Shown here piece after piece: positions 1 to 64,000 of a stretch of DNA of 64,000 nucleotides. Positions within the stretch are counted from its first letter, which is position 1, and every line of letters starts with the position of its first letter. The notes below the pieces were generated by a model that saw only the letters and a program-made list of their open reading frames with translations, was not told the DNA's origin and ran no database searches. The DNA comes from Isoetes taiwanensis. Its lineage: Eukaryota > Streptophyta > Lycopodiopsida > Isoetales > Isoetaceae. The DNA lies in the NCBI GenBank assembly GCA_021234155.1, contig JAJEKV010000005.1, positions 12,889,787 through 12,953,786 on the forward strand, written 5' to 3'. The position numbers and the translations under genes were made by a program.

Positions 1-3000
1 TGTCGTTGTGGGTCTCTTAATTTCTGCAGAACAGCTGGGAACTGAAATGCATTGCAGGGAGGTCTTCTCATTCTGCGTGTTGAAATGGACCATGGTTTTT
101 TTAGCGTCCGCGCTGTAAAAACCTATATGAAAATGCTCGAAACAACTCACTAAGCGTGGACCACCACCATGACCCTTGACGTTTGTTTTAAGCCTGCCAA
201 GCAATACAGCAATTAAAAATTAGTAGAAAGAAAACAAGGAAAATAAGTTAGCCCAGTAGTGTGGCGGTATAAACTTATACCACGGTTGCCTTGCTGTATA
301 AATTTATACCACGGCGGCAAGCCATATAAATTTATACAGACATTGCCTTGCTGTATAAATTTATACCACGGTTGTTCCAGCCTTTAAAATTTAAACCTCA
401 AGACAGATGTGGTATAAATTTATACCGTGGAGTTACCGTAAAAAAAAAGCGTTAAATGTAAAGCTTACCAAACGCAGTTTTCGAAGCCGACGTTACAGAC
501 CGCTCCCATAGGTTTAAGCACCGACATCGTCTGCAGGTCGGAATGAAAAATGATGACCCTCCAGTTTTCAGATGTCGTGACTTCTTTTAGGCCATCCAAG
601 AAAGAACGGACTTGCACGTGAGTGAAAGCCTCCTCGTCAAAAGCGCTATCCTTAATTTTGAAGCTATAAGGAATATCTGCAATGCATAATGTAATATTTT
701 GCTTGTCTAAAAGAGTCCCCAGCCTCGTGCAATCACCCTGAACAACCCTGTACTGGACGTCCTGACCAAATCTAGTAAATCTCTCATAAGTAGTGTCAAA
801 ACTGGAAGTGGCGACCTCTTTATCCTGTTCAATTGCCTTAAGCCTATGCCTCTCCTCCTTGGCCCTACGAACCAGGTTTAGAAATCCAGTTGGTAGCCCC
901 TTCTTCTTGTTCTGTAAGAATAATGTGAGACAAAGGCACAAACACAGAACATATTTTCTGCAAAACTACCCAGCCACTGAAGTTAACAGCGTGCTCTCTG
1001 ATGATACTATCTGTGGTGCAACTTGGGAAAGCTTGCACTCCTCCCAGTCCTCTAGGTTTAGCTGCTTCATTAACTCAGCCTGGCAGGTGACAATGTCTTT
1101 CTGACTGCAAAGGGAAAAATATTGTAAGACAAAAAAAGGTAGAAAAAAACACGGCATAGCAAGTGAGGCTTACGTCTTAGCTTCCTTGGCCATCTCGTCT
1201 AATGTGAATTCTTTGGCAACTACTTTTTCCAATAGGCGAACAAATATTTCTTTGCTTTTGAGATCCTGTAACTGCGTCCAGGGTACAATGCTCATATTTT
1301 TTTGTTTTGATTCACCACCTTTTTTTGGTTTCTTTCCTGCGGTGCTAGCTTGTTCTTTAAGCTCACCATCTTCGAACATACAAAAAATTCTCTCTTGAAG
1401 ATCCCACACCTGTAAATGGTCAAACGAAGTTTAGTGTTGAATGGCGTAAGAGAATGGGCACGACGACTAAGCACTGTATAAATTTATACCTTGCCCGGTC
1501 GCGGTATAAATTTATACCGTTCCTGGTCGCGGTATAAATTTATACCGTGCCCGGTCGCGGTATAAATTTATACCGTTCCTGGTCGCGGTACCGGGCACGG
1601 TATAAATTTATACCGTGCCCGGGCCAGGTATAAATTTATACCGTCACCAGGCTATTACACACTTCTAACCACGCTAAACATACTACAAAAGATTGAATTG
1701 AAGCTTTTACTTACTTGACCATCTCTGAAAGCGAGCTGAAAGTAGTTATCGTATTGTTTGACAGCCACAATGGGTTTCTTATCCGAATCATAACTGAGGC
1801 AGCACTCTGTCACACAGGCTTCTCGAAGCTCTTGAAGCTTGTTCTTTTGTTTTTTGAAGTCGTCTCCATGCACTTGTTTGAAATCCACGTACTCTCGGTG
1901 CATGAAGCGAATCTTGTCTATTAGGCTCATTTTTGGTCTGAAGTTATTGTCGAGATTGTGACTCACGGCACTGACTTTTGCCTCTTCGTCTGTTATGCCC
2001 ACGTAAATATGCGCTTCCACGCTTTTCCACACTTCGTTACGGCTTTCTTCCTTTGACAGTTCTTTTCTTGCCTTGTAACTGTGTGTGCCTCCAAGGACAT
2101 AATATGTGTAATCTTCGAAGTCTGCCTTTTTGTAATCTTTTAATTGGTTGCACTGACTTCTATCAACCATCACAACTAGTGGCGACACATGCGCATGAGG
2201 ATTCCTTCTCATTCTTTGCTTAAGGATAGCCACATGTGCCGCGTACAACTTTCGGACCTGAAGCACTCTGACCCCATCTTCATTTTTTGGTGGCCTCTTA
2301 ATAGTGCTTAATAGTGTCAAAGAAATGGCCTGCTTGAGGAGTTTGGTTTCATTTACGTGCTTTAGAATGGCACTTGACTTGTCTGAGGGCCGCACAACAA
2401 TATCAGCTCCAGGAGCTTTTTGTAGAGCTTCTGCTGACTCATCTATAGTCAAGGTTTTTGTGGTTCTTTTCTTTTTGGTAGGAGGCTGTGTATCTACTAC
2501 CAGGGAATGCTTCCTACCCTTTCCCTTTGGCACCACTGGTTCCTCCTCTTCTTCCTCTTCTCGTTCTGAAGCCTCGTCCCTTTCGACATCTTCTTGAGAA
2601 CGTGGGTATCAGAGACCCTTTACCAATTCTTTTTCTTCATAAAGTATTACTGAGGACAAAATATCCACTATGTCCTGTAAGGCAGGGTAAATTAGAAAGA
2701 TGACGGTATAAATTTATACGTGAAGCCACTAAGACAGACTTACATAGCCATTCTTGTAATTCTCCGCCATGTAATCATGGACGTCTTTAGGTCTGCACAT
2801 GCTTATGCGCAGCATTCTACTGTTCAGAACATAAAAAACTTCACCGCTGTCATGATTACACTTCAGCAAAATCTCATCTTCATTTCCAGTTGCAGTCAGT
2901 GTTATCATTTCCCCGGCGGGGTAATAATCATCTTTGGTAAATTTTCCCCTCTCTGAGTGGTGACACAAATACAGGTATGCCTCTGTGGGTTTGCGCTCTC

Positions 3001-3126
3001 TCGCACCCCTGTGCACGTACCACATCTGGTCTGACAATTCATATGTTTGTGGCTCTGGTGGTGCCGCCTTTGATGACTGGCCTCTCTGTGAAATACAGTT
3101 TTTTGCCTCTGTTTTGGACACTTTAA
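1..3126 (-). CDS. ParB-like / amino-methyltransferase-like spliced gene, locus A (3' end beyond window)
   Basis: Six exons can be threaded on the minus strand with matching phases at most junctions: 3126-2744, 2674-1715, 1409-about 1186, 1105-about 983, 911-469 and 193-1 (running off the window). Most junctions have clear GTAAG-type donors and pyrimidine-CAG acceptors; the 983/911 junction is uncertain. The second exon has a nuclear-type basic/acidic N-terminus and then a ParB/sulfiredoxin-like core (LGGTHSYKARKEL, cf. DGHHR.EA). The fifth exon has a methyltransferase-like stretch, VVQGDC followed by IADIPY at 666-680. This matches the (D/N/S)-P-P-(Y/F) catalytic motif of N4-cytosine/N6-adenine methyltransferases with one substitution, and the sixth exon continues WLK.N..G.G, as in that class. 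The protein probably recognises and modifies DNA in the nucleus. A single in-frame TGA lies near 2613 in exon 2, so this copy may be dead. A first exon upstream of 3126 is not resolved. A diverged homologue lies at 53,589-60,720. Confidence 0.66.
255..432. repeat. Palindrome cluster A1, GGTATAAATTTATACC, in intron 5
   Basis: About five copies or near-copies of the 16-bp perfect palindrome lie within the 275-bp intron 194-468 of the methyltransferase-like gene, at about 264, 296, 325, 350 and 410. The flanking exons contain none. Spacing is irregular, so this is not a simple satellite. Confidence 0.85.
1476..1643. repeat. Palindrome cluster A2 in intron 3
   Basis: Six copies of the same palindrome are spaced 25-45 bp apart inside intron 1410-1714, separated by GC-rich CCGGTCGCGG-like linkers. 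The linkers are themselves repeated, which suggests local amplification of motif plus linker. The neighbouring exons are free of the motif. Confidence 0.85.
2703..2720. repeat. Single palindrome A in a 69-bp intron
   Basis: One copy (GGTATAAATTTATAC) occupies much of the very short intron 2675-2743. That even this intron carries a copy supports deliberate or selected accumulation in non-coding parts of the gene. Confidence 0.7.
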
Positions 3127-3289
3127 CTGTACAAAAACTAGCTTAAAGGACCTAAAATGCACGCTATTTTAACCCTTTATTTGTGTCATTTGACCTTTAA
3201 AACTCAACATTAATGCTCAACTACAAAGGTTCAGGAAATTTTTTTAGACACTCGACACTTTACGAGAATAGAAGCCACAAACGTTGTCT

Positions 3290-4032
3290 TCCGTATAAAT
3301 TTATACCGAAAGTGTTGCGGAGCGGTATAAATTTATCGCCGAAGAGCAAAGCGGTATAAATTTATACCATTCGAGAACACTTTCGGCGGTATAAATTTAT
3401 ACGCCTCGGCCTGGCGGTATAAATTTATACCGTTCTCTAACGCTTTTTGAGCGGTATAATTTATACGCTTCGTCTTCGGCGTATAAATTTATACCGCGAA
3501 AGTGTCCTCGCGAATAGATAAATTTATACCGCTAGCTCGGCGTATAAATTTATACCGTTCAACACTTTCGATATAAATTTTATGGGGAAGACCCTTAGAC
3601 TCACCAGATTAAAAGAGGCGAGAAACTAGAATAGTACCGGAATTGAGACTTATGTGGCCATGGTCGGTATGGATTCGCTTATAGCTGCCGTGGAGAAGCA
3701 ATTTGGAGGGTATATAAGGCGCAGCTTTCGGCCTTCGACTCCTAGCGGATTATGTAGAAAATAGAGTGACCAAGCCCACGGGCTTAAGTACCTCTGCTAA
3801 GTGCCGTTTTAGGTATAGCGTTTCTCCATAAAGTTTCCAATACAAGTGTTCGTGAGTTTTTAGGTATAAATTTATACCGTTTACGTTCTATGTTGCCCTC
3901 CTCAGGTATAAATTTATACCATCTCCGTATAAATTTATACAACCGGCTTCAAGTTTGCCTTCTTTGTATAAATTTATACCATCCCCGTGTAAACTTTTAC
4001 CGATGCGCTCTTACGTGGTATAAATTTATACG
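3290..4032. repeat. Palindrome array A3 between the two divergent genes
   Basis: About sixteen exact or degenerate copies of GGTATAAATTTATACC lie between the methyltransferase-like gene (leftward) and the DUF7869-like gene (rightward), in two groups: 3290-3586 and 3862-4032. Spacers contain related words such as CGAAAGTGTT and its reverse complement. Every copy contains overlapping TATAAA-like words on both strands, so promoter activity is possible, but copies inside introns argue for a protein-binding role. The 3590-3860 stretch between the groups shows nothing else recognisable. Confidence 0.85.
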
Positions 4033-4054
4033 ATTGTGGCTTAACTTTTCGAGT

Positions 4055-5765
4055 ATGGCTCGAGAAAAAAGAAGCTGCAGAGCCTCCAACTCCCGATTCG
4101 CGGGCTTCCTCCCTGCAATGACATTCACACCTCCTCAACCGACACCGGGAAGTAGCCTCGAAAATTACGCCTCCGATATTCAAACCCCATTTCTGTTGAG
4201 TTTACTCCACGACCACCTCGGCTTCCACCACCGGTTCAATTTACTCCACCACACCACGCTCACGAGCGTCGTTTGCCCCCACCAATGCGTTTTACTCCAC
4301 CCACAGGGCTAGAGAGGTCGGACTACCTCCTCCACTTCATTTTAGTACGCCGCCCATAGTCCCACCGTAGGCTAAATCCCCAAGGCAAATCCGCCAACTC
4401 CATCCATTTTCGCTAAATGGTACTACGACAAGTGGGAGGCATCGGCCCTTGAAACTCACGTGTTCTCACGACGCTTCCGGGAGCTGGTCAACCACGCCAC
4501 CAACCTCGATTACTTTTTCCCGGAGAGAGGGAAAGCACCTCCCCAGGACTTGCCCACACCAAACCTCTCGGCATCTACAAGTACACCTCATGTTGATCTC
4601 GGACGAAGAAACACCTCATGTTGATCTCGGGGCGAGGACCTACCAAAGCCACAAGACTCCATGTTGAATTCAAAGCCCCGCAAGTAAGAATCTTAAGCGT
4701 AACTTACACAAGAAAGCATGTACACTCATGGGATGAGGCTCACTTGAGGGCAACACATACAAAGCATTGTTGTTCTCAACGTTGTTTGCTTAAGATTGGA
4801 CTAAAGGAATTGAGGTTGATTCGTGATAGTTCTGATTCAATGACTCGCTAGACCAAAGGGGCTACTTAGCCTTCAATATTAGGCGGATTATGGTGAGAAG
4901 TTTACTTACACGGTGGTGGCCACCCGTCTGTCAAATGGCCTTCAAATTGATTCATGCTTTAGGCGGCAGGCGACTTGACCCTTTGAAGAAAAGGCTTCAC
5001 AAGAATCCGGGCATTAATGACTCGCCATTGCGGAGGCATATCCGAATTCATGCCCTTCAATGTGTTTCACGGATGGAAGGTTTCTTTAAGGAGTCTTGCG
5101 AGAAACTCCCTAATGACCCCATGTACCACTTGAGTGACAACTTCACTAAACGTGAAGTCTACGATAATTATAAGGACATGTGTGTTGATTTGGAGAACGC
5201 CATGTTCCGCTACTCTTACTTCACTGTGCTCTGGAAAAAAGAGTTTTCTCGCGTGTCCATTCCGAGAAAGCACCGGATGTCTGTTTGTGCTACATGCTCT
5301 GAATTAAAAGCTCAGAGACAAAATGCAAGGACACTTCACACTAAAAGTAAGCTTCGAGGACGTGTTCTTGCCTAGTTCTACTTAAAAGTAGGTTCTTTCC
5401 TAAACATGTGTTTCATTTCAGATGCATTGAAAGAGAAACTGAATAAGCACAGAGAACAACAATCCTTATAAAGGAGAAAATTGACAAAACATAGAAAGAA
5501 AGCACTGGAGCAACCACTCAACTACATATCGGTTGTTATTGATGGAATGGACCAGAAGAAGACCACCCTACCACATTTTGTCAATGTGCCTAAGGATGCT
5601 GCTGAAGAAGATTTCATACACCTGCATGCGTTCGAAATTGGAGGGGTGCCAACCTTAAAAATCTGGTTAACCAAAGAAAAATCCTTACTTTTTAAATTTG
5701 GTCGGAACCTAGTTCCTCCAAAAAAAAAAATGGAGGCAAATGTTCTTTATATGGTAGAGGGATAG
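4055..5765 (+). pseudogene. DUF7869-like putative transposase gene, locus A (broken)
   Basis: The proline-rich start has FTPP repeats (4055-4360), followed by an open stretch with FAKWYYDKWEAS (4376-4620) and a probable donor near 4683. The body at 4890-5350 contains LWKKEFSRVSIP and VCATCSELK, a CxxC finger typical of this family. A likely intron at 5346-5420 is followed by VVIDGMDQKKTTLPHF (5536-5583). IDGMDQ.KT.LPH is the signature I know from DUF7869 proteins, a widespread eukaryotic family thought to be transposase-derived. An in-frame TAA lies near 5469, frames shift in the N-terminal part, and the expected downstream catalytic half is missing after 5765. It diverges from the methyltransferase-like gene across the palindrome array, and a homologue has the same partner in locus B. 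Family assignment is from memory of motifs. Confidence 0.6.
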
Positions 5766-6001
5766 GGAAAAATCCGGTGTCACGTGGGAGGAGGCGGAAT
5801 TTTTTTTTTTAAATGGTACCTAGACAATAGACATATAACACGAATGTAAATTTTATGGGTTTTTTTTTTTTTTTTAAGCATTTTCGAATTCGTTTTTTAG
5901 GTTTTGCTTTGCCTGCATTCATTCTTGGCGGCCAAGGCGTCCAACCCTATTGAAGAACTGAGCCAGAGCTAATCGAAACAAGGAGCTGGCCGGCAGATTT
6001 T

Positions 6002-6295
6002 ATGATGGCAGGGCCAGCAGGGGCGATTGTGCTTTGCTGCTTCTCGTATCTCCTCATATTTCCCTCTTTTTCTTTGGTTCTAGATAGGGGCTACTATGGA
6101 GCTCCTCCAGGATCAAAGACAAAGAGGAAAATATCAGGAAACAAAGAGAATGGGCGCCTTTTCATGCTATTTCGGCCTCTTGCAATAGCTATTATCCTTA
6201 ATCAACTTCCTTTCCTCTTTTACAGAGGTAATACAATTTGTCTTTCATGTAACAGCTTTATGACTCTTATGATATCATATGAATATGATCTGTGA
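6002..6295 (+). CDS. Small hydrophobic ORF, unrecognised
   Basis: This 97-codon frame starts at ATGATG and has a hydrophobic segment of about 20 residues near its N-terminus that could be a signal peptide or membrane helix, followed by a basic stretch. I do not recognise it. It lies in a spacer between two transposon fragments and may be a captured first exon or chance. Confidence 0.2.
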   Translation: MMAGPAGAIVLCCFSYLLIFPSFSLVLDRGYYGAPPGSKTKRKISGNKENGRLFMLFRPLAIAIILNQLPFLFYRGNTICLSCNSFMTLMISYEYDL

Positions 6296-6904
6296 ACTGA
6301 TTTTTATGATTGTGAAGTGAAAAATGGTATTTGTTTTTGCAGAAAAACTCCTTTACAAGTTACAGCAGTTTGCCTTCCATCCAGCACTTAGTGCCTTAGT
6401 TCAATCCATTCAGTTCGAGCTACATTTAATTACAAGGTGGTTCTTCTCAGGTCATATCTAAAGAGATTGTGTTGTACATATTGGACGTCTTCCTTTTCTG
6501 CTCGATTTGATAACAGTAAAAATGATTATGCCATTAAATAATAAATCATGGATGCAGAAGGAAAGAAGAAGAGTGGTTATTGGTTTGCGATAGGCTTGGT
6601 TCTGTAGCTGCACTAAGGTATTTATTTTTCCTCTATTTGTAACTCATATGAGGGGCTGGGATGTCCAAATCTCTTTCTGCCGTGTACATGGATTATGGAT
6701 ATTGAAGTAAAAAAGAGTTGGATGCTTGAATGAGAATAATTAGAACTATAATATTGTTTCTGCTGTGTAAACATTAACTCTTAAGATGCATCAGCAGTAT
6801 TTTCCATGTGGTTAAATGTAAGGTTGAATGTAAAGGAAGGCTCAAATTTGGTATGCTGAATCATCATGTGGCATTGCAGATTGCATTGTAAATTCTTGTT
6901 AGTC

Positions 6905-7470
6905 ATGAAGAAAGAGACAAGGAAGAGAAAAACCACAGGCCTTCTTGGCCCAAATATCTTAGATATGTTCAAGAAGATGAAGGAAAAAGATGGTGAAGGA
7001 AATTCTAAACCCGATGAAGATGCAAGTGAGGGTGAGGATAATGGCAATGAAAAACTTGTGTTTCAGTACAAATGGTTGAAGACGTGGTTATGGATGCGGT
7101 ATGATAAGGAGAAGGATGCAATATTTTGCAAAACATGTGAAGCTTTTGCCATTTCAAGTACTCTTTAGCTAGCTAAAGTTATCTTATCATTATGATGTTC
7201 TTAGTTCTCTTGGTGTATAAATATATTACTAGTTACTAGATGGATAATAGATCTCTTACTTGCAGCAAGTGGGCCTTTTACGCGTGGAGGAAGTAGAAAT
7301 TTTAAGACATCGAGTTTTTATGATCATGCAGCCTCAAAAACTCGTGTTGCAGCAGAGGAAAAGAAAGCAAATGCCGAGAAGGTAAAAATGCCAATCATAG
7401 AAGGAGTGCAAAAAATGCAATCTAGTGTAGAAGGAGCTGTGCTAAATATGTTTAGAGCGGCTTATACAGT
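6905..7470 (+). pseudogene. hAT-family TTF-type zinc-finger N-terminal fragment
   Basis: Two exons fit. The first (6905 to about 7160) begins MKKETRKRKTTG and contains FQYKWLKTWLWMRYD with FCKTC. The second, after the acceptor at about 7265, reads GPFTRGGSRNF....H.ASKTR. This is the order of the TTF-type zinc finger found at the N-terminus of many hAT transposases and of domesticated KIAA1586/ZNF862-like proteins. Splicing TCA-A to the CAG acceptor keeps frame. The frame runs on through SVEGAVLNMFRAAYTV and is then lost. No transposase core follows, so this is a fragment. A short GC-rich word (GCAGGGGAAGCGGCG) is repeated at about 7482 and 7539. Confidence 0.55.
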
Positions 7471-7685
7471 AGGTGTGATGCAGGGGAAGCGGCGGCGCTG
7501 TAGGTCAGGATTTCTGGAAGAAGAAAGCACAGTGCAGTGCAGGGGAAGCGGCGCCGCTCCTGAATTCTGCATTATAATTTTGGCAGAATAATGGCATAAT
7601 TTAAAGGTGCCGTTCATTACGTTAAATAAATCCTTCTCTTGCCTCAACACAACAAAAAGTGGTATTTGTGTAGCACACAGAACTC

Positions 7686-8600
7686 CTAATATATACGGAC
7701 TTGCAACCTTGTATATAAAGCGGGAATATAAATTTTATTTTTATCCGTGGGTAGTTCATCTTTGATTGCATAATCTACGTTGGTTCTGGCTCTGGCCTTA
7801 ATAAACTTAACAAATCCTTCTGATCTACTATCTATACAACAAAGATCAGGCACGCCAGAAAGATCCCGTACACTTTGCCTGGCCTCTATTCTTTCAACTT
7901 CAGCAATTGCTTGTTGATGGAAATTTAAGCATCGAGAAGAGTCTCTCATGATATAGGCAATTTCTCCCATACTAAATAACCAAAGGCACTTGGCAATAGG
8001 ATCATCATGCCCCATACTGCAAAGCTCATCTAGTATCCAGTCACTTGCAAATAAAGCTTCCCACAGATCAAAGAGTGCATAAATCTTACCTCGTTTCAGT
8101 CTTCTAGCCTCTGTTTCATCTAATTGCGTTTCGTAGAGCCTGGTTGCGTCATGAATTTGATTTGCTCTACTATAGCAGCTCATTAATGTCCAGACTACCA
8201 GGCACCTGAGACTAGGCGAGTTGGCATGCTCCACTATGTGCTCCAGCCGAGGTGTCATCTTCTTAATGTTTACCATGTCCGCTGATGCCAGATAATAGGT
8301 AGCCCATAAAGCTGCATCTTTCTCTTCTGTATTACATTTTCGGACTAAGCATTGAGAAACCCTTTCTAGAAATTCGCTTTCTTCCTTTTCAGATGCAACT
8401 TGTGTTGGAAATGCGAGCTGCATACTCATAGCACAGCTATCCTTTGCGGAATTTCCAACCACTTCAGCTCTAATCGCCCAAATGGATAAATCCATGAGAT
8501 CGATGTCTCCCATAGCAACTCCATACTGATGGCATATGATGGCCTTATCAAAATTGTCGTCCTCATTTTTCAACAGCTCATACAGAGTTTCTGCATCCAT
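7686..8600 (-). CDS. TPR-like helical repeat protein fragment
   Basis: This open frame of 304 codons starts MDAETLYELLKN. It is made of paired amphipathic helices typical of tetratricopeptide repeats, for example the segments around YYLASADM, LMSCYSRANQIHDATRLYE and LWLFSMGEIAYIMRDSSRCLNFHQQAI. It has no catalytic domain. A related helical-repeat segment followed by a CHAT domain lies at 22,040-22,745, so this may be the N-terminal half of a TPR-CHAT type gene whose remainder has been lost. The stop follows a sequence with no domain signature. It is intact over 915 bp, but no splice or promoter evidence is visible. Confidence 0.45.
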   Translation of the reverse strand: MDAETLYELLKNEDDNFDKAIICHQYGVAMGDIDLMDLSIWAIRAEVVGNSAKDSCAMSMQLAFPTQVASEKEESEFLERVSQCLVRKCNTEEKDAALWATYYLASADMVNIKKMTPRLEHIVEHANSPSLRCLVVWTLMSCYSRANQIHDATRLYETQLDETEARRLKRGKIYALFDLWEALFASDWILDELCSMGHDDPIAKCLWLFSMGEIAYIMRDSSRCLNFHQQAIAEVERIEARQSVRDLSGVPDLCCIDSRSEGFVKFIKARARTNVDYAIKDELPTDKNKIYIPALYTRLQVRIY

Positions 8601-8730
8601 TACTTAACTCAGATTAGAAAAAAAAAACTTCTTCTTCAATAGAATTGCCAACAAGATGAACTGCCGAGAATGAACTATTAACAAACATATTTTCACTCTT
8701 TGGCCTTGAAATTGTCAACAAAAGTATAGG

Positions 8731-8855
8731 TGAAACCGTGTGTGCGCTACTTATCTAAGATGGGCCATCCCATATTAATACCTACGTTCTACGTGAAACC
8801 GTGTGTGCGATACTTATCTAAGATGGGCCATCCCATATTAATACCTACGTTCTAC
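8731..8855. repeat. 63-bp direct tandem duplication
   Basis: TGAAACCGTGTGTGCG..TACTTATCTAAG through CCTACGTTCTAC occurs twice in a row with one mismatch (C/A at the 17th base). It lies just upstream (minus-strand sense) of the TPR-like frame. Confidence 0.9.
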
Positions 8856-8879
8856 ACCAATGGCGCTTCATTTATGCTA

Positions 8880-9090
8880 AGGTGGTTGGATAGTTACGCA
8901 ACGTGATGAGAGACTTAGCTATAAATTGGAAGGATTGAAGGCTGCAGAGGTTTGGGAATTCCTACAAGAATTCGCGCACTCTATGATCTTAGGCAAGAAT
9001 ACGAGGCATTAGCAATGTTTAAAGAGGCACAACAAACACAACAAGAACTTGGAAGAATTCCCACTAATCTTGCTAAGGGACTTAGGATGC
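8880..9090 (+). pseudogene. Short TPR-like remnant
   Basis: Over two frames the sequence reads like a helical repeat: RLSYKLEGLKAAEVWEF in one frame, then LYDLRQEYEALAMFKEAQQT in another. A frameshift separates them. It resembles TPR units and is probably related to the neighbouring divergent TPR-like frame. Confidence 0.3.
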
Positions 9091-9774
9091 ATTCGCACTC
9101 GCCGTTAAGTCAAGTTAAGTTAAAAAAAAAAATAACTAGCAAAAAGGCACGCCAGAGACCATAGAAAATAAAGGCGCATGAAAATTAGGGCAAGGTATTT
9201 GAATAGGAAAGAGTAATTGAATTATGTTTGTATGGTTTGGTGTTTGAAAGCTAAAGAGGATTGAAAATATAGCTAGCCCAGCATGATTGTGTAATTTATT
9301 GGTAAATAGTGATGCATTGCTTTCCAATTACTACATGTAGAAATGCTTCTGATTTAAAAAGGCAAGATACATATACATCTACAAGGCAGGATATTGTCTT
9401 TATTAAATTTGGATACAAACATGGGTACGGTCCAAAATCTTCAATTATGAACCTACAAGAAATCCTTGGGTCCTATATATGGTTTATTGCATGAATAAGA
9501 TGAAGATGGTTGAGAGATATTGTAGGGTTTATAGTTGGTATGGATGGGTTTAATCATATCGCAGGGTATGTAGTTGGTCTAGATGGACAAAAGCTCCAGA
9601 ACTTGGAGCATGTAGCTACACACAAATATATCCATTTGCTACAACATTAGTTTGAAGCCCAGGATTCAATTAAATTTGTAGTCTCTACATACTGATATAG
9701 ATGTAAAAATTGGAAATCTCAAGTATGTAAAAAATTGGGTATGAAAATAAACAAAAGTATATGCATGTCAATTA

Positions 9775-9860
9775 GGGGTGATAGCTCAGTGGACGAGCGG
9801 TTGCGTGCATGCCCAGATGCAAGAGGTGTGGGGATCGGAAGCTCACAACCCCAACTAGCT
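9775..9860 (+). mobile_element. tRNA-derived SINE head
   Basis: GGGGTGATAGCTCAGTGGAC contains a near-perfect RNA polymerase III A box (TAGCTCAGTGG). About 50 bp later GGATCGGAAGC resembles a B box. The ends (GGGGTG and CAACCCC) pair only partly and there is no canonical cloverleaf, so this is a SINE head and not a working tRNA. A downstream 25-bp word (TTTTCCTTTAAAGGGTGC) occurs twice at about 9880 and 9930. The 3' end is not defined. Confidence 0.5.
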
Positions 9861-9949
9861 TTTGTTATCTTTCTAATATTTTCCTTTAAAGGGTGCAATT
9901 CCATTTTGTTATGGTTCTTATATTTTCCTTTAAAGGGTGCAATTGCAAA

Positions 9950-12085
9950 TCATTATTTACGGGACAAAAGGCGACCAAGAAATATTGGCCTCATTGGAAC
10001 GGTCAAGGGCAGCAGAGTAAACATAAATAACACTTTAGTTCTGATCGACTTGCATTTTTATAATAGATACATATGTTGGGTGCCAACAAGCCACTTAGCC
10101 TTATACATCAATGTTCTATTAACATCTATTATGAAGGTTGCAAGAGTATGTCGATAGGGTCTTTGTTTAATAAAGATTTGTTCATTGTTGGACATAAGGG
10201 ATTCATGTTTTTCCTGTAAATTACTGCGCTCCAATAGTCTAGGACAACATTACTATGGACGATGGGACTATAGCAATCTCTTTGTGCTGTAAACCTATTG
10301 TTGGAGAACCAATAGTCTGTAAAGTTTATCTTGAATCGTCATAATATTTTAATGCATGCCAGAATTAGAAGATTTTTGAGGACTTGAAAGTCATATGGAA
10401 GTTAGCTTCCAAATAAGAAAAACAATTGATGCCATACTCAAGTTTTGTGCCAATTTCTTATAGGCATAATTCTGCATACTTATACTTCTCCAAGCATAAA
10501 AAACATGATCCGTGCATAAAAAATAAATGCACTTTTTGCTTCACAGTTCTTCTGCACTTCAATTGAAAAATAGCAGGATAGCAGACCAATAGCACCTTAT
10601 CTATTCCTTTAAGATATAAAATGAAATGATTCCTCCATTTTCTATCATCAAACAAAGAATAGCATACTTTAAGCTTACTTTTCATACCATGGTCGATTCT
10701 AATCTCTAAAGTAAATGGTGCTGATAAAATAAATGCTTGACTTGTATTTGAAGCTAGAGCCATTATCAGGATCTAGAGAGCTCTGTTCTGCGGCTATGAT
10801 ATATTGCGCTATGTGGATAGGCTAGAATTTCACGAAAGGTTGTAGGCTTGGTTGGGCTGGCGTGCTAAAAAGAAAAAAGAAAAAAAACTAGCAGTAGAGT
10901 CGGCTTGGAGCAAAAGTTTGGGTGGGTGACGATGTTGTGGAGTTCCTACTTTTGTTATGTTGGTCTTCGTTTTCTCGATGAATTAGAGTTTCAAATTCTG
11001 TGTTATGCTATTTATTACCACAACATGAGGTCAAAGCGAGGAACTAACAAAGCTCTGGATAACATACGGGCAGCAATTTGAATTTTTTTTGCTATTGAGA
11101 TTGATAGAGTGCTTGGGATGTTATTCAACTTAATGAATTTAATTTCAAGTTATTTAACTTAGTGAACAACAAAAAATTTCAATTAAGATTTTTGCTTCCA
11201 CTAGGATAACATAGCATTGGAGGCCTTTCTAAGATTGAAAAACATCCATCTGTTTTTGCAACAAAAATGTTCCAGCCAACTTTTGATAAGATATCATATC
11301 CAAACTCGCCTTGAATACCTACTATCATACATAGCTTGTCATTCTCAACTGCAATATACTTGAGAGTATCGCACTGATGCACAGTTACCCCAAGCATGGT
11401 GTTGATGCGTTAGTCTTGAATTGTACATCTCAAGGCATAATGCTCGTATCACGGAGTTAGTCTTGGGGTCGTACATCTTCAAGGAATGGGTTTGAGTATT
11501 GCTGATGAGAAATAGCGGATGGCAGATGCTAGAACCACAAGCAAGAAAGAGTTCAGGCAACTATAACAGGCAACTATAATGGCACAACTTTTTTCCACAT
11601 GTTTCTCCTGTGAAGAAATAATACACATAATTTGTAGATCTCCAAAATAATTCCATGCACACAAAAGAACTGCTGTAAAGCTGAGAAGCTTTTGACCTGC
11701 AATTGTGTCTATAAATGTAAGGGGAGGTGCCCAGTGTTGGCTCACTTTGTTGCATACTATCCAAAAACTTGCCCCCCTCCTCGAATCTACCCATACAACA
11801 TACATCAACATGTGCTCCAGATTCAGACCTATCTAACAATAGGGTTCATGCAAGAGTTGGAGCTACCTAGAGAGAGTAATAGCTTGCCAAAGTAGCGAGG
11901 TCAGGGGCCCCCAGTTGGTGATAGCAGTACAGAGTTGGACCATTTAGTTAGTGATGTTTATGACAACAAGTTGGTGCACATAAAACTTCGTATGGAGATA
12001 CGTGGACAATACTTTAGTTTACCTCAACACCTATTTGGCTTGGTTACACACCACTGTTTGCTCACAACAACACACAATAATGCAC
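9950..12085. other. Intergenic stretch without recognised genes
   Basis: AT-rich sequence with only short unsupported frames. I see no domain, splice pattern or repeat structure that I can name. Confidence 0.4.
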
Positions 12086-14876
12086 TCACACAAGGCACCC
12101 AAAATTAAAACACTACATGGTTTTTCCCATGGTTGTGACTAGAAAACCATTCTACAAAACCAATACATGTTTGTGGGTTGATATCATTAAAAACCATATG
12201 AGGCTAAACTAATGGGTTCTTTTGTAAGGTTTGTTAGGGTGGTGTTATGGTATGGTAATTGCTAATGGCTTCCTTATAGAGTTTGTCAAAGTGGTATAAC
12301 ATGTTGGTAAATTTATATGGTATATTATAGTGTTTTAAGGGTATGGTTAGTCCCTATGGTATAACACGATGGTGTGGATGTGGTTTAATATGCTGCTCTA
12401 TTCATGTGATTCTATAGTGTGGTTGGTTATTGCACTACAACCTCAAAATTTGCTCTATATGTAGTTTTTTACTATTGTTTTTGCAAGAAAACAACACTAA
12501 AAAGACCACCCATATTATTATTCCGAAAATGCTAGAAACAACAGTAGTTTTTTTATGTAGTTTTTCACACCCAAAAAACACGTAGTTTTCATGCATGGTT
12601 TTTAGACAAAAACAACGCATAATTTTTATGTATAGTTTTCACCGTGGTTTCTAAAGAAAAACAATGCATAAGTTGATGTGTGGTTTTTGCTACAAAATAA
12701 AAAACATCGCATAGTTTTTAGATGTGGCCTTCACTTAAAAACAATGCATGGTCTTTATATATAGGTTTTTTTAGCATGGTTTGTATTTACTTATCCACAT
12801 GTTATTTCAACACATGTTTTTTTAGAATATTTTTGAATTAACAATGTGTCTAATTGAAAGAAAAAGGTTTTTTTTGTCACAAAAAAGGCAATAACATTGC
12901 AATACTAAACAAAGGAACTTTTGCATTGTCTAAAAAAGTTTCATTTTCGATTTGAATTTCAAAGTATACAATCACATAATCACATAATGTTCAATTCTAA
13001 AGCATCATCTTATTCTCATAAAATCGAAACTTTACAATTTCAAACTGAGCAATGTACTCTGCAATGTAGCAACTGTAATGTTGCAGATTATAACAAAGAA
13101 CAATCTGCAATATACTCCAAATTTCAATAGGCTTTACGTTTTAAAAACAACGGCTTACATGTCTGCAATGCAAAAACAATCAGATTAGTGAAAGTGAAAA
13201 AATATGGCAGCAGAAGTACAAATGACTTATGCTTCTAAAACAGAATAGAACAGGGACAAAGTCCAACGTGTATATGAGCTCATGTGTTGAAGCAGAAAGT
13301 CCTCTTTCTAAGACATCAACTCCGCAATATTTTTGTTGATGTTTGTGGCAGTCTTGCACTATGAATCAACATTATTCTGCATTGTTTTGAGCTTAAAAAA
13401 TGCCGTTCTTGTTGTTGTTTTCATGGCTCAAAGATACAACCTTGCCACTTTCCTTGCATACAAGGATCACTTTGGCACCTGGGATAAATAGTAGATGGGT
13501 TAAAAAACAAAATCGCATCAAGGCATGACAGAGCTCTAGCACTGTGCCAGAAAAAGAAAAGAGGCAGGACAGAGCTTGAGCACAGAAGCAAAGGCCCTAA
13601 GACGTCCAACATCTATTAAGAACCAACAATGCTAGTAGCCTAACTATCCTCAAATCACATCAGAGAGAACAGGGCAAAAATCTTTACCAGTCATGATTTG
13701 CTGCAATAAGAGAGAAGCATTGTAAGTGGCGGCCATACTACAGAGCTGCACCCTTGCAAAACAAGACAAAAATCCGTCCAGGGATCTGCAGCCATGGATT
13801 CGAAATAGCAGGCAGTAGTTAAGCTGCTCTTTCAGCCACACACCCACCGGAGAAGGAGCTGCAGTGCAACGGGCGGCCGCCGCGGCCGCCCTAGGTGCTT
13901 GAAACCCTAACCATCGATCCAGTTACTTCGTTATGAATCCAAAATCCAAAACAAAAGCAAAGCGGCATTTTGATACCAGAAAGGGGAACGGTTCTATGTT
14001 GAACCAGAGCTTCATGAAAACAGCGGACGCAGGTCGACGGAGCGCTCCTCTGGCCGCAGGGAGCGCTGGACGCAGGTCGGCGGAGTTGTAGCCAGGGCGC
14101 CGGAGTCGTGACACAGAATAGGGTAGAGAGTAGGGTAGAGACAAATCTAAAATAAAGACAATTTGAATTATATCCCGCTCATTAGTTGGGAGAGCGGGAT
14201 AATTTGAAATTAAAGTTCTTGATACAATGTCGTTGACCATTGAAGAAAATAAAATGCATCTCGACCATTGGCACACAACAAATACACAAAATCCATCGTA
14301 CATTTGCAATGCATGCTGCACACAACAAACATTGGAATCATCAGCAATAGCAATAGGGAGGCGCATCATCAAAACCCCATGCTTTGGCCCTTCGCTTCAC
14401 AAAGCTTTGGAAGAATCATAACGAATCATAAACCAACAGTGGAATTTGAAGGTAGAATCAGCAGCAATAAACTCCAAGGACAAGTACAACAGACTCTTGA
14501 TGCCAGACCAGAGCTTCAAGGTCGTGAATCCCATTTAAGCGGACTTATGGCTATGACCCTGAATCGCATCTATAGACCAAAAGCCCCCTTTCAAGTGCCT
14601 CAAATTCCTCTCAAGAAACATGTTCAAGAATCTTCTTCGGCCATGGCTCTGCACTGTTCGTCCAATGCCAATGCAGCCCTATTTGTCGCCGCAGCTATGT
14701 TCATTCAACGCTGCCAAAAATGGAAGCGCATGCTTCCTAAAATTAGACCTCTACAACTACACTAACCCAAACAACTAAAAAACCTCCCCTACCTTTAAAA
14801 ATTGCAAACCTTGTGTTAATGTTTATTGCTTATTGAGAGCCTCAATTTGCTTGCCCAAAATTCATTTTGTTAGGGA

Positions 14877-14978
14877 TAATCAGTGCAGGCAGGCCCTTAT
14901 GCAGGGTAAGGATGTGACGAGCTCTGTAGGCGAGCCATACCCGAGCCCTATGTCAGGGCCTGCCTACGCTGATTAACC
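14877..14978. repeat. Short hairpin-forming inverted repeat
   Basis: Inside the CACTA element, TAATCAGTGCAGGCAGGCCCT at the left pairs with AGGGCCTGCCTACGCTGATTA at the right across a loop of about 58 bp. It could be a small foldback insertion or a structured RNA. No target duplication was found. Confidence 0.6.
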
Positions 14979-16264
14979 AATGTCATGTTTGGGGTAGAGG
15001 ATATTTTAGGGTGTTTTTGCCGTGATTGCTTCCTCCATCACATAGTTTCCTTCTCTGCTCACAGGCACACACAAGTTAGATTACAGGAAACAATCTGAGT
15101 TCGAAATTGCCTGAAATGGCCTCTACTCGAACATTATGTTATTCAAACTTTTTTCTCTCCTCGTAGTGTGTACGGCTAGTGGCATTGCCTAATTTTATCT
15201 AGTCAAAAGATTTCAAATGCACTTCAACTTTACATGCTTTAAGTTTTGATATACTTATACCTAAACTTTAGATGCTTACAATACTTGACTTATAGTACTC
15301 AAGGAAACAAATTAGAACAAAAGAGTGTGGATTTTTCAAAAGAGTTTCAAGGCAAACCAATATGCGAAAATGTGACATGTGCTAATGAGTTGCCAAATTG
15401 TGGTCATGACATGGCAAAAGTGGCATGATGATTCAACAAAGCATTATTTTTGCAATTTCTACAAGATAACTGGGAAAAATAAAATTTACAAAAAAATGCA
15501 TGGAGTATGATGATGGGGCACTCCAAGTAGGTGACATGTCATGCCAAGCAAGCAAGACAACCAAAAATGAAGTACAACCTTGGTCTTACATGGGTTGGTA
15601 TGGCAATGTTTGAGCGACATGGCAAGGTATAGATGATGTGGACATGATGACGAAGCATTTTTACAAGGAAGAACAACTTTCAACATTTCATAAGGGATTG
15701 GCAAGGGAATTTAGGGCACGAAAAAAAAAACCCTACTTATCTCACTAAAATGAAAAACCTTTTTCAAACAATTGGTCTAGTCATTTCTATTTAAAGTTCA
15801 TAAACTGCTTCGTCATGATGTGACATGCCACATCATCCAAAGAAATACCATGTCACCACGGAGAAATATGCTTTTTAAGAAGTTGCTAAATTGTCTATGT
15901 ACATTCTTCATTTTTTTCACCCCTTCATATTTTGCCACCTCACCGTACTCATGCCACATCATCTCCAATAATTCTTGCATGTAGTCATTTTCTCCCCCCA
16001 AGAAAAAATTCCTTGCTCTTTTTTGGTGCCACCTCATCATTTATAGTGCCATGTCACCTTATGTGCCACCCTTCCACTTTGCACCAATGAAGCAGATTTT
16101 GACCACAATTGCAAAAACCTTAGGCAACAGCAGCAGCAGTAGGGAGAACCTGGAGGTAGAATTCCAGCTCAATTAGCAAGCCCAACATAGCGGCATCGCA
16201 AAATGAGGCCCATTTACAGTGGAATATATTTGCCAAAGGTGAGGCTTATCGCCCTTATAGCCAT

Positions 16265-16534
16265 TTGCAGAAAAAACATTGTTGGATCTGCTCCATTGAT
16301 TTCGTCTCCAGCCCCGTAGATGCCAAAAATTGCAGAGGGCCTTGTGTAACGGATTGTTTTAGAGCTAGAATGAAGAGAGGAATGGAGCAGCAGAGGCTAT
16401 GTTACCTTTGTAATAGAGGTTGCCAATACGATCTGTTCTTCCTTTGCACGCCGGTAAAGCTTGATCGTAATGCCTGCTGCGAATGCTTAAATCTTGTTGT
16501 GGATTTCTCAGAAAGCGTAAGAAGAAAACGGTAA
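16265..16534 (+). CDS. Cysteine-rich 89-codon ORF, unrecognised
   Basis: This frame has fourteen cysteines in 89 residues, arranged as CWIC, C..PC...C, CYLC...C, C and CCEC, and ends in a basic tail. The spacing suggests a zinc-binding fold, but it matches no family that I can name. It lies inside the CACTA element and could be a captured exon. Confidence 0.3.
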   Translation: MQKKHCWICSIDFVSSPVDAKNCRGPCVTDCFRARMKRGMEQQRLCYLCNRGCQYDLFFLCTPVKLDRNACCECLNLVVDFSESVRRKR

Positions 16535-18219
16535 GGTTCATTCAGCATCCATATTCTCATAAACAAATGCTTGTATATATCTCTGTGCGATACAAATTAT
16601 CCACATCCTGTGCAAAATAAATCTTAATGCCATTGCTTCGTCTTTAGTCTTCCAAATCGTGCTCCAACTCTAATCCGCCATATCCTAACATAACGGCCAG
16701 CATCGCACGGAGAAAAAGTAGAAACAAAAAGAAATGGAAAGAAAGATAAATCGTTTTAGAGATAAAAAGTTTATACATTGAGAAGGCATTAGGCAAATAG
16801 TGATTCTGCAGACCTCAACATTTTTTAAATCCAAATTCAACTATCGCAATTCTTCAAAAATGATTCAACTACTCTAGCATTTTCCTTATATATTGTTTTG
16901 TGAAGATATGCTTTTCTCCAACATACATTTGTGTATTATTGAAGATAGCTTTTTGAAGACCAAATCCTAGCATCACATGGAACATAATATTTTTGAAGAT
17001 ATTATCCCATTATGAAATTGAAGATAAGGCTTTATGCAAGAGATGGATATCCCATATATTTATTCCTCCAGAAGTTATTCAAACCCCAAAATCTTTGAAG
17101 ACCAAATGATGTTAAAGCTATTATCTATTGTTGGAAGACCGTATTCTCTCAAGATATTTGGAGTTCAGGTATTATGTTGAACATTTTCTAAGTCAAGTAT
17201 GAAGATGAAGACATCTCGAGAATAATTCCCATCTTCCGAAGATCGTTATAGCATGATATTTTACTTCTCAGTACATACTTGGCCATAAGATATGAAAAAT
17301 GGAAACCATGATAAATCAAGTGTGAATTCAAAACTGCACCACTATACGATTGGTCTCCATGAACGATAAAAAACATTCAATTCAATTCTATGTTTGTTTT
17401 GCACTACGGATAGCCACATCTTTTTAGGTGATATTTATGAACAATCGCCATGACAATTAGCTCAGTATTGAAACTATGCTATAAACCACAACCATTTTAT
17501 AACATAAATTGTGATAATAGAAAACTAGCATGAATAACCACCATGGCATTTAAATTGGTTAAAAAACCACACCATAAAGTACTTCAACTTTGTGTCAATA
17601 GAAAACCAACATAAACAACCATTACCATATTTAAAGTGGTGTTGAAAAACCATGCTACAAACCAATAACAAAGTAATAACCATGGTACATTAGAAAACCA
17701 ACATAAATGACCACCATTGATATTAGAAACCATAAAATAAACTAACTTTGGTTTTCAAAAGCCATGCTATAACAAAAAACCAACATAAATAACCACATAC
17801 TAGTTATAAAAACCACTATGTTATGTGGTTTTTATTAAGAATGAAATTTTTATCATAAAAAAACCACATCTATAGTGGTTTATCAGTGGTTTATTATAGT
17901 GGTTAAACTTTTGGGTGCCTTGTGTCATCAGCTACAAATCTGCTAGAATCTGGTGAAGGGGACTGAAGGATTCGAACCTTTATGTCATTTTCATGTCATT
18001 CTCACGGTCCCCCTCCAGCAAACCATGAACAATATTAGTATGGGAGAGCAAAGATTCAGTTGGTTTACAAGTTGCCTCCACAATCCTTACCAAATAAAGT
18101 TAAGGTGCTTACCTTGAGAAAATGCAACATTGAAATAGATCTCCATCTTGCAGAAATATGTTACCAAACATGTCTTGCACAACTCTGATACCAAACAAGC
18201 AGAAGTCGGGTAGAATGCA

Positions 18220-18314
18220 TTATACAGCCCCCCTCCCTGTGTCGCTGATATCTGGCCCTCCAGGCCTGGATTGGAGGGCTGGGATTGTGCCACGTCAGAG
18301 GGGGGGCTGTATAA
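18220..18314. mobile_element. 95-bp MITE
   Basis: Terminal inverted repeats TTATACAGCCCCCCTC and GAGGGGGGGCTGTATAA (a one-base length difference in the G/C run) enclose a short GC-rich centre. TGCA is present immediately outside both ends (18216-18219 and 18315-18318) as a probable 4-bp target duplication. No coding capacity. Confidence 0.75.
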
Positions 18315-18469
18315 TGCAGTCGTCCTGCAGAAGTCTTAGTCTCAGGTTATCCAAACATGTAGATAAAATGATTGACATGCTATAAGGGGTACTTATGTCT
18401 CCAAGAACATTACTTGCAAATGACAAATTTCAAACAAAGTTGTTGTTTCACAAACCAGTGCCAGTTTGA

Positions 18470-18770
18470 AGACATGTTGCAAGAGCACAAAAGTTTCACT
18501 GCCACATTGAGGGCATGTTGCAAGAGCACAAAAGTTTCACTGTACCAGGTAAATGTACAAAAACATTGAAGGCATGTTGCAAGAGCACAAAAGTTTCATT
18601 GTACCATGTAATGTACAAAAGGCAATGCAAACCCATGCATTGTAGCTAGTGGCATTACAAACCTATATGTACAAAATTCCATGCATATCCATGCATTGTA
18701 GTTAGTGGCATTCCAAATCTATACATATAAAATTCAACGCATATCCATGCACAGTAGCTAGTTGGCCATC
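18470..18770. repeat. Two short tandem-repeat blocks
   Basis: The unit GCATGTTGCAAGAGCACAAAAG..TTTCA recurs three times (about 18472, 18512, 18570). It is followed by three copies of a unit of about 60 bp containing CATGCATTGTAG.TAGTGGCATT (about 18630-18770). Both units are diverged. Confidence 0.8.
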
Positions 18771-18779
18771 TAGTTGGCC

Positions 18780-20450
18780 ATGCTCGTTGAAAGAATTGCA
18801 GCTTGCTAATCACAAAGAGGATTGCAGCTTGCTCAAACTCATCATCAGATGGAATGCTGGCAGCTAGGATAGGAATACTAGATGCTTGCATATTTTCAGC
18901 TGCTAAGTTATTGGCATAATAATCTTGATGCATGTACATTGCTTTAATAAGCATAACTACCAGGCCTAGGCATATGCTTTAAACTTTTTAGAACTATGTA
19001 GAGACTTTTAAACCTTTATATAGAGACATCAGCAGTTGGAAGTTTAGAAAGGATACTTGGAGACTTCTGAGTACACAACACAATCATCTAGTCATTTGCA
19101 GATAGAAGCAACTCCAATATACCTGCTCTAGTTCCCACTGAACCTACATACATTACATTTGACATACATTATCAATGTAATTGAAAGCAAGAGCATCACT
19201 GTCTAGTACATGGATGAACAAAAGTGCAGGGTTCATACCTAATAGAAAAATTATATGCTAATTCCTAACTTCTCTAAGTTTTAGAATGCATAGTAAGCAT
19301 GGTGCTCCATATTGATAAGCCTCCTTCCTACATTATTTGAAAAGGTCTTCAAGCTACCCCTGCCATCCTATTGTAACCATTATTGCCAATGAATTTATAT
19401 CTTACAAAGGCATGTGGTCAGAGAAAACTTAGAGCTTTATCAAGCTGGCCACATTGGCCAAAAGATACAACCATACTATTTCACGATCCTGTGCTCTTTC
19501 TAGACATTGTATAAAAGGATGAATGACTTCATTTAGACAAGGAAGAGCAACAGCAGACAAGGAAGAGCAAGGTTATTTAAATAGAAGAGAGTGTGAGGCA
19601 ATGTATCTGAATTCCAGTTCAAATCTCCCTCCAGAAGCTCGCATGTAAGCTTGATACACATATCTTACTATGGGAGATGTGTGGGAGATATGTCTAGCTC
19701 AGTGATCTGGAGCATGTGAGGGCGAAACTGATTCTGGGATTGAGATGCATGCAAGATTTGAGGCGCCAAATGGTAGAAAAAAGGCGCCAAAGGATATCCT
19801 AGCTCAAAATTTCCAGCATGCAGAGAGCCATCAAGGAGCCACATGTAATTACAGAAGGGATTAGGGCAGGCCATCCTAAAGCTGAAATAAATCCAACTGC
19901 TGCTGTGAACCATCGGTTTGAAATAGGGTTCCAACTCAAGTTCTTATGCACTATTTTGAGGACGGAGTGGGCCATAAAAGTGGAGACGGGCTGCGCCAAA
20001 ACCGGGCCGTGCACCAATACTAGGCACCCCCGTTAGTGGCTGATAGAAATAAGCCTACGAATAAGCTTGGGCAGCCTGCAAAATCTCGTGCTCAAATGGC
20101 TGCACGTGCTGATAGAAAGTTCAATAGGACATATTGTAATATATACAGTATACTCCAAGGATGTAGCAGCTAGATTACTCAGAACGGAGTATCAACATGC
20201 ACATATATCCATCAATGTACAAATTGAAATATCTCTTTTCCCGCATGAGAATCATTGAAAGGATAAAACTATAAAACTGTTTGCAAGGTCAACATGCTTC
20301 ACTTCATCGTTTACTCTCTCAATGCAATCTAGTTGTTGTTTCCTGTTACTATCGCATGGGACGACATGCACTTTTCATTAACATTTTTCAAAAATGAGAA
20401 CTCATATTATTCTGAATAATGTTTATGACGTATGATGAGCTATGAAGAAT
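18780..20450. other. Intergenic stretch without recognised genes
   Basis: I see no supportable gene or element here, only short frames on both strands. Confidence 0.35.
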
Positions 20451-20453
20451 CTG

Positions 20454-21700
20454 TTAAGGCCAATTTGTAAACTCTAGAACTTTAAGCATAATTTCCAATT
20501 CAGTGGAGGGATCTGTGAAATAACGAGTAGTTACATTGATAATGTAAAGTCCTAGTTTTAAACTCCCTGCAGTGCTTTTCCCTTTTGCATTGCTGGAACC
20601 AAAGCAACAGCAAGAGCCCACAGCATGGTTATACCTGAAAATAAAAGCAGGATTAATGTAGAACAAATTTCAATACCCTTAAAGCATGAATATGCACTGC
20701 AAGCAAATGAGAGTTTCAGTTCTGCATCAGGTGTACCATAATGCCTATTGCTTCCCTGCTATGTCTGGTATTGGTAACACTGCATATGCACCAGCAAGAA
20801 TAGTTGCGATTGAAAAGAAGAAGTACAAGCTATTAAACACTCCAAATATCCTCAAACCAAAATATTTTGGATAATTATGGGAGGTATCATTTGAAATGGG
20901 TATCATCAGCCACCCTGAAAATGCAACAGTGGCAATCAAGGCAGCACCAACTAGAATTGCATTGGCTGCATCCACGAAGACTTCACGATCTCTATAAAGA
21001 CCGTTAACTTGAGACAAAACGGTCATCTTTTGTCCTGTTCTTCTGTAATTTCAAGCTTATTCTCAATCAGTGCAAGGCGATCACGATCTCAAGTTAACGG
21101 TCTTTATAGAGATCGTGGCTATCTTCTTTCTAATTATAGTTCCCTTGTGATGTCTGGATCCGTGGCATACACCAATGGAGTTTTACCATATATGTCTTCC
21201 ACAGCAGCTGTTAAAGCCTTGGAAAAATATTTTATTCTACAAAGTACCAAAACAATGTTTCTTTATTCTAGTATAGTTGCCCAGTGCAATGTTGTCTGTC
21301 CAGTTATGCTCCCTTTCCTGTTTACAATATCTTCATTGCTGTATTGTACGATGAGTTTTGCGATATTCACCTTTCCGGTGTGCAAAGCTTTCTATAATGA
21401 AGGCATCTCATTGATCAACACAGCTCTGCTGTGTTCCTTTATGATCGTTTTCTAAAATGCTTCAACTAGCGTGTCATCAATTTCTTGATCTATTTCCAGT
21501 GTCCAAGTATTTATGTCATGCATGCATTGTTGAGGATTCATCTTTTGTCCTGTTCTTCTGTAATTTCAAGCTTATTCTCAATTAGTGCAAGGCACAAGGC
21601 TGCGCCTACTAACATTATGTATCTGTTCCACTATCCATTTTAGGTCGTCTATATTTCCATAAGCTGTTGCATGATAAGCAAAGTAGCCTTATTCTTGTGA
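20454..21700 (-). pseudogene. Ankyrin-repeat / PGG membrane protein pseudogene
   Basis: Reading leftward, ankyrin-type sequence appears at about 21,480-21,140 (ALHTGKVNIAKLIVQ, GQTTLHWAT, YGKTPLVYA) with a stop between. A PGG-type membrane domain follows at 21,000-20,745 (DAANAILVGAALIATVAFSG, then NSLYFFFSIATILAG). This is the order in plant ACD6-like ankyrin membrane proteins, which act in signalling at the plasma membrane or ER. A 50-bp exon piece is present twice (about 21,026 and 21,543), and an inverted repeat breaks the gene between the two domains, so it is rearranged and not functional as drawn. Confidence 0.6.
20984..21117. repeat. 31-bp perfect inverted repeat within ankyrin-PGG pseudogene
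   Basis: The sequence at 20984-21014 (starts CACGATCTCTATAAAGACCG) is repeated as its exact reverse complement at 21087-21117 with a 72-bp loop. It marks an inversion or template-switch scar inside the pseudogene. Confidence 0.9.
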
Positions 21701-22039
21701 AACGCTAAAGGATCAAATAAAGGCCTCATAGAGGATCTAGAACATGGTCCCAACAAGATGACTTTTTCCATAATCACAAGCTAGTCCAACAACTAATTCT
21801 TTCTTGTTATTGACATATGCATATTGGTTTAGCTTCTAGCCATCCACTTGCGTAGATGCAATGCCTTGTCGAAGTATTAGGAACATGTGTAGCAATCTCT
21901 CTTGACATTTCATCATTTATTTCACTTTAAATAGCAAAATGGAGATCTGGAGGGCATGACATTCATCCTCAATGGCGCCCTGGTGTCAACACTGGCAAAG
22001 CACTAACCTAACCTAACCTAATAGCGGGTCTGAATAGAC

Positions 22040-22745
22040 CCTTAGCCTTACTTGTCAAGCGAAGCTTGAATACGTGTTGGGAGACTACAAAAGATGTATA
22101 GAGCTCCAAAACAAGGCAATTCCTACACTTGAAAAGGTTCATATGATGAAACATTTTGGAATAATTGTTGCGAAAGCATTATTCACTACGTTGGTTGCTG
22201 ATAAAATTGTGGAAGCTAAAGTTTGGATATTGCAATCCCAGCAAATGCTGGGAGAAGACTAATGAAGAAGGATATGAAGCCCGAAAAAAGCATTTCGAGG
22301 AAAAGATCATGGGATTCGTTGATCCGAATGAGGATTTGCATGAAGTTTATGGCATGGAATTCTTACTAGGCAAAGCCTCAAACTTAATATACATCGGGGA
22401 AGCAAAGGCAAATTTTGAGAAAATATTGCACTTCTCAGTAGATCGTGTAGATTGCAGATTGCAGATTTGAAATTCGTTCAATTTCCACAGATGCTGGAAA
22501 TGAGACAGTGTATATTAGGGTTTAACGTTTGATGATCGGCCTGTGACACTGTATGCTTATTTTCTTCGAGCTGGAGAAGATCCTTCGTGGCACATTATAT
22601 CTGTGGAAGATCATGAGGATGGCAAATGGTCGTCTGATCCGAGAAAATTATACAGAATTTTCATAGAGCCTATGGAGCAGGTGTTAAATAAGGCGGAAAC
22701 CAAGCGTATTGTCTTTGTTACAACTGAGGTGAGATCTTATGGCTT
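22040..22745 (+). pseudogene. TPR-CHAT protein fragment
   Basis: Helical-repeat sequence (LGDYKRCIELQNKAIPTLEKV, shifting frame near 22,250 to YEARKKHFEEKIMG) is followed at about 22,540 by TLYAYFLRAGEDPSWHIISV and then KLYRIFIEPMEQVL and RIVFVTTE. The last part matches the start of a CHAT (caspase-like) domain, in which LY..LI.P.E..L....RL.IVP is typical. A donor-like GAG|GTGAG follows. The catalytic His and Cys of CHAT would lie downstream and are not seen. Stops and a frameshift separate the parts. CHAT proteins are caspase-related peptidases; here only a remnant remains. Confidence 0.5.
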
Positions 22746-22889
22746 CCTTTAATCTTGGGAAAATTACCAATATACCATTATAGTTTTATAAAATTCCTGA
22801 AAAGCCATCGATATTTCTAAAATTACCGAAATGCCATTCTTTCTTCTACGTATGTTCTACGTATGGGAAAAAACATAACGGGAAGAAAT

Positions 22890-23830
22890 TGTGGCGCCAT
22901 TTTCATCTCTTCCACCGCCTCATCTATTGCAGCAGAAGATTACCGCCAGATTTTCTTTTCTTTTCAGTGGTAAGTCCCTCAATTCGAAAAAGTTTGCTTT
23001 GCTTTCATCTTCTTTCATCATTTCTTTTGATCTTTCAAAAATTCGAATTTGCATCTATCTTGTCTCACAGATGCATGCATTCTTTCAAAAATCAGATATG
23101 CATGCATGTTTTGTGATTTGCATTGCTATTAGAATACATTTCTACTCTAATTTTAGTGTCTTCTAATCGATTGCAGCAGAAGAGTACCTCAAAAATTTTG
23201 CCAACATAGTCATTTAGCCAGCAAATCTATGGAAGAAGAAGAAAATAGAGTTGCATGCAAGCAAGGTACGTTTTTATTCTTTTTTTTTTAATGGTTCTTA
23301 GTAGAAAACCAGGTTTTCTTTCCTTTTCAGTGATAAGTCCCTCAATTTCGAAAAAGTTTGCATGCACGAAGTCTTCTTGTCTCACAGATGCATACAACAT
23401 TATCCCAGACACAAATGGTTCCTCATCCAAAGGGATTTCTTCAAATGTCTTCAGCGAAAGCAATCCCTGTAGCAATCATGCATTCGCTGTTGTATGAGGC
23501 AGCAAAAAGGATTCTGCTGTAATCTCTGTGCCCTTGGTAACCATAACATGTACACCATAGTCTAACATGTCCTCCATGTAAAGAAAGAACAGTGGCCGTC
23601 AGCAATTAAGCATATAGGAAAGATCGAATTGAATGCTCCCTGAATTAACCCTGCGAATATGTCAATTCCAGTTTCAACCTGCGCAGACGCCAAAGGATCT
23701 CCATAAGCATATTAATCATTCTGCTTGATCTAAATCACAGATGCATGCATTCTTTAAAAAATCAGATATGCATACTGTGATTTGCATTGCTTTTAATCAT
23801 GTTGCATATTGTCTTCTAATCAGTTGATTG
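22890..23830. repeat. Diverged direct duplications upstream of the MULE
   Basis: The piece around 22,935-23,005 (TTCTTTTCAGTGGTAAGTCC...AAAAAGTTTGC) recurs at 23,303-23,365. The piece at 23,062-23,125 (ACAGATGCATGCATTC...GTGATTTGCATTGCT) recurs at 23,733-23,795. Together they look like a partial duplication of a 5' leader. No coding region is supported here. Confidence 0.6.
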
Positions 23831-23862
23831 CTTTTTGCAGGTTTTATTGATGTTGTTATTGC

Positions 23863-25630
23863 ATGGAGCAAGATCTTGACTATCCTGGGGATAATGCAGA
23901 AGATAATTTAGTTTTAGGAAAAGAGTTTGCAAGTATTGATGAGCTCCGTCATGCTGTTGCGACACATGCTATTAGAAACCATGTGGATCTTTTTCCAGCT
24001 CAGATAATAGCAGGTATATAGTTGAGTGCGCTTCAAAGAAAGATGGTTGTTTATGGAGGCTTCATGGTTCCCTCAAAAATGGAGGACCTACTTGCAAGGT
24101 CAGCACATTCGTCGCAGAACATAATTGTGGTGGTGTCTCTATGTTGGGAAATAAGCATGCCACTGCTAAATGGGTAGCAAGACAGTACTTCGAAAAGTTT
24201 AGGGATCAGCCTGACATTAAACCATATGATTTGGCATCAGATATTCGGCGTGAGTATGGTGTGCAAGTGTCTTATAAGTTGCTATGGAATGCTAAACAAA
24301 TTGCATGTGGACAAATTAATGGAGATGCTATTAAATCTTATTCTCATCTAGCTGGTTATTGTGAACGGTTAAAGCTAGCTAATCCAGGTACATATGCAAC
24401 ATTGCAAGAAAGGGAAGGTCATTTTTCCCGATTGTTTTTAGCATTTGATACTTCTTTGAAAGGATTTCAATTTTGTAGACCTCTTATTGGTTTAGATGGA
24501 ACATTTTTAACAGGAAAATACCATGGAATTTTGTTGTCTGCTACTGCTATTGATGCAACAGGAAAGTTATTTCCTTTGGCTTTTGGTGTGTGCGATGTTG
24601 AAAATGAGGACAATTGGGTGTGGTTCATGCAAAGTTTGGCAGATACAGGAATGGTTGCTAGAAATGACTTGACTTTCGTGTCAGATAGGCAGAAAGGATT
24701 GTTGGAAGCAGTTTCATTGGTTTTCCCTTGCAAGGAACATGCCTTTTGCATGAGGCATTTGGTGGATAACATGAAAAAAAGTGTAACAATTCTGAACTTG
24801 TAAGTTTCTTTTGGAAGGCAGCTTATGCAGTAACAAATGCTGAATATGATGCATGTGTGGACGAGATGAGAAAAATCAGCGCCAACGCAACCGCATACAT
24901 TCTAGATGGTGCTTCTCCATGTTATTGGGCAACTGCGCATTTCAAAGGTAAGCGTTTCAAACATCTCACTTCTAATATAGCAGAGTCTTTAAACTCTTGG
25001 CTACTAGAAGCTATAGAGATAAGCCAATTATTACTATGCTAGAGATAATCCGAAGAAAAGTTTGTGCGTGGTTTTATGAGAGAAGGAATGTTGTAAGTGT
25101 TGCTATAGAAACTCTTGGAAATGCAGCACATGAATCTCTAGTTTCAGAAGCAGAAAGAGAAGTAAAAGAAGCAGGAAAGCGTGAGACATTATCAAGTTTT
25201 GCCTACAAATGATCATGTGTTTGAAATACGGACAGACAAGAATTCAAGGATAGTGAACTTGTTGGCAAGAACATGTTCATGTAATAGTTGGCAGACCTCT
25301 GGATTACCTTGTTCTCATGCTATATCTGCAGTATATTTCAAGAAGCTCCATCCACAAGATTATGCACATGAATGTTTTGCGTTAGCCTCCTACTGGAACA
25401 CTTATGCTGGAAGTATTTATCCTGTGGTGGAAGGGGATGATGGTTCATTTGGGCAGGTCACAAGTTTGTTTTCACCAAGAAGTCATCGTCGGCCTGGACG
25501 CCCAAAGAAGAGACACATACGAACCGAAGATGCATTGAAAGAAGTACAAAAATTCACATGTTCTAACTGCGGGGAACAAACACGGCACAATAGCCGAACA
25601 TGTAGAAATCTTGCATTAAACTTATCTTAA
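23863..25630 (+). pseudogene. MULE (Mutator-like) transposase, frameshifted
   Basis: The reading starts MEQDLDYPGDN. Domains in order are an N-terminal MuDR-type DNA-binding region (FASIDELRHAVATHAIRNH), a frameshift near 23,995, and the MULE catalytic domain with LIGLDGTFLTGKYHG (24,491), FVSDRQKG (24,676) and HAFCMRH. Further shifts occur near 24,783 and 25,010, and again near 25,190. A SWIM zinc finger (CSCNSWQTSGLPCSHA, about 25,275-25,322) and a C-terminal CCHC-like knuckle (CSNCGEQTRHNSRTC) follow. This is the full domain order of plant MuDR/FAR1-like transposases. Four frameshifts make it non-functional. Flanking long terminal inverted repeats were not identified. Confidence 0.85.
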
Positions 25631-25679
25631 TTTGACATGAAAGTAACTGTACCATTGGCTTTAATTTTTAACTCCTTGT

Positions 25680-26198
25680 TTTCTTCGTTGAAGATAGCTT
25701 TCTAAGACAGCCGCTTTGGCTTGAGACAGCTATTCAGCATACACGGCACTCCCAGGATATGGTGGCTAGACCATTTGGCAGGCAGCTGATCCAGCTCTGC
25801 CAGGTATTTGACATGGTAATTTGTAATGGTATGCAGCGATGGCCACACTCAGGGGGTGTTACTTGCAGGAGTGATAGGCAGGATGGGGGAGCTAGTGTGT
25901 TGGATTACCTTCTCGCTCCAGTAGCAGCACTTGACATGGTTACACGCTTCTCCATTGGCACAAGCACAGGGGATGAGGAGGCTTTGTCAGATCACTACCC
26001 GCTTTATGTCACGCTGAATTGGGAGCACTCAATAGTGGAGACACCGCAAAGGGGGCGTGGAGGGTTACCATACATCCCACACTATCAGAAGCAGGAACAG
26101 TATGAAGCTGTGTTGGTGCGGGAGTTACAGGGGTTTGATAGCTTCTACACATTGCAAGACAGGTGTGCATGGCTGGTGAGGGCACTGCTGGCAGCTGC
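25680..26198 (+). pseudogene. LINE-type endonuclease (EEP) C-terminal fragment
   Basis: The frame reads GRQLIQLCQVFDMVICNG, SGGVTCRSD, ASVLDYLLAP and finally SDHYPLYVTL, which matches the C-terminal half of the endonuclease/exonuclease/phosphatase fold, including the conserved SDH. The region ends exactly where the LTR sequence begins, so it is interrupted or was the insertion target. Its parent was probably a non-LTR retrotransposon. Confidence 0.6.
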
Positions 26199-27842
26199 TG
26201 TGACGCTCCCTGCTAAATATACGGCGCCCGGCCGTACACTCGGCAGGAAATCCCCCGTCCGGCTCAACAACCGCACAGGCCCTCCGTCTGTCCTGCACTA
26301 TGGGACCTCCGTAGTGCGGGAAGGGGACACGAAGGTGTCTTGCGCGCCCTTCCCCTATGGGCTCCTATCACAGCGGAAGCATGAACAAGTCAGAACTAGC
26401 AATACAATACAATATGCTACCTCGAAGGGTAGCTCAATCGCATATCCATAGATGCAAAGAACATAATCATATGCCATAAAACATGAGAGCTCCTACCCGT
26501 GGCTCAGGCACATAGGGAAGTCGGCCCTTTCGGGTAAGGCCTCAAGATAGAACAGACCGAGTCATAACAACTTGGCCGGGGCTGGCATAAGACAATGGCT
26601 AGGGTTGACCACTCCATCCGCCCCTCCGTGCATACTGCGGATGGGCTAGATCGGGCTCGGCATGACTCTAACCTTCCGGATCACGCAATCCCATGGCATC
26701 ACCCATCGGGACTACTCGAGGTTTCATCTCCCTGGTCCGGCCGAGGTAGGAAGGGTTACATCTCCCCTCCCGGGGTCTAGAGGCTCCACAGGCGGCTAGA
26801 GAATCGTGGCGACACACCGATTCTGCACCGTGAACCCCCAAAACAAGAGCCAAGGCGACACTTGCAACTCTTGAGGCGAGGCGACACCATTGCCCCAGGA
26901 GGTGTCGGACCCATGCTCGGCCCACACTAAGTGACCGACCATAAGCCTAGCCCACTATGGGATCCCCCGAAGCCCCCACTCGGCAGGGATCCACCCTCCA
27001 TCTTGCCTCTAGCCCCGTTGTGTAGTGCTGAGTCACATCATAGCTTCCATAGCCCGGTGGGTTCCTATGCACAGGCCGCAACTAATAGGAACTAAGGGAT
27101 CTAATCTAGGAGCATACTACATATGGCTCTAGGTCTCTACCCCCTTCCCAATACAAGAGGAGCAAACATGATCAACCATCATCATATAATCATCACATCA
27201 TGAGAATAATCATAAGAACATCTTAACCTAATCATACAAATCTAACTTACAGTTAGGGTTCCTTGATTAGGGTTCAAGATGATGCATGAGGGCTCTAGGA
27301 TGGCTCTACCCTAGATACAAGATACTAACTCATCTGGAATGCTAATTCCAGATGAACTACTATGACTACTACCCTACATACCGCGCTCTGAAGCACTCCC
27401 TCCAAACCGGGCATCTCCATGATCTTGAAGTGTTCGAGGTACCTCCCACTCCCTCTTGATGCGCTCACGCTCTGGGGGGCTGCTATGCTATGTTTGTGCC
27501 CACAATGAGACGGTTCTCAAACGGAGTTTCGAAAGGCCAAGAAGGTTCCCAGACTGTTGGAGCCAGAAAAGAGGCCTAGGGTTAGAGTTTAGGCCTTTAT
27601 AGGTTAGGGTTCACATGTTATGCCACGTGGCTCCAATAGGGTAAGACCGTGTGGTGGGTGCCCAATAGGTTAAGGCCACGTGGGAAATGGTCTTAACCTA
27701 AGGTTGGCTAAGTTATATGAATAACTTAGTCATGCCCCCTAGTGCCACAATCTATGGTATACAAGGCTATATATGTAGACTTGTATGGTGACGGGTCCAG
27801 GAATATACGTATTCATAGCGTATATTCCCCTGGAACGTCACA
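26199..27842 (-). mobile_element. LTR of a minus-oriented Ty3/gypsy-type element
   Basis: The segment starts TGTGACGCTCCC and ends GGAACGTCACA, giving the short inverted ends TGTGACG/CGTCACA. Immediately to the right, read on the minus strand, lies a purine tract (CCTAAGGGGGAGAA) preceded by TTTGAGGACAAAGATTG, the usual end of a gypsy polyprotein and its polypurine tract. This fixes the orientation and makes it a 3' LTR. No target duplication is present because the internal region continues to the right. An internal remnant extends to about 28,150. The length of about 1.64 kb is normal for plant LTRs. Confidence 0.65.
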
Positions 27843-28596
27843 TTCTCCCCCTTAGGACAATCTTTGTCCTCAAAGATTGCGCTAAGGTGACTAACCTACC
27901 TTATGCCTACAAAACAACACAACAAGAATATGTAGCATAATAACAGGGGGTTTCCCTTGTATTTTTGTACCTTTTTCCCTATGGTTTTCATATGATTGTT
28001 TGTCGTATTTCATGAGACATACTAATGCGTATATCTAGAGTGCGCATACGCTCTAATAAATTTTCATCACATTTTTCAATGGTTAACCCCTTGAACATGC
28101 AATATTTTGATATTTTAGGGCTATTATGCTAGATATTTATATGCAAGGATCGAGGACCATGAGGTTAGGGTTTTCTGTTGCTATCAACGAAGAAGCGGCC
28201 GCATCCAATCCAATCAAATCTTCTATTTGTTTCAGGGTTCTGGAGTCTGGCGATACAACAGTGATGGTGTAACCTAGATATTACAGATTCTCTGATCAAT
28301 CCTGCTTAAGCTCTGCCACTCAAACTCCAGGGGTTGCAAATGCTTTTACAGGCCAAAAGAGATCCAGGACCTCTTTCTGCTACTGTGGCGAATCAAGGTG
28401 TTCATCAATTTCTAAAGGGTTCATCAATCGGGCAAGGACTGGCACTCTCATCATCGTCCTCAGAAACGGGATAGTTTCTTCTTCATTCGGCTTCCATAGT
28501 CTGGCGAATCCTTCAATGCTCTAATTTTTGGTCCATGTGCTTACTGAGTTTGATGAAGGAAAACGGAGTTGAGTGTATAGTTTCACCATGAAATAA

Positions 28597-29604
28597 GCCC
28601 CTTCAACTTTTAATCAGAGATAGGTTGGAAAGAGCCTTGTTACCAGAACGCAGGGAACAAAGGTATGTTTTGGTTTCATGGTGTATCTGTTTTTGTGTAG
28701 TTCTGTCTGCTACCAACATAGATCGATTTATATGATGATGCAGATTGCATCCGATGCCCTTAAAGGACGAAGTTTTTGAGTGTTCCTTGGCTGACCTCCA
28801 ACAAGGCGAGGACCGGGCTTACTGATAAGCTAAGGGCCGAGGATGTTGGGGAAAGAATGTCCGACCAATTTACGGCTAACTCATCATTAGTGTCCATAAT
28901 GTCACCTTCACACTCTCAATGGATGAGAGCTTGAAGTCTTCTATTTTATGCGGGGGTATGGATTTCACTACTGACAAGTTGAGATCCTTGGTCAGAAAGT
29001 GGCAATCTCTGATTGAAAACCATGTCGATGTTAAAACTACTGACAACTATATGTTCTGCATTGGCTTTACAAAGAAGCGGACCAATCAGGTCAAGAGGAC
29101 CTACTATGCAGAAACTAGCCAGATCAGGATGGTAAGTGCCTGGTGATTTATTTTAATGGCAATTGTGAAGGACCCTTATCAAGCTAAGGCTAAGGATTAA
29201 AAAAACCCTTTAGTTTGTTTACAGATTAGAAAAAAGATGAGAGAAATCATGATCAAGGAAGCAGCTAGCTGTGACTTGAAGGAATTAGTTGCTAAGTTTA
29301 TCCCGGAGGTAATTGGGAAGGAAATTGAAAAGGCCACTGCAGGAATTTACCCCCTTCAGTCCACTTTCATTAGGAAGGTTAAAATATTGAAAGCACCAAA
29401 GTTTGATCTTTGGAAACTAATGGAGGTAATACACCTTTGTGTACTCTGAATTTCTCTGACTATCTAGTAATATAAATATCTGATAATTTAACCGTTCTTG
29501 AATTTCAGGTCCATGGAGATTAGCATGAAGATATTGGTGTTAAGGTTAAGAGGCCTGCTGACGATGCTGAGGCAGAGGGCGAAACTGAATTAGTAGGAGC
29601 ATGA
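28597..29604 (+). pseudogene. Ribosomal protein eS1 (RPS3A) pseudogene
   Basis: Several exons are recognisable: APSTFNQR.VGKSLVTRTQGTK (28,597-28,662), then LKGR after the acceptor at 28,743, [17 protein letters not shown] through SQIR (28,960-29,131), [17 protein letters not shown] through KLMEV (29,225-29,425), and VHGD..EDIGVKV to ELVGA and a stop (29,509-29,604). This is the eS1 protein of the small ribosomal subunit. It retains intron boundaries, so it is a segmental duplicate and not a retrocopy. In-frame stops at 28,618 and 29,520, a loss of three residues after KTTDNY and a scrambled stretch at 28,780-28,950 show that it is dead. Confidence 0.85.
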
Positions 29605-29649
29605 AATGTGCATATTGTTTTTCAATGAGGTTGTAACGAGGATGGTTTT

Positions 29650-30270
29650 GCAATGCAAAGCTGCCTTTGGTTCAGGCACTTTGTGATCGGTATTCTAATT
29701 TTTATAATGATCTGAGGTTTTCTGGTGTTAAAAATGGTTGCTGGGTCGGTTCAATCGTGGTAAAGGAAATAGCTTTCAACTTGTATGAATGTTATAAACT
29801 GGTATTTGGTTGGATTTTAGCATAATGGCATGTAGACTTCGTGAATGCATTTTATAGGAAATAGAAGTCATGATTTATTGATGCTGTGGGTTGGCATTGC
29901 TCAAGCAGCTGAACACTTTGTTTGTCAAGTACACACTTATTAGAAGTGCAAAAACAACTATCTGGAACTCAGTAGACACAAACCATTTGCCCAGTACTGG
30001 CGTGCATAAGGCAACATCAATTCTTCACGCTGCATATTACTATCTAATTTGAATAGCTTCATCTGCTGAAGATCACCGAGTTGTTTTCGGTTACGGATTG
30101 TACCCTATTGTTGAGATTACAAAACGTACTCATAGTTGTTTGCAATGGGAATAATTTGTTTGTGTTGATGTTATTGTGTTTTTTAGTAATTAATATTTAG
30201 GCCCATAACATTTACCTATGTTTACGTTAATTAGGGCCCGAAGGGCCCAAATTTTTTTTAATATAACAGT
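29650..30270. other. Intergenic stretch after eS1 pseudogene
   Basis: Probably the 3' untranslated and flanking sequence carried with the eS1 duplicate. I see no gene or element here. Confidence 0.35.
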
Positions 30271-30271
30271 C

Positions 30272-30713
30272 AACACACAACTACCATTAACATTATTAAC
30301 ACAAACCATTGCATTTAACACATTTTAATTAAAATCCCCCTTAAACCCCCTTTGGTTTGGGTGCATATTCACACGGGGGGTTACTCCGGGCAACGAGAGC
30401 TGTCGGATGGGCATATTTGCCCTTTATTCTAAGATCTGGACCGTACATAGCGATCCTCGTTTGTGGGGTATGCATGTACAAGTTTTTGTATACTGTATAT
30501 TAAGGTTTACAAAATACTATAAGGTTTGAGAGAATGTACTTAATGGTGTTAATTTTGTACATGTATTGTAAATATATTTTTGGGGCTCTCGCTGCCCTAC
30601 GTAACCCCCCGTGTGAATATGCACCCAAACCAAAGGGGGTTTAAGGGGGATTTTAATTAAAATGTGTTAAATGCAATGGTTTGTGTTAATAATGTTAATG
30701 GTAGTTGTGTGTT
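30272..30713. repeat. Foldback element with about 130-bp arms
   Basis: The left arm 30,272-30,401 (starts AACACACAACTACCATTAAC) pairs with the right arm 30,584-30,713. Both include the words CACACGGGGGGTTAC and CCCCCTTAAACCCCCTTTGG or their complements. The loop of about 180 bp has no coding potential. The outer end on the right has a second partial copy of TTAATGGTAGTTGTGTG. No convincing target duplication was found. Confidence 0.85.
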
Positions 30714-30719
30714 GTGTGT

Positions 30720-31540
30720 TAATGGTAGTTGTGTGAATATATGACTTAACTCTATTGAAAAGATCGACTTTTCGTTAATTACTTATTATGTAATTATAAA
30801 GCTATATTTATAAGTTATACAAATTATATAGCTATAACAACTATTGTTATAAAAGTATACACAATTAATATTATTACAACAAATTTAGGAGTTCATAGTT
30901 AGTCTAAAATCTATGACTCCTATCTTCTCGTAACGTGCTCCCTCCTTCATGCTTCCCTTCACTGGCCTGCACAAGTAGCACATTACGTTATATAAGTTAA
31001 TAAGTTTGTGGTTTTAGGGGACCACCCCCCTTACCTACCTCCTTGAGCCGAACTACTAGCTCAAGGTTACCCTACTACCTTGCACTTGATCATGGCCCTT
31101 TCGGATTTGAGCTTAAGGACCATTTAAGATGATCCTATCATCGCCCATGATCAAGTGCTACCTTGTACTCGGTTACCCGGTGCCGAGTACCCCTAGTGCA
31201 TCATGCCCCAAGGGTTTTAAGCTAGGGAACGTCTCACGATCCCATCATCACGCATGATCACTTTAACCTTCACCATGACCCTCCTACGGCCAGGTGTGCG
31301 TACCCCGCATCGCGGCATAGAGAGCATCCGATCGATGTCCCATCATCGCCCACCATGCCTCATTCCTCACTCACATGACCCTAATGGTCATGCGCACCTC
31401 GGTGCGTGTTGGCCTAGAGAATGCCTTAAAGGCGTATCTCATCATCGCCCACACGTTCCAAGATTCTGGCACATGCACTCTACTAACTAGAATACATGAA
31501 CCAGAACTTAAGGCTAACTAAGAAACATACTAAGCTAACC
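30720..31540. other. Possible LTR remnant next to gypsy pol
   Basis: The sequence contains repeated phrases such as CATCATCGCCCA and CCTTTCGG that look like an LTR or its border, in the place where the 3' LTR of the following minus-strand gypsy element should be. I could not define ends. Confidence 0.3.
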
Positions 31541-31544
31541 TTCT

Positions 31545-33600
31545 GGCAAGTCGGCGTCGATCAAATCAGAGACGACTCGCCCATCAAACTCCTTCCTAAA
31601 CTCTGGGTATTGCTACTCCAAATCCTGCTTCAATACCCATGTCGCATCTTCCACGGGCAAGTGCTTCCACTTGACCAAATACTGGAGGAACTGAGATCTC
31701 CTAGTCTTCTTGAATGACTTGTCGAGAAGTAATTTAGGCACAATTTCAACTTGTTCCTTCGTCGTTTCCAACAAAGTTGGAGTATCCAAAACCTCCTCAG
31801 GTTTAGGATCGTGCCTTTTCAATAAACTCACATGGAAGACCTTAAGCTGGGCCAAGAGATCCAACTTGTAGGCCTGAGAGCCCGCTCTTCTCCAAGATCT
31901 TGAACAGACCGGCCCACCTAGGGGCGAGCTTCTTACAATTGCCGATGCGAAGCTTCCCTTGCTTAACCTTTACTTGAGCCAAACTTTATCTCTCACAACA
32001 AGACAACTCTCGAGGAGTTTTATGTCTATCTGCTAGACTCTTCAGATGTGCCCATGCTGATTGAAGATATTCTAACACTTCTACCAAAAAACTACCGCAT
32101 AAATGCTGTCGTTGTTGAGAAACTTCCACCTAGGGCACTAGATTATGCCACATAACTAGGGTCAAGCATTGATAACTGTAACTAATCATGGAGGAGACAT
32201 CTTCGATGACTCTTGCTTCATATTATTGTACGTAATTGACCAGGTGGATGTACTCGGCCCATTTGGATTACTTGTTCCAATCATAGTTTCTCAACGTGCT
32301 CTCCAAAATTGTGTTGGTGCGGTCCCTTTTCCGAATTGACTGCAAATGAAAAGCAAACTCATCAACAAGTTGGTGAAGAAGTCTTGCTAACGTCTCTAAA
32401 GAACTTCGGATCTCTGTTGGTGATGATCGACCTGTGCATTCCATGCAGCCTAAAAGAACTCTTATGTAGACCACACGGCTAGATCCAAGGCGGTGTTTAT
32501 GGTGTGGCATGGCAAGTATGTGCCCTTTTGATAAGCTATATACCACAACCATCAAGGCTTCAAAGCTTCTTGTTGTCCTTGGAAGGCCCGCTATGAAAAC
32601 CATGCTGAAGACTTCCCACTTGGCGTCTGGCACCGCCCAAGGTTCCAAAACTCCTTGAATCCGAAATTGTTCTGCCTTTGTCTGCTGGCTCAACTGACAT
32701 TCTTGGACATGTCTGATTATCTGCTTCTTCATGCCCGGCCAGACGTAGCTACTTCTAATCTTGAAGTAGGCCTTTATAAATTTTTGCATGGCCGGAATTA
32801 GGGCTATTATACGTGTCATGGAAGATTTTTCTTACTTCCTATACTTTGAGTACGCATAGTTGTTCCTTGATATCAAAGATTACCTTCCTTTTTAAAATTT
32901 TTGAAGGTTTCTCTTTCTTACTCCGTCCTTGCACTCTTGCAAAGAGTAGCCCATTATGTGCTTGAACTCCATGTTGGGGAAGATGGCTTCTTCTATCTTC
33001 TTGCCGACTTCGCTTGCCAAAGTGGAGATGGCATTGCAACTGCTGCTTCTAAAACTTGCCAATGAGTGGCGACGTCTTAACATCTCCACGGCTGCATGCT
33101 CTTCCATTGATTTGCTGTAGATCGCGATGTCGTTGAAGAGAGATTGATGAAGAAACCATCCAAGGATGTCGTCCTCAAATGCATACAAGTTGGTGGAGCA
33201 TTCCATAGACTCAAGGGCATCACTGTGAAATGATAGTGCCCATACCAAGTTTTGAAGGAGTCTTATAATTGTCTCCCCCCTTCATCCTTATTTGCTGATT
33301 GCCCGAGCTTAAGTCGATTTTGTAGAAGAATCTGGCTTATTGGGGCTGATCCATTATGTCGTTGCATGTTGAGCTGCCCATGGTTGATATACATCTTTAG
33401 ACTTCCATCCTAGCCGAAAGGATCTCCAAGTCGATCAACTCCTACAACTGCTTCTTGAGCTTTGCTAGCTCGGAAGTGCTCATTCTATAAAGAGCCTTGC
33501 TAATCCGGTGCAAGAGTGATTTCAGACTCTACGCCTCTATAGAGCAAAAGCTCTCAAATTTCATCTGGAGGTATATCATGGGACTTCTTGATTAACTTAG
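31545..33600 (-). pseudogene. Ty3/gypsy chromovirus pol remnant
   Basis: From right to left, the reverse-transcriptase part is seen at about 33,570-33,250 (SLKMYINHGQLN) and 33,170-33,090 (FEDDI followed by DIAIYSKSMEEH). The integrase zinc-binding and core region lies at 32,820-32,270 (YVWPGMKKQIIRHVQEC, WEVFSMVFI.GLP). The C-terminal chromodomain lies at 31,690-31,600 (YLVKWKHLPVEDATWVL), then Y PEFRKEF to the end. This order and a terminal chromodomain define a chromovirus-type Ty3/gypsy element. Stops and shifts are frequent, so it is inactive. Confidence 0.75.
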
Positions 33601-35350
33601 AAATTGGCCGAGGCACTGTTTCGAAGTAGCATCTTCCTTCTTACTATTGCGGTCGGGGTCGACAACTTGTAGCTTATGTATGACCTCATTCTTCATGATG
33701 CACTTAAGTAATTGCCTTACTGACATGCGTTGCACGATTGGAGTTACTTAACTTAAGTTATAAGCTACTTGTCCTTTCGTGCTGGGATAAGTATCTCTTG
33801 CTTATAACAATCAATTATTGCCTTAGCCGGCTTTAATATTGCATGTCTATTATGAGGTCATAGTTGCCAATGTACATAAGTTGGTGCCGATGCTTTACTT
33901 TGCTTCGCTTAAGCTTGATGTCGAACTTGACTCTTGTTCCGTTGGTGCTGCTAATTACTTGGCCTTGGCTTAATTACTGGCCTAGATTTAGACTTAAGAG
34001 TCTTGCTCTTGAAGATGTCCACCATCTAGGAGGTGCAAGGTTACAAGTTAAAGAACTACTTATATAAATCCTATGGCCACAAGTTTAGTTGGCATGACAT
34101 TATCTTTGGGCACACATAGAAAACTATATGATTAGATAATTATTCTTGTTTTAGATCTAATCTATACTCTAGGGTCTGCCCTTTCTTAATTATTGCCCCC
34201 TTGAAATAGTCCCACCTTTGAGTTGGAGCCATCTAAGAAGTTGGCCGGACTTATTAGATTGCTTCTCTTCATTTGGTCGGATTATTCCTTCTGCTGCGGA
34301 AGTACTCGTCATATACATGGTCGACAATTATCCTATTATTGAATCCTTCTTAGCGAGATGATCAAGCTCACGAAGAGGTTCCAATATGTTGGATATCTGC
34401 CAGCAATGTATACAATTATTGTACTCCATACATTTTCTTCCCAATCCTTGAAGCTTTGCTCCATTCTTGGGTACATCCCTTCTAAAAGAAGTAAAAAAAA
34501 AATTCTACTCGAAAATTCGTCCCAATCCCATCATGGATGTTATCACCCATAATTCTAAGAAACTCAACTGTCTGATAGGTCCCCTAACTTGCTTAGAGCT
34601 GGTGTAGTCATTAGTCGTTGGAGTAGCAAGGCGATGATCCATAATTTGTTGAAAAGATTCTGGTCTCCTTGGAGTTGCTTTATGATCATTCAAGTGCCCT
34701 GCTTTCTTTCATTGAACATATTCTGACTCTGCTCGTCCTTAATGTTGATGCTGACTACCTTCATTAACATTATCCCTCTTAGTGGACTTGCTGATGTAGT
34801 GGCGACATAAGGCTCGGTGTTGCATCCCAAAGGCTTGGAGGTAATGTTCACCACTGTGTAGAATCTTTCGTGTTTGACTCATCTGCCTTGAAGGTTATGA
34901 GATTCGAGGATGATTCTTCTGACTCCTGAATTGATATTGTTGTTAGGTACAAAAGAAATTATGTGAAAATTCCACTTACAAGTCAAGATCATGGTAAGAC
35001 ATTAATTAGTATATAGAAATACATTTCATGAAATACATGATAATATCTAAAAGAGAGGTTATTCAATACAATTTAATTGAGGACAAAGCAAATTTTTCCA
35101 TCATCGATGGCCCTTCATGTTCTTGAAGAAGTTCTTGATGTTCTTGAGATGTAGCCCTTTTCCGACGTTCTGCAAGATCCTTGCGGCTGATCCTCCTTCA
35201 AGTGCTCTAGCCATCTGGGGTCTTTGGAAGTTTCGTGCCGTTCTTTGCCACTAATCGACAATTGTGCATCCCCGAGGTGGCCCTTGGCGAAGTCGAGGCG
35301 GTCTTGAGAGAGCCTACTTGATCTCTTGAAAAGGATGACATGGTCCGATC
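33600..35350 (-). other. Probable 5' part of decayed gypsy element, no clear domains
   Basis: By position it could include protease and gag of the adjacent element, but I recognise no motif with confidence. The stretch is free of other structures. Confidence 0.25.
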
Positions 35351-35356
35351 CGTGGC

Positions 35357-36636
35357 CTAGTCCGGGCGTCTTTGCCCAAAGCGAGAGAGGGCTATGAGGG
35401 CATAAATGGACTCTTCTCCTCTTGGGCTAAACTCCTTGTGGAATACTATCATCTGCCCTTGGCTAAGAGCTGGAAGATAGTATCGAAGCGCCTTGCCTTT
35501 ACCCGCGATGTTGGACCCTGTGCCTCTTCTGCTAGCTGCTTCCCCATAGATGTCTATTGCTACGAGGTCTTCGTGGTCCCTCCACATTGTGGTAGCGTTC
35601 TCCAAGTTGATGTTGGCGTGTGCCTCATGCGAACTCTGAGGCAATTTGGTCGGCTAGAGCTTGGACCCCTTCCTGGCTTATACAATCTGCTTTGTATCTG
35701 CTGGAACTCCTCTTCTGGGATGATGGGTTCCTGTTGTTGGTACATGCCTTATCTGCTGATAAGCTTGTATATCCGACATCGTCTCCCCGGTGTAGGAGTG
35801 TCGCTCCGCTATTTCCCTTGGAAATTCTTGGTAGGAGTAATCGATGAAGTCCCTGCCCTGTTCCTGTGCAATTAAGCCTAGGAGCTCGTCGATTCTGAGA
35901 CCTTCTTCTTGGCAATGGGGAAGGTTGAGGATGTCGTTAGCCAAGATGTACTCCTCGCCGTCGATGATCACTGGTGATAGGGCTGTGATGCCAAGTGGTG
36001 GTTCGAAATCTCGCCTTAGTGTGCCTTCTGCCCTAGCTATTAGCCTCTCCATCCTTCTTGCCTCTCATCTCCCAACTTGGGTTCTCCTCCCCTTCTTTGC
36101 TTTCGTAATCCCCCGCCGACCGGCAGCATGGGTGTTCCTGAGGTCGCGCCATAGTACTCGTACTCGGTAGAGTCGATCTCATGGATGCTGATCTGCTCCC
36201 TTCGGGTGTCGAGAGGTGCTAGATCTAAGGGCTGAATTGACAGCTCCCCTGGTTGGTTGGCGCCTTTGTCTTGCATGAACAAAGCTAAAGGCTGCTTGGT
36301 TTGAGAGGTATCATCGTGCCTATGATGCTTACGGGTCATGTGATCCGGCATGCTTACGGTTCTATCCCACACCTTATTCTTGGCCTTAGATCCCCACCTA
36401 TGGCTTGGGTCGGGAGAGTCTAGAGAAACCCATTTCCCTCCCCTAGGTGGCAAACTAACTTCCCAGGGTAGTATCTGCTGGTCATATTGGCAAATGATGT
36501 CGGTGTAATAGGGAGTCCTAGTCAAGGTGGCATGAAGATCAAAGAGATGATCGAAGACATGGAAGGCTTGCTCAGCAGGGAAATCACGGATGTGATTGGC
36601 CTCATTGTACCATCTAGCAAAGCTTGATGGTGCCAT
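35357..36636 (-). pseudogene. Retroelement-like reading frames (gag-like), unrecognised
   Basis: Read leftward, a 198-codon frame starts MAPSSFARWYNEANHIRDF and contains ILPWEVSLPPRGGKWVS. It continues after a shift as LIARAEGTLRRDFEPPLGI, IDGEEYILANDILNLPH and IAQEQGRDFIDYSYQEF. A third open piece at 35,644-35,357 contains YYLPALSQGQMIVFHKEF. They probably formed one protein that is now broken by a stop near 35,676 and a shift near 36,045. Helical composition and position suggest a gag or coat-like protein of a retroelement, but no zinc knuckle is visible and I do not recognise the family. Confidence 0.35.
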
Positions 36637-36934
36637 TGAGCAGAGATAGCTATGAAAAATGGCTTGTGAAGATGAGTACGGTGCTGGAAAATCGCCAAAA
36701 GGGCTGAGAGCAGTTTTGATGGGAAGAAAATGACAAATGAGGGCCCTTTTTATAGACTAGGGATGCCTCGGGTTCCGTGCACAAGGGTTCTTGATGGGAA
36801 AAACTTTTGTTCTATGGCTATGGGTGTCCAAATAAACTATCATGAAGTGCAAATCTAAGCAAAACAAAGCAAGAGACACTACATGCAGTTTGTTGGGTCA
36901 AAATTGGTCAAATTAGGCCAAAAAGGGCCAAATC

Positions 36935-37200
36935 GGGAGGGTTCGCGCGAAAGGGCCTTCCGAAACTGTCGGAAGGGGTTTTGGTGCGGACCCACCCGGT
37001 TTCGCAATTTTGAAGCAAATTTGACGAATTTTTGAGGTTGGAAAGATCCTAACATGACTAATTGATCAATTCTAGCCTAGCATGTAACTTTTCCTGAGCA
37101 AAATGGACACCTACAGGAGAAATAGGGAGGGTTCGCGCGAAAGGGGCTTCCGAAATTGTCGGAAGGGGGTTTGGTGCGGACCCACCTGGTTTCGCCATTT
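36935..37200. repeat. Two copies of a palindrome-bearing 75-bp repeat, 190 bp apart
   Basis: GGGAGGGTTCGCGCGAAAGG.CTTCCGAAA.TGTCGGAAGG..TTTGGTGCGGACCCACC occurs at about 36,935 and 37,125. Each copy contains the perfect 10-bp palindrome TTCGCGCGAA and the near-palindrome CTTCCGAAACTGTCGGAAG. They lie between the gag-like frames and the histone-H3-fold gene. Confidence 0.85.
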
Positions 37201-37394
37201 TGCTCGGAAATCAATTTTTTTCTAATTAGGGGTAGAATAATTGAACTATTACAAGTTAGATACAAAAAATTTTAGTACAATTTGACTTCTCTAACTACCT
37301 CTTTACATCGATTTTACAAGACGAAGGAGATATATATTAATAAGGATAGTCAGTTTACACCAAAATTTTAATTACAGGTACAAAATTCGGAGGT

Positions 37395-37670
37395 TCAAGG
37401 GTACTCCTTGCGGATCCTCCGCGCCAAGTGGAGATCCTTGGGCATTACGGTCACCCTCTTGGCGTGGATTGCGCATAAGTTGCCCTCCTCAAAAAGCTGG
37501 GTCAGCTCCGCTTCGGCTGCCACCTGCAGGACCCTTGTTGTCAAGGATGTCACCCTATAGTCGGTGACGAACTCCTGCATAACTTCCTGCATCAGGCGCT
37601 CGAAAGGGGCCTTCCTGATCATGAGATTAGTGCACTGCTGGAAGTGCTTAATCTCCCGGAAAACACGGGC
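37395..37670 (-). other. Histone H3-like domain (C-terminal 91 residues)
   Basis: The 13 residues [13 protein letters not shown] are as in canonical H3 except for one conservative change, and LARRIR is identical. The region from the alpha-N helix to the C-terminus aligns without gaps, while helices 1 and 2 have many changes. Selection has therefore kept the fold contact region, including the cysteine in alpha-2 and the CAIHAKRV turn that packs against H4. Confidence 0.85.
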
Positions 37671-39112
37671 GTGCCGAGAGTTAGGCCCGTGATGGACCTT
37701 CTTCGGCTTTTCAGGACGTGGAGGTGGCGGCTTGGGCTGGTTCTCCTTCTTGGGCCGGCCACCTTCGACATACCGCTCCACGTTCTGCCGACAGTACCAG
37801 TCATTGTACCTCGTCCAACGACAAAGGTACTCCTGGTAGGCCTTCAGCTTACGCTTGAATTCGCGGTCCTCACGGAGCGCGAATGGCCGCTCGCCCACCT
37901 TCTGCTTCTTGACCACCTTCGGTGGCTTAGGCCACTTCGGGTAGGGTGGGCGTGCGTTGGGGTCTGAAGGCTCCCCAATGACTTCGTCCTCTTCCTCTTC
38001 ATCACCGCCGCCTCCTTCTACCTCTTCCACCTCATCTGGCCCGCGGGGTTGAGGTTCTTCAATCACGACAGTCCCGCGAGGCCTGTCGTTTCTTCTTTTC
38101 GTTCGCCGCTCCTTCTCGAGCAGCTCCCTCTGCCTCTTCTTTCTTGCCTCCGTTTCCTCTGGCCACTCTGCCACCTTCTCCTTTCCCTTCTTCTTTGGTG
38201 CCGACGGGCCCGCCTCCTCGGTCTGATGCTGGGGCTGCTCTTCCTGCTGCTCCACCTCCGTGTCTGACGAAGGTCCAAAGTGACGGGACTCGCCGGTTCT
38301 CTGGGTGCCCGCTGACGAAGGACTGCTGCTGCTAGGCGCCTCCTCTTCCATGGTGTGGAAGGTGTCATCACTGCTGGAGGAGAACTTCTCTTCGCCCGGC
38401 TTCGGTCGAAGGTGTGGCGGAATCTTATGGGTGTCAGTGTCACAATGTCTTGCTGTGAAGTCGTACATAGTATCACGGCCACCTTTTCCATAACATACAT
38501 CACACTCCACACACCATATATAATGTATTGCCCGGCCATTTACATCTGCAGACATGAGCTCAAAGCGATCATGCCTGCCAGCATTTCTCATTTTGTTTGT
38601 GTAATATCTAAAGTCCTTTTTCCACTTACATATTTCAGCCCTTGTAGCCAGTTTAGACTGCATTTTGCTCTCACACAAGGATTCCCCATTGCCATTGTCA
38701 TACTTATCACTCTTGTCCTTATCACTCTTGTTCTGTTCACTTTGAGTATCTGAAGCAATCTCCACCACACATCGTGTTGATTGACTTCTTCTTCTAACTC
38801 TTCAACAATTAGACGTGGCTTTTTAAAAGGTTGAATTTTAGAAGGCTGAATTCTGCTGTCATCTATGAGCCTTACAAGAACCTCATTATCCGTGACCTTA
38901 AACCTTCCTTCTTGCTTTCGTGACAAAGGTAACTTCCGCTCACCAAGGAAAACAAAAGCATAATCGTTGAGTCCTTCCAACTCATCATTTTCTATCTCAA
39001 ATCTGAGGTCCGCATAAGAAACAGTACCTTTTACCCTTACAAATCCAACTTCTGTAGAGTTCCCATTACCGTCATCTAGGTGAATGACAATTGTATGCAG
39101 ATCACACTCCAT
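37395..39112 (-). CDS. Large protein with C-terminal histone H3 fold
   Basis: The upstream frame (39,112 to about 38,770) starts [15 protein letters not shown] and looks like a small ubiquitin-like or PB1-like module ([32 protein letters not shown]). The downstream frame of 457 codons has a C-x2-C...H...H zinc-finger-like segment (WCVECDVC, then RHCDTDTH), a long acidic/serine and Lys/Arg-rich middle, a proline-rich stretch, and at residues 367-457 a histone H3 core. The H3 core has the alpha-N helix ([19 protein letters not shown]), alpha-1, alpha-2 and [16 protein letters not shown] followed by LARRIR. The H3 tail is absent; loop 1 has the length of ordinary H3. The two frames differ by one shift near 38,770, which could be a mutation, an error or a tiny intron. 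It may be incorporated into or act on chromatin. It lies among transposons with no visible partner. Confidence 0.7.
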
Positions 39113-39314
39113 CTTGGCTATACATCAAATGATTACACAACATTTTTGAGTCAATATTTCATTGGTTAGAATGGATAAACAAGCTATAAGTAGCAATTAG
39201 CAAGACCTTTGATTCTAGAAATGCATATTCAAGAAAAGCATAAAGACTCAACCACATAGCAATCAGGAAGCCCTTGCATTCTGACATGACACTTTGCATT
39301 CTGACATGAAGCCC

Positions 39315-42122
39315 TTTCATGACACTTCTGTGCATTGGTCTTACCAGTGCTGCCAAACTTTCTTGGTGGGGCTTCTAGCATATGCTTTTTTATAATCTTT
39401 GTTACTGTTGTGCTCTATTTATTTTAATGTAAGATGTACTTCATGATCATCTCATAGTGGCACGTATGAATTGCAGGTCAAATCTGATAATGAAGTGGAA
39501 GCCAGAGTTCAAGATAATCATTCCCACTTGAAATGTTGAACTTATGAGCTGCAAAATTGAAAGAGACTGATGTCACAGTATGTCAATTGGCACAGTGTGC
39601 TATTTGGCATGACATTTATACATGGGTTGTTGTCCAAAACTGCCACTCGGCTCGATATGCCACTTGGCTTTATTTCTTAAGTTGCTATGGATATTAGCAA
39701 ATGGTTCTAGAAATTTATGACCAAATGGTGTGGCTTATAGCATTTGATTTTTTGTAATCCTTATTACTGCTGTGCTCTATTTATTTAAATGCAAGTTTTA
39801 CTTCATGATCATCTCATAGTGGCACATATGAATGCAGGCGGAATTTGATAATGAAGTGAAAGCCAGAGTTCAAGATTATCATTCCTACTTGGAATATGGA
39901 ATTAACAAGCTGCAATATTGAAAGGGACTGATATCACAATTTGTCGTTTGGCACAGTGTGCTATTCGGTCAGACAAATATACATGGACTGTTGTCCAACA
40001 ATGCCACTTGGCTCTGTAGTTTATGCCAGTTGGCTATACATTTTTCGATTCTGGGAATTTGTGAATTATAAGATATGGACTACTATATGTATGTTATGCC
40101 AGTTGGATATACATATGATAGCACAATGCATAGTTTTTGGAAAACTTGATAATCAAGGTATGTTCTAAACATATGATTCTCGTAAGCTTTAAAGTATGGG
40201 ATGAGGTTAACCCCTGCTGTGGCAGTGGGGGTTAGCTCTTCCCATGGTCACAGATTGATACTATCAAGGTGTGTTTACCCTCATTCCACGGTAGGTGGTA
40301 GGGTTTTTTGTTATTATTGCAATTATGGCAATTGTGCTAGATGTGCAACTGAGCAAGATAAATATCCACTAGGAGGCATTATGGCAACAATGCAGGTTGA
40401 GCAATTATGATATGCTGTAAACCTTGTCATACATCAGGGAGGTTTAAACAGATTATTTGAGCTCTGCACGTAATCTTCAAGGGCTCATCTTTAGAGAATA
40501 GCGAGGGCAATGGTCCCATATGAAGTGAATATCTGCAAATGTCAAAATCCTTGGTTCGTATTGCAAATACATTAGGCTTATTAGAAGACTAACATTTAGG
40601 GCTTTTCGGGTTGCCCTAAAAAGCATGCCCTTGAGCGGCTCGAGCGGCTACCTCTATTCTATCCCTGTTCTGAGAGCCGATACACAAAAGTACCTAAACT
40701 TGCAGGTGCTGGTAAATGTTAAAGCAAATGGCTAGGATGATAGACCTGGAAAACTTAGCCGATGCCATATGTAGCAATGATCAATGCAATGCAAAAAGCT
40801 TGGAAGATTGCAGTTACCATTGGTAGCGGCGAATGCAAAAGGCCTGGAGCTGGTTGTAGATGCTATTTGTAAATCGTAGCAGAGGATTTAGCTTGGCAAG
40901 GTATGAAATACCTGAGATATAAGAAGAAGAGCATTTCGTTGCAGAGCTTCAGTGCAAAAAGCCTGGAAGATCTCGCAGATACCTCTCATTGCAGAGCTGT
41001 ATATATCAGTGCAGAATGAGGGCGGGCACCCAGAAATAACCAGGTTCTTACCATTTTTTCTGAATGAATTAGTTGAAATGATATGAGTATGTCCATGGGT
41101 CTCAAATGCTTAGGGGCTGTATGTTTTTCCCAAGAAAGCCATCTATGCTTGGATCTTAACTTTCGAAACGTCCTTAAGGTTAAGGTTTTGGCTCTCTTTA
41201 TCTGGTTATCAAACAAGAAATTGGTCTTTGCATAATGGCAATAAAGGACACTGTCCAGCTTAACTCTGTAAGAATGCAAACACTTAATTACTGCAGACTA
41301 GTTGATCTATAGCAGCAGAGACTTTGCATTATTGATATCAGCAAAGTAATAACATTGAATTTAGCAAGTTTACAGAGGGTACTATTACATAATTCATAGA
41401 CTTGGATAATGGCAGTTGCTAATATATTCTCCTTTCATTTCTTTTGCTAATTCTAACTCAGGGCAAAAGGCACAATGGGTAATCAGTGATGAACTGAAAA
41501 TCCCAATGTACCTTTTTTTTGCCCCGATACCGTTTTCCACGCCTTGGTAATTGATTGGTCAGCAGTAACGGGATTTTCTTCCCATTGTTCCTTTTGCTTT
41601 GTAGGTTGGATTTGGCTTCAAGGATGATGGAGAAATGCAAGAGTTCATGACCTTGATACGTTCAAGGAGGTTGTAGAAAAAAATATGACCAATACACAGT
41701 TAAAGCATAATGATTAAGTTAGCTAGTTTGCTTTCTTGTGCTACTTTGAATATTTATATTGTTGAATTACAGTGATAAGAACGGATCTGAATCCTTGTTA
41801 AACATATGAATAGGAATACAGGAATTTGACCCAACATATTTTTATGTCAAACCTATTTATCTTTAGGCTTAAATTGGGGCTGATGTTAGCTGAAACTTAT
41901 GCTTTACGTCATGCATAAGATATGTTTCAATAAGTCATTCATGACAATGACTGTAGAATTTGGAATATAGTTTGTTTTGTTATATGATAACATTGATGCT
42001 GTACACCAGGAAAGGATGGTACCATCTAGGACTTAACGGTTCTCGTATGGCCAGATAAGACAGCAAAGGGATTGACCAATGCTGATGTTTGTGCTAGTAT
42101 TGACTAGTTCAAGCCGGGTTTT
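39315..42122. repeat. Tandem duplication unit, copy 1 (2808 bp)
   Basis: This unit is repeated almost exactly at 42,123-44,930, starting TTTCATGACACTTCTGTGC and ending CTAGTTCAAGCCGGG plus Ts. Exon-like pieces inside include GCAG|GTCAAATCTGATAATGAAG and a terminal piece reading VGFGFKDDGEMQEFMTLI before a stop (about 41,603-41,678). I cannot assign these to a family. An older internal duplication (about 39,431-39,650 and 39,800-40,015) is nested in each copy. Confidence 0.9.
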
Positions 42123-44930
42123 TTTCATGACACTTCTGTGCATTGGTCTTACCAGTGCTGCCAAACTTTCTTGGTGGGGCTTCTAGCATATGCTTTTTTA
42201 TAATCTTTGTTACTGATGTGCTCTATTTATTTTAATGTAAGATGTACTTCATGATCATCTCATAGTGGCACGTATGAATTGCAGGTCAAATCTGATAATG
42301 AAGTGGAAGCCAGAGTTCAAGATAATCATTCCCACTTGAAATGTTGAACTTATGAGCTGCAAAATTGAAAGAGACTGATGTCACAGTATGTCAATTGGCA
42401 CAGTGTGCTATTTGGCATGACATTTATACATGGGTTGTTGTCCAAAACTGCCACTCGGCTCGATATGCCACTTGGCTTTATTTCTTAAGTTGCTATGGAT
42501 ATTAGCAAATGGTTCTAGAAATTTATGACCAAATGGTGTGGCTTATAGCATTTGATTTTTTGTAATCCTTATTACTGCTGTGCTCTATTTATTTAAATGC
42601 AAGTTTTACTTCATGATCATCTCATAGTGGCACATATGAATGCAGGCGGAATTTGATAATGAAGTGAAAGCCAGAGTTCAAGATTATCATTCCTACTTGG
42701 AATATGGAATTAACAAGCTGCAATATTGAAAGGGACTGATATCACAATTTGTCGTTTGGCACAGTGTGCTATTCGGTCAGACAAATATACATGGACTGTT
42801 GTCCAACAATGCCACTTGGCTCTGTAGTTTATGCCAGTTGGCTATACATTTTTCGATTCTGGGAATTTGTGAATTATAAGATATGGACTACTATATGTAT
42901 GTTATGCCAGTTGGATATACATATGATAGCACAATGCATAGTTTTTGGAAAACTTGATAATCAAGGTATGTTCTAAACATATGATTCTCGTAAGCTTTAA
43001 AGTATGGGATGAGGTTAACCCCTGCTGTGGCAGTGGGGGTTAGCTCTTCCCATGGTCACAGATTGATACTATCAAGGTGTGTTTACCCTCATTCCACGGT
43101 AGGTGGTAGGGTTTTTTTTATTATTGCAATTATGGCAATTGTGCTAGATGTGCAACTGAGCAAGATAAATATCCACTAGGAGGCATTATGGCAACGATGC
43201 AGGTTGAGCAATTATGATATGCTGTAAACCTTGTCATACATCAGGGAGGTTTAAACAGATTATTTGAGCTCTGCACGTAATCTTCAAGGGCTCATCTTTA
43301 GAGAATAGCGAGGGCAATGGTCCCATATGAAGTGAATATCTGCAAATGTCAAAATCCTTGGTTCGTATTGCAAATACATTAGGCTTATTAGAAGACTAAC
43401 ATTTAGGGCTTTTCGGGTTGCCCTAAAAAGCATGCCCTTGAGCGGCTCGAGCGGCTACCTCTATTCTATCCCCCGCTCGGCCGATACACAAAAGTACCTA
43501 AACTTGCAGGTGCTGGTAAATGTTAAAGCAAATGGCTAGGATGATAGACCTGGAAAACTTAGCCGATGCCATATGTAGCAATGATCAATGCAATGCAAAA
43601 AGCTTGGAAGATTGCAGTTACCATTGGTAGCGGCGAATGCAAAAGGCCTGGAGCTGGTTGTAGATGCTATTTGTAAATCGTAGCAGAGGATTTAGATTGG
43701 CAAGATATGAAATACCTGAGATATAAGAAGAAGAGCATTTCGTTGCAGAGCTTCAGTGCAAAAAGCCTGGAAGATCTCGCAGATACCTCTCATTGCAGAG
43801 CTGTATATATCAGTGCAGAATGAGGGTGGGCACCCAGAAATAACCAGGTTCTTACCATTTTTTCTGAATGAATTAGTTGAAATGATATGAGTATGTCCAT
43901 GGGTCTCAAATGCTTAGGGGCTGTATGTTTTTCCCAAGAAAGCCATCTATGCTTGGATCTTAACTTTCGAAACGTCCTTAAGGTTAAGGTTTTGGCTCTC
44001 TTTATCTGGTTATCAAACAAGAAATTGGTCTTTGCATAATGGCAATAAAGGACACTGTCCAGCTTAACTCTGTAAGAATGCAAACACTTAATTACTGCAG
44101 ACTAGTTGATCTATAGCAGCAGAGACTTTGCATTATTGATATCAGCAAAGTAATAACATTGAATTTAGCAAGTTTACAGAGGGTACTATTACATAATTCA
44201 TAGACTTGGATAATGGCAGTGGCTAATATATTCTCCTTTCATTTCTTTTGCTAATTCTAACTCAGGGCAAAAGGCACAATGGGTAATCAGTGATGAACTG
44301 AAAATCCCAATGTACCTTTTGGCCCTTGCCCTGATACCGTTTTCACGCTAACAGGGTACTGATTGGCTGCAGGTACGGGATTTTCTTCCCATTGTTCCTT
44401 TTGCTTTGTAGGTTGGATTTGGCTTCAAGGATGATGGAGAAATGCAAGAGTTCATGACCTTGATACGTTCAAGGAGGTTGTAGAAAAAAATATGACCAAT
44501 ACACAGTTAAAGCATAATGATTAAGTTAGCTAGTTTGCTTTCTTGTGCTACTTTGAATATTTATATTGAACACAGCAGGTGATAAGAACGGATCTGAATC
44601 CTTGTTAAACATATGAATAGGAATACAGGAATTTGACCCAACATATTTTTATGTCAAACCTATTTATCTTTAGGCTTAAATTGGGGCTGATGTTAGCTGA
44701 AACTTATGCTTTACGTCATGCATAAGATATGTTTCAATAAGTCATTCATGACAATGACTGTAGAATTTGGAATATAGTTTGTTTTGTTATATGATAACAT
44801 TGATGCTGTACACCAGGAAAGGATGGTACCATCTAGGACTTAACGGTTCTCGTATGGCCAGATAAGACAGCAAAGGGATTGACCAATGCTGATGTTTGTG
44901 CTAGTATTGACTAGTTCAAGCCGGGTTTTT
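42123..44930. repeat. Tandem duplication unit, copy 2
   Basis: Near-identical to copy 1 at an offset of 2808, drifting to 2804 by the middle. Differences are mostly concentrated in three short patches (about 43,462-43,490; 44,318-44,380; 44,569-44,582). It ends at the poly-T tract that is the tail of the neighbouring LINE. Confidence 0.9.
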
Positions 44931-47900
44931 TTTTTTTTTTGGAGGTAAGGTGTTGTTGTATTCATAAGTTAAAACTTACATAGTCTTGGTGTATACCATC
45001 AGTAGTATACTACCTATCATAATATTCTACTCACAATCTCCATAGATGGAGAGGTGAACAAAAGATAACCAGAAGATAAACAAAAAGATAATCACAATCC
45101 AATACTTATGTCTTCAAAAGTGGTCTGATCAGAGTCTTTGTATTTCCCTGCTACTGTTCATCAATCAGATCTTGTATGGTTAAATCCAAAACAGCATTCC
45201 TGCCCAGAATGTTCAGCAGCAGGTCAAGTCTCTTAACCGGGTAATTGGTGAAGTCCAGCAGCAGAAGAACGTGGGCTTCTCTTTTTTGTTGCCACTTGTG
45301 GTAGAGATTCATGAAAAAAGGCCTCAGATTATTATGTGTCCATGCTTCTGGTCTTTTGAGGATCTTCTTGAGTGCAGCAGCATGTATCATCTCTTGTTTG
45401 AGCTGTATGAATATTTCTTCTTCCTCCACCCCTTGCAGATTCGAGTCTTCATTATCTGAGTCATCAGCAACTCCCATTCCTCTATCAACAACTCCATATC
45501 TACATCACCCATGGTTAGATTCAAAGCAAAAAATTCATGAAATCCACGGAATCTACCAAAGGCATTCCATCCTGTATCATAGCCTTTCCCTTTCAGGGAT
45601 TTATGTGCCACTGCTGTGTCATTTAGCTCAGATAGGAAGGTTTGTTTAAGCCAAATCAGGTTAGTGTTTTTGTCTTGCATGGCAACTCTATTCCTGTGCT
45701 TCCAAACAACCCAACAGCTCAGTGCTCTTGTGGTATTCAGCAATCTGTTATCTGTGTTCAAGAACTCCATAAGACCACCCTCCCCAATTGATCCTTTATT
45801 GACTTGGGTAGCCCAGTTCCAAAATTCTGCTATGTTTTTGCATTGGAAGACATGGTTAGAATATTCTATTTCTCCACATCCCAGTGGGCATTCCTGTGAT
45901 ATGTTTGGATCAAATTTGGATCTTCTCCAGTTTGTCACTAATCCCTGGTGTAGAATGAGCCAACTGAAGATTTTAACTTTATTTGCAGTATAATTCCTCC
46001 ATCCTTTTTTGCAGACAGAAGCTAAATCTGCCTCACTACAGTTCCATAATTGGGATGCTCTTGATTCTCTATGTGTAATTAGGGCCCTGTATATCTCTTT
46101 AACTGAATAGGTACTCTTTCCTTTCATTGTCCATTGACTGTCACTACTGACCAGATCATCACAATGTTTGACCTTATCCATCACAATCTTGTATATTTTC
46201 CTGTCCAGATTAGATCCTTTGGTTATTTTAGCTACCTCAGTCCAGGATTTCCACCCTTGTGCATCATCTTTCAAATCTCCTATCTGTCTAATCCCTGCCT
46301 GATTCCATTGCATGTATTTCTGAGGATGTCTACATGCTAGGCATTCATTATCACTATCAAGTATACCAGGATGCCAGAAGAAATTTACCTCCTTGGATCT
46401 TGCATCAATACATGGAGGTCTGTAGCATAGGGAGGCCAAGTTCCATGCCTCAAACATACATCTGAGGATATTTGAAGTATTTGGACCAGGGGTAAATTGA
46501 AAAAAGGCAGAGTCAGGTAATTGGTGTCTAAGGCTTTGGCTTCCAACTGGGTAGGATTGCTAAATCCAATATCTGATCAGCTTCTGAGCTGGTGAGGGTG
46601 AATTATTGTGGATAGCTCTCCAAATCATCTTTGCTGCTAGTGCCTGTGCTTGAACAAAAAGGTCCTTGCAACCTAATCCCCCTTCCTTTTTTGATTTGAT
46701 CAGATCCCCCCATGCTACCTTATGTGTACCCTGCCAGATAAACTTCCTAATTGCTGCTTCTATCTTGGCATATGAGTCCCTGTCTGCTATAATTGCTGAG
46801 GAGAAATATACATGTGTACTCCCAATTACTGCATTAGCTATTTGGACCCTGCCAGCCAATGACAAAGATGATGAGTATGCCCCTAGTTTCTTTTTAATCC
46901 TGCCCACAATTGGTTCCCATAGGCCTTTAAGAGAAGAATTCAAGGCAAGGGGAATTCCCAATATCACAGTTGCTGTTCAAAACTTGAATTCCTTGTAAAG
47001 TACTTTCCTGGGAGTCCAAGATTATGGCACATTTACCTTTATTCAAAGTTACCCCTGATATCTTCCCAAACTTCTCCATGGCAGCCAAGAAGTTTGACAG
47101 GCTTTTGTTATCCCTTTTCAAGAACACAAAAGTATCATCTGCATATTGCATGATAGAAAAGCAACCTTCTCCACCTGGTAATTGCAATCCTTGGATATCT
47201 CCCTCTTCTTGCATATGCATCACCAATTTAGTTAACACTTCAGCTACAATGAGAAATAAGTAAGGGGCAAGAGGGCATCCTTGCCTTACTCCTCTGTTAC
47301 ATGAAAAATGACTCGATGGAGATCCATTAATTATTAGAGCAGAAGCAGCTGTTGTGTTAAAACCAAATACCTTTTGATAAACCATTGGAGAGAACCCAAG
47401 GTGTGCCATTGCCTTCTCTAAGAATTGCCAACTTATTGTGTCATATGCTCTCCTAAAATCCAATTTGAGCATCATGCATTCCTGCTTGGATAACTTGTTC
47501 CAGTGTAATCCTTCCACAGCTCCAATGTAGTTATCCAAAATATTCCTTTGTGGCAAGAAAGCTGACTGACAAGGATTGATCACTTTAATCAAGCTCGGTT
47601 TCAGTCTGTTTGCTAGTATCTTAGCTAACACCTTGTATGTGGTATTAGTAAGTGAAATTGGCCTCCAATCCCCTAAATTGACTGGACTGCTGACTTTTGG
47701 TATGAGAGTGATTTGTCCAGCATTAATTGCAGGATGTAGATATTTAGCTTGCCAAGCCCCCTGTATGAAAGTTATAATGTCATCTTTCATGCTTCCCCAA
47801 AATTCCATATAAAATTCAGGCTGGAATCCATCAGGACCTGGGCTTTTCCCATGTGCCATGGCTTGAATTGTCTCCTTGATTTCCTTCTCCCTAGGGATTG

Positions 47901-48355
47901 TCAACAGATCCTCATCTTCTATATCTGGCCCTTTAGGAATTGTTGCAAAGAACTCATCTATCACCTTATCATCCACCTCAAACTTGGAGAACTGAAAGAA
48001 CTCCTTTATCTCCTGCTGTTTGATTAACAGATTTCCTTTCCCATCTTTTACTTCTACTATACCATTGTTCAAAATTCTGTTTTTTGCTGTCCTATAGAAG
48101 AAAGCAGATCCAGCATCATCCATTTCATTAATATACTTACATTTACTCCTTACTGCCAAGCTCTTTGCTTCTGCTTCCTCTATCTGTTTAACCTTAATTT
48201 CCAGCTCTGATTCCATATCCTGCCAGGTCTGATTGTCTTTGTCTTGGAACAGTTTCCTCCTGAGTTCCCTCATGGCCTCATACACTTCTTGTTTCTCTTT
48301 CTTCCTCTTTAGATTCCACTGTTTTCCCCACTCCTTGATCCAGCATTTAATTTTC
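44926..48355 (-). mobile_element. 5'-truncated L1-type LINE (RT and zf-RVT), inserted in a DUF7869-like gene
   Basis: A 15-T run at 44,926 is the poly(A) tail in minus orientation. Reverse-transcriptase motifs appear in order: GKSPGPDGFQPEFY, AGQITLIPK, DWRPISLTNTTYKVLAKILA, FRRAYDTISW, RGVRQGCPLAPYLF and the catalytic QYADDTFVF (about 47,130). A shift near 46,940 leads to the thumb/connection part (IRKFIWQGTHKVAWG). A further shift near 46,540 leads to the zf-RVT region (IFSWLILHQGLVTNWRR, CPLGCGEIEYSNHVFQC). The endonuclease and ORF1 are missing because of 5' truncation at about 48,352. Frameshifts make it inactive. No clean target duplication could be matched. Confidence 0.85.
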
Positions 48356-49500
48356 TTCAACTTAGCACATAAATTGCACTTTGCAAAGTTGTTTGAAGTT
48401 GCTATGGTGACATGATTGAAATGCTTCTTCCATAACCTACTAAAGCTAGGTTGGGATATTAGAAGAATTCCCAATTCTCAAAGTAGGGAATTCACTTCTT
48501 CCAAACTACTCTTTTGAGTACAATGTGATGGCAACCTTTTCTCAACAACTGCTCTTCCCTTTTCATCCCTTCTGCTTTTGTGTGGCATAGACTCTGCATT
48601 GAAATCAATATATTTTTCAAATATCTCCCTGGCAGCCAAGATCCTAGCTGTTGGTCTCAACAAACCATTATTTCCATATAAAGCAATCATGTTCCCCTCT
48701 GCCTGTTTTTTTTTGCCAATTATGCCATGAAGAAGTTGGAATTGCATGGATATTCTGCCATGCTTTTGGACATATCCATTTGCCTAGCAACGGGTATCTT
48801 TTTCTGTTTGGGTTTCTTTCATCCTGAAGTGCATGCTCGAAGTTTGTGTACATGTAGGTCCTCCTCTCATCAACAGTGTACTCTTGAAAAGTGGCTCTTG
48901 CTTCCACCAATTGTTCTATTGTAAAGAATTGCATACAAGCACTCCAACAACAATCTGAGCCCCTAACCTTCACCATTGTCTCACGTTTGGTGTCACTAAT
49001 CAACTTGGCTCTTTTGCTAGGATAATGTCTGGCAACTGATACTTCTCCCCTTTTGCCTAGGTTTAGAGTTTCAACTGCCAATGGATATCAAGACAATCAT
49101 TGTCCCCAACAACCTCAGGCTCTAGAAAAATATAATCCTCCACAAATTGAACACTACTTATAGGCCATGCCATGATGCAAGGAACCTCCAATTGCTTGAC
49201 ACAACCAAAACATTCCTTGTCACCCAAACCTTTACCTTTCCAGTTGTCTTCCAATATCGAAATTGCAATACCAATATTGTCTTCCCCTAGCCTTTCATCA
49301 TTAACAGCTTGACCAGGATCTGCTAGCACAATGACTCCTTGGCCTACTATTTCCTTGTTGCACTTGTGCATGATTCTCACCTTCTTGTTCCTCCATTACA
49401 CCCTACTATAGAGGACTAATTGTTTTTCTTCAACATTCTTGCTAGGAGTTGGTTTTTCATTGATATTGCTCTTTTCAATATGTTGCACACCATCTTGAGT
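48352..49500 (-). pseudogene. DUF7869-like putative transposase gene, locus B (N-terminal part, cut by LINE)
   Basis: Reading leftward: YSRV, a stop, then HKCNKEIVGQGVIVLADPGQ to about 49,065. After a frame change come CCWSACMQFFTIEQLVEA, LLGKWICPKAWQNIHAI, ARILAAREIFEKYIDF and finally FSRLWKKHFNHVTI with KCNLCAKLK. The last part matches locus A (LWKKEFSRVSI, CATCSELK) and precedes the IDGMDQ region in that family. Here the LINE starts directly after CAKLK. Stops and shifts occur at about 49,388, 49,070 and 48,720. It is transcribed away from the ParB/methyltransferase gene of locus B, as in locus A. Confidence 0.6.
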
Positions 49501-49861
49501 TGGAGAGGCACCATTGACCTAGGCAAATTGCACCATTTTTAGTCAATGAGTAGGAAAAATTTATTACACCATAAGATAAGAAAAGTATGTACATTTATGG
49601 AATATGTAGAGGTAAATCAAATTTTTTTAAAAGCAAGAAATTCCTTGGAAATAGGTTTAATAAAGAAGAAGAAGAATAATAACAATGGGTGTAAACGAAA
49701 TCATTTAAAACAAGAATTTTCGTGGCAATAACAAGGAAATGACATTTATATAAATATATCCAAATATTAATTATCGAAAATTTAGCCTTCAGATTACGAA
49801 AAGACATATAACTGATAAGGTAGACGTGAGAATTTATTATCCATAATAATATACCCTAGAT

Positions 49862-49965
49862 GATATAGCTGGCGGGAATTTCGTACGCCTGGTGTGTTAT
49901 TTGAGGCAATCAATTATTCACGCTAATTTCTAATTAACCATATATAAATCCGGTTCATGCTCTCA
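49862..49965 (+). promoter_or_regulatory. Promoter-like module, copy 1, with motif B and TATA box
   Basis: TGGCGGGAA, a degenerate motif-B palindrome (TACGCCTGGTGTG), CAATCAATTATTCACGCTAATT and ATATATAAATCC occur in the same order as in copy 2 at 50,948-51,055. A start codon in good context follows at 49,988, consistent with a TATA-driven promoter controlled by the palindrome. Confidence 0.55.
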
Positions 49966-49987
49966 AGCTCCATTCCTTCCAAACGCC

Positions 49988-50280
49988 ATGAAGCGTTCGG
50001 CCTCAGCGTCAAACCTTCATGAAGAATCCGAGGTCTCCTCAAAGAGACGTCGGGTTGAAGAAGCCCCTCAGTTCCCCCCCCCTGATTGATTTTTTGTCCC
50101 AATTCTCCTCTGATTCCGATTCAGAGGATGAAGAGGAGGAGTTGGACGATCAGGATTCTCAAGAATTCCTGACCGCTCTGCTTCAGGGTTGGCTCGACCC
50201 TGAAACAGAGAATGAATTCTCTGAGGAGGAGGAGGAGTTCGACCAATTTTTACATGGTTGCAGGATGAACCAGGTTTGCA
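49988..50280 (+). CDS. Small acidic protein, first exon, frameshifted at a C run
   Basis: Translation from 49,988 gives MKRSASASNLHEESEVSSKR and runs into a stop just after a run of nine C (50,074-50,082). Shifting one base there opens a strongly acidic continuation (IDFLSQFSSDSDSEDEEEEL ... FSEEEEEFDQFL) up to a GT near 50,272. An acceptor at 50,355 would continue with TWKKNDVDPEW before a T run of over 30 bases. The basic start and acidic body resemble a nuclear chaperone or activation-type protein, but I do not recognise a family. The shift may be a real mutation or a homopolymer error. Confidence 0.45.
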
Positions 50281-50387
50281 TGGCTGCCTTTTTCTTTTTC
50301 TAATGCACCTTTCTTTCTCTTTTCTTTTCTAACCTCTCTTTCTTCTTTCTTGCAGACATGGAAGAAGAATGATGTAGATCCCGAATG

Positions 50388-50388
<1 letters not shown>

Positions 50389-50422
<34 letters not shown>
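50389..50422. repeat. Long T homopolymer
   Basis: A run of over 30 T interrupts the second exon of the small acidic gene. It could be a retroposed tail or a microsatellite expansion. Confidence 0.8.
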
Positions 50423-50423
<1 letters not shown>

Positions 50424-50947
50424 GACACGCCTACGGGCATTTTTTTCTGTGATATTTTGAAAAGCCTTCGAGCATCTACTTACAAGCTATTCTTGGCATC
50501 TGTACATATCAATTTTGAATGAAATCAAATAGTTTTCTTCACAAACATTTTCTTCAAACAGTTTTCTTCAAACAGTTTTTCTGTACATAAAAATATTTTG
50601 AATGAAATCAAACTGTTTTCTCCAAGCATTTTGTCTCCAAAGTGTTTTCTCTAAAATTTTGTCTCTGCATTTGTCTCAACAAAGTCTCGGGAACGCTATA
50701 AATCAACCACATGAGAAATCTCTGATTCATCACAGCAGTATAGGAAATTTTCCTATACGACCTAAAACAATTCCCCAACTCAACAAGTCATTTTTTAGCC
50801 TTGATAATTTTGCCTTTAAAATCATTTTTAATTTAGCCTATATAAAATTTCGAAATTCTTTTTTTTTTTAAATGCAATAAATGGAATAAAATGCCGTGAG
50901 AATTTATTGCATAAAATGCAATATTCTCCATATATACCATATACATG

Positions 50948-51060
50948 TCATGTCTGGCGGGAAGACCGTACACCAAGCGTGTTAATTCAAGCAATCAATT
51001 ATTCACGCTAATTTATTTCTAATTATGCCTATATAAATCCATTTCACGCTCTCAAAGTTC
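50948..51060 (+). promoter_or_regulatory. Promoter-like module, copy 2, with motif B and TATA box
   Basis: Diverged duplicate of the 49,862 module: TGGCGGGAAGACCG, TACACCAAGCGTG, CAATCAATTATTCACGCTAATT and CTATATAAATCC in the same order. The following 51,060-51,540 stretch has no clear coding region, only a short internal duplication of ATTAAAACCAAAAGCA..G (51,254 and 51,304). Confidence 0.55.
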
Positions 51061-51614
51061 CTACAATTTCTTCCTTTCTTCATACGATTTGTCGGTTGCG
51101 CTTCAGCTGTGTTTGCATCCGCCCTCCTAAAATCTTGGTGAGCAGATTTCTTTTCAGCAATGTTAGATGTTTGGTTTCGGCAATTCCTAACTTACTAAAA
51201 GACTCCGCCTTTTGTTCTGTAGCATCTGTAGCAGAGGACATCGGAGGCTCAGAATTAAAACCAAAAGCAGAGGACTAAGGTCTGCGAATCCAAAAGCCTC
51301 GGAATTAAAACCAAAAGCAAAGTCCTCCGTTCTTCGAATCCTTCCAGCCTCAGAACTCAAGGTTAGTTTTCTTTTAGTTTTAAGCTGCATCTCAATGGCA
51401 GGTTTAATCCAAGAAGACAAGCTTTTGCATTTGCTCGAGGCAGAGGAAGCAGATGATGTTTATGAAAACCAGAATAGTTTTTATAAACTTCATCTGCTTC
51501 TTTTTGTTTCGAGTAAATTCTTGAGTATCTGTTCCTGAATTAATCATGCTATTGCATGCAAGTTCTATTATGAATAAGTAGAAAGCATTAGAAAAATCTC
51601 AAAGATAATATTTG

Positions 51615-52108
51615 AAACACGCTAAGCGTGTTCCGAATACATGCTAACCTTAGCCTTGAATATGAATACATGCTCGGCGTGCATTCAGTAAAGAGAGAGA
51701 GAAAAAAAAAATATGTACAGATAGATAAGTAAATAGATAAAGGCCAGACAATTATTTACACGCTAATATGAATACACGCTCGGCGTGCATTCAGCAGAGA
51801 GAGAGAAAAAAAAAACATGTACAGATAGATAAGTAAATAGATAAAGGCCAGGCAATTATAGATAAAGGCCAGGCAATTATTTAAATAATTGCCTGGCCTT
51901 TATCTATTTACTTATCTATCTGTACAGGTTTTTTTTTCTCTCTCTCTGCTGAATGCATGCCGTGCGTGTATAGTTTTTCCTATATAGCAGTTTACACGCT
52001 GAGCGTGCAAACATTTTTATCCCTAGTTTCAACTTTTAAGTTAAACACGCGGGGCGTGTCTCTTAGTTTCTAAGTTTATAAATAACTAAATATAACACGC
52101 CAGGCGTG
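51615..52108. repeat. Palindrome cluster B1, CACGCCAGGCGTG family
   Basis: Copies with a variable centre (CACGCT.AGCGTG, CACGCTCGGCGTG, CACGCTGAGCGTG, CACGCGGGGCGTG, CACGCCAGGCGTG) occur at about 51,620, 51,670, 51,777, 51,962, 51,993, 52,048 and 52,096. The last four lie within 200 bp upstream of the start codon at 52,141, in the position of promoter operators. Confidence 0.8.
51662..51972. repeat. Direct plus inverted duplication forming a foldback
   Basis: A unit of about 90 bp (motif B, GCATTCAG, GAGAGAGA, A run, TGTACAGATAGATAAGTAAA, AAGGCCAG.CAATTAT) occurs directly at 51,662 and 51,768. It occurs again as the reverse complement at 51,888-51,970, around the centre AATTATTTAAATAATT. The transcript would form a hairpin of about 90 bp. 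Confidence 0.85.
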
Positions 52109-52140
52109 AATACTGATACTCTGCTAACTTCCTATTGATA

Positions 52141-52717
52141 GATGCCAAGTTACATTAATCACCCGATTGATGACGAAGATGCATTGGAATTACATTTGGG
52201 GCAGCAATCACACAGCCCAGCTCCAGTTTCGGCTCCAAGCTCCAGTCCGGTTGAACCGCAGCCGAGCACCAGTCCGGCTGGAGCACCAGTCTTGCAACCC
52301 CTACAGTACATGGATCAAGTAATGATGATGGCAGCAGAGCGCAGGGCAATTATAAATCTGGGCTCTGAGACCCTTGCAATCTCACGGAGGCTGGCCCTCT
52401 TATCTGATCACTTCGATCATGCAGTACATGCATTGATCGAGAGTGAATCTCGCAACCGTCAGCTCGAGATTCAAAATGAGGAGCTGCGTTTTTTAGTGGC
52501 TAGCCTCTATGCCCGGATGCCCCAACACGAACCACTACTACAGGCGGTATACGATGCAATGGAGATGGCTCAACCAATGGAGCAGGAGATGGAGCAGGAG
52601 GAGGAGCAGGAGGTGGAGGTGGAGCTAGAGCCTGGGGTTTTTGCTGGGGTTTTACCTGATCCATTCACTATGCCCTGGAATGGAAATGGGAGTATCGATA
52701 GCCAAGCTACTCAGTAG
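52141..52717 (+). CDS. Coiled-coil protein with Pro/Ser-rich N-terminus, unrecognised
   Basis: An intact frame of 191 codons starts MPSYINHPIDDEDALEL. It has a Ser/Pro-rich segment (residues 25-57), a helical coiled-coil-like region (about 65-135, with RAIINLGSETLAISRRLALL and ESRNRQLEIQNEELRFLVAS), a Glu/Met repeat (EMEQEEEQEVEVELEPG) and a short Asn/Gly tail. It is one of the few undamaged frames in locus B, and its upstream region carries four motif-B palindromes. It could be a dimeric DNA-associated regulator encoded by the element. Function is unknown. Confidence 0.6.
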
Positions 52718-54099
52718 ACTGGGCTTGAAACAGTAGATTGTGCTTGAAACAATCTGGGATTTTGTATGTCTGGTTTATCCAGATTATATACAATTGTAAA
52801 CTTTTTCCAATTAATACAACAAATTTTGTCTACTTCTATATTTCTACAATGTAATACATATTACATACCTTTTTTAAACTGGTTTTTTGGCCATGCAACA
52901 AATGTTCCAACACTTTCTCCAACCGTATCCCCACCGGGGTGTCTGCGAGGTAAAGCTTCATCCGTAGCGCAGCAGTTAATCACTGTAACTCGGACATACT
53001 TATCCCCGAGCGGAATTCCATGACAGTTTGCAGTCGGATCGATGGAGTCGATCTTGCATAATCCTACTTTCCTTTTCTGATTTGTAGTTAACATGAAACA
53101 TTCATCTTCGACACTGCAGACAATTGCCTATTCAGACACCTTTATTGGAAATTATTGTACAAGCTATAGGAATGAGATACTTACCAGAATTCTGTAACCA
53201 TTCTTGAGAAGCCGATTCGAGTTCTCGAAATCACAGGCGCTATGGAAACGCAGGCGGTCGGGAAAAATTCGAGTTAGAAGAAAGCTTAGGTTAATTACAT
53301 TTTGGCAGGATAAATATAATCAATGAAAGAACACGGTAGATTGGTTTTTAAAAACTCAATGAAAGAAGTCGGCGGACGGGTTCTTTTTTTTTTTGAAAGT
53401 GAATCTTCGTCATTATTATTTTTATGTGTCAAGAATATTTCGAAACTGCATATTGTGTTTTCTTGAAATTCAAATTTCTCTCAGGTAGAAAACGCTATTT
53501 CTCATACAGGTAGAAAAAGCTATTTCTTCGAGCAACTCGAGCGCTTATCCGAGCGACCTTGCGACTCTGTTACTAGGCGATTCCGGAGATGTCTACTAAA
53601 ACCAGAGGTGGCCGAAGCGGATGGGGCCGAGGAAGCGGTGGCAGAGGAAACTCAAAACCCGGCTCTTCTCAAGTTTCAGAGGACGTTGAAACCCCTATTC
53701 AAGGTATTTAATTTGCCTTGCTGAATACACAGTGTGTGGAGAGTATTATGCATTGCATGAATTTGAGTTATTTCCTTGCCTTCAGTTAATATGGTTTGCA
53801 TGAATTTGAGTTATTATGCTTTGCATGAATTTAAATTATTACCTTTAGTTAATGCTCTGATTGTCTGTTTTTTAGGACATAATTTTGCTCTGTTTTTATA
53901 GAATATAGTTCTTAGTAGTTTTTAACAGAGGGGTATACACCTATTTAGAGCTGGAGGTTTGACAGTTAGAGATAGCCGTGTTCAATGAGGTTAAATAGTG
54001 AGAAATATGGATTCATAAAGGGTACGTAGCTTAAAATGTGGATGCATACTAATTTAGCTTCAAATTCACGCATAGCATGGTATACAGTAAGAGCTACAA

Positions 54100-54152
54100 A
54101 CACGCCAAGCGTGAATTGTACTAATTTAGGTTCAAATTCACGCCAAGCGTGA
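54100..54152. repeat. Two palindromes of family B in intron 1
   Basis: CACGCCAAGCGTG occurs twice, at about 54,101 and 54,140, within the 499-bp intron 53,704-54,202, and not in the flanking exons. Confidence 0.8.
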
Positions 54153-55375
54153 TCTCTTGTTCTGGAAAATACAATAATCCCAATGTTCATCTTCTTTTGC
54201 AGTGCCCAAGAGGAAGAAAACCCCTAATAATTTGGGGTCTATTCCTGGTAAGAAACCAAGGGTAGACGACCCAGATATAGTACCATATGATCTCACATTA
54301 GATGATGAAGGGCCGATTCTTATAGCAACCACTGACCCTGCGTGCCCTGAAGAGGAAATGGACGAGGGCGCCGAGTGGTACGTTGACCTTGATAAGACAA
54401 ATGGCAAGCTCGACTTAACTCTCTTCTCGAGGAAAAAGGAAGCAGACAAGATGACCAAACAAGGGATCCTAATCTCTTGTGAGGAAGAGGATGACACCAA
54501 CTGCAAATTGCTCTTGGAGATTACACATAAGCAGAAGAAATATCTGCTCAGACTTACTCACTGTAGAGCTACTGCATACAAGGATACGTTCATGAGGACA
54601 GATGTGAACGGTGAGACATGTTTTAAGTATGGCCCACCAATGTAGCAGTTACGCCAGTATCTATTTGCCAAGGGGTTACAGCTGTGCGTAGAGGCATGTT
54701 CAATAAACCGACACAAAGTCACTATTTGCAGCAAGCTAGGGAATTAGCTGACTTGAAAGCTTCTAAGAGGGTCCTAAATCTAGGGAAGGATGTTCTTCCT
54801 GCAGTTGTCGAAGGTATGGAGGCATCTGTTTTTTAGAATAAACAGGACAGGGTGGCGCAGCTAGAGGCCATGAACAAGCTGAATAAGTACTCTGACCATT
54901 ATCCATTGGGTCTTAAGGAAACTTTTGCGATCCATGTGAAGTCCCTCATCCGTTCACCAAGCTCCATTTATGTTAGCAGAAGATATGATCCTGCACATGC
55001 CATGGAGATTGTTTAGAGCATGATTAGTAATCCAGGTCAAATGCCTATGCCAGCGGATGTGTTACCTTGGGATATGATCTCGAACAAGCCTGTTGTGTGG
55101 ACGAACTTCGAGGAGTTAATGTTAAATGATAACATTAAATTCGTCATCATCGACGGGCAGCATTCTGTTGAGGCACAAAAGGCCCTCATCAGGCAGGCAG
55201 AACAAACGGGCCAAAGCGTGTTCTACAATCACTATGCGTATAGGAGGTGTCATCTCTTGGATGCCAATACTTCACCTGCAGATTTGGCTGAGATTATTGC
55301 AACTTTGAATGAAATGGGGAAGACATTTCTATACAAAAGATAATTGACTGCATTAGGATGTTAGCATTTTAATCT

Positions 55376-55685
55376 TCACGTCAGGCGTGCGTTCAAATGA
55401 AACCAATTCACGCCAGGCGTGCTTTCAAATGAAACCAAATCACGCCAGACGTGCTTTCAAATCAAACCAATTCACGCCAGGCGTGAAATGTTAAAGCACC
55501 TGGCGTGAATTGATTTGATTTGAAAGCACGCCTGGCGTGATTTGGTTTCATTTGAAAGCACGCTTGGCGTGAATTCAACCGATTCGAACGCACGCCTGGC
55601 GTGAATTGCATTGGTATTTAATTCATTTCACGCCAGGTGTGCTTTGAGGTTGATCTCTTCTATTGAAATCGCGCCCGGCGTGTTT
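55376..55685. repeat. Palindrome array B2 and intronic foldback
   Basis: About ten copies of CACGCCAGGCGTG or one-base variants lie in the non-coding interval between the ParB-like exon and the next exon. The linkers (CTTTCAAATGAAACCAA and complement) are arranged as a large inverted repeat centred at about 55,490, with arms of about 90-95 bp (55,388-55,580). Confidence 0.9.
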
Positions 55686-56544
55686 CTTGTCTCGATAATC
55701 GATTCAATGCTCAGACTACGTGGAGCAACCGCCACCGGCCAACAATGGGTGGAATATGGCTTCCCATTACCCATCGCATGTATGGTCAAAGTCCGAGGCT
55801 TTCAAGCTGTTGGAGCCGGACTGACATGCGCATGGAACAACTATACAGGAGAAGAAGAAAACTGCAAGAAAATCAAAGAAAAAAGGTGGTGATGACATTG
55901 CAGATCCTTCTGAAAGCTCATCTAGCAGGTCAGACCCAACAGACTCGTATAAGATTGTGTTTTGTAAGGAGGCAGTATGGCAAAAGTGGAATGAATTCTA
56001 GGACGCTTATGCACAAGAGAAGCTGCCAGATACTATGGGTAGGGTGCCTCCTGTTGATGTAAGCATCTTTGACTTGAATATGACAGAGATGAGAAAGACT
56101 CAGGGGCTAGACGACGCTGAGACCATTTGGGTTTTAGACCAGTGCTTAAAGAAGGAAGTCTTATACAAGAAGAGTGCTTTCACTAAGGATAGGATGTCCT
56201 TCATTGAGTGCTGCAGCCATGTGAAGGATGTACGTACCATGGAATAATTTAATGGCTAAGGTTAGCCAAATTGCTAAATTTTGGGTTTTTTTTCCCAAAA
56301 AACGGCTAAACTAAATGAGAAAAATGGGAAAAAAAAAAGTTTTTAGCCCAAAATTTTCCCACCAATAGTCCAACCTAGGGCAGAATCGCCAAGAGGCCGC
56401 CGCCGGAGTAGCTCCAACGAGTCCTAAATCGCTTAGCCTAAGAAGCTAAGGAGCATGAGAATTTGGTGGATTAGCTAAGATGCATCTACCATAGAAAGTA
56501 TGAATCTTGAAAAATCGCCATGTAGGCTACTGTTTTTTTTTTCC

Positions 56545-57085
56545 TTAATCCCGTGTATTTGCAATTCCAGGATCATTTTTCAAGCATTCAAGAAGGATTC
56601 GGCCACAAAACTTCAAGAACATTTCTCTGCAAATAGGATTTTCGTTGGTTTCTCATTTCCGTAGACCGATCGATTGTGTTGCTAGTATCGTATCTACTTT
56701 ATCTTCTATAATTATTTTTAGCTTAAATCGCGGTATGCGTAGCTTCATATCTCTTATTTTTTAGGTTGATTATCCGCTTGCATCCGGAGAGACTCATAGA
56801 TCCGTCTATTTTCTTAATCCAGGTGTATTTGCAATTCGGGCTCATTTTTTAAGCATCCAAGGAGGATTCGCCACAAAACTTCAACGCCCTTTCTCTGCAA
56901 ATACGATTTACGTTGATTTCTCATTTTCGTAAAGATCCGCACATGTTGCTCTAGTATCGTATCTATTTTAACTTCTACAATTATTTTTATCTCAAATCTT
57001 GTTTGTAGCTTAATATCTGTTATTTTTAGCTTAATTATCATTTTGCATCGGAAGGACTCATAGATCCGTCTATCTAATTTAGGGC
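56545..57085. repeat. Diverged tandem duplication (about 270 bp) inside the hAT element
   Basis: The block from GTGTATTTGCAATTC through CATAGATCCGTCTATTT recurs next to itself with many substitutions (about 56,548-56,815 and 56,823-57,083). Confidence 0.8.
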
Positions 57086-57299
57086 TTCAACCTCAACGCT
57101 TGAATGAAAAATCTAGAAAATTTATGATCTGGGCATATCATAGCCATTCTTACGCCTCCTTATATCATTTGCACTCTTATATTTTGAAGAGCGGATAAAT
57201 TACCAATCGACTTGATATAGAAAGCGGTAATCAGTTACCCAAATGCTTTGGAATGCTACCCGTCAGATTGTTATTAAGGTTCCTAAATAAAATCATATT

Positions 57300-57740
57300 T
57301 AGGAATAGTAAGATAATTGAGTGCCCCGTTAGAGGATCATGAATGTGGGCTTAACTTCATTCGGTTGGGACTTTGATCTTTGCATTGCAAGATGAGGAAA
57401 CAGCCAGAAGCTATCATCCGCCAAGAACGCATGCACTGGCCGCAAGAAGAGATGGGAAAATGCTAACCCTGTTGGATTGTGGGAGCATCCTTTATGCCCT
57501 CCGGGCATTCGCCAGATTCGATCGGCAAAATGAGCATTCATGAATCTCTATTAGTAGGGTATGTTGAGTGTGCGTGAATTACAAAGATGCTTTCAGCTTG
57601 TACAAAAGAATGCACATTGATTGACATGTATGGCAAAGGTGATACCATAGAGAAAGGACGAGAAATATACATTCAAGTTGCGTAAACGGGTTTAGAAGGA
57701 ATACTTTATCTTTGGAAATGCCGTGATGGACATGTATGCT
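57300..57740 (+). pseudogene. PPR-protein fragment carried by the hAT element
   Basis: Around 57,570-57,735 the plus strand, in shifting frames, reads KMLSACTKECTLIDMYGKG, IEKGREIYIQVA (stop) TGLEG and GNAVMDMYAK. The phrases DMY.K.G, KG.EI and VMDMYAK are typical of PLS-class pentatricopeptide proteins, which bind organellar RNA. It is a short, stop-containing remnant. The 57,300-57,540 part may be another piece but is not clear. Confidence 0.5.
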
Positions 57741-57905
57741 AAACAGGTGGCCCCTTTATCGAGGTTGGGAATGTTTTTGGAGCAGTTTTTGAGTTCGGAA
57801 GGAATGCCCAAAGTGAGATTATTGTTGTGAAGAGACAACGTTTTAAGAGCAGAGCAAAGCAATTCGAATAGCCCTTTTGGAATTTCTTCACAGCCTATGC
57901 CTAAG
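57740..57905 (-). pseudogene. Leucine-rich-repeat fragment carried by the hAT element
   Basis: The minus strand reads EEIPKGLFELLCSALKTLSL, HNNNLTLGIPSELKNCSKNI, a typical plant LRR (L..L.L..N.L...IP..L..). It is only about two repeats long and has no kinase or membrane segment. Confidence 0.55.
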
Positions 57906-59133
57906 GGTACAAAATGTTATGCATATCTGCAGACATGCGCATAACCGTATTAGGTTTGGCAATAATAATAACAGATGGAAAGCATGCTTCTCATGGAAAG
58001 CGTCGAGGTGTAAATGATTTTCTACCGACTTCATTTTTGTATGGAATGTCCGGTAATTCATTTGGAAACCGTTGCTCAGAGATGTGGCAGAGATTGTGGA
58101 ATGACCCTCATGGTTCATCATGTAATCATAACCCTCATGGTTCATCAAGTAATCATAAAAGGCCATATACAGTAATTAGTTAGTGCTTTATAACTAGTTG
58201 ACTTCTTCGCCGCAGTCTCTCTATTCTTCTCTATTCATCATGTAATTATAAAGGCCTTATACAAAGATGTAATTTGTTAGTGCTTTTTCTTGGTTGACTT
58301 CCTTGCCCACTTTGATACCATGATGAGAAAAGTGAAGTATAAACATGAAGATGACGGAGAAAGAAATAACAAAGAAAGGATGGCCGTAAAATAAAGACTG
58401 GTAATAAGACCAAATGTACAACATTATGAAACCTGCAAGGAACCAAATCTAATTCTGTTTCTGACCTCAGTTCCTCCGACACGGTTTATTTTATCACGGT
58501 GTTTTTATTTTAATTTATTATGTTGTTTGCAGATGCGCAAGGTGGTGTTGGATTTGTTCAAGCTTTGCCTAGATGCCAAGACTATGATTAATACTAACAA
58601 GGGAAAAATTATATATGTTATTAAATGATTGGGTATGCAGAATAAGTTTGATTATTGTGTAATTTGGTAAATATAGCTACAACATAGCCACAACATTCCA
58701 CACAGCAAAAAAAAACATAAGAAACATCCAATTTAGTGTAGACATAAGAAACATCCAATTTAATGTACCTAACAACGCCTAAATATATTCACAATTCTAA
58801 CGATAGACATACACTTGTGTAATTTGGCAAAAAAAACAATCGATAGTTATATTCATAATTGCATACATTTTAATATAATTTAACAAGGACATATTTTAAA
58901 CCTAATAGATATTAGGACCTCCCTCTTCTTCCTCCAAATAAGAATTCCACAACTTTAAACTAGTCATAAGCACGTTGAGTTATTTTCATTTCACCTATTT
59001 TTCATTTTTATTGATAATGCGATCATTCTTGAAAAGCTTTATAATACCTATTCTTGCTTCTAGATGCACGATTGCAAGAAACATCTGACAACTTGTTTTT
59101 CGGAATCTACAGGACATACAGATTCACACGGAC

Positions 59134-59379
59134 ATGCAGATGAAGCGTCAAACGGGCCTTAAGCAGTTCTTGTCTAAGAGGGTGGATTCGGTTGGTACCT
59201 CGACCTCTTCTAGCACTCAAGTTCCTCAAGAATCGTTAAGCAAGGATAGTGCGACTGGTCATATTCCTTCTGAGAATGTGGAAACTGAGGTTCCTCCATC
59301 GTCATCTAGTCAGAACGAGCCTATGTTCAAGTGTAGCCAAATGATAGAAAGTTTTGGGCAAAAAAAATATGAAATTTAG
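59134..59379 (+). CDS. Short Ser-rich ORF resembling a hAT N-terminus
   Basis: This 81-codon frame starts MQMKRQTGLKQFLSKR and continues Ser/Thr-rich. Basic starts of this type precede the zinc finger in many hAT transposases. It ends before any domain, within the hAT element near its right end, and is probably a remnant of the parent transposase. Confidence 0.35.
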   Translation: MQMKRQTGLKQFLSKRVDSVGTSTSSSTQVPQESLSKDSATGHIPSENVETEVPPSSSSQNEPMFKCSQMIESFGQKKYEI

Positions 59380-59516
59380 CCAAACGAAAGAATTCATGAT
59401 TGAGAAAAATCGCAGAATTTAGCCAAGTGTTAGAAACTTCAGGCGTTGATTTGAAGCAAATTTAGCTAAAGTTATCCTGGCTACACTAAAATATAGGTGT
59501 AGTAATTTATTCCCTG

Positions 59517-60720
59517 GTACGTACAATGAAGTCAGCTGTAAGAGCTGAGTTACAAAGGCTATCAGGGGATGTGGCATTATCTAAAATTGGATTGCTGGAC
59601 AAATACAAGGTCAGTAATGATGACATCAAGAAGTTTGTATTCTGGTCAAAGGACTTCCTAAAGAATTGGAAGGCTAAAAATACAAAACATAAGGAGACTC
59701 TACCCCCTAAGGTACTGGCCGAGTTGAGAAGAAAAGTGGCCCTTGTGAAGAAGATTACTGGAGAAGAAGACACTGTCCAGTATTCAGTCTCCATTGGGTA
59801 CAAAGGTCTCTTGCCAGAATCAACTTCTTGCCTTAAAAATATATCACTCTTTGTGTTGGATAGCAGGGGTGGAGAGGAGATATGGGCATGAACCAGAAGG
59901 ACTACAGCAGCTTCTTTACCAACTGTATAAGATTGACAACTGAGAGGTCCTTCACTATTGTCATCGTTTGTCCTTCGTGAGTCACACATGCATGCACTAT
60001 CCGCCGCTCATGATCCGAGTGCCTCAAAGTTATTAGGAAGGGATGCCTAATATATGATGTTAAGGATAATGAGCTGCGAACAGAACGGAAGATGGCACAT
60101 GTGATCTTTATTATGATAGCCATGCTGTCAGACGAGGAATATGATATTGCTAAGGCCAAGGGTGACAATAGCAGTGCATGGGAATGTTTTCTTCTAGATG
60201 ATCCAGACTTAAGAACTATATTCTATCATACCGGATCAGGATCGGTCCGTAAGTGATGAGTCGAGAAGAGGATGAGGATGGGACCCCCCTCCTAAGTGGG
60301 GAAATCAAGCACGATCTACAAACTAAGGAGAAGGGCCCCTTAAATAAAAAATGGATTTCCCCGCCTATGGCTGCTTACCTCGCCGGAGGCATTTGCTCCA
60401 ATTGATACAACCCGCTTGGAGCTTCATGTTGAGGTTATATTGCCGAGAGGCTCTTATGGGTGTTAGAAGATGTCACTGCTTTGTGAATGATGAGCAGGCC
60501 AAAGACTTTCTTGAACCATTCCTCATGCATGTGCTTGCCAAATCTCCTAAAGGCCCTTATGGCAACCTGAAATCATCAGCAATCAAAAGTCTCGTGACCG
60601 TCCAATTCGAAAGTGGACGATGGTTCCGTGAGGGAACTAGTAATCCCGTACCGATAAGGAAAGCAATGAACAAATGGGCTGCTAAACCGGCTGCTCAAAG
60701 TAATGTGATCGGCTTAACTT
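59517..60720 (+). pseudogene. ParB-like / methyltransferase-like gene, locus B, 3' part (after hAT insertion)
   Basis: The frame resumes as MKSAVRAELQRL after the target duplication. It then aligns with the locus A methyltransferase-like exons: VQYSVSIGYKGL / VQYRVVQGDCTRL, NISLFVLD / NITLCIAD, LTTERSFTIVIVCPS / VTTSENWRVIIFHSD, and AWECFLL...TIFYHTGSG / CFEHFHIGFYS. The catalytic (D/N/S)PP(Y/F)-like motif is lost. Frameshifts occur near 59,885 and 60,430, with stops at 59,969 and 60,027. The 60,350-60,720 part is in mixed frames (MGVRRCHCFVNDEQAKDFLE) and would be the C-terminal region that lies outside the window in locus A. Confidence 0.5.
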
Positions 60721-61029
60721 AGGGAATATCCTTGCTTCCCCCGGGGTGATGAAAGCAACAATAGAGTAGATTCACGTGTTAACAATGAACTAATTGACAG
60801 GGGCAACCAAACCGAAGGCAACCAAGGCTTACTCTAGTGATTCGCTGGGTTTGCCAAATGAATAGTAAACTAATGTCGGTTTGTGAAGGACGCAGATGGA
60901 ACTAATAGAAAATAACAATTCTAACAAATGGAAGAGCAACGAAGATTAAGGGTGGCGAAGGGGAGAATGATTACCGACGGCGGCAAATAAACCGAAGATG
61001 ATAGGTATGGCCTTGCCCATCGAAATCCC

Positions 61030-61162
61030 ATACCACGCGTGATTTAATTTATATTACCTTTGAATTAAATCGCCAGCGCGTGCTTTGATTATTTTTCGTT
61101 GTCAAACTAAATCACGTCGAGCGCGATTTGGTTAAGACTAACTCAAATCACGCTTGGCGCGT
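61030..61162. repeat. Palindrome cluster B3 upstream of the phosphatase-like pseudogene
   Basis: Four degenerate members (CACGCGTG, CGCCAGCGCGTGC, CACGTCGAGCGCG, CACGCTTGGCGCG) are spaced 35-45 bp apart just before the NIF-like coding region. Confidence 0.6.
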
Positions 61163-61217
61163 TTGTATTGTTTGTGTTATCGTATCTTGTTGACCAGATA
61201 CATGTTTGATGTTTCAG

Positions 61218-61854
61218 CTTGCATTGCGTTTCTAAGAAGGTTGTGGTGTTTGACCTAAACAGAGTCCTTTGCAAGACTTTTCCGAAAAATAAAGTGGCTA
61301 GAGATCAGTTTCATTAGACACCAGTAGAATCAAACACCAAGTGGATCTATCATGGTCGCGACTTGAAGGAGATGCTAGATGAGGCATTCAGGTTATTTCG
61401 AGTTGGTATTTGATCATCCATGGAACTAAGGAACATCAAGGATACTTTGGAGGCACTGGGGGAAATGCGTAGACATTGGTTGACCTTTTGGGATCAGAAC
61501 AAATGAGTGAAGTTCACTAATCCCAAGGATCCAACAGGCAAGCCTATCTTCATCAAACACTTGAGTAACATGATGGATGAACTTGGTATCGAGAATAAGG
61601 ATGATATAATCATAGTGGATGATGATGCTCTCAAATGCTTCTACAATCAAACGCAGGCCCTGAATCCACCATCTTACGATCCAAAAAACTTTGCGACAGA
61701 TGATTTTCTGGTGAAGTTTGTGTCTATTATGAATAATTTGGCTATGGGGATGACGGTGGGTGAAGTGTTAGATTCATACCCAGAACTGGATAGAACGGCT
61801 GACATGGAACCACACCTTGTTAAGTATGTGGAAAAACATAAATTGATCCCTTAA
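61218..61854 (+). pseudogene. FCP1/NIF-like HAD phosphatase pseudogene
   Basis: After an acceptor (TTTCAG), one frame reads KKVVVFDLNRVLC, stop, DEAFRLFRVGI, stop, SSMELRNIKDTLEAL, FWDQNK, stop, PIFIKHLSNM, DDIIIVDDDALKCF and LNPPSYDP, with VEKHKLIP at the end. This is the order of the NLI-interacting-factor (CTD phosphatase-like) HAD domain: DxN.V(L), IWSS, WDQ and V(D)D. The second catalytic Asp is Asn, as in several plant NIF-like proteins. Three in-frame stops (61,318, 61,411, 61,504) keep phase, so decay is by point mutation. It shares the motif-B flank with the other locus B genes. Confidence 0.65.
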
Positions 61855-62089
61855 TGTTTTATTGGAATATATGATATTTTTGTATGATGTTTGTGCCATG
61901 TATCGATAATTTCGAGTCTGAAATTGCCTCGCAAATAATACAATCTGTTATTATCAAACCTAATATTATCATCTAAATGCTCTTCAATTTTGGGCTCATC
62001 TATCTTAGCAACTTGCTCTTCATTTTGGCATATTTCAATTCGCATATGAAACCTAGAAGACGTGATTTTGGAGTTGACATAATCCCAAT

Positions 62090-62560
62090 TTAATTGGATG
62101 ATGGTTGAATAACATCGATATGGATACTTGGAATTGGCAATAGGCGTGATTCAGCTTCTCATAGGTGAGACTTTGGAATTGGTAATAGGTACAAGTAAGC
62201 TCCCAGTGGGTGATGTTGTCTAAGTGGTAGTAATAGGTGTGTGTAGGCTCCACATGGGTGATACTTTGCAGTGTAATAGGTATGAGTCAGCTCCTCATGT
62301 ATTGATAACTCATGGGCAATTCTTTGGACTTGGTAATAGGTGTGAGTAAGCTCTTAATTGGCAGTAGATGGTAAGACTTTGTATTCATAATAGATTTAGG
62401 TAAGCTCCCAATGGGCAATACTTTGGAATCGGTGGTAAGTGTTGGTAATAAATGTGTATGGACTTGCATGGTAGTAGATGTAAGTAGGCTCCTCATAGAC
62501 GATACTTTATATTCAATAATATTGTGGGTAAACTCCGCATGCATGGGTTGAGCAATGGAT
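62090..62560. repeat. Minisatellite, unit about 45-60 bp
   Basis: Degenerate copies of GATACTTTGGAATTGGTAAT..GTGTGAGTAAGCTCC..ATGGG recur about eight times. No coding potential. Confidence 0.75.
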
Positions 62561-62629
62561 GTTGAGTAAGATGAGTAAGCTCCTTAAACATATAGGGTTG
62601 TTGTACTTTGGCCATTGAGAAACTAGACA

Positions 62630-63225
62630 CAGAGCAAGTCGAGGCCAAACCGAGGAATAGTGCTGAAGATGTCCAAACCGAGGCAAGGCAAGCTCCTCAT
62701 GGATATAGATGTGAGTAAAATCCTCATGCATAGGTTGAGCAATGGATGTTGAGTAAGATGGAAAAGTTCCTTGAACATGGCTGTTGTACTCTAGATATTC
62801 AGAAACATGGCTATAGAGGGATTAGTGGAAAACAAAAGAACATGTCCATAGATAGAAATACCATGGGCAAGCATATTTTTGTCCAAACCGAGGCGAGGTC
62901 TCGGCGGAGGTCGAGGCTGAGCTGAGGAATAGTGCCAAGGATGTCCAAACTGAGGCGAGGCCCTAAAGGGGCCGAGCCGAGGAATGAGTGCAAGAATTAC
63001 TAATAGGACTACATGGGTGGACCCAAATCGAGGCGAGGCCCCGGAGCGGCCGAGCTGAGGAAGGGTGCAAAAGAAAAAGGCACATGGCTGGCCCCAAACC
63101 GAGGCGAAGCCCTGGAGGGGCCGAGCCGAGGAAGGGTGCAAAAGAAAAGGGCACATGGGCACATGGGATGTCCAAACCGAGGCGAGGCCCCGGAGGGGCC
63201 GAGCCAAGGAAGAGTGCAAGACGGC
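62630..63225. repeat. GC-rich minisatellite, unit about 60-70 bp
   Basis: Units with CCAAACCGAGGCGAGGCCC, GGAGGGGCCGAGCCGAGGAA and TGCAA recur about six times and become more regular to the right. Long open frames across it are an effect of its composition and not genes. Confidence 0.85.
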
Positions 63226-63229
63226 CGGG

Positions 63230-64000
63230 CCCTTTTCTGGTATTCATATGAGAAAATACAAAAACACGTTTCACTGCAGGAAAAACAATCAGTAATAATG
63301 ATCGTCAGATCATGAGATATGCCTATAATATGTCTTAGGATGCCTACCGAATTACCCCTTAATAGAGGGCAATCCAAAAAACCCACCGTAGGGTGGAATC
63401 ACATTAGTGACTGCCCAAAACTATTTTGTTTATGTCTTGGACGGGTTGCAGATGCCTAAGAAAACTGGATATCACACCTGCACCCAAGAACGAACTGCCA
63501 CGTCAGAAATTTCTAACAGAGGAATAAGCAACGGATGAACCCTAAAATGATGTCTTGCAGCTCCGATTCTGCTCTGATTCTGCTTTGGAATCGCTCAGAT
63601 TTCTGAAAAACACTAGCATTACCTGTTTACCTCGAAATCAGTTCATCAAGCAATGATTTTGGGCCTGTTCAATGACGATTTTGGGGCTGCTTAGCTCGAT
63701 TAAAGGTTGGTCCGATTCGGATTTTTGTTGCTGATGCATCATTATAAATTCCTTTTGCAAAACCGGCTCCAATCCGCGTAAATCTAGTGGCTTTTGAAGA
63801 ACCCTAATATTTGCTCTTCGATTTTTTTCTGCAACGTGGCTCTGAGATGGCAGTGGCCAAGATCTTGGTCAGGGGGTAACCCCCGACCAGGAATATGCAC
63901 CCTGCCCAGGAAATATTGCATCCTGGGCACCCCAAGTGTGATAGAGGGGGCGCCAAGAATCTAAAAAAAAGACATTTGATTGGTGGATTACAATTTAGGA
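63230..64000. other. Terminal stretch without recognised genes
   Basis: I see no supported gene. A short inverted repeat (GGTCAGGGGGTAACCCCCGACC, near 63,870) is present and the region may belong to an LTR, but no ends are visible. Confidence 0.3.

Follow-up and report, generated by a model that had tools for sequence, protein, structure and literature searches.

Private palindrome arrays at two transposon-like loci of Isoetes taiwanensis point to a possible means of self-recognition and self-marking by mobile elements

Do two similar gene pairs lying in the same stretch of the Isoetes taiwanensis genome represent two copies of one kind of mobile element, and what do they share? The window, i.e. 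the whole stretch of 64,000 nucleotides analysed here, had been read from its sequence only as carrying two diverged copies (A, 1-5,765, and B, 48,352-60,720) of an undescribed element type, in which a gene for a ParB-like/amino-methyltransferase-like protein is transcribed in the opposite direction to a transposase-like partner gene. Both loci were found at about these coordinates, locus A at 1-5,765 with its left end beyond the window start and locus B at 48.36-60.7 kb. The opposite transcription was found at both as well: the ParB-like gene lies on the minus strand and the partner on the plus strand at A, the reverse at B, and the genes are divergent in each case. The features are listed in Table 1; exon limits, at locus B most of all, were judged by eye, with stop codons and splice signals as guides. 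Overlooked in the sequence-only reading were two private palindrome arrays, a LINE interrupting partner B, and a hAT-like element with its 8-bp target duplication within the coding stretch of B. The arrays are a stronger finding than the gene pair itself.

Table 1. Coordinates of the features at loci A and B (position, strand, feature, evidence).
Position	Strand	Feature	Evidence
1..193	-	Locus A gene, exon 6, methyltransferase (MTase), runs past window start	Acceptor GGCAG/GCTT in frame with exon 5
267..425		Palindrome A, five copies, intron 5	
469..911	-	Locus A gene, exon 5, amino-MTase segment, motif IV-like ADIPYS	Phage ParB-MTase profile match
970..1104	-	Locus A gene, exon 4, donor uncertain	Open frame bounded by splice signals
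1174..1409	-	Locus A gene, exon 3	Open frame bounded by GT/AG signals
1476..1641		Palindrome A, six copies, intron 2	
1715..2674	-	Locus A gene, exon 2, ParB-like box YVLGGTHSYKARKEL	317-aa open frame, splice signals
2706..2719		Palindrome A, one copy, intron 1	
2744..3126	-	Locus A gene, first recognisable exon	Open frame, splice signals
3293..4031		Palindrome A, 13 copies, clusters between the divergent genes	
4836..5762	+	Partner A, truncated: LWKK.F..V.I, C..C..LK, VIDGMDQKKTTLPHF	Open frames 4836-5372, 5472-5762
48358..49395	-	Partner B, cut by LINE after C..C..LKK, junction by eye	Homologous to partner A
49857-49966, 50942-51055		Two direct repeats of ~110 bp; both contain TATATAAATCC and one degenerate copy of palindrome B (2, 3 mismatches)	
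51618..52108		Palindrome B, seven copies, ending 33 bases 5' of the ATG of ORF 52142..52714	
52142..52714	+	Intact 191-aa ORF, downstream of a palindrome B cluster	
54067..54151		Palindrome B, three copies, of which one has 3 mismatches, immediately 5' of ParB-like gene B	
54199..55340	+	ParB-like gene B, interrupted by in-frame stops, with FVIIDGQHSVEAQKAL as its ParB/DndB-like box	Weak Pfam DndB and PHROG ParB matches
55377..55682		Palindrome B, nine copies (≤2 mismatches), presumed intron behind ParB exon	
55721..56237	+	ParB-like gene B, further coding stretch including first copy of the target duplication	
56238..59516		hAT-like insertion, terminal inverted repeat CA[T/G]GGAATAA	Flanking 8-bp duplication
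59517..60722	+	ParB-like gene B, 3' part, VQYSVSIG..NISLFVLD, broken; putative MTase region	
61029..61161		Palindrome B, three degenerate copies (2-3 mismatches), upstream of NIF-like pseudogene	
61230..61854	+	NIF/FCP-like phosphatase pseudogene (by eye)	Sub-cut-off Pfam matches

Palindrome A (GGTATAAATTTATACC) is present in 25 copies between 267 and 4,031 (0.35 expected; reached in 0 of 100 shuffles), palindrome B (CACGCCNGGCGTG) in 20 copies with ≤2 mismatches between 49,884 and 61,161 (0.39 expected; 0 of 100 shuffles). At ≤2 mismatches, neither occurs beyond its own locus in the rest of the 64 kb. With ≤3 mismatches allowed, 27 B-type copies are found in 48-62.5 kb versus 8 in the remaining 48 kb that were searched; some of the weakest copies are therefore due to chance. 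Elsewhere in the window, 9-mers recurring at least 6 times per 4 kb are restricted to a tandem duplication at ~40-44 kb and a minisatellite at ~63 kb. Predicted exons are almost free of the palindromes. None of the 25 A copies lies in an exon, a result equalled by 56 of 5,765 rotations, and the same holds for the 23 retained B copies (70 of 13,497 rotations), which comprise all 20 with ≤2 mismatches; from the 27 copies with ≤3 mismatches, those at 50949, 55085, 55495 and 61029 had been dropped, and the one at 55085 is coding. Exact paired-palindrome patterns gave no hit for motif A in viral contigs or prokaryote genomes and none for motif B in viral contigs.

Such arrays might be self-spreading hairpin or minisatellite repeats that have no cognate protein and are tolerated outside coding sequence. 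Portions of them are tandem repeats, with a period of 28-29 bp at 1476-1590 and 267-374 and of 32 bp at 55375-55485, and purifying selection on the genes would give the exon avoidance equally well. This explanation is nevertheless unlikely in view of the unrelated spacers between many A copies (21 of the 25 have an exact core), the confinement of each motif to one locus at ≤2 mismatches and the ParB-like gene at both loci. Column identity among the A copies is 0.85-1.00 over the 14-bp core and 0.22-0.48 in the outer columns; hence they are not merely one amplified unit.

Protein-level resemblance between A and B had been claimed for the ParB-like genes as well as for their partners; it was confirmed for the partners. 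The partner genes A and B are homologous: their local alignment scores 71 (shuffle mean 34.2, maximum 66; reached by 0 of 1,000 shuffles, and again by 0 of 1,000 with looser gaps), the pieces having been picked by eye and joined beforehand. The sequence-only reading named them DUF7869-like, a tentative assignment; Pfam DUF7869 was not among the listed matches at E up to 1 (partners A and B) or E up to 10 (A only), where both genes are truncated and the model may be absent from the Pfam copy used. No convincing target site duplication was seen at the LINE in partner B. Pfam scans of the pieces of locus A or B gave no match to a MULE transposase; the window contains a MULE at 24-25.6 kb, separate from both loci.

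With homologous partners at both loci, the palindromes could be binding sites of the transposase-like protein, comparable to the subterminal repeats that the transposase of CACTA/EnSpm elements binds; the ParB-MTase gene would then be unconnected with them. The gap between the genes, on the 5' side of the partner, holds 13 of the 25 A copies, and a subterminal position is conceivable since the element ends were not located. The other 12, however, sit within ParB-MTase introns, and the 2.2 kb past the partner gene contain no copy; A copies are scattered over noncoding DNA generally, and the densest B array (9 copies) lies behind the ParB exon. We therefore regard a role as transposase sites as rather improbable.

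The minus-strand gene of locus A is spliced and combines a ParB-like box with an amino-MTase domain. Its six exons were joined at GT/AG signals; exon 2 contains one in-frame TGA near 2,610, and at the 970/911 junction the most obvious donor breaks the frame. The MTase composite scored 37.1 against a profile of phage ParB-MTase proteins (best of 200 shuffles, 26.8), the profile being built without the three phage proteins that had been found with A, although the family as such was still reached via A. Exon 5 alone scored 27.5, the top value of 40 window ORFs of at least 120 aa (next, 20.9). The phage set samples 7 of 60 listed records; three hits of a separate search (H3, H5 and H6) were left out, and so was L006, whose gene is split. 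Beta-class amino-MTases carry a motif IV of the form (D/N)PP(Y/F/W), followed by the SAM-binding motif I. Locus A has IPY instead of PPY (D-I-P-Y within ADIPYS), and its motif I would fall past window position 1. The profile match around motif IV supports a predicted beta-class amino-MTase at locus A only.

The ParB-like box of A scored 17.8 against the phage ParB part, at noise level (best alignments of shuffles average 16.9), and Pfam and PHROG profile searches gave no match to a ParB family, while the (D/G)GxH/R box itself is present. Single protein queries found no relatives in IMG/VR (five queries) or in prokaryote genomes (one query). Structure prediction without an alignment was too poor for use (mean pLDDT 33.7 for the ParB piece and 43.1 for the MTase exon of A). 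The best detectable relatives of A are phage ParB-MTase fusions, in which a ParB-like part likewise precedes an amino-MTase (GD..L, D.PY). These are proteins of ~400-470 aa from prokaryotic viruses with DPPY in those examined; locus A, by contrast, reads ADIPY and contains introns as well as long additional regions.

At locus B, the (D/G)GxH/R box is present too, and its profile support is weak (Pfam DndB, E=0.0046, below the cut-off; PHROG ParB, E=0.069; overlapping residues). An MTase domain is without support, with scores of only 15.5 and 14.4 against the phage ParB-MTase profile, and the gene is broken at the motif IV position. The hAT-like insertion in its coding stretch is flanked by the duplication GTACGTAC at 56230-56237 and 59517-59524. 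That the ParB/MTase copies are homologous was not confirmed: BLAST, Smith-Waterman alignment with shuffles and HH-align were all non-significant, and direct homology of the accessory genes was dropped. Of 1,000 shuffles, 123 equalled the full composites. By part, shuffles were as good in 138 of 500 cases for the N-terminal part, 26 of 500 for ParB, 10 of 500 for the middle, 165 of 500 for the MTase and 64 of 500 for middle plus MTase. With the hAT-like insertion removed, the values were 129 and 65 per 1,000 with standard gaps and 49 and 11 per 1,000 with looser gaps, the 11 belonging to an alignment with the wrong MTase register. HH-align gave 22.2, beaten by 3 of 60 shuffles. A 3' likeness of A and B (VQY.V..G, NI[ST]L...D) was seen by eye only.

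These comparisons, together with the missing MTase profile match in B, would suit two unrelated elements which happen to sit beside members of a common transposase-like family, the B gene having no kinship with the ParB-MTase gene of A. The ParB/DndB-type box in B, the shared divergent layout and the unusual private palindrome array at both loci speak against this, and we consider it the least plausible of the explanations weighed here. The earlier view that the pair occurs twice for a reason other than chance neighbourhood is supported by the homology of the partners and the divergent layout, and most of all by the private array at each locus. The sole tie between palindromes and ParB-like proteins is their co-location at both loci.

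The sequence-only reading had proposed to look for shared terminal repeats and target duplications, and none were found for the elements: B, interrupted by the LINE, showed nothing convincing, and the window boundary truncates A. Both loci nonetheless appear to be decayed elements, presumably transposons. There is a precedent in the brown alga Ectocarpus, where a gene for a ParB-like and amino-MTase protein of 1,104 aa lies opposite the Sola1 transposase of the large (21.5 kb) DNA transposon Sola1-1_Ec32; ParB-MTase-like proteins of green and red algal transposons are cited there, and the authors suggest that these proteins might bind the sequence of the transposon encoding them and alter it epigenetically (PMC12477816). 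The passage on self-binding names no target, and the word stem "palindrom" is absent from the main text of that paper (PMC12477816). Loci A and B share with Sola1-1_Ec32 the ParB-MTase gene (MTase in A only) opposite a transposase-like gene; they differ in the land-plant host, in the visible candidate target sites and in a partner that is transposase-like, with no superfamily assigned. The similar proteins of other algae are reportedly treated in the works cited there as references 51 (Petroll 2025) and 50 (probably Iyer 2011). The idea of a transposon carrying its own DNA-modifying protein has the algal precedent and the MTase of A in its favour, and the missing terminal repeats and target duplications and the unsupported MTase of B against it. 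The pairing is not undescribed, given the published algal arrangement; the novelty lies in the candidate target sites and in the apparent land-plant host.

We give a probability of roughly one half to the reading that two large DNA transposons, related to each other, are preserved in decayed form at A and B, and that the ParB-like protein of each, carrying an MTase at least in A, recognises the palindrome of its own element and thereby marks it. Each element would consist of a transposase-like gene and a divergent accessory gene for a ParB-like protein, joined to an amino-methyltransferase at least in A, and would carry its own palindromic site in promoters, introns and the intergenic gap, almost never in coding sequence. 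The protein, as a dimer, would bind the palindrome of its own element, and its MTase part would set N6A or N4C marks at this site or close by. Such marks might label noncoding element DNA or shield it from host silencing, or else time transcription. If protein and palindrome change together, A and B would cease to recognise each other.

Best read as sequence-specific self-recognition, this arrangement would be functionally similar to VANC/VANDAL of Arabidopsis, where short element-specific motifs of 8-9 bp (e.g. YAGTATTAY), forming arrays outside coding sequence and differing between related elements, are recognised by a protein that the element itself encodes (PMC5735166, PMC10398659). Loci A and B resemble VANDAL in their element-specific motif arrays in noncoding regions and differ in the palindromes of 13-16 bp, the ParB-like accessory protein (with an MTase in A) and the lack of a MULE transposase match in the element pieces. 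A VANC protein was not among the listed Pfam matches for either locus, in a library from which the VANC model may be absent. The arrays offer exact candidate targets for the proposed self-binding, with two specificities within one genome, and their difference allows a simple cross-test of an A-type protein on A versus B sites. Bacterial ParB/parS partition systems likewise have a ParB-type protein and, close by, a group of palindromes of ~16 bp, comparable to the candidate sites of loci A and B. Unlike these systems, neither a partition ATPase nor a replicon was seen, and the sites are intronic and intergenic. We put forward only tentatively, as somewhat doubtful, the more specific proposal that the ParB-MTase of each element has that element's palindrome as its cognate site, i.e. 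a eukaryotic parS-like self-recognition in which specificity and sites would co-diverge and 4mC or 6mA would be written on control regions in a land-plant nucleus. If true, transposons would recognise themselves by sequence, beside VANC, with parts of prokaryotic type, and amino-methyl marks would have a route into plant nuclear DNA.

Some observations at locus B concern its decay and its neighbours. The in-frame stops of the ParB-like gene were dropped as proof of cytosine deamination, since any stop codon can arise in this way. In the 27 B palindromes with ≤3 mismatches, 30 of 42 mismatches are C-to-T or G-to-A, an excess that fits deamination and of which ordinary transition bias could explain a good part. 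For the 191-aa ORF, Pfam returned no match with E≤0.01. Further downstream, 61507-61851 gave two Pfam matches, each below its own cut-off, to NIF at E=0.0022 and to DUF433 at E=0.00024, and the NIF/FCP-like pseudogene may be additional cargo of element B.

Each of the two loci, A (1–5,765, its left end lying outside the window) and B (48.36–60.7 kb), pairs a ParB-like accessory gene with a transposase-like partner on the opposite strand, and the two are real, related, decayed elements. The partners may be DUF7869-like, a name taken from the sequence-only reading; Pfam listed no such match for either of them. Aligned with each other, they scored 71 (shuffles: mean 34.2, maximum 66; 0 of 1,000 as good). 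That the same pair occurs twice is thus borne out for partner homology and the divergent layout, and is less firm for the accessory proteins. The pairing, initially taken as undescribed, is not new in kind, since the Ectocarpus paper describes, in its excerpted text, a Sola1 transposon with a ParB-methyltransferase (MTase) gene opposite the transposase (PMC12477816). Other DNA-modifying enzymes on transposons are TET/JBP, carried by fungal transposons (excerpts of PMC12730594). Neither palindrome arrays with such genes nor the pairing in land plants was reported in titles or abstract beginnings among the matches listed from the open-licence PMC literature.

Features of loci A and B and of other elements in the window
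Feature	Position	Strand	Details
Locus A ParB-MTase gene	3126-2744, 2674-1715, 1409-1174, 1104-970, 911-469, 193-1	-	six stretches joined on GT/AG
Locus A partner	4836-5762	+	LWKKEFSRVSIP, CATCSELK, VIDGMDQKKTTLPHF; frame lost thereafter
MULE transposase	23976-25630	+	with SWIM finger
LINE	44926-48357	-	RVT, zf-RVT; poly-T at 44926-44940; inside locus B partner gene
Locus B partner	49395-48358	-	LWKKHFNHVTIA, CNLCAKLKK; cut by LINE at about that point
Direct repeat, ~110 bp	49857-49966 and 50942-51055		each with TATATAAATCC and degenerate palindrome B
191-aa ORF, intact	52142-52714	+	directly behind 7 palindrome B copies
Locus B coding stretches	54199-60722	+	several stops
hAT-like insertion, apparently non-autonomous	56238-59516		TIRs CA[T/G]GGAATAA, 8-bp duplication GTACGTAC; interrupts locus B coding stretch
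NIF/FCP-like phosphatase pseudogene	61230-61854	+	degenerate palindrome B copies just upstream

The joined accessory protein of locus A contains a single in-frame stop (TGA near 2610) and the fourth junction is uncertain, so that this copy may already be broken. Its ParB-like box (YVLGGTHSYKARKEL) is followed by RVVQGDCTRL ... NITLCIADIPYSF ... VIIFHSDLQ, the motif order of phage amino-methyltransferases. Pfam gave sub-threshold matches only. With tblastn, six phage records were found (E 0.1–9), five annotated as methyltransferase or ParB-like and one as hypothetical. Nine such phage proteins were combined into a profile, against which locus A scored 42.8 (best of 100 shuffles, 32.8). After removal of three proteins that had been found with locus A, the score was 37.1 (best of 200 shuffles, 26.8), the phage family still being one chosen via locus A's own matches. 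The MTase exon alone scored 27.5 with the reduced profile, the top value among 40 window ORFs of at least 120 aa (next, 20.9).

At locus B, FVIIDGQHSVEAQKAL matched DndB (E=0.0046) and ParB (E=0.069) weakly, while the phage MTase profile gave no match. The reading frame is open across the empty site of the hAT-like insertion, and by eye the 3' part resembles locus A (VQY.V..G, NI[ST]L...D). For the full composites of both accessory proteins, 123 of 1,000 shuffles aligned as well; by part, the counts out of 500 were 138 (N-terminal), 26 (ParB), 10 (middle), 165 (MTase) and 64 (middle plus MTase). Leaving out the insertion gave 129/1,000 and 65/1,000, and looser gaps in addition 49/1,000 and 11/1,000, the latter alignment having the MTase part in the wrong register. 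With HH-align, 3 of 60 shuffles scored higher. Judged by the shuffles, HH-align and the MTase profile, the proposed homology of the accessory copies is suggestive at best for the ParB and middle parts and finds no support in the MTase part.

The most informative feature of both loci is a private short palindrome. Palindrome A (GTATAAATTTATAC) is present in 25 copies with up to two mismatches (21 exact), all within 267–4031, compared with 0.35 expected and never more than two in shuffles; it often lies inside GGTATAAATTTATACC (10 full 16-mers). None of the 25 overlaps a predicted exon (equalled by 56 of 5,765 rotations). Introns 5 to 1 hold 5, 0, 0, 6 and 1 copies, 13 lie between the divergent genes and none in the 2.2 kb beyond the partner gene. 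Pairwise identity is 0.85–1.00 in the 14 core columns, 0.42 and 0.65 at the next bases outside and 0.22–0.48 further out. The copies thus share the palindrome more than its surroundings, as they should if a binding site is being maintained. Some neighbouring copies have common spacers and are tandem repeats. Palindrome B (CACGCCNGGCGTG) has 20 copies with up to two mismatches, all within 49884–61161 (0.39 expected, shuffles never above three), and is more decayed (5 of 20 exact). Allowing three mismatches, 27 matches were found in 48–62.5 kb and eight in the first 48 kb. None of 23 retained copies overlaps a coding stretch (equalled by 70 of 13,497 rotations), four weaker matches, one of them coding (55085), having been left out. 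At both loci the intron that follows the ParB exon holds a large palindrome cluster, although the two introns do not seem to lie at the same position.

As the ParB-like genes adjoin these arrays, we suggest that each protein reads the palindrome of its own element. From binding onward, every step is inferred: a palindromic site would suit a dimer and allow methylation of both strands, and the MTase part would mark the element's promoters and introns. The chief rival reading, that the palindromes are transposase sites, is made less likely by the copies in introns and by the palindrome-free flank beyond the partner gene. According to excerpts of PMC5735166 and PMC10398659, the VANC proteins of Arabidopsis VANDAL elements bind to arrays of short motifs in the noncoding parts of the element that encodes them, where they lower methylation, and the recognised motif differs between related elements. 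By this precedent, self-recognition that protects against silencing is favoured; transcription timing or transposase access are alternative roles. The private palindromes make the published self-modification idea testable.

Palindrome B clusters also precede the 191-aa ORF (33 bases between the last copy and its ATG; without Pfam matches at an E-value limit of 0.01) and the NIF-like pseudogene (best Pfam matches DUF433, E=0.00024, and NIF, E=0.0022, both below cut-off). This suggests, without proof, that both belong to element B, the pseudogene as a possible cargo gene. The ~110-bp direct repeat looks like a duplicated promoter.

The window sequence is gap-free, and one of its genes has GT/AG introns. 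Besides both loci it holds the LINE, for which no target duplication was found and whose junction with the locus B partner (48357) was set by eye, the MULE, apparently unrelated to both loci, and an integrase zinc-binding remnant. This content suggests a plant nuclear genome. A 468-aa ORF (37398–38801, minus strand) has a histone H3 fold at its C-terminal end (Pfam Histone E=3.3e-27; PDB H3 E=6.5e-28) preceded by about 340 largely acidic and proline-rich residues, an unusual H3-like fusion or captured histone. Besides both palindrome loci, a scan for 9-mers occurring at least six times in 4 kb picked out a tandem duplication (about 40–44 kb) and, near 63 kb, a minisatellite. The duplication (39285–44911) has 2.8-kb units with mostly 95–100% ORF-level identity; the minisatellite (62945–63219) comprises 3.7 copies of a G+C-rich 78-bp unit.
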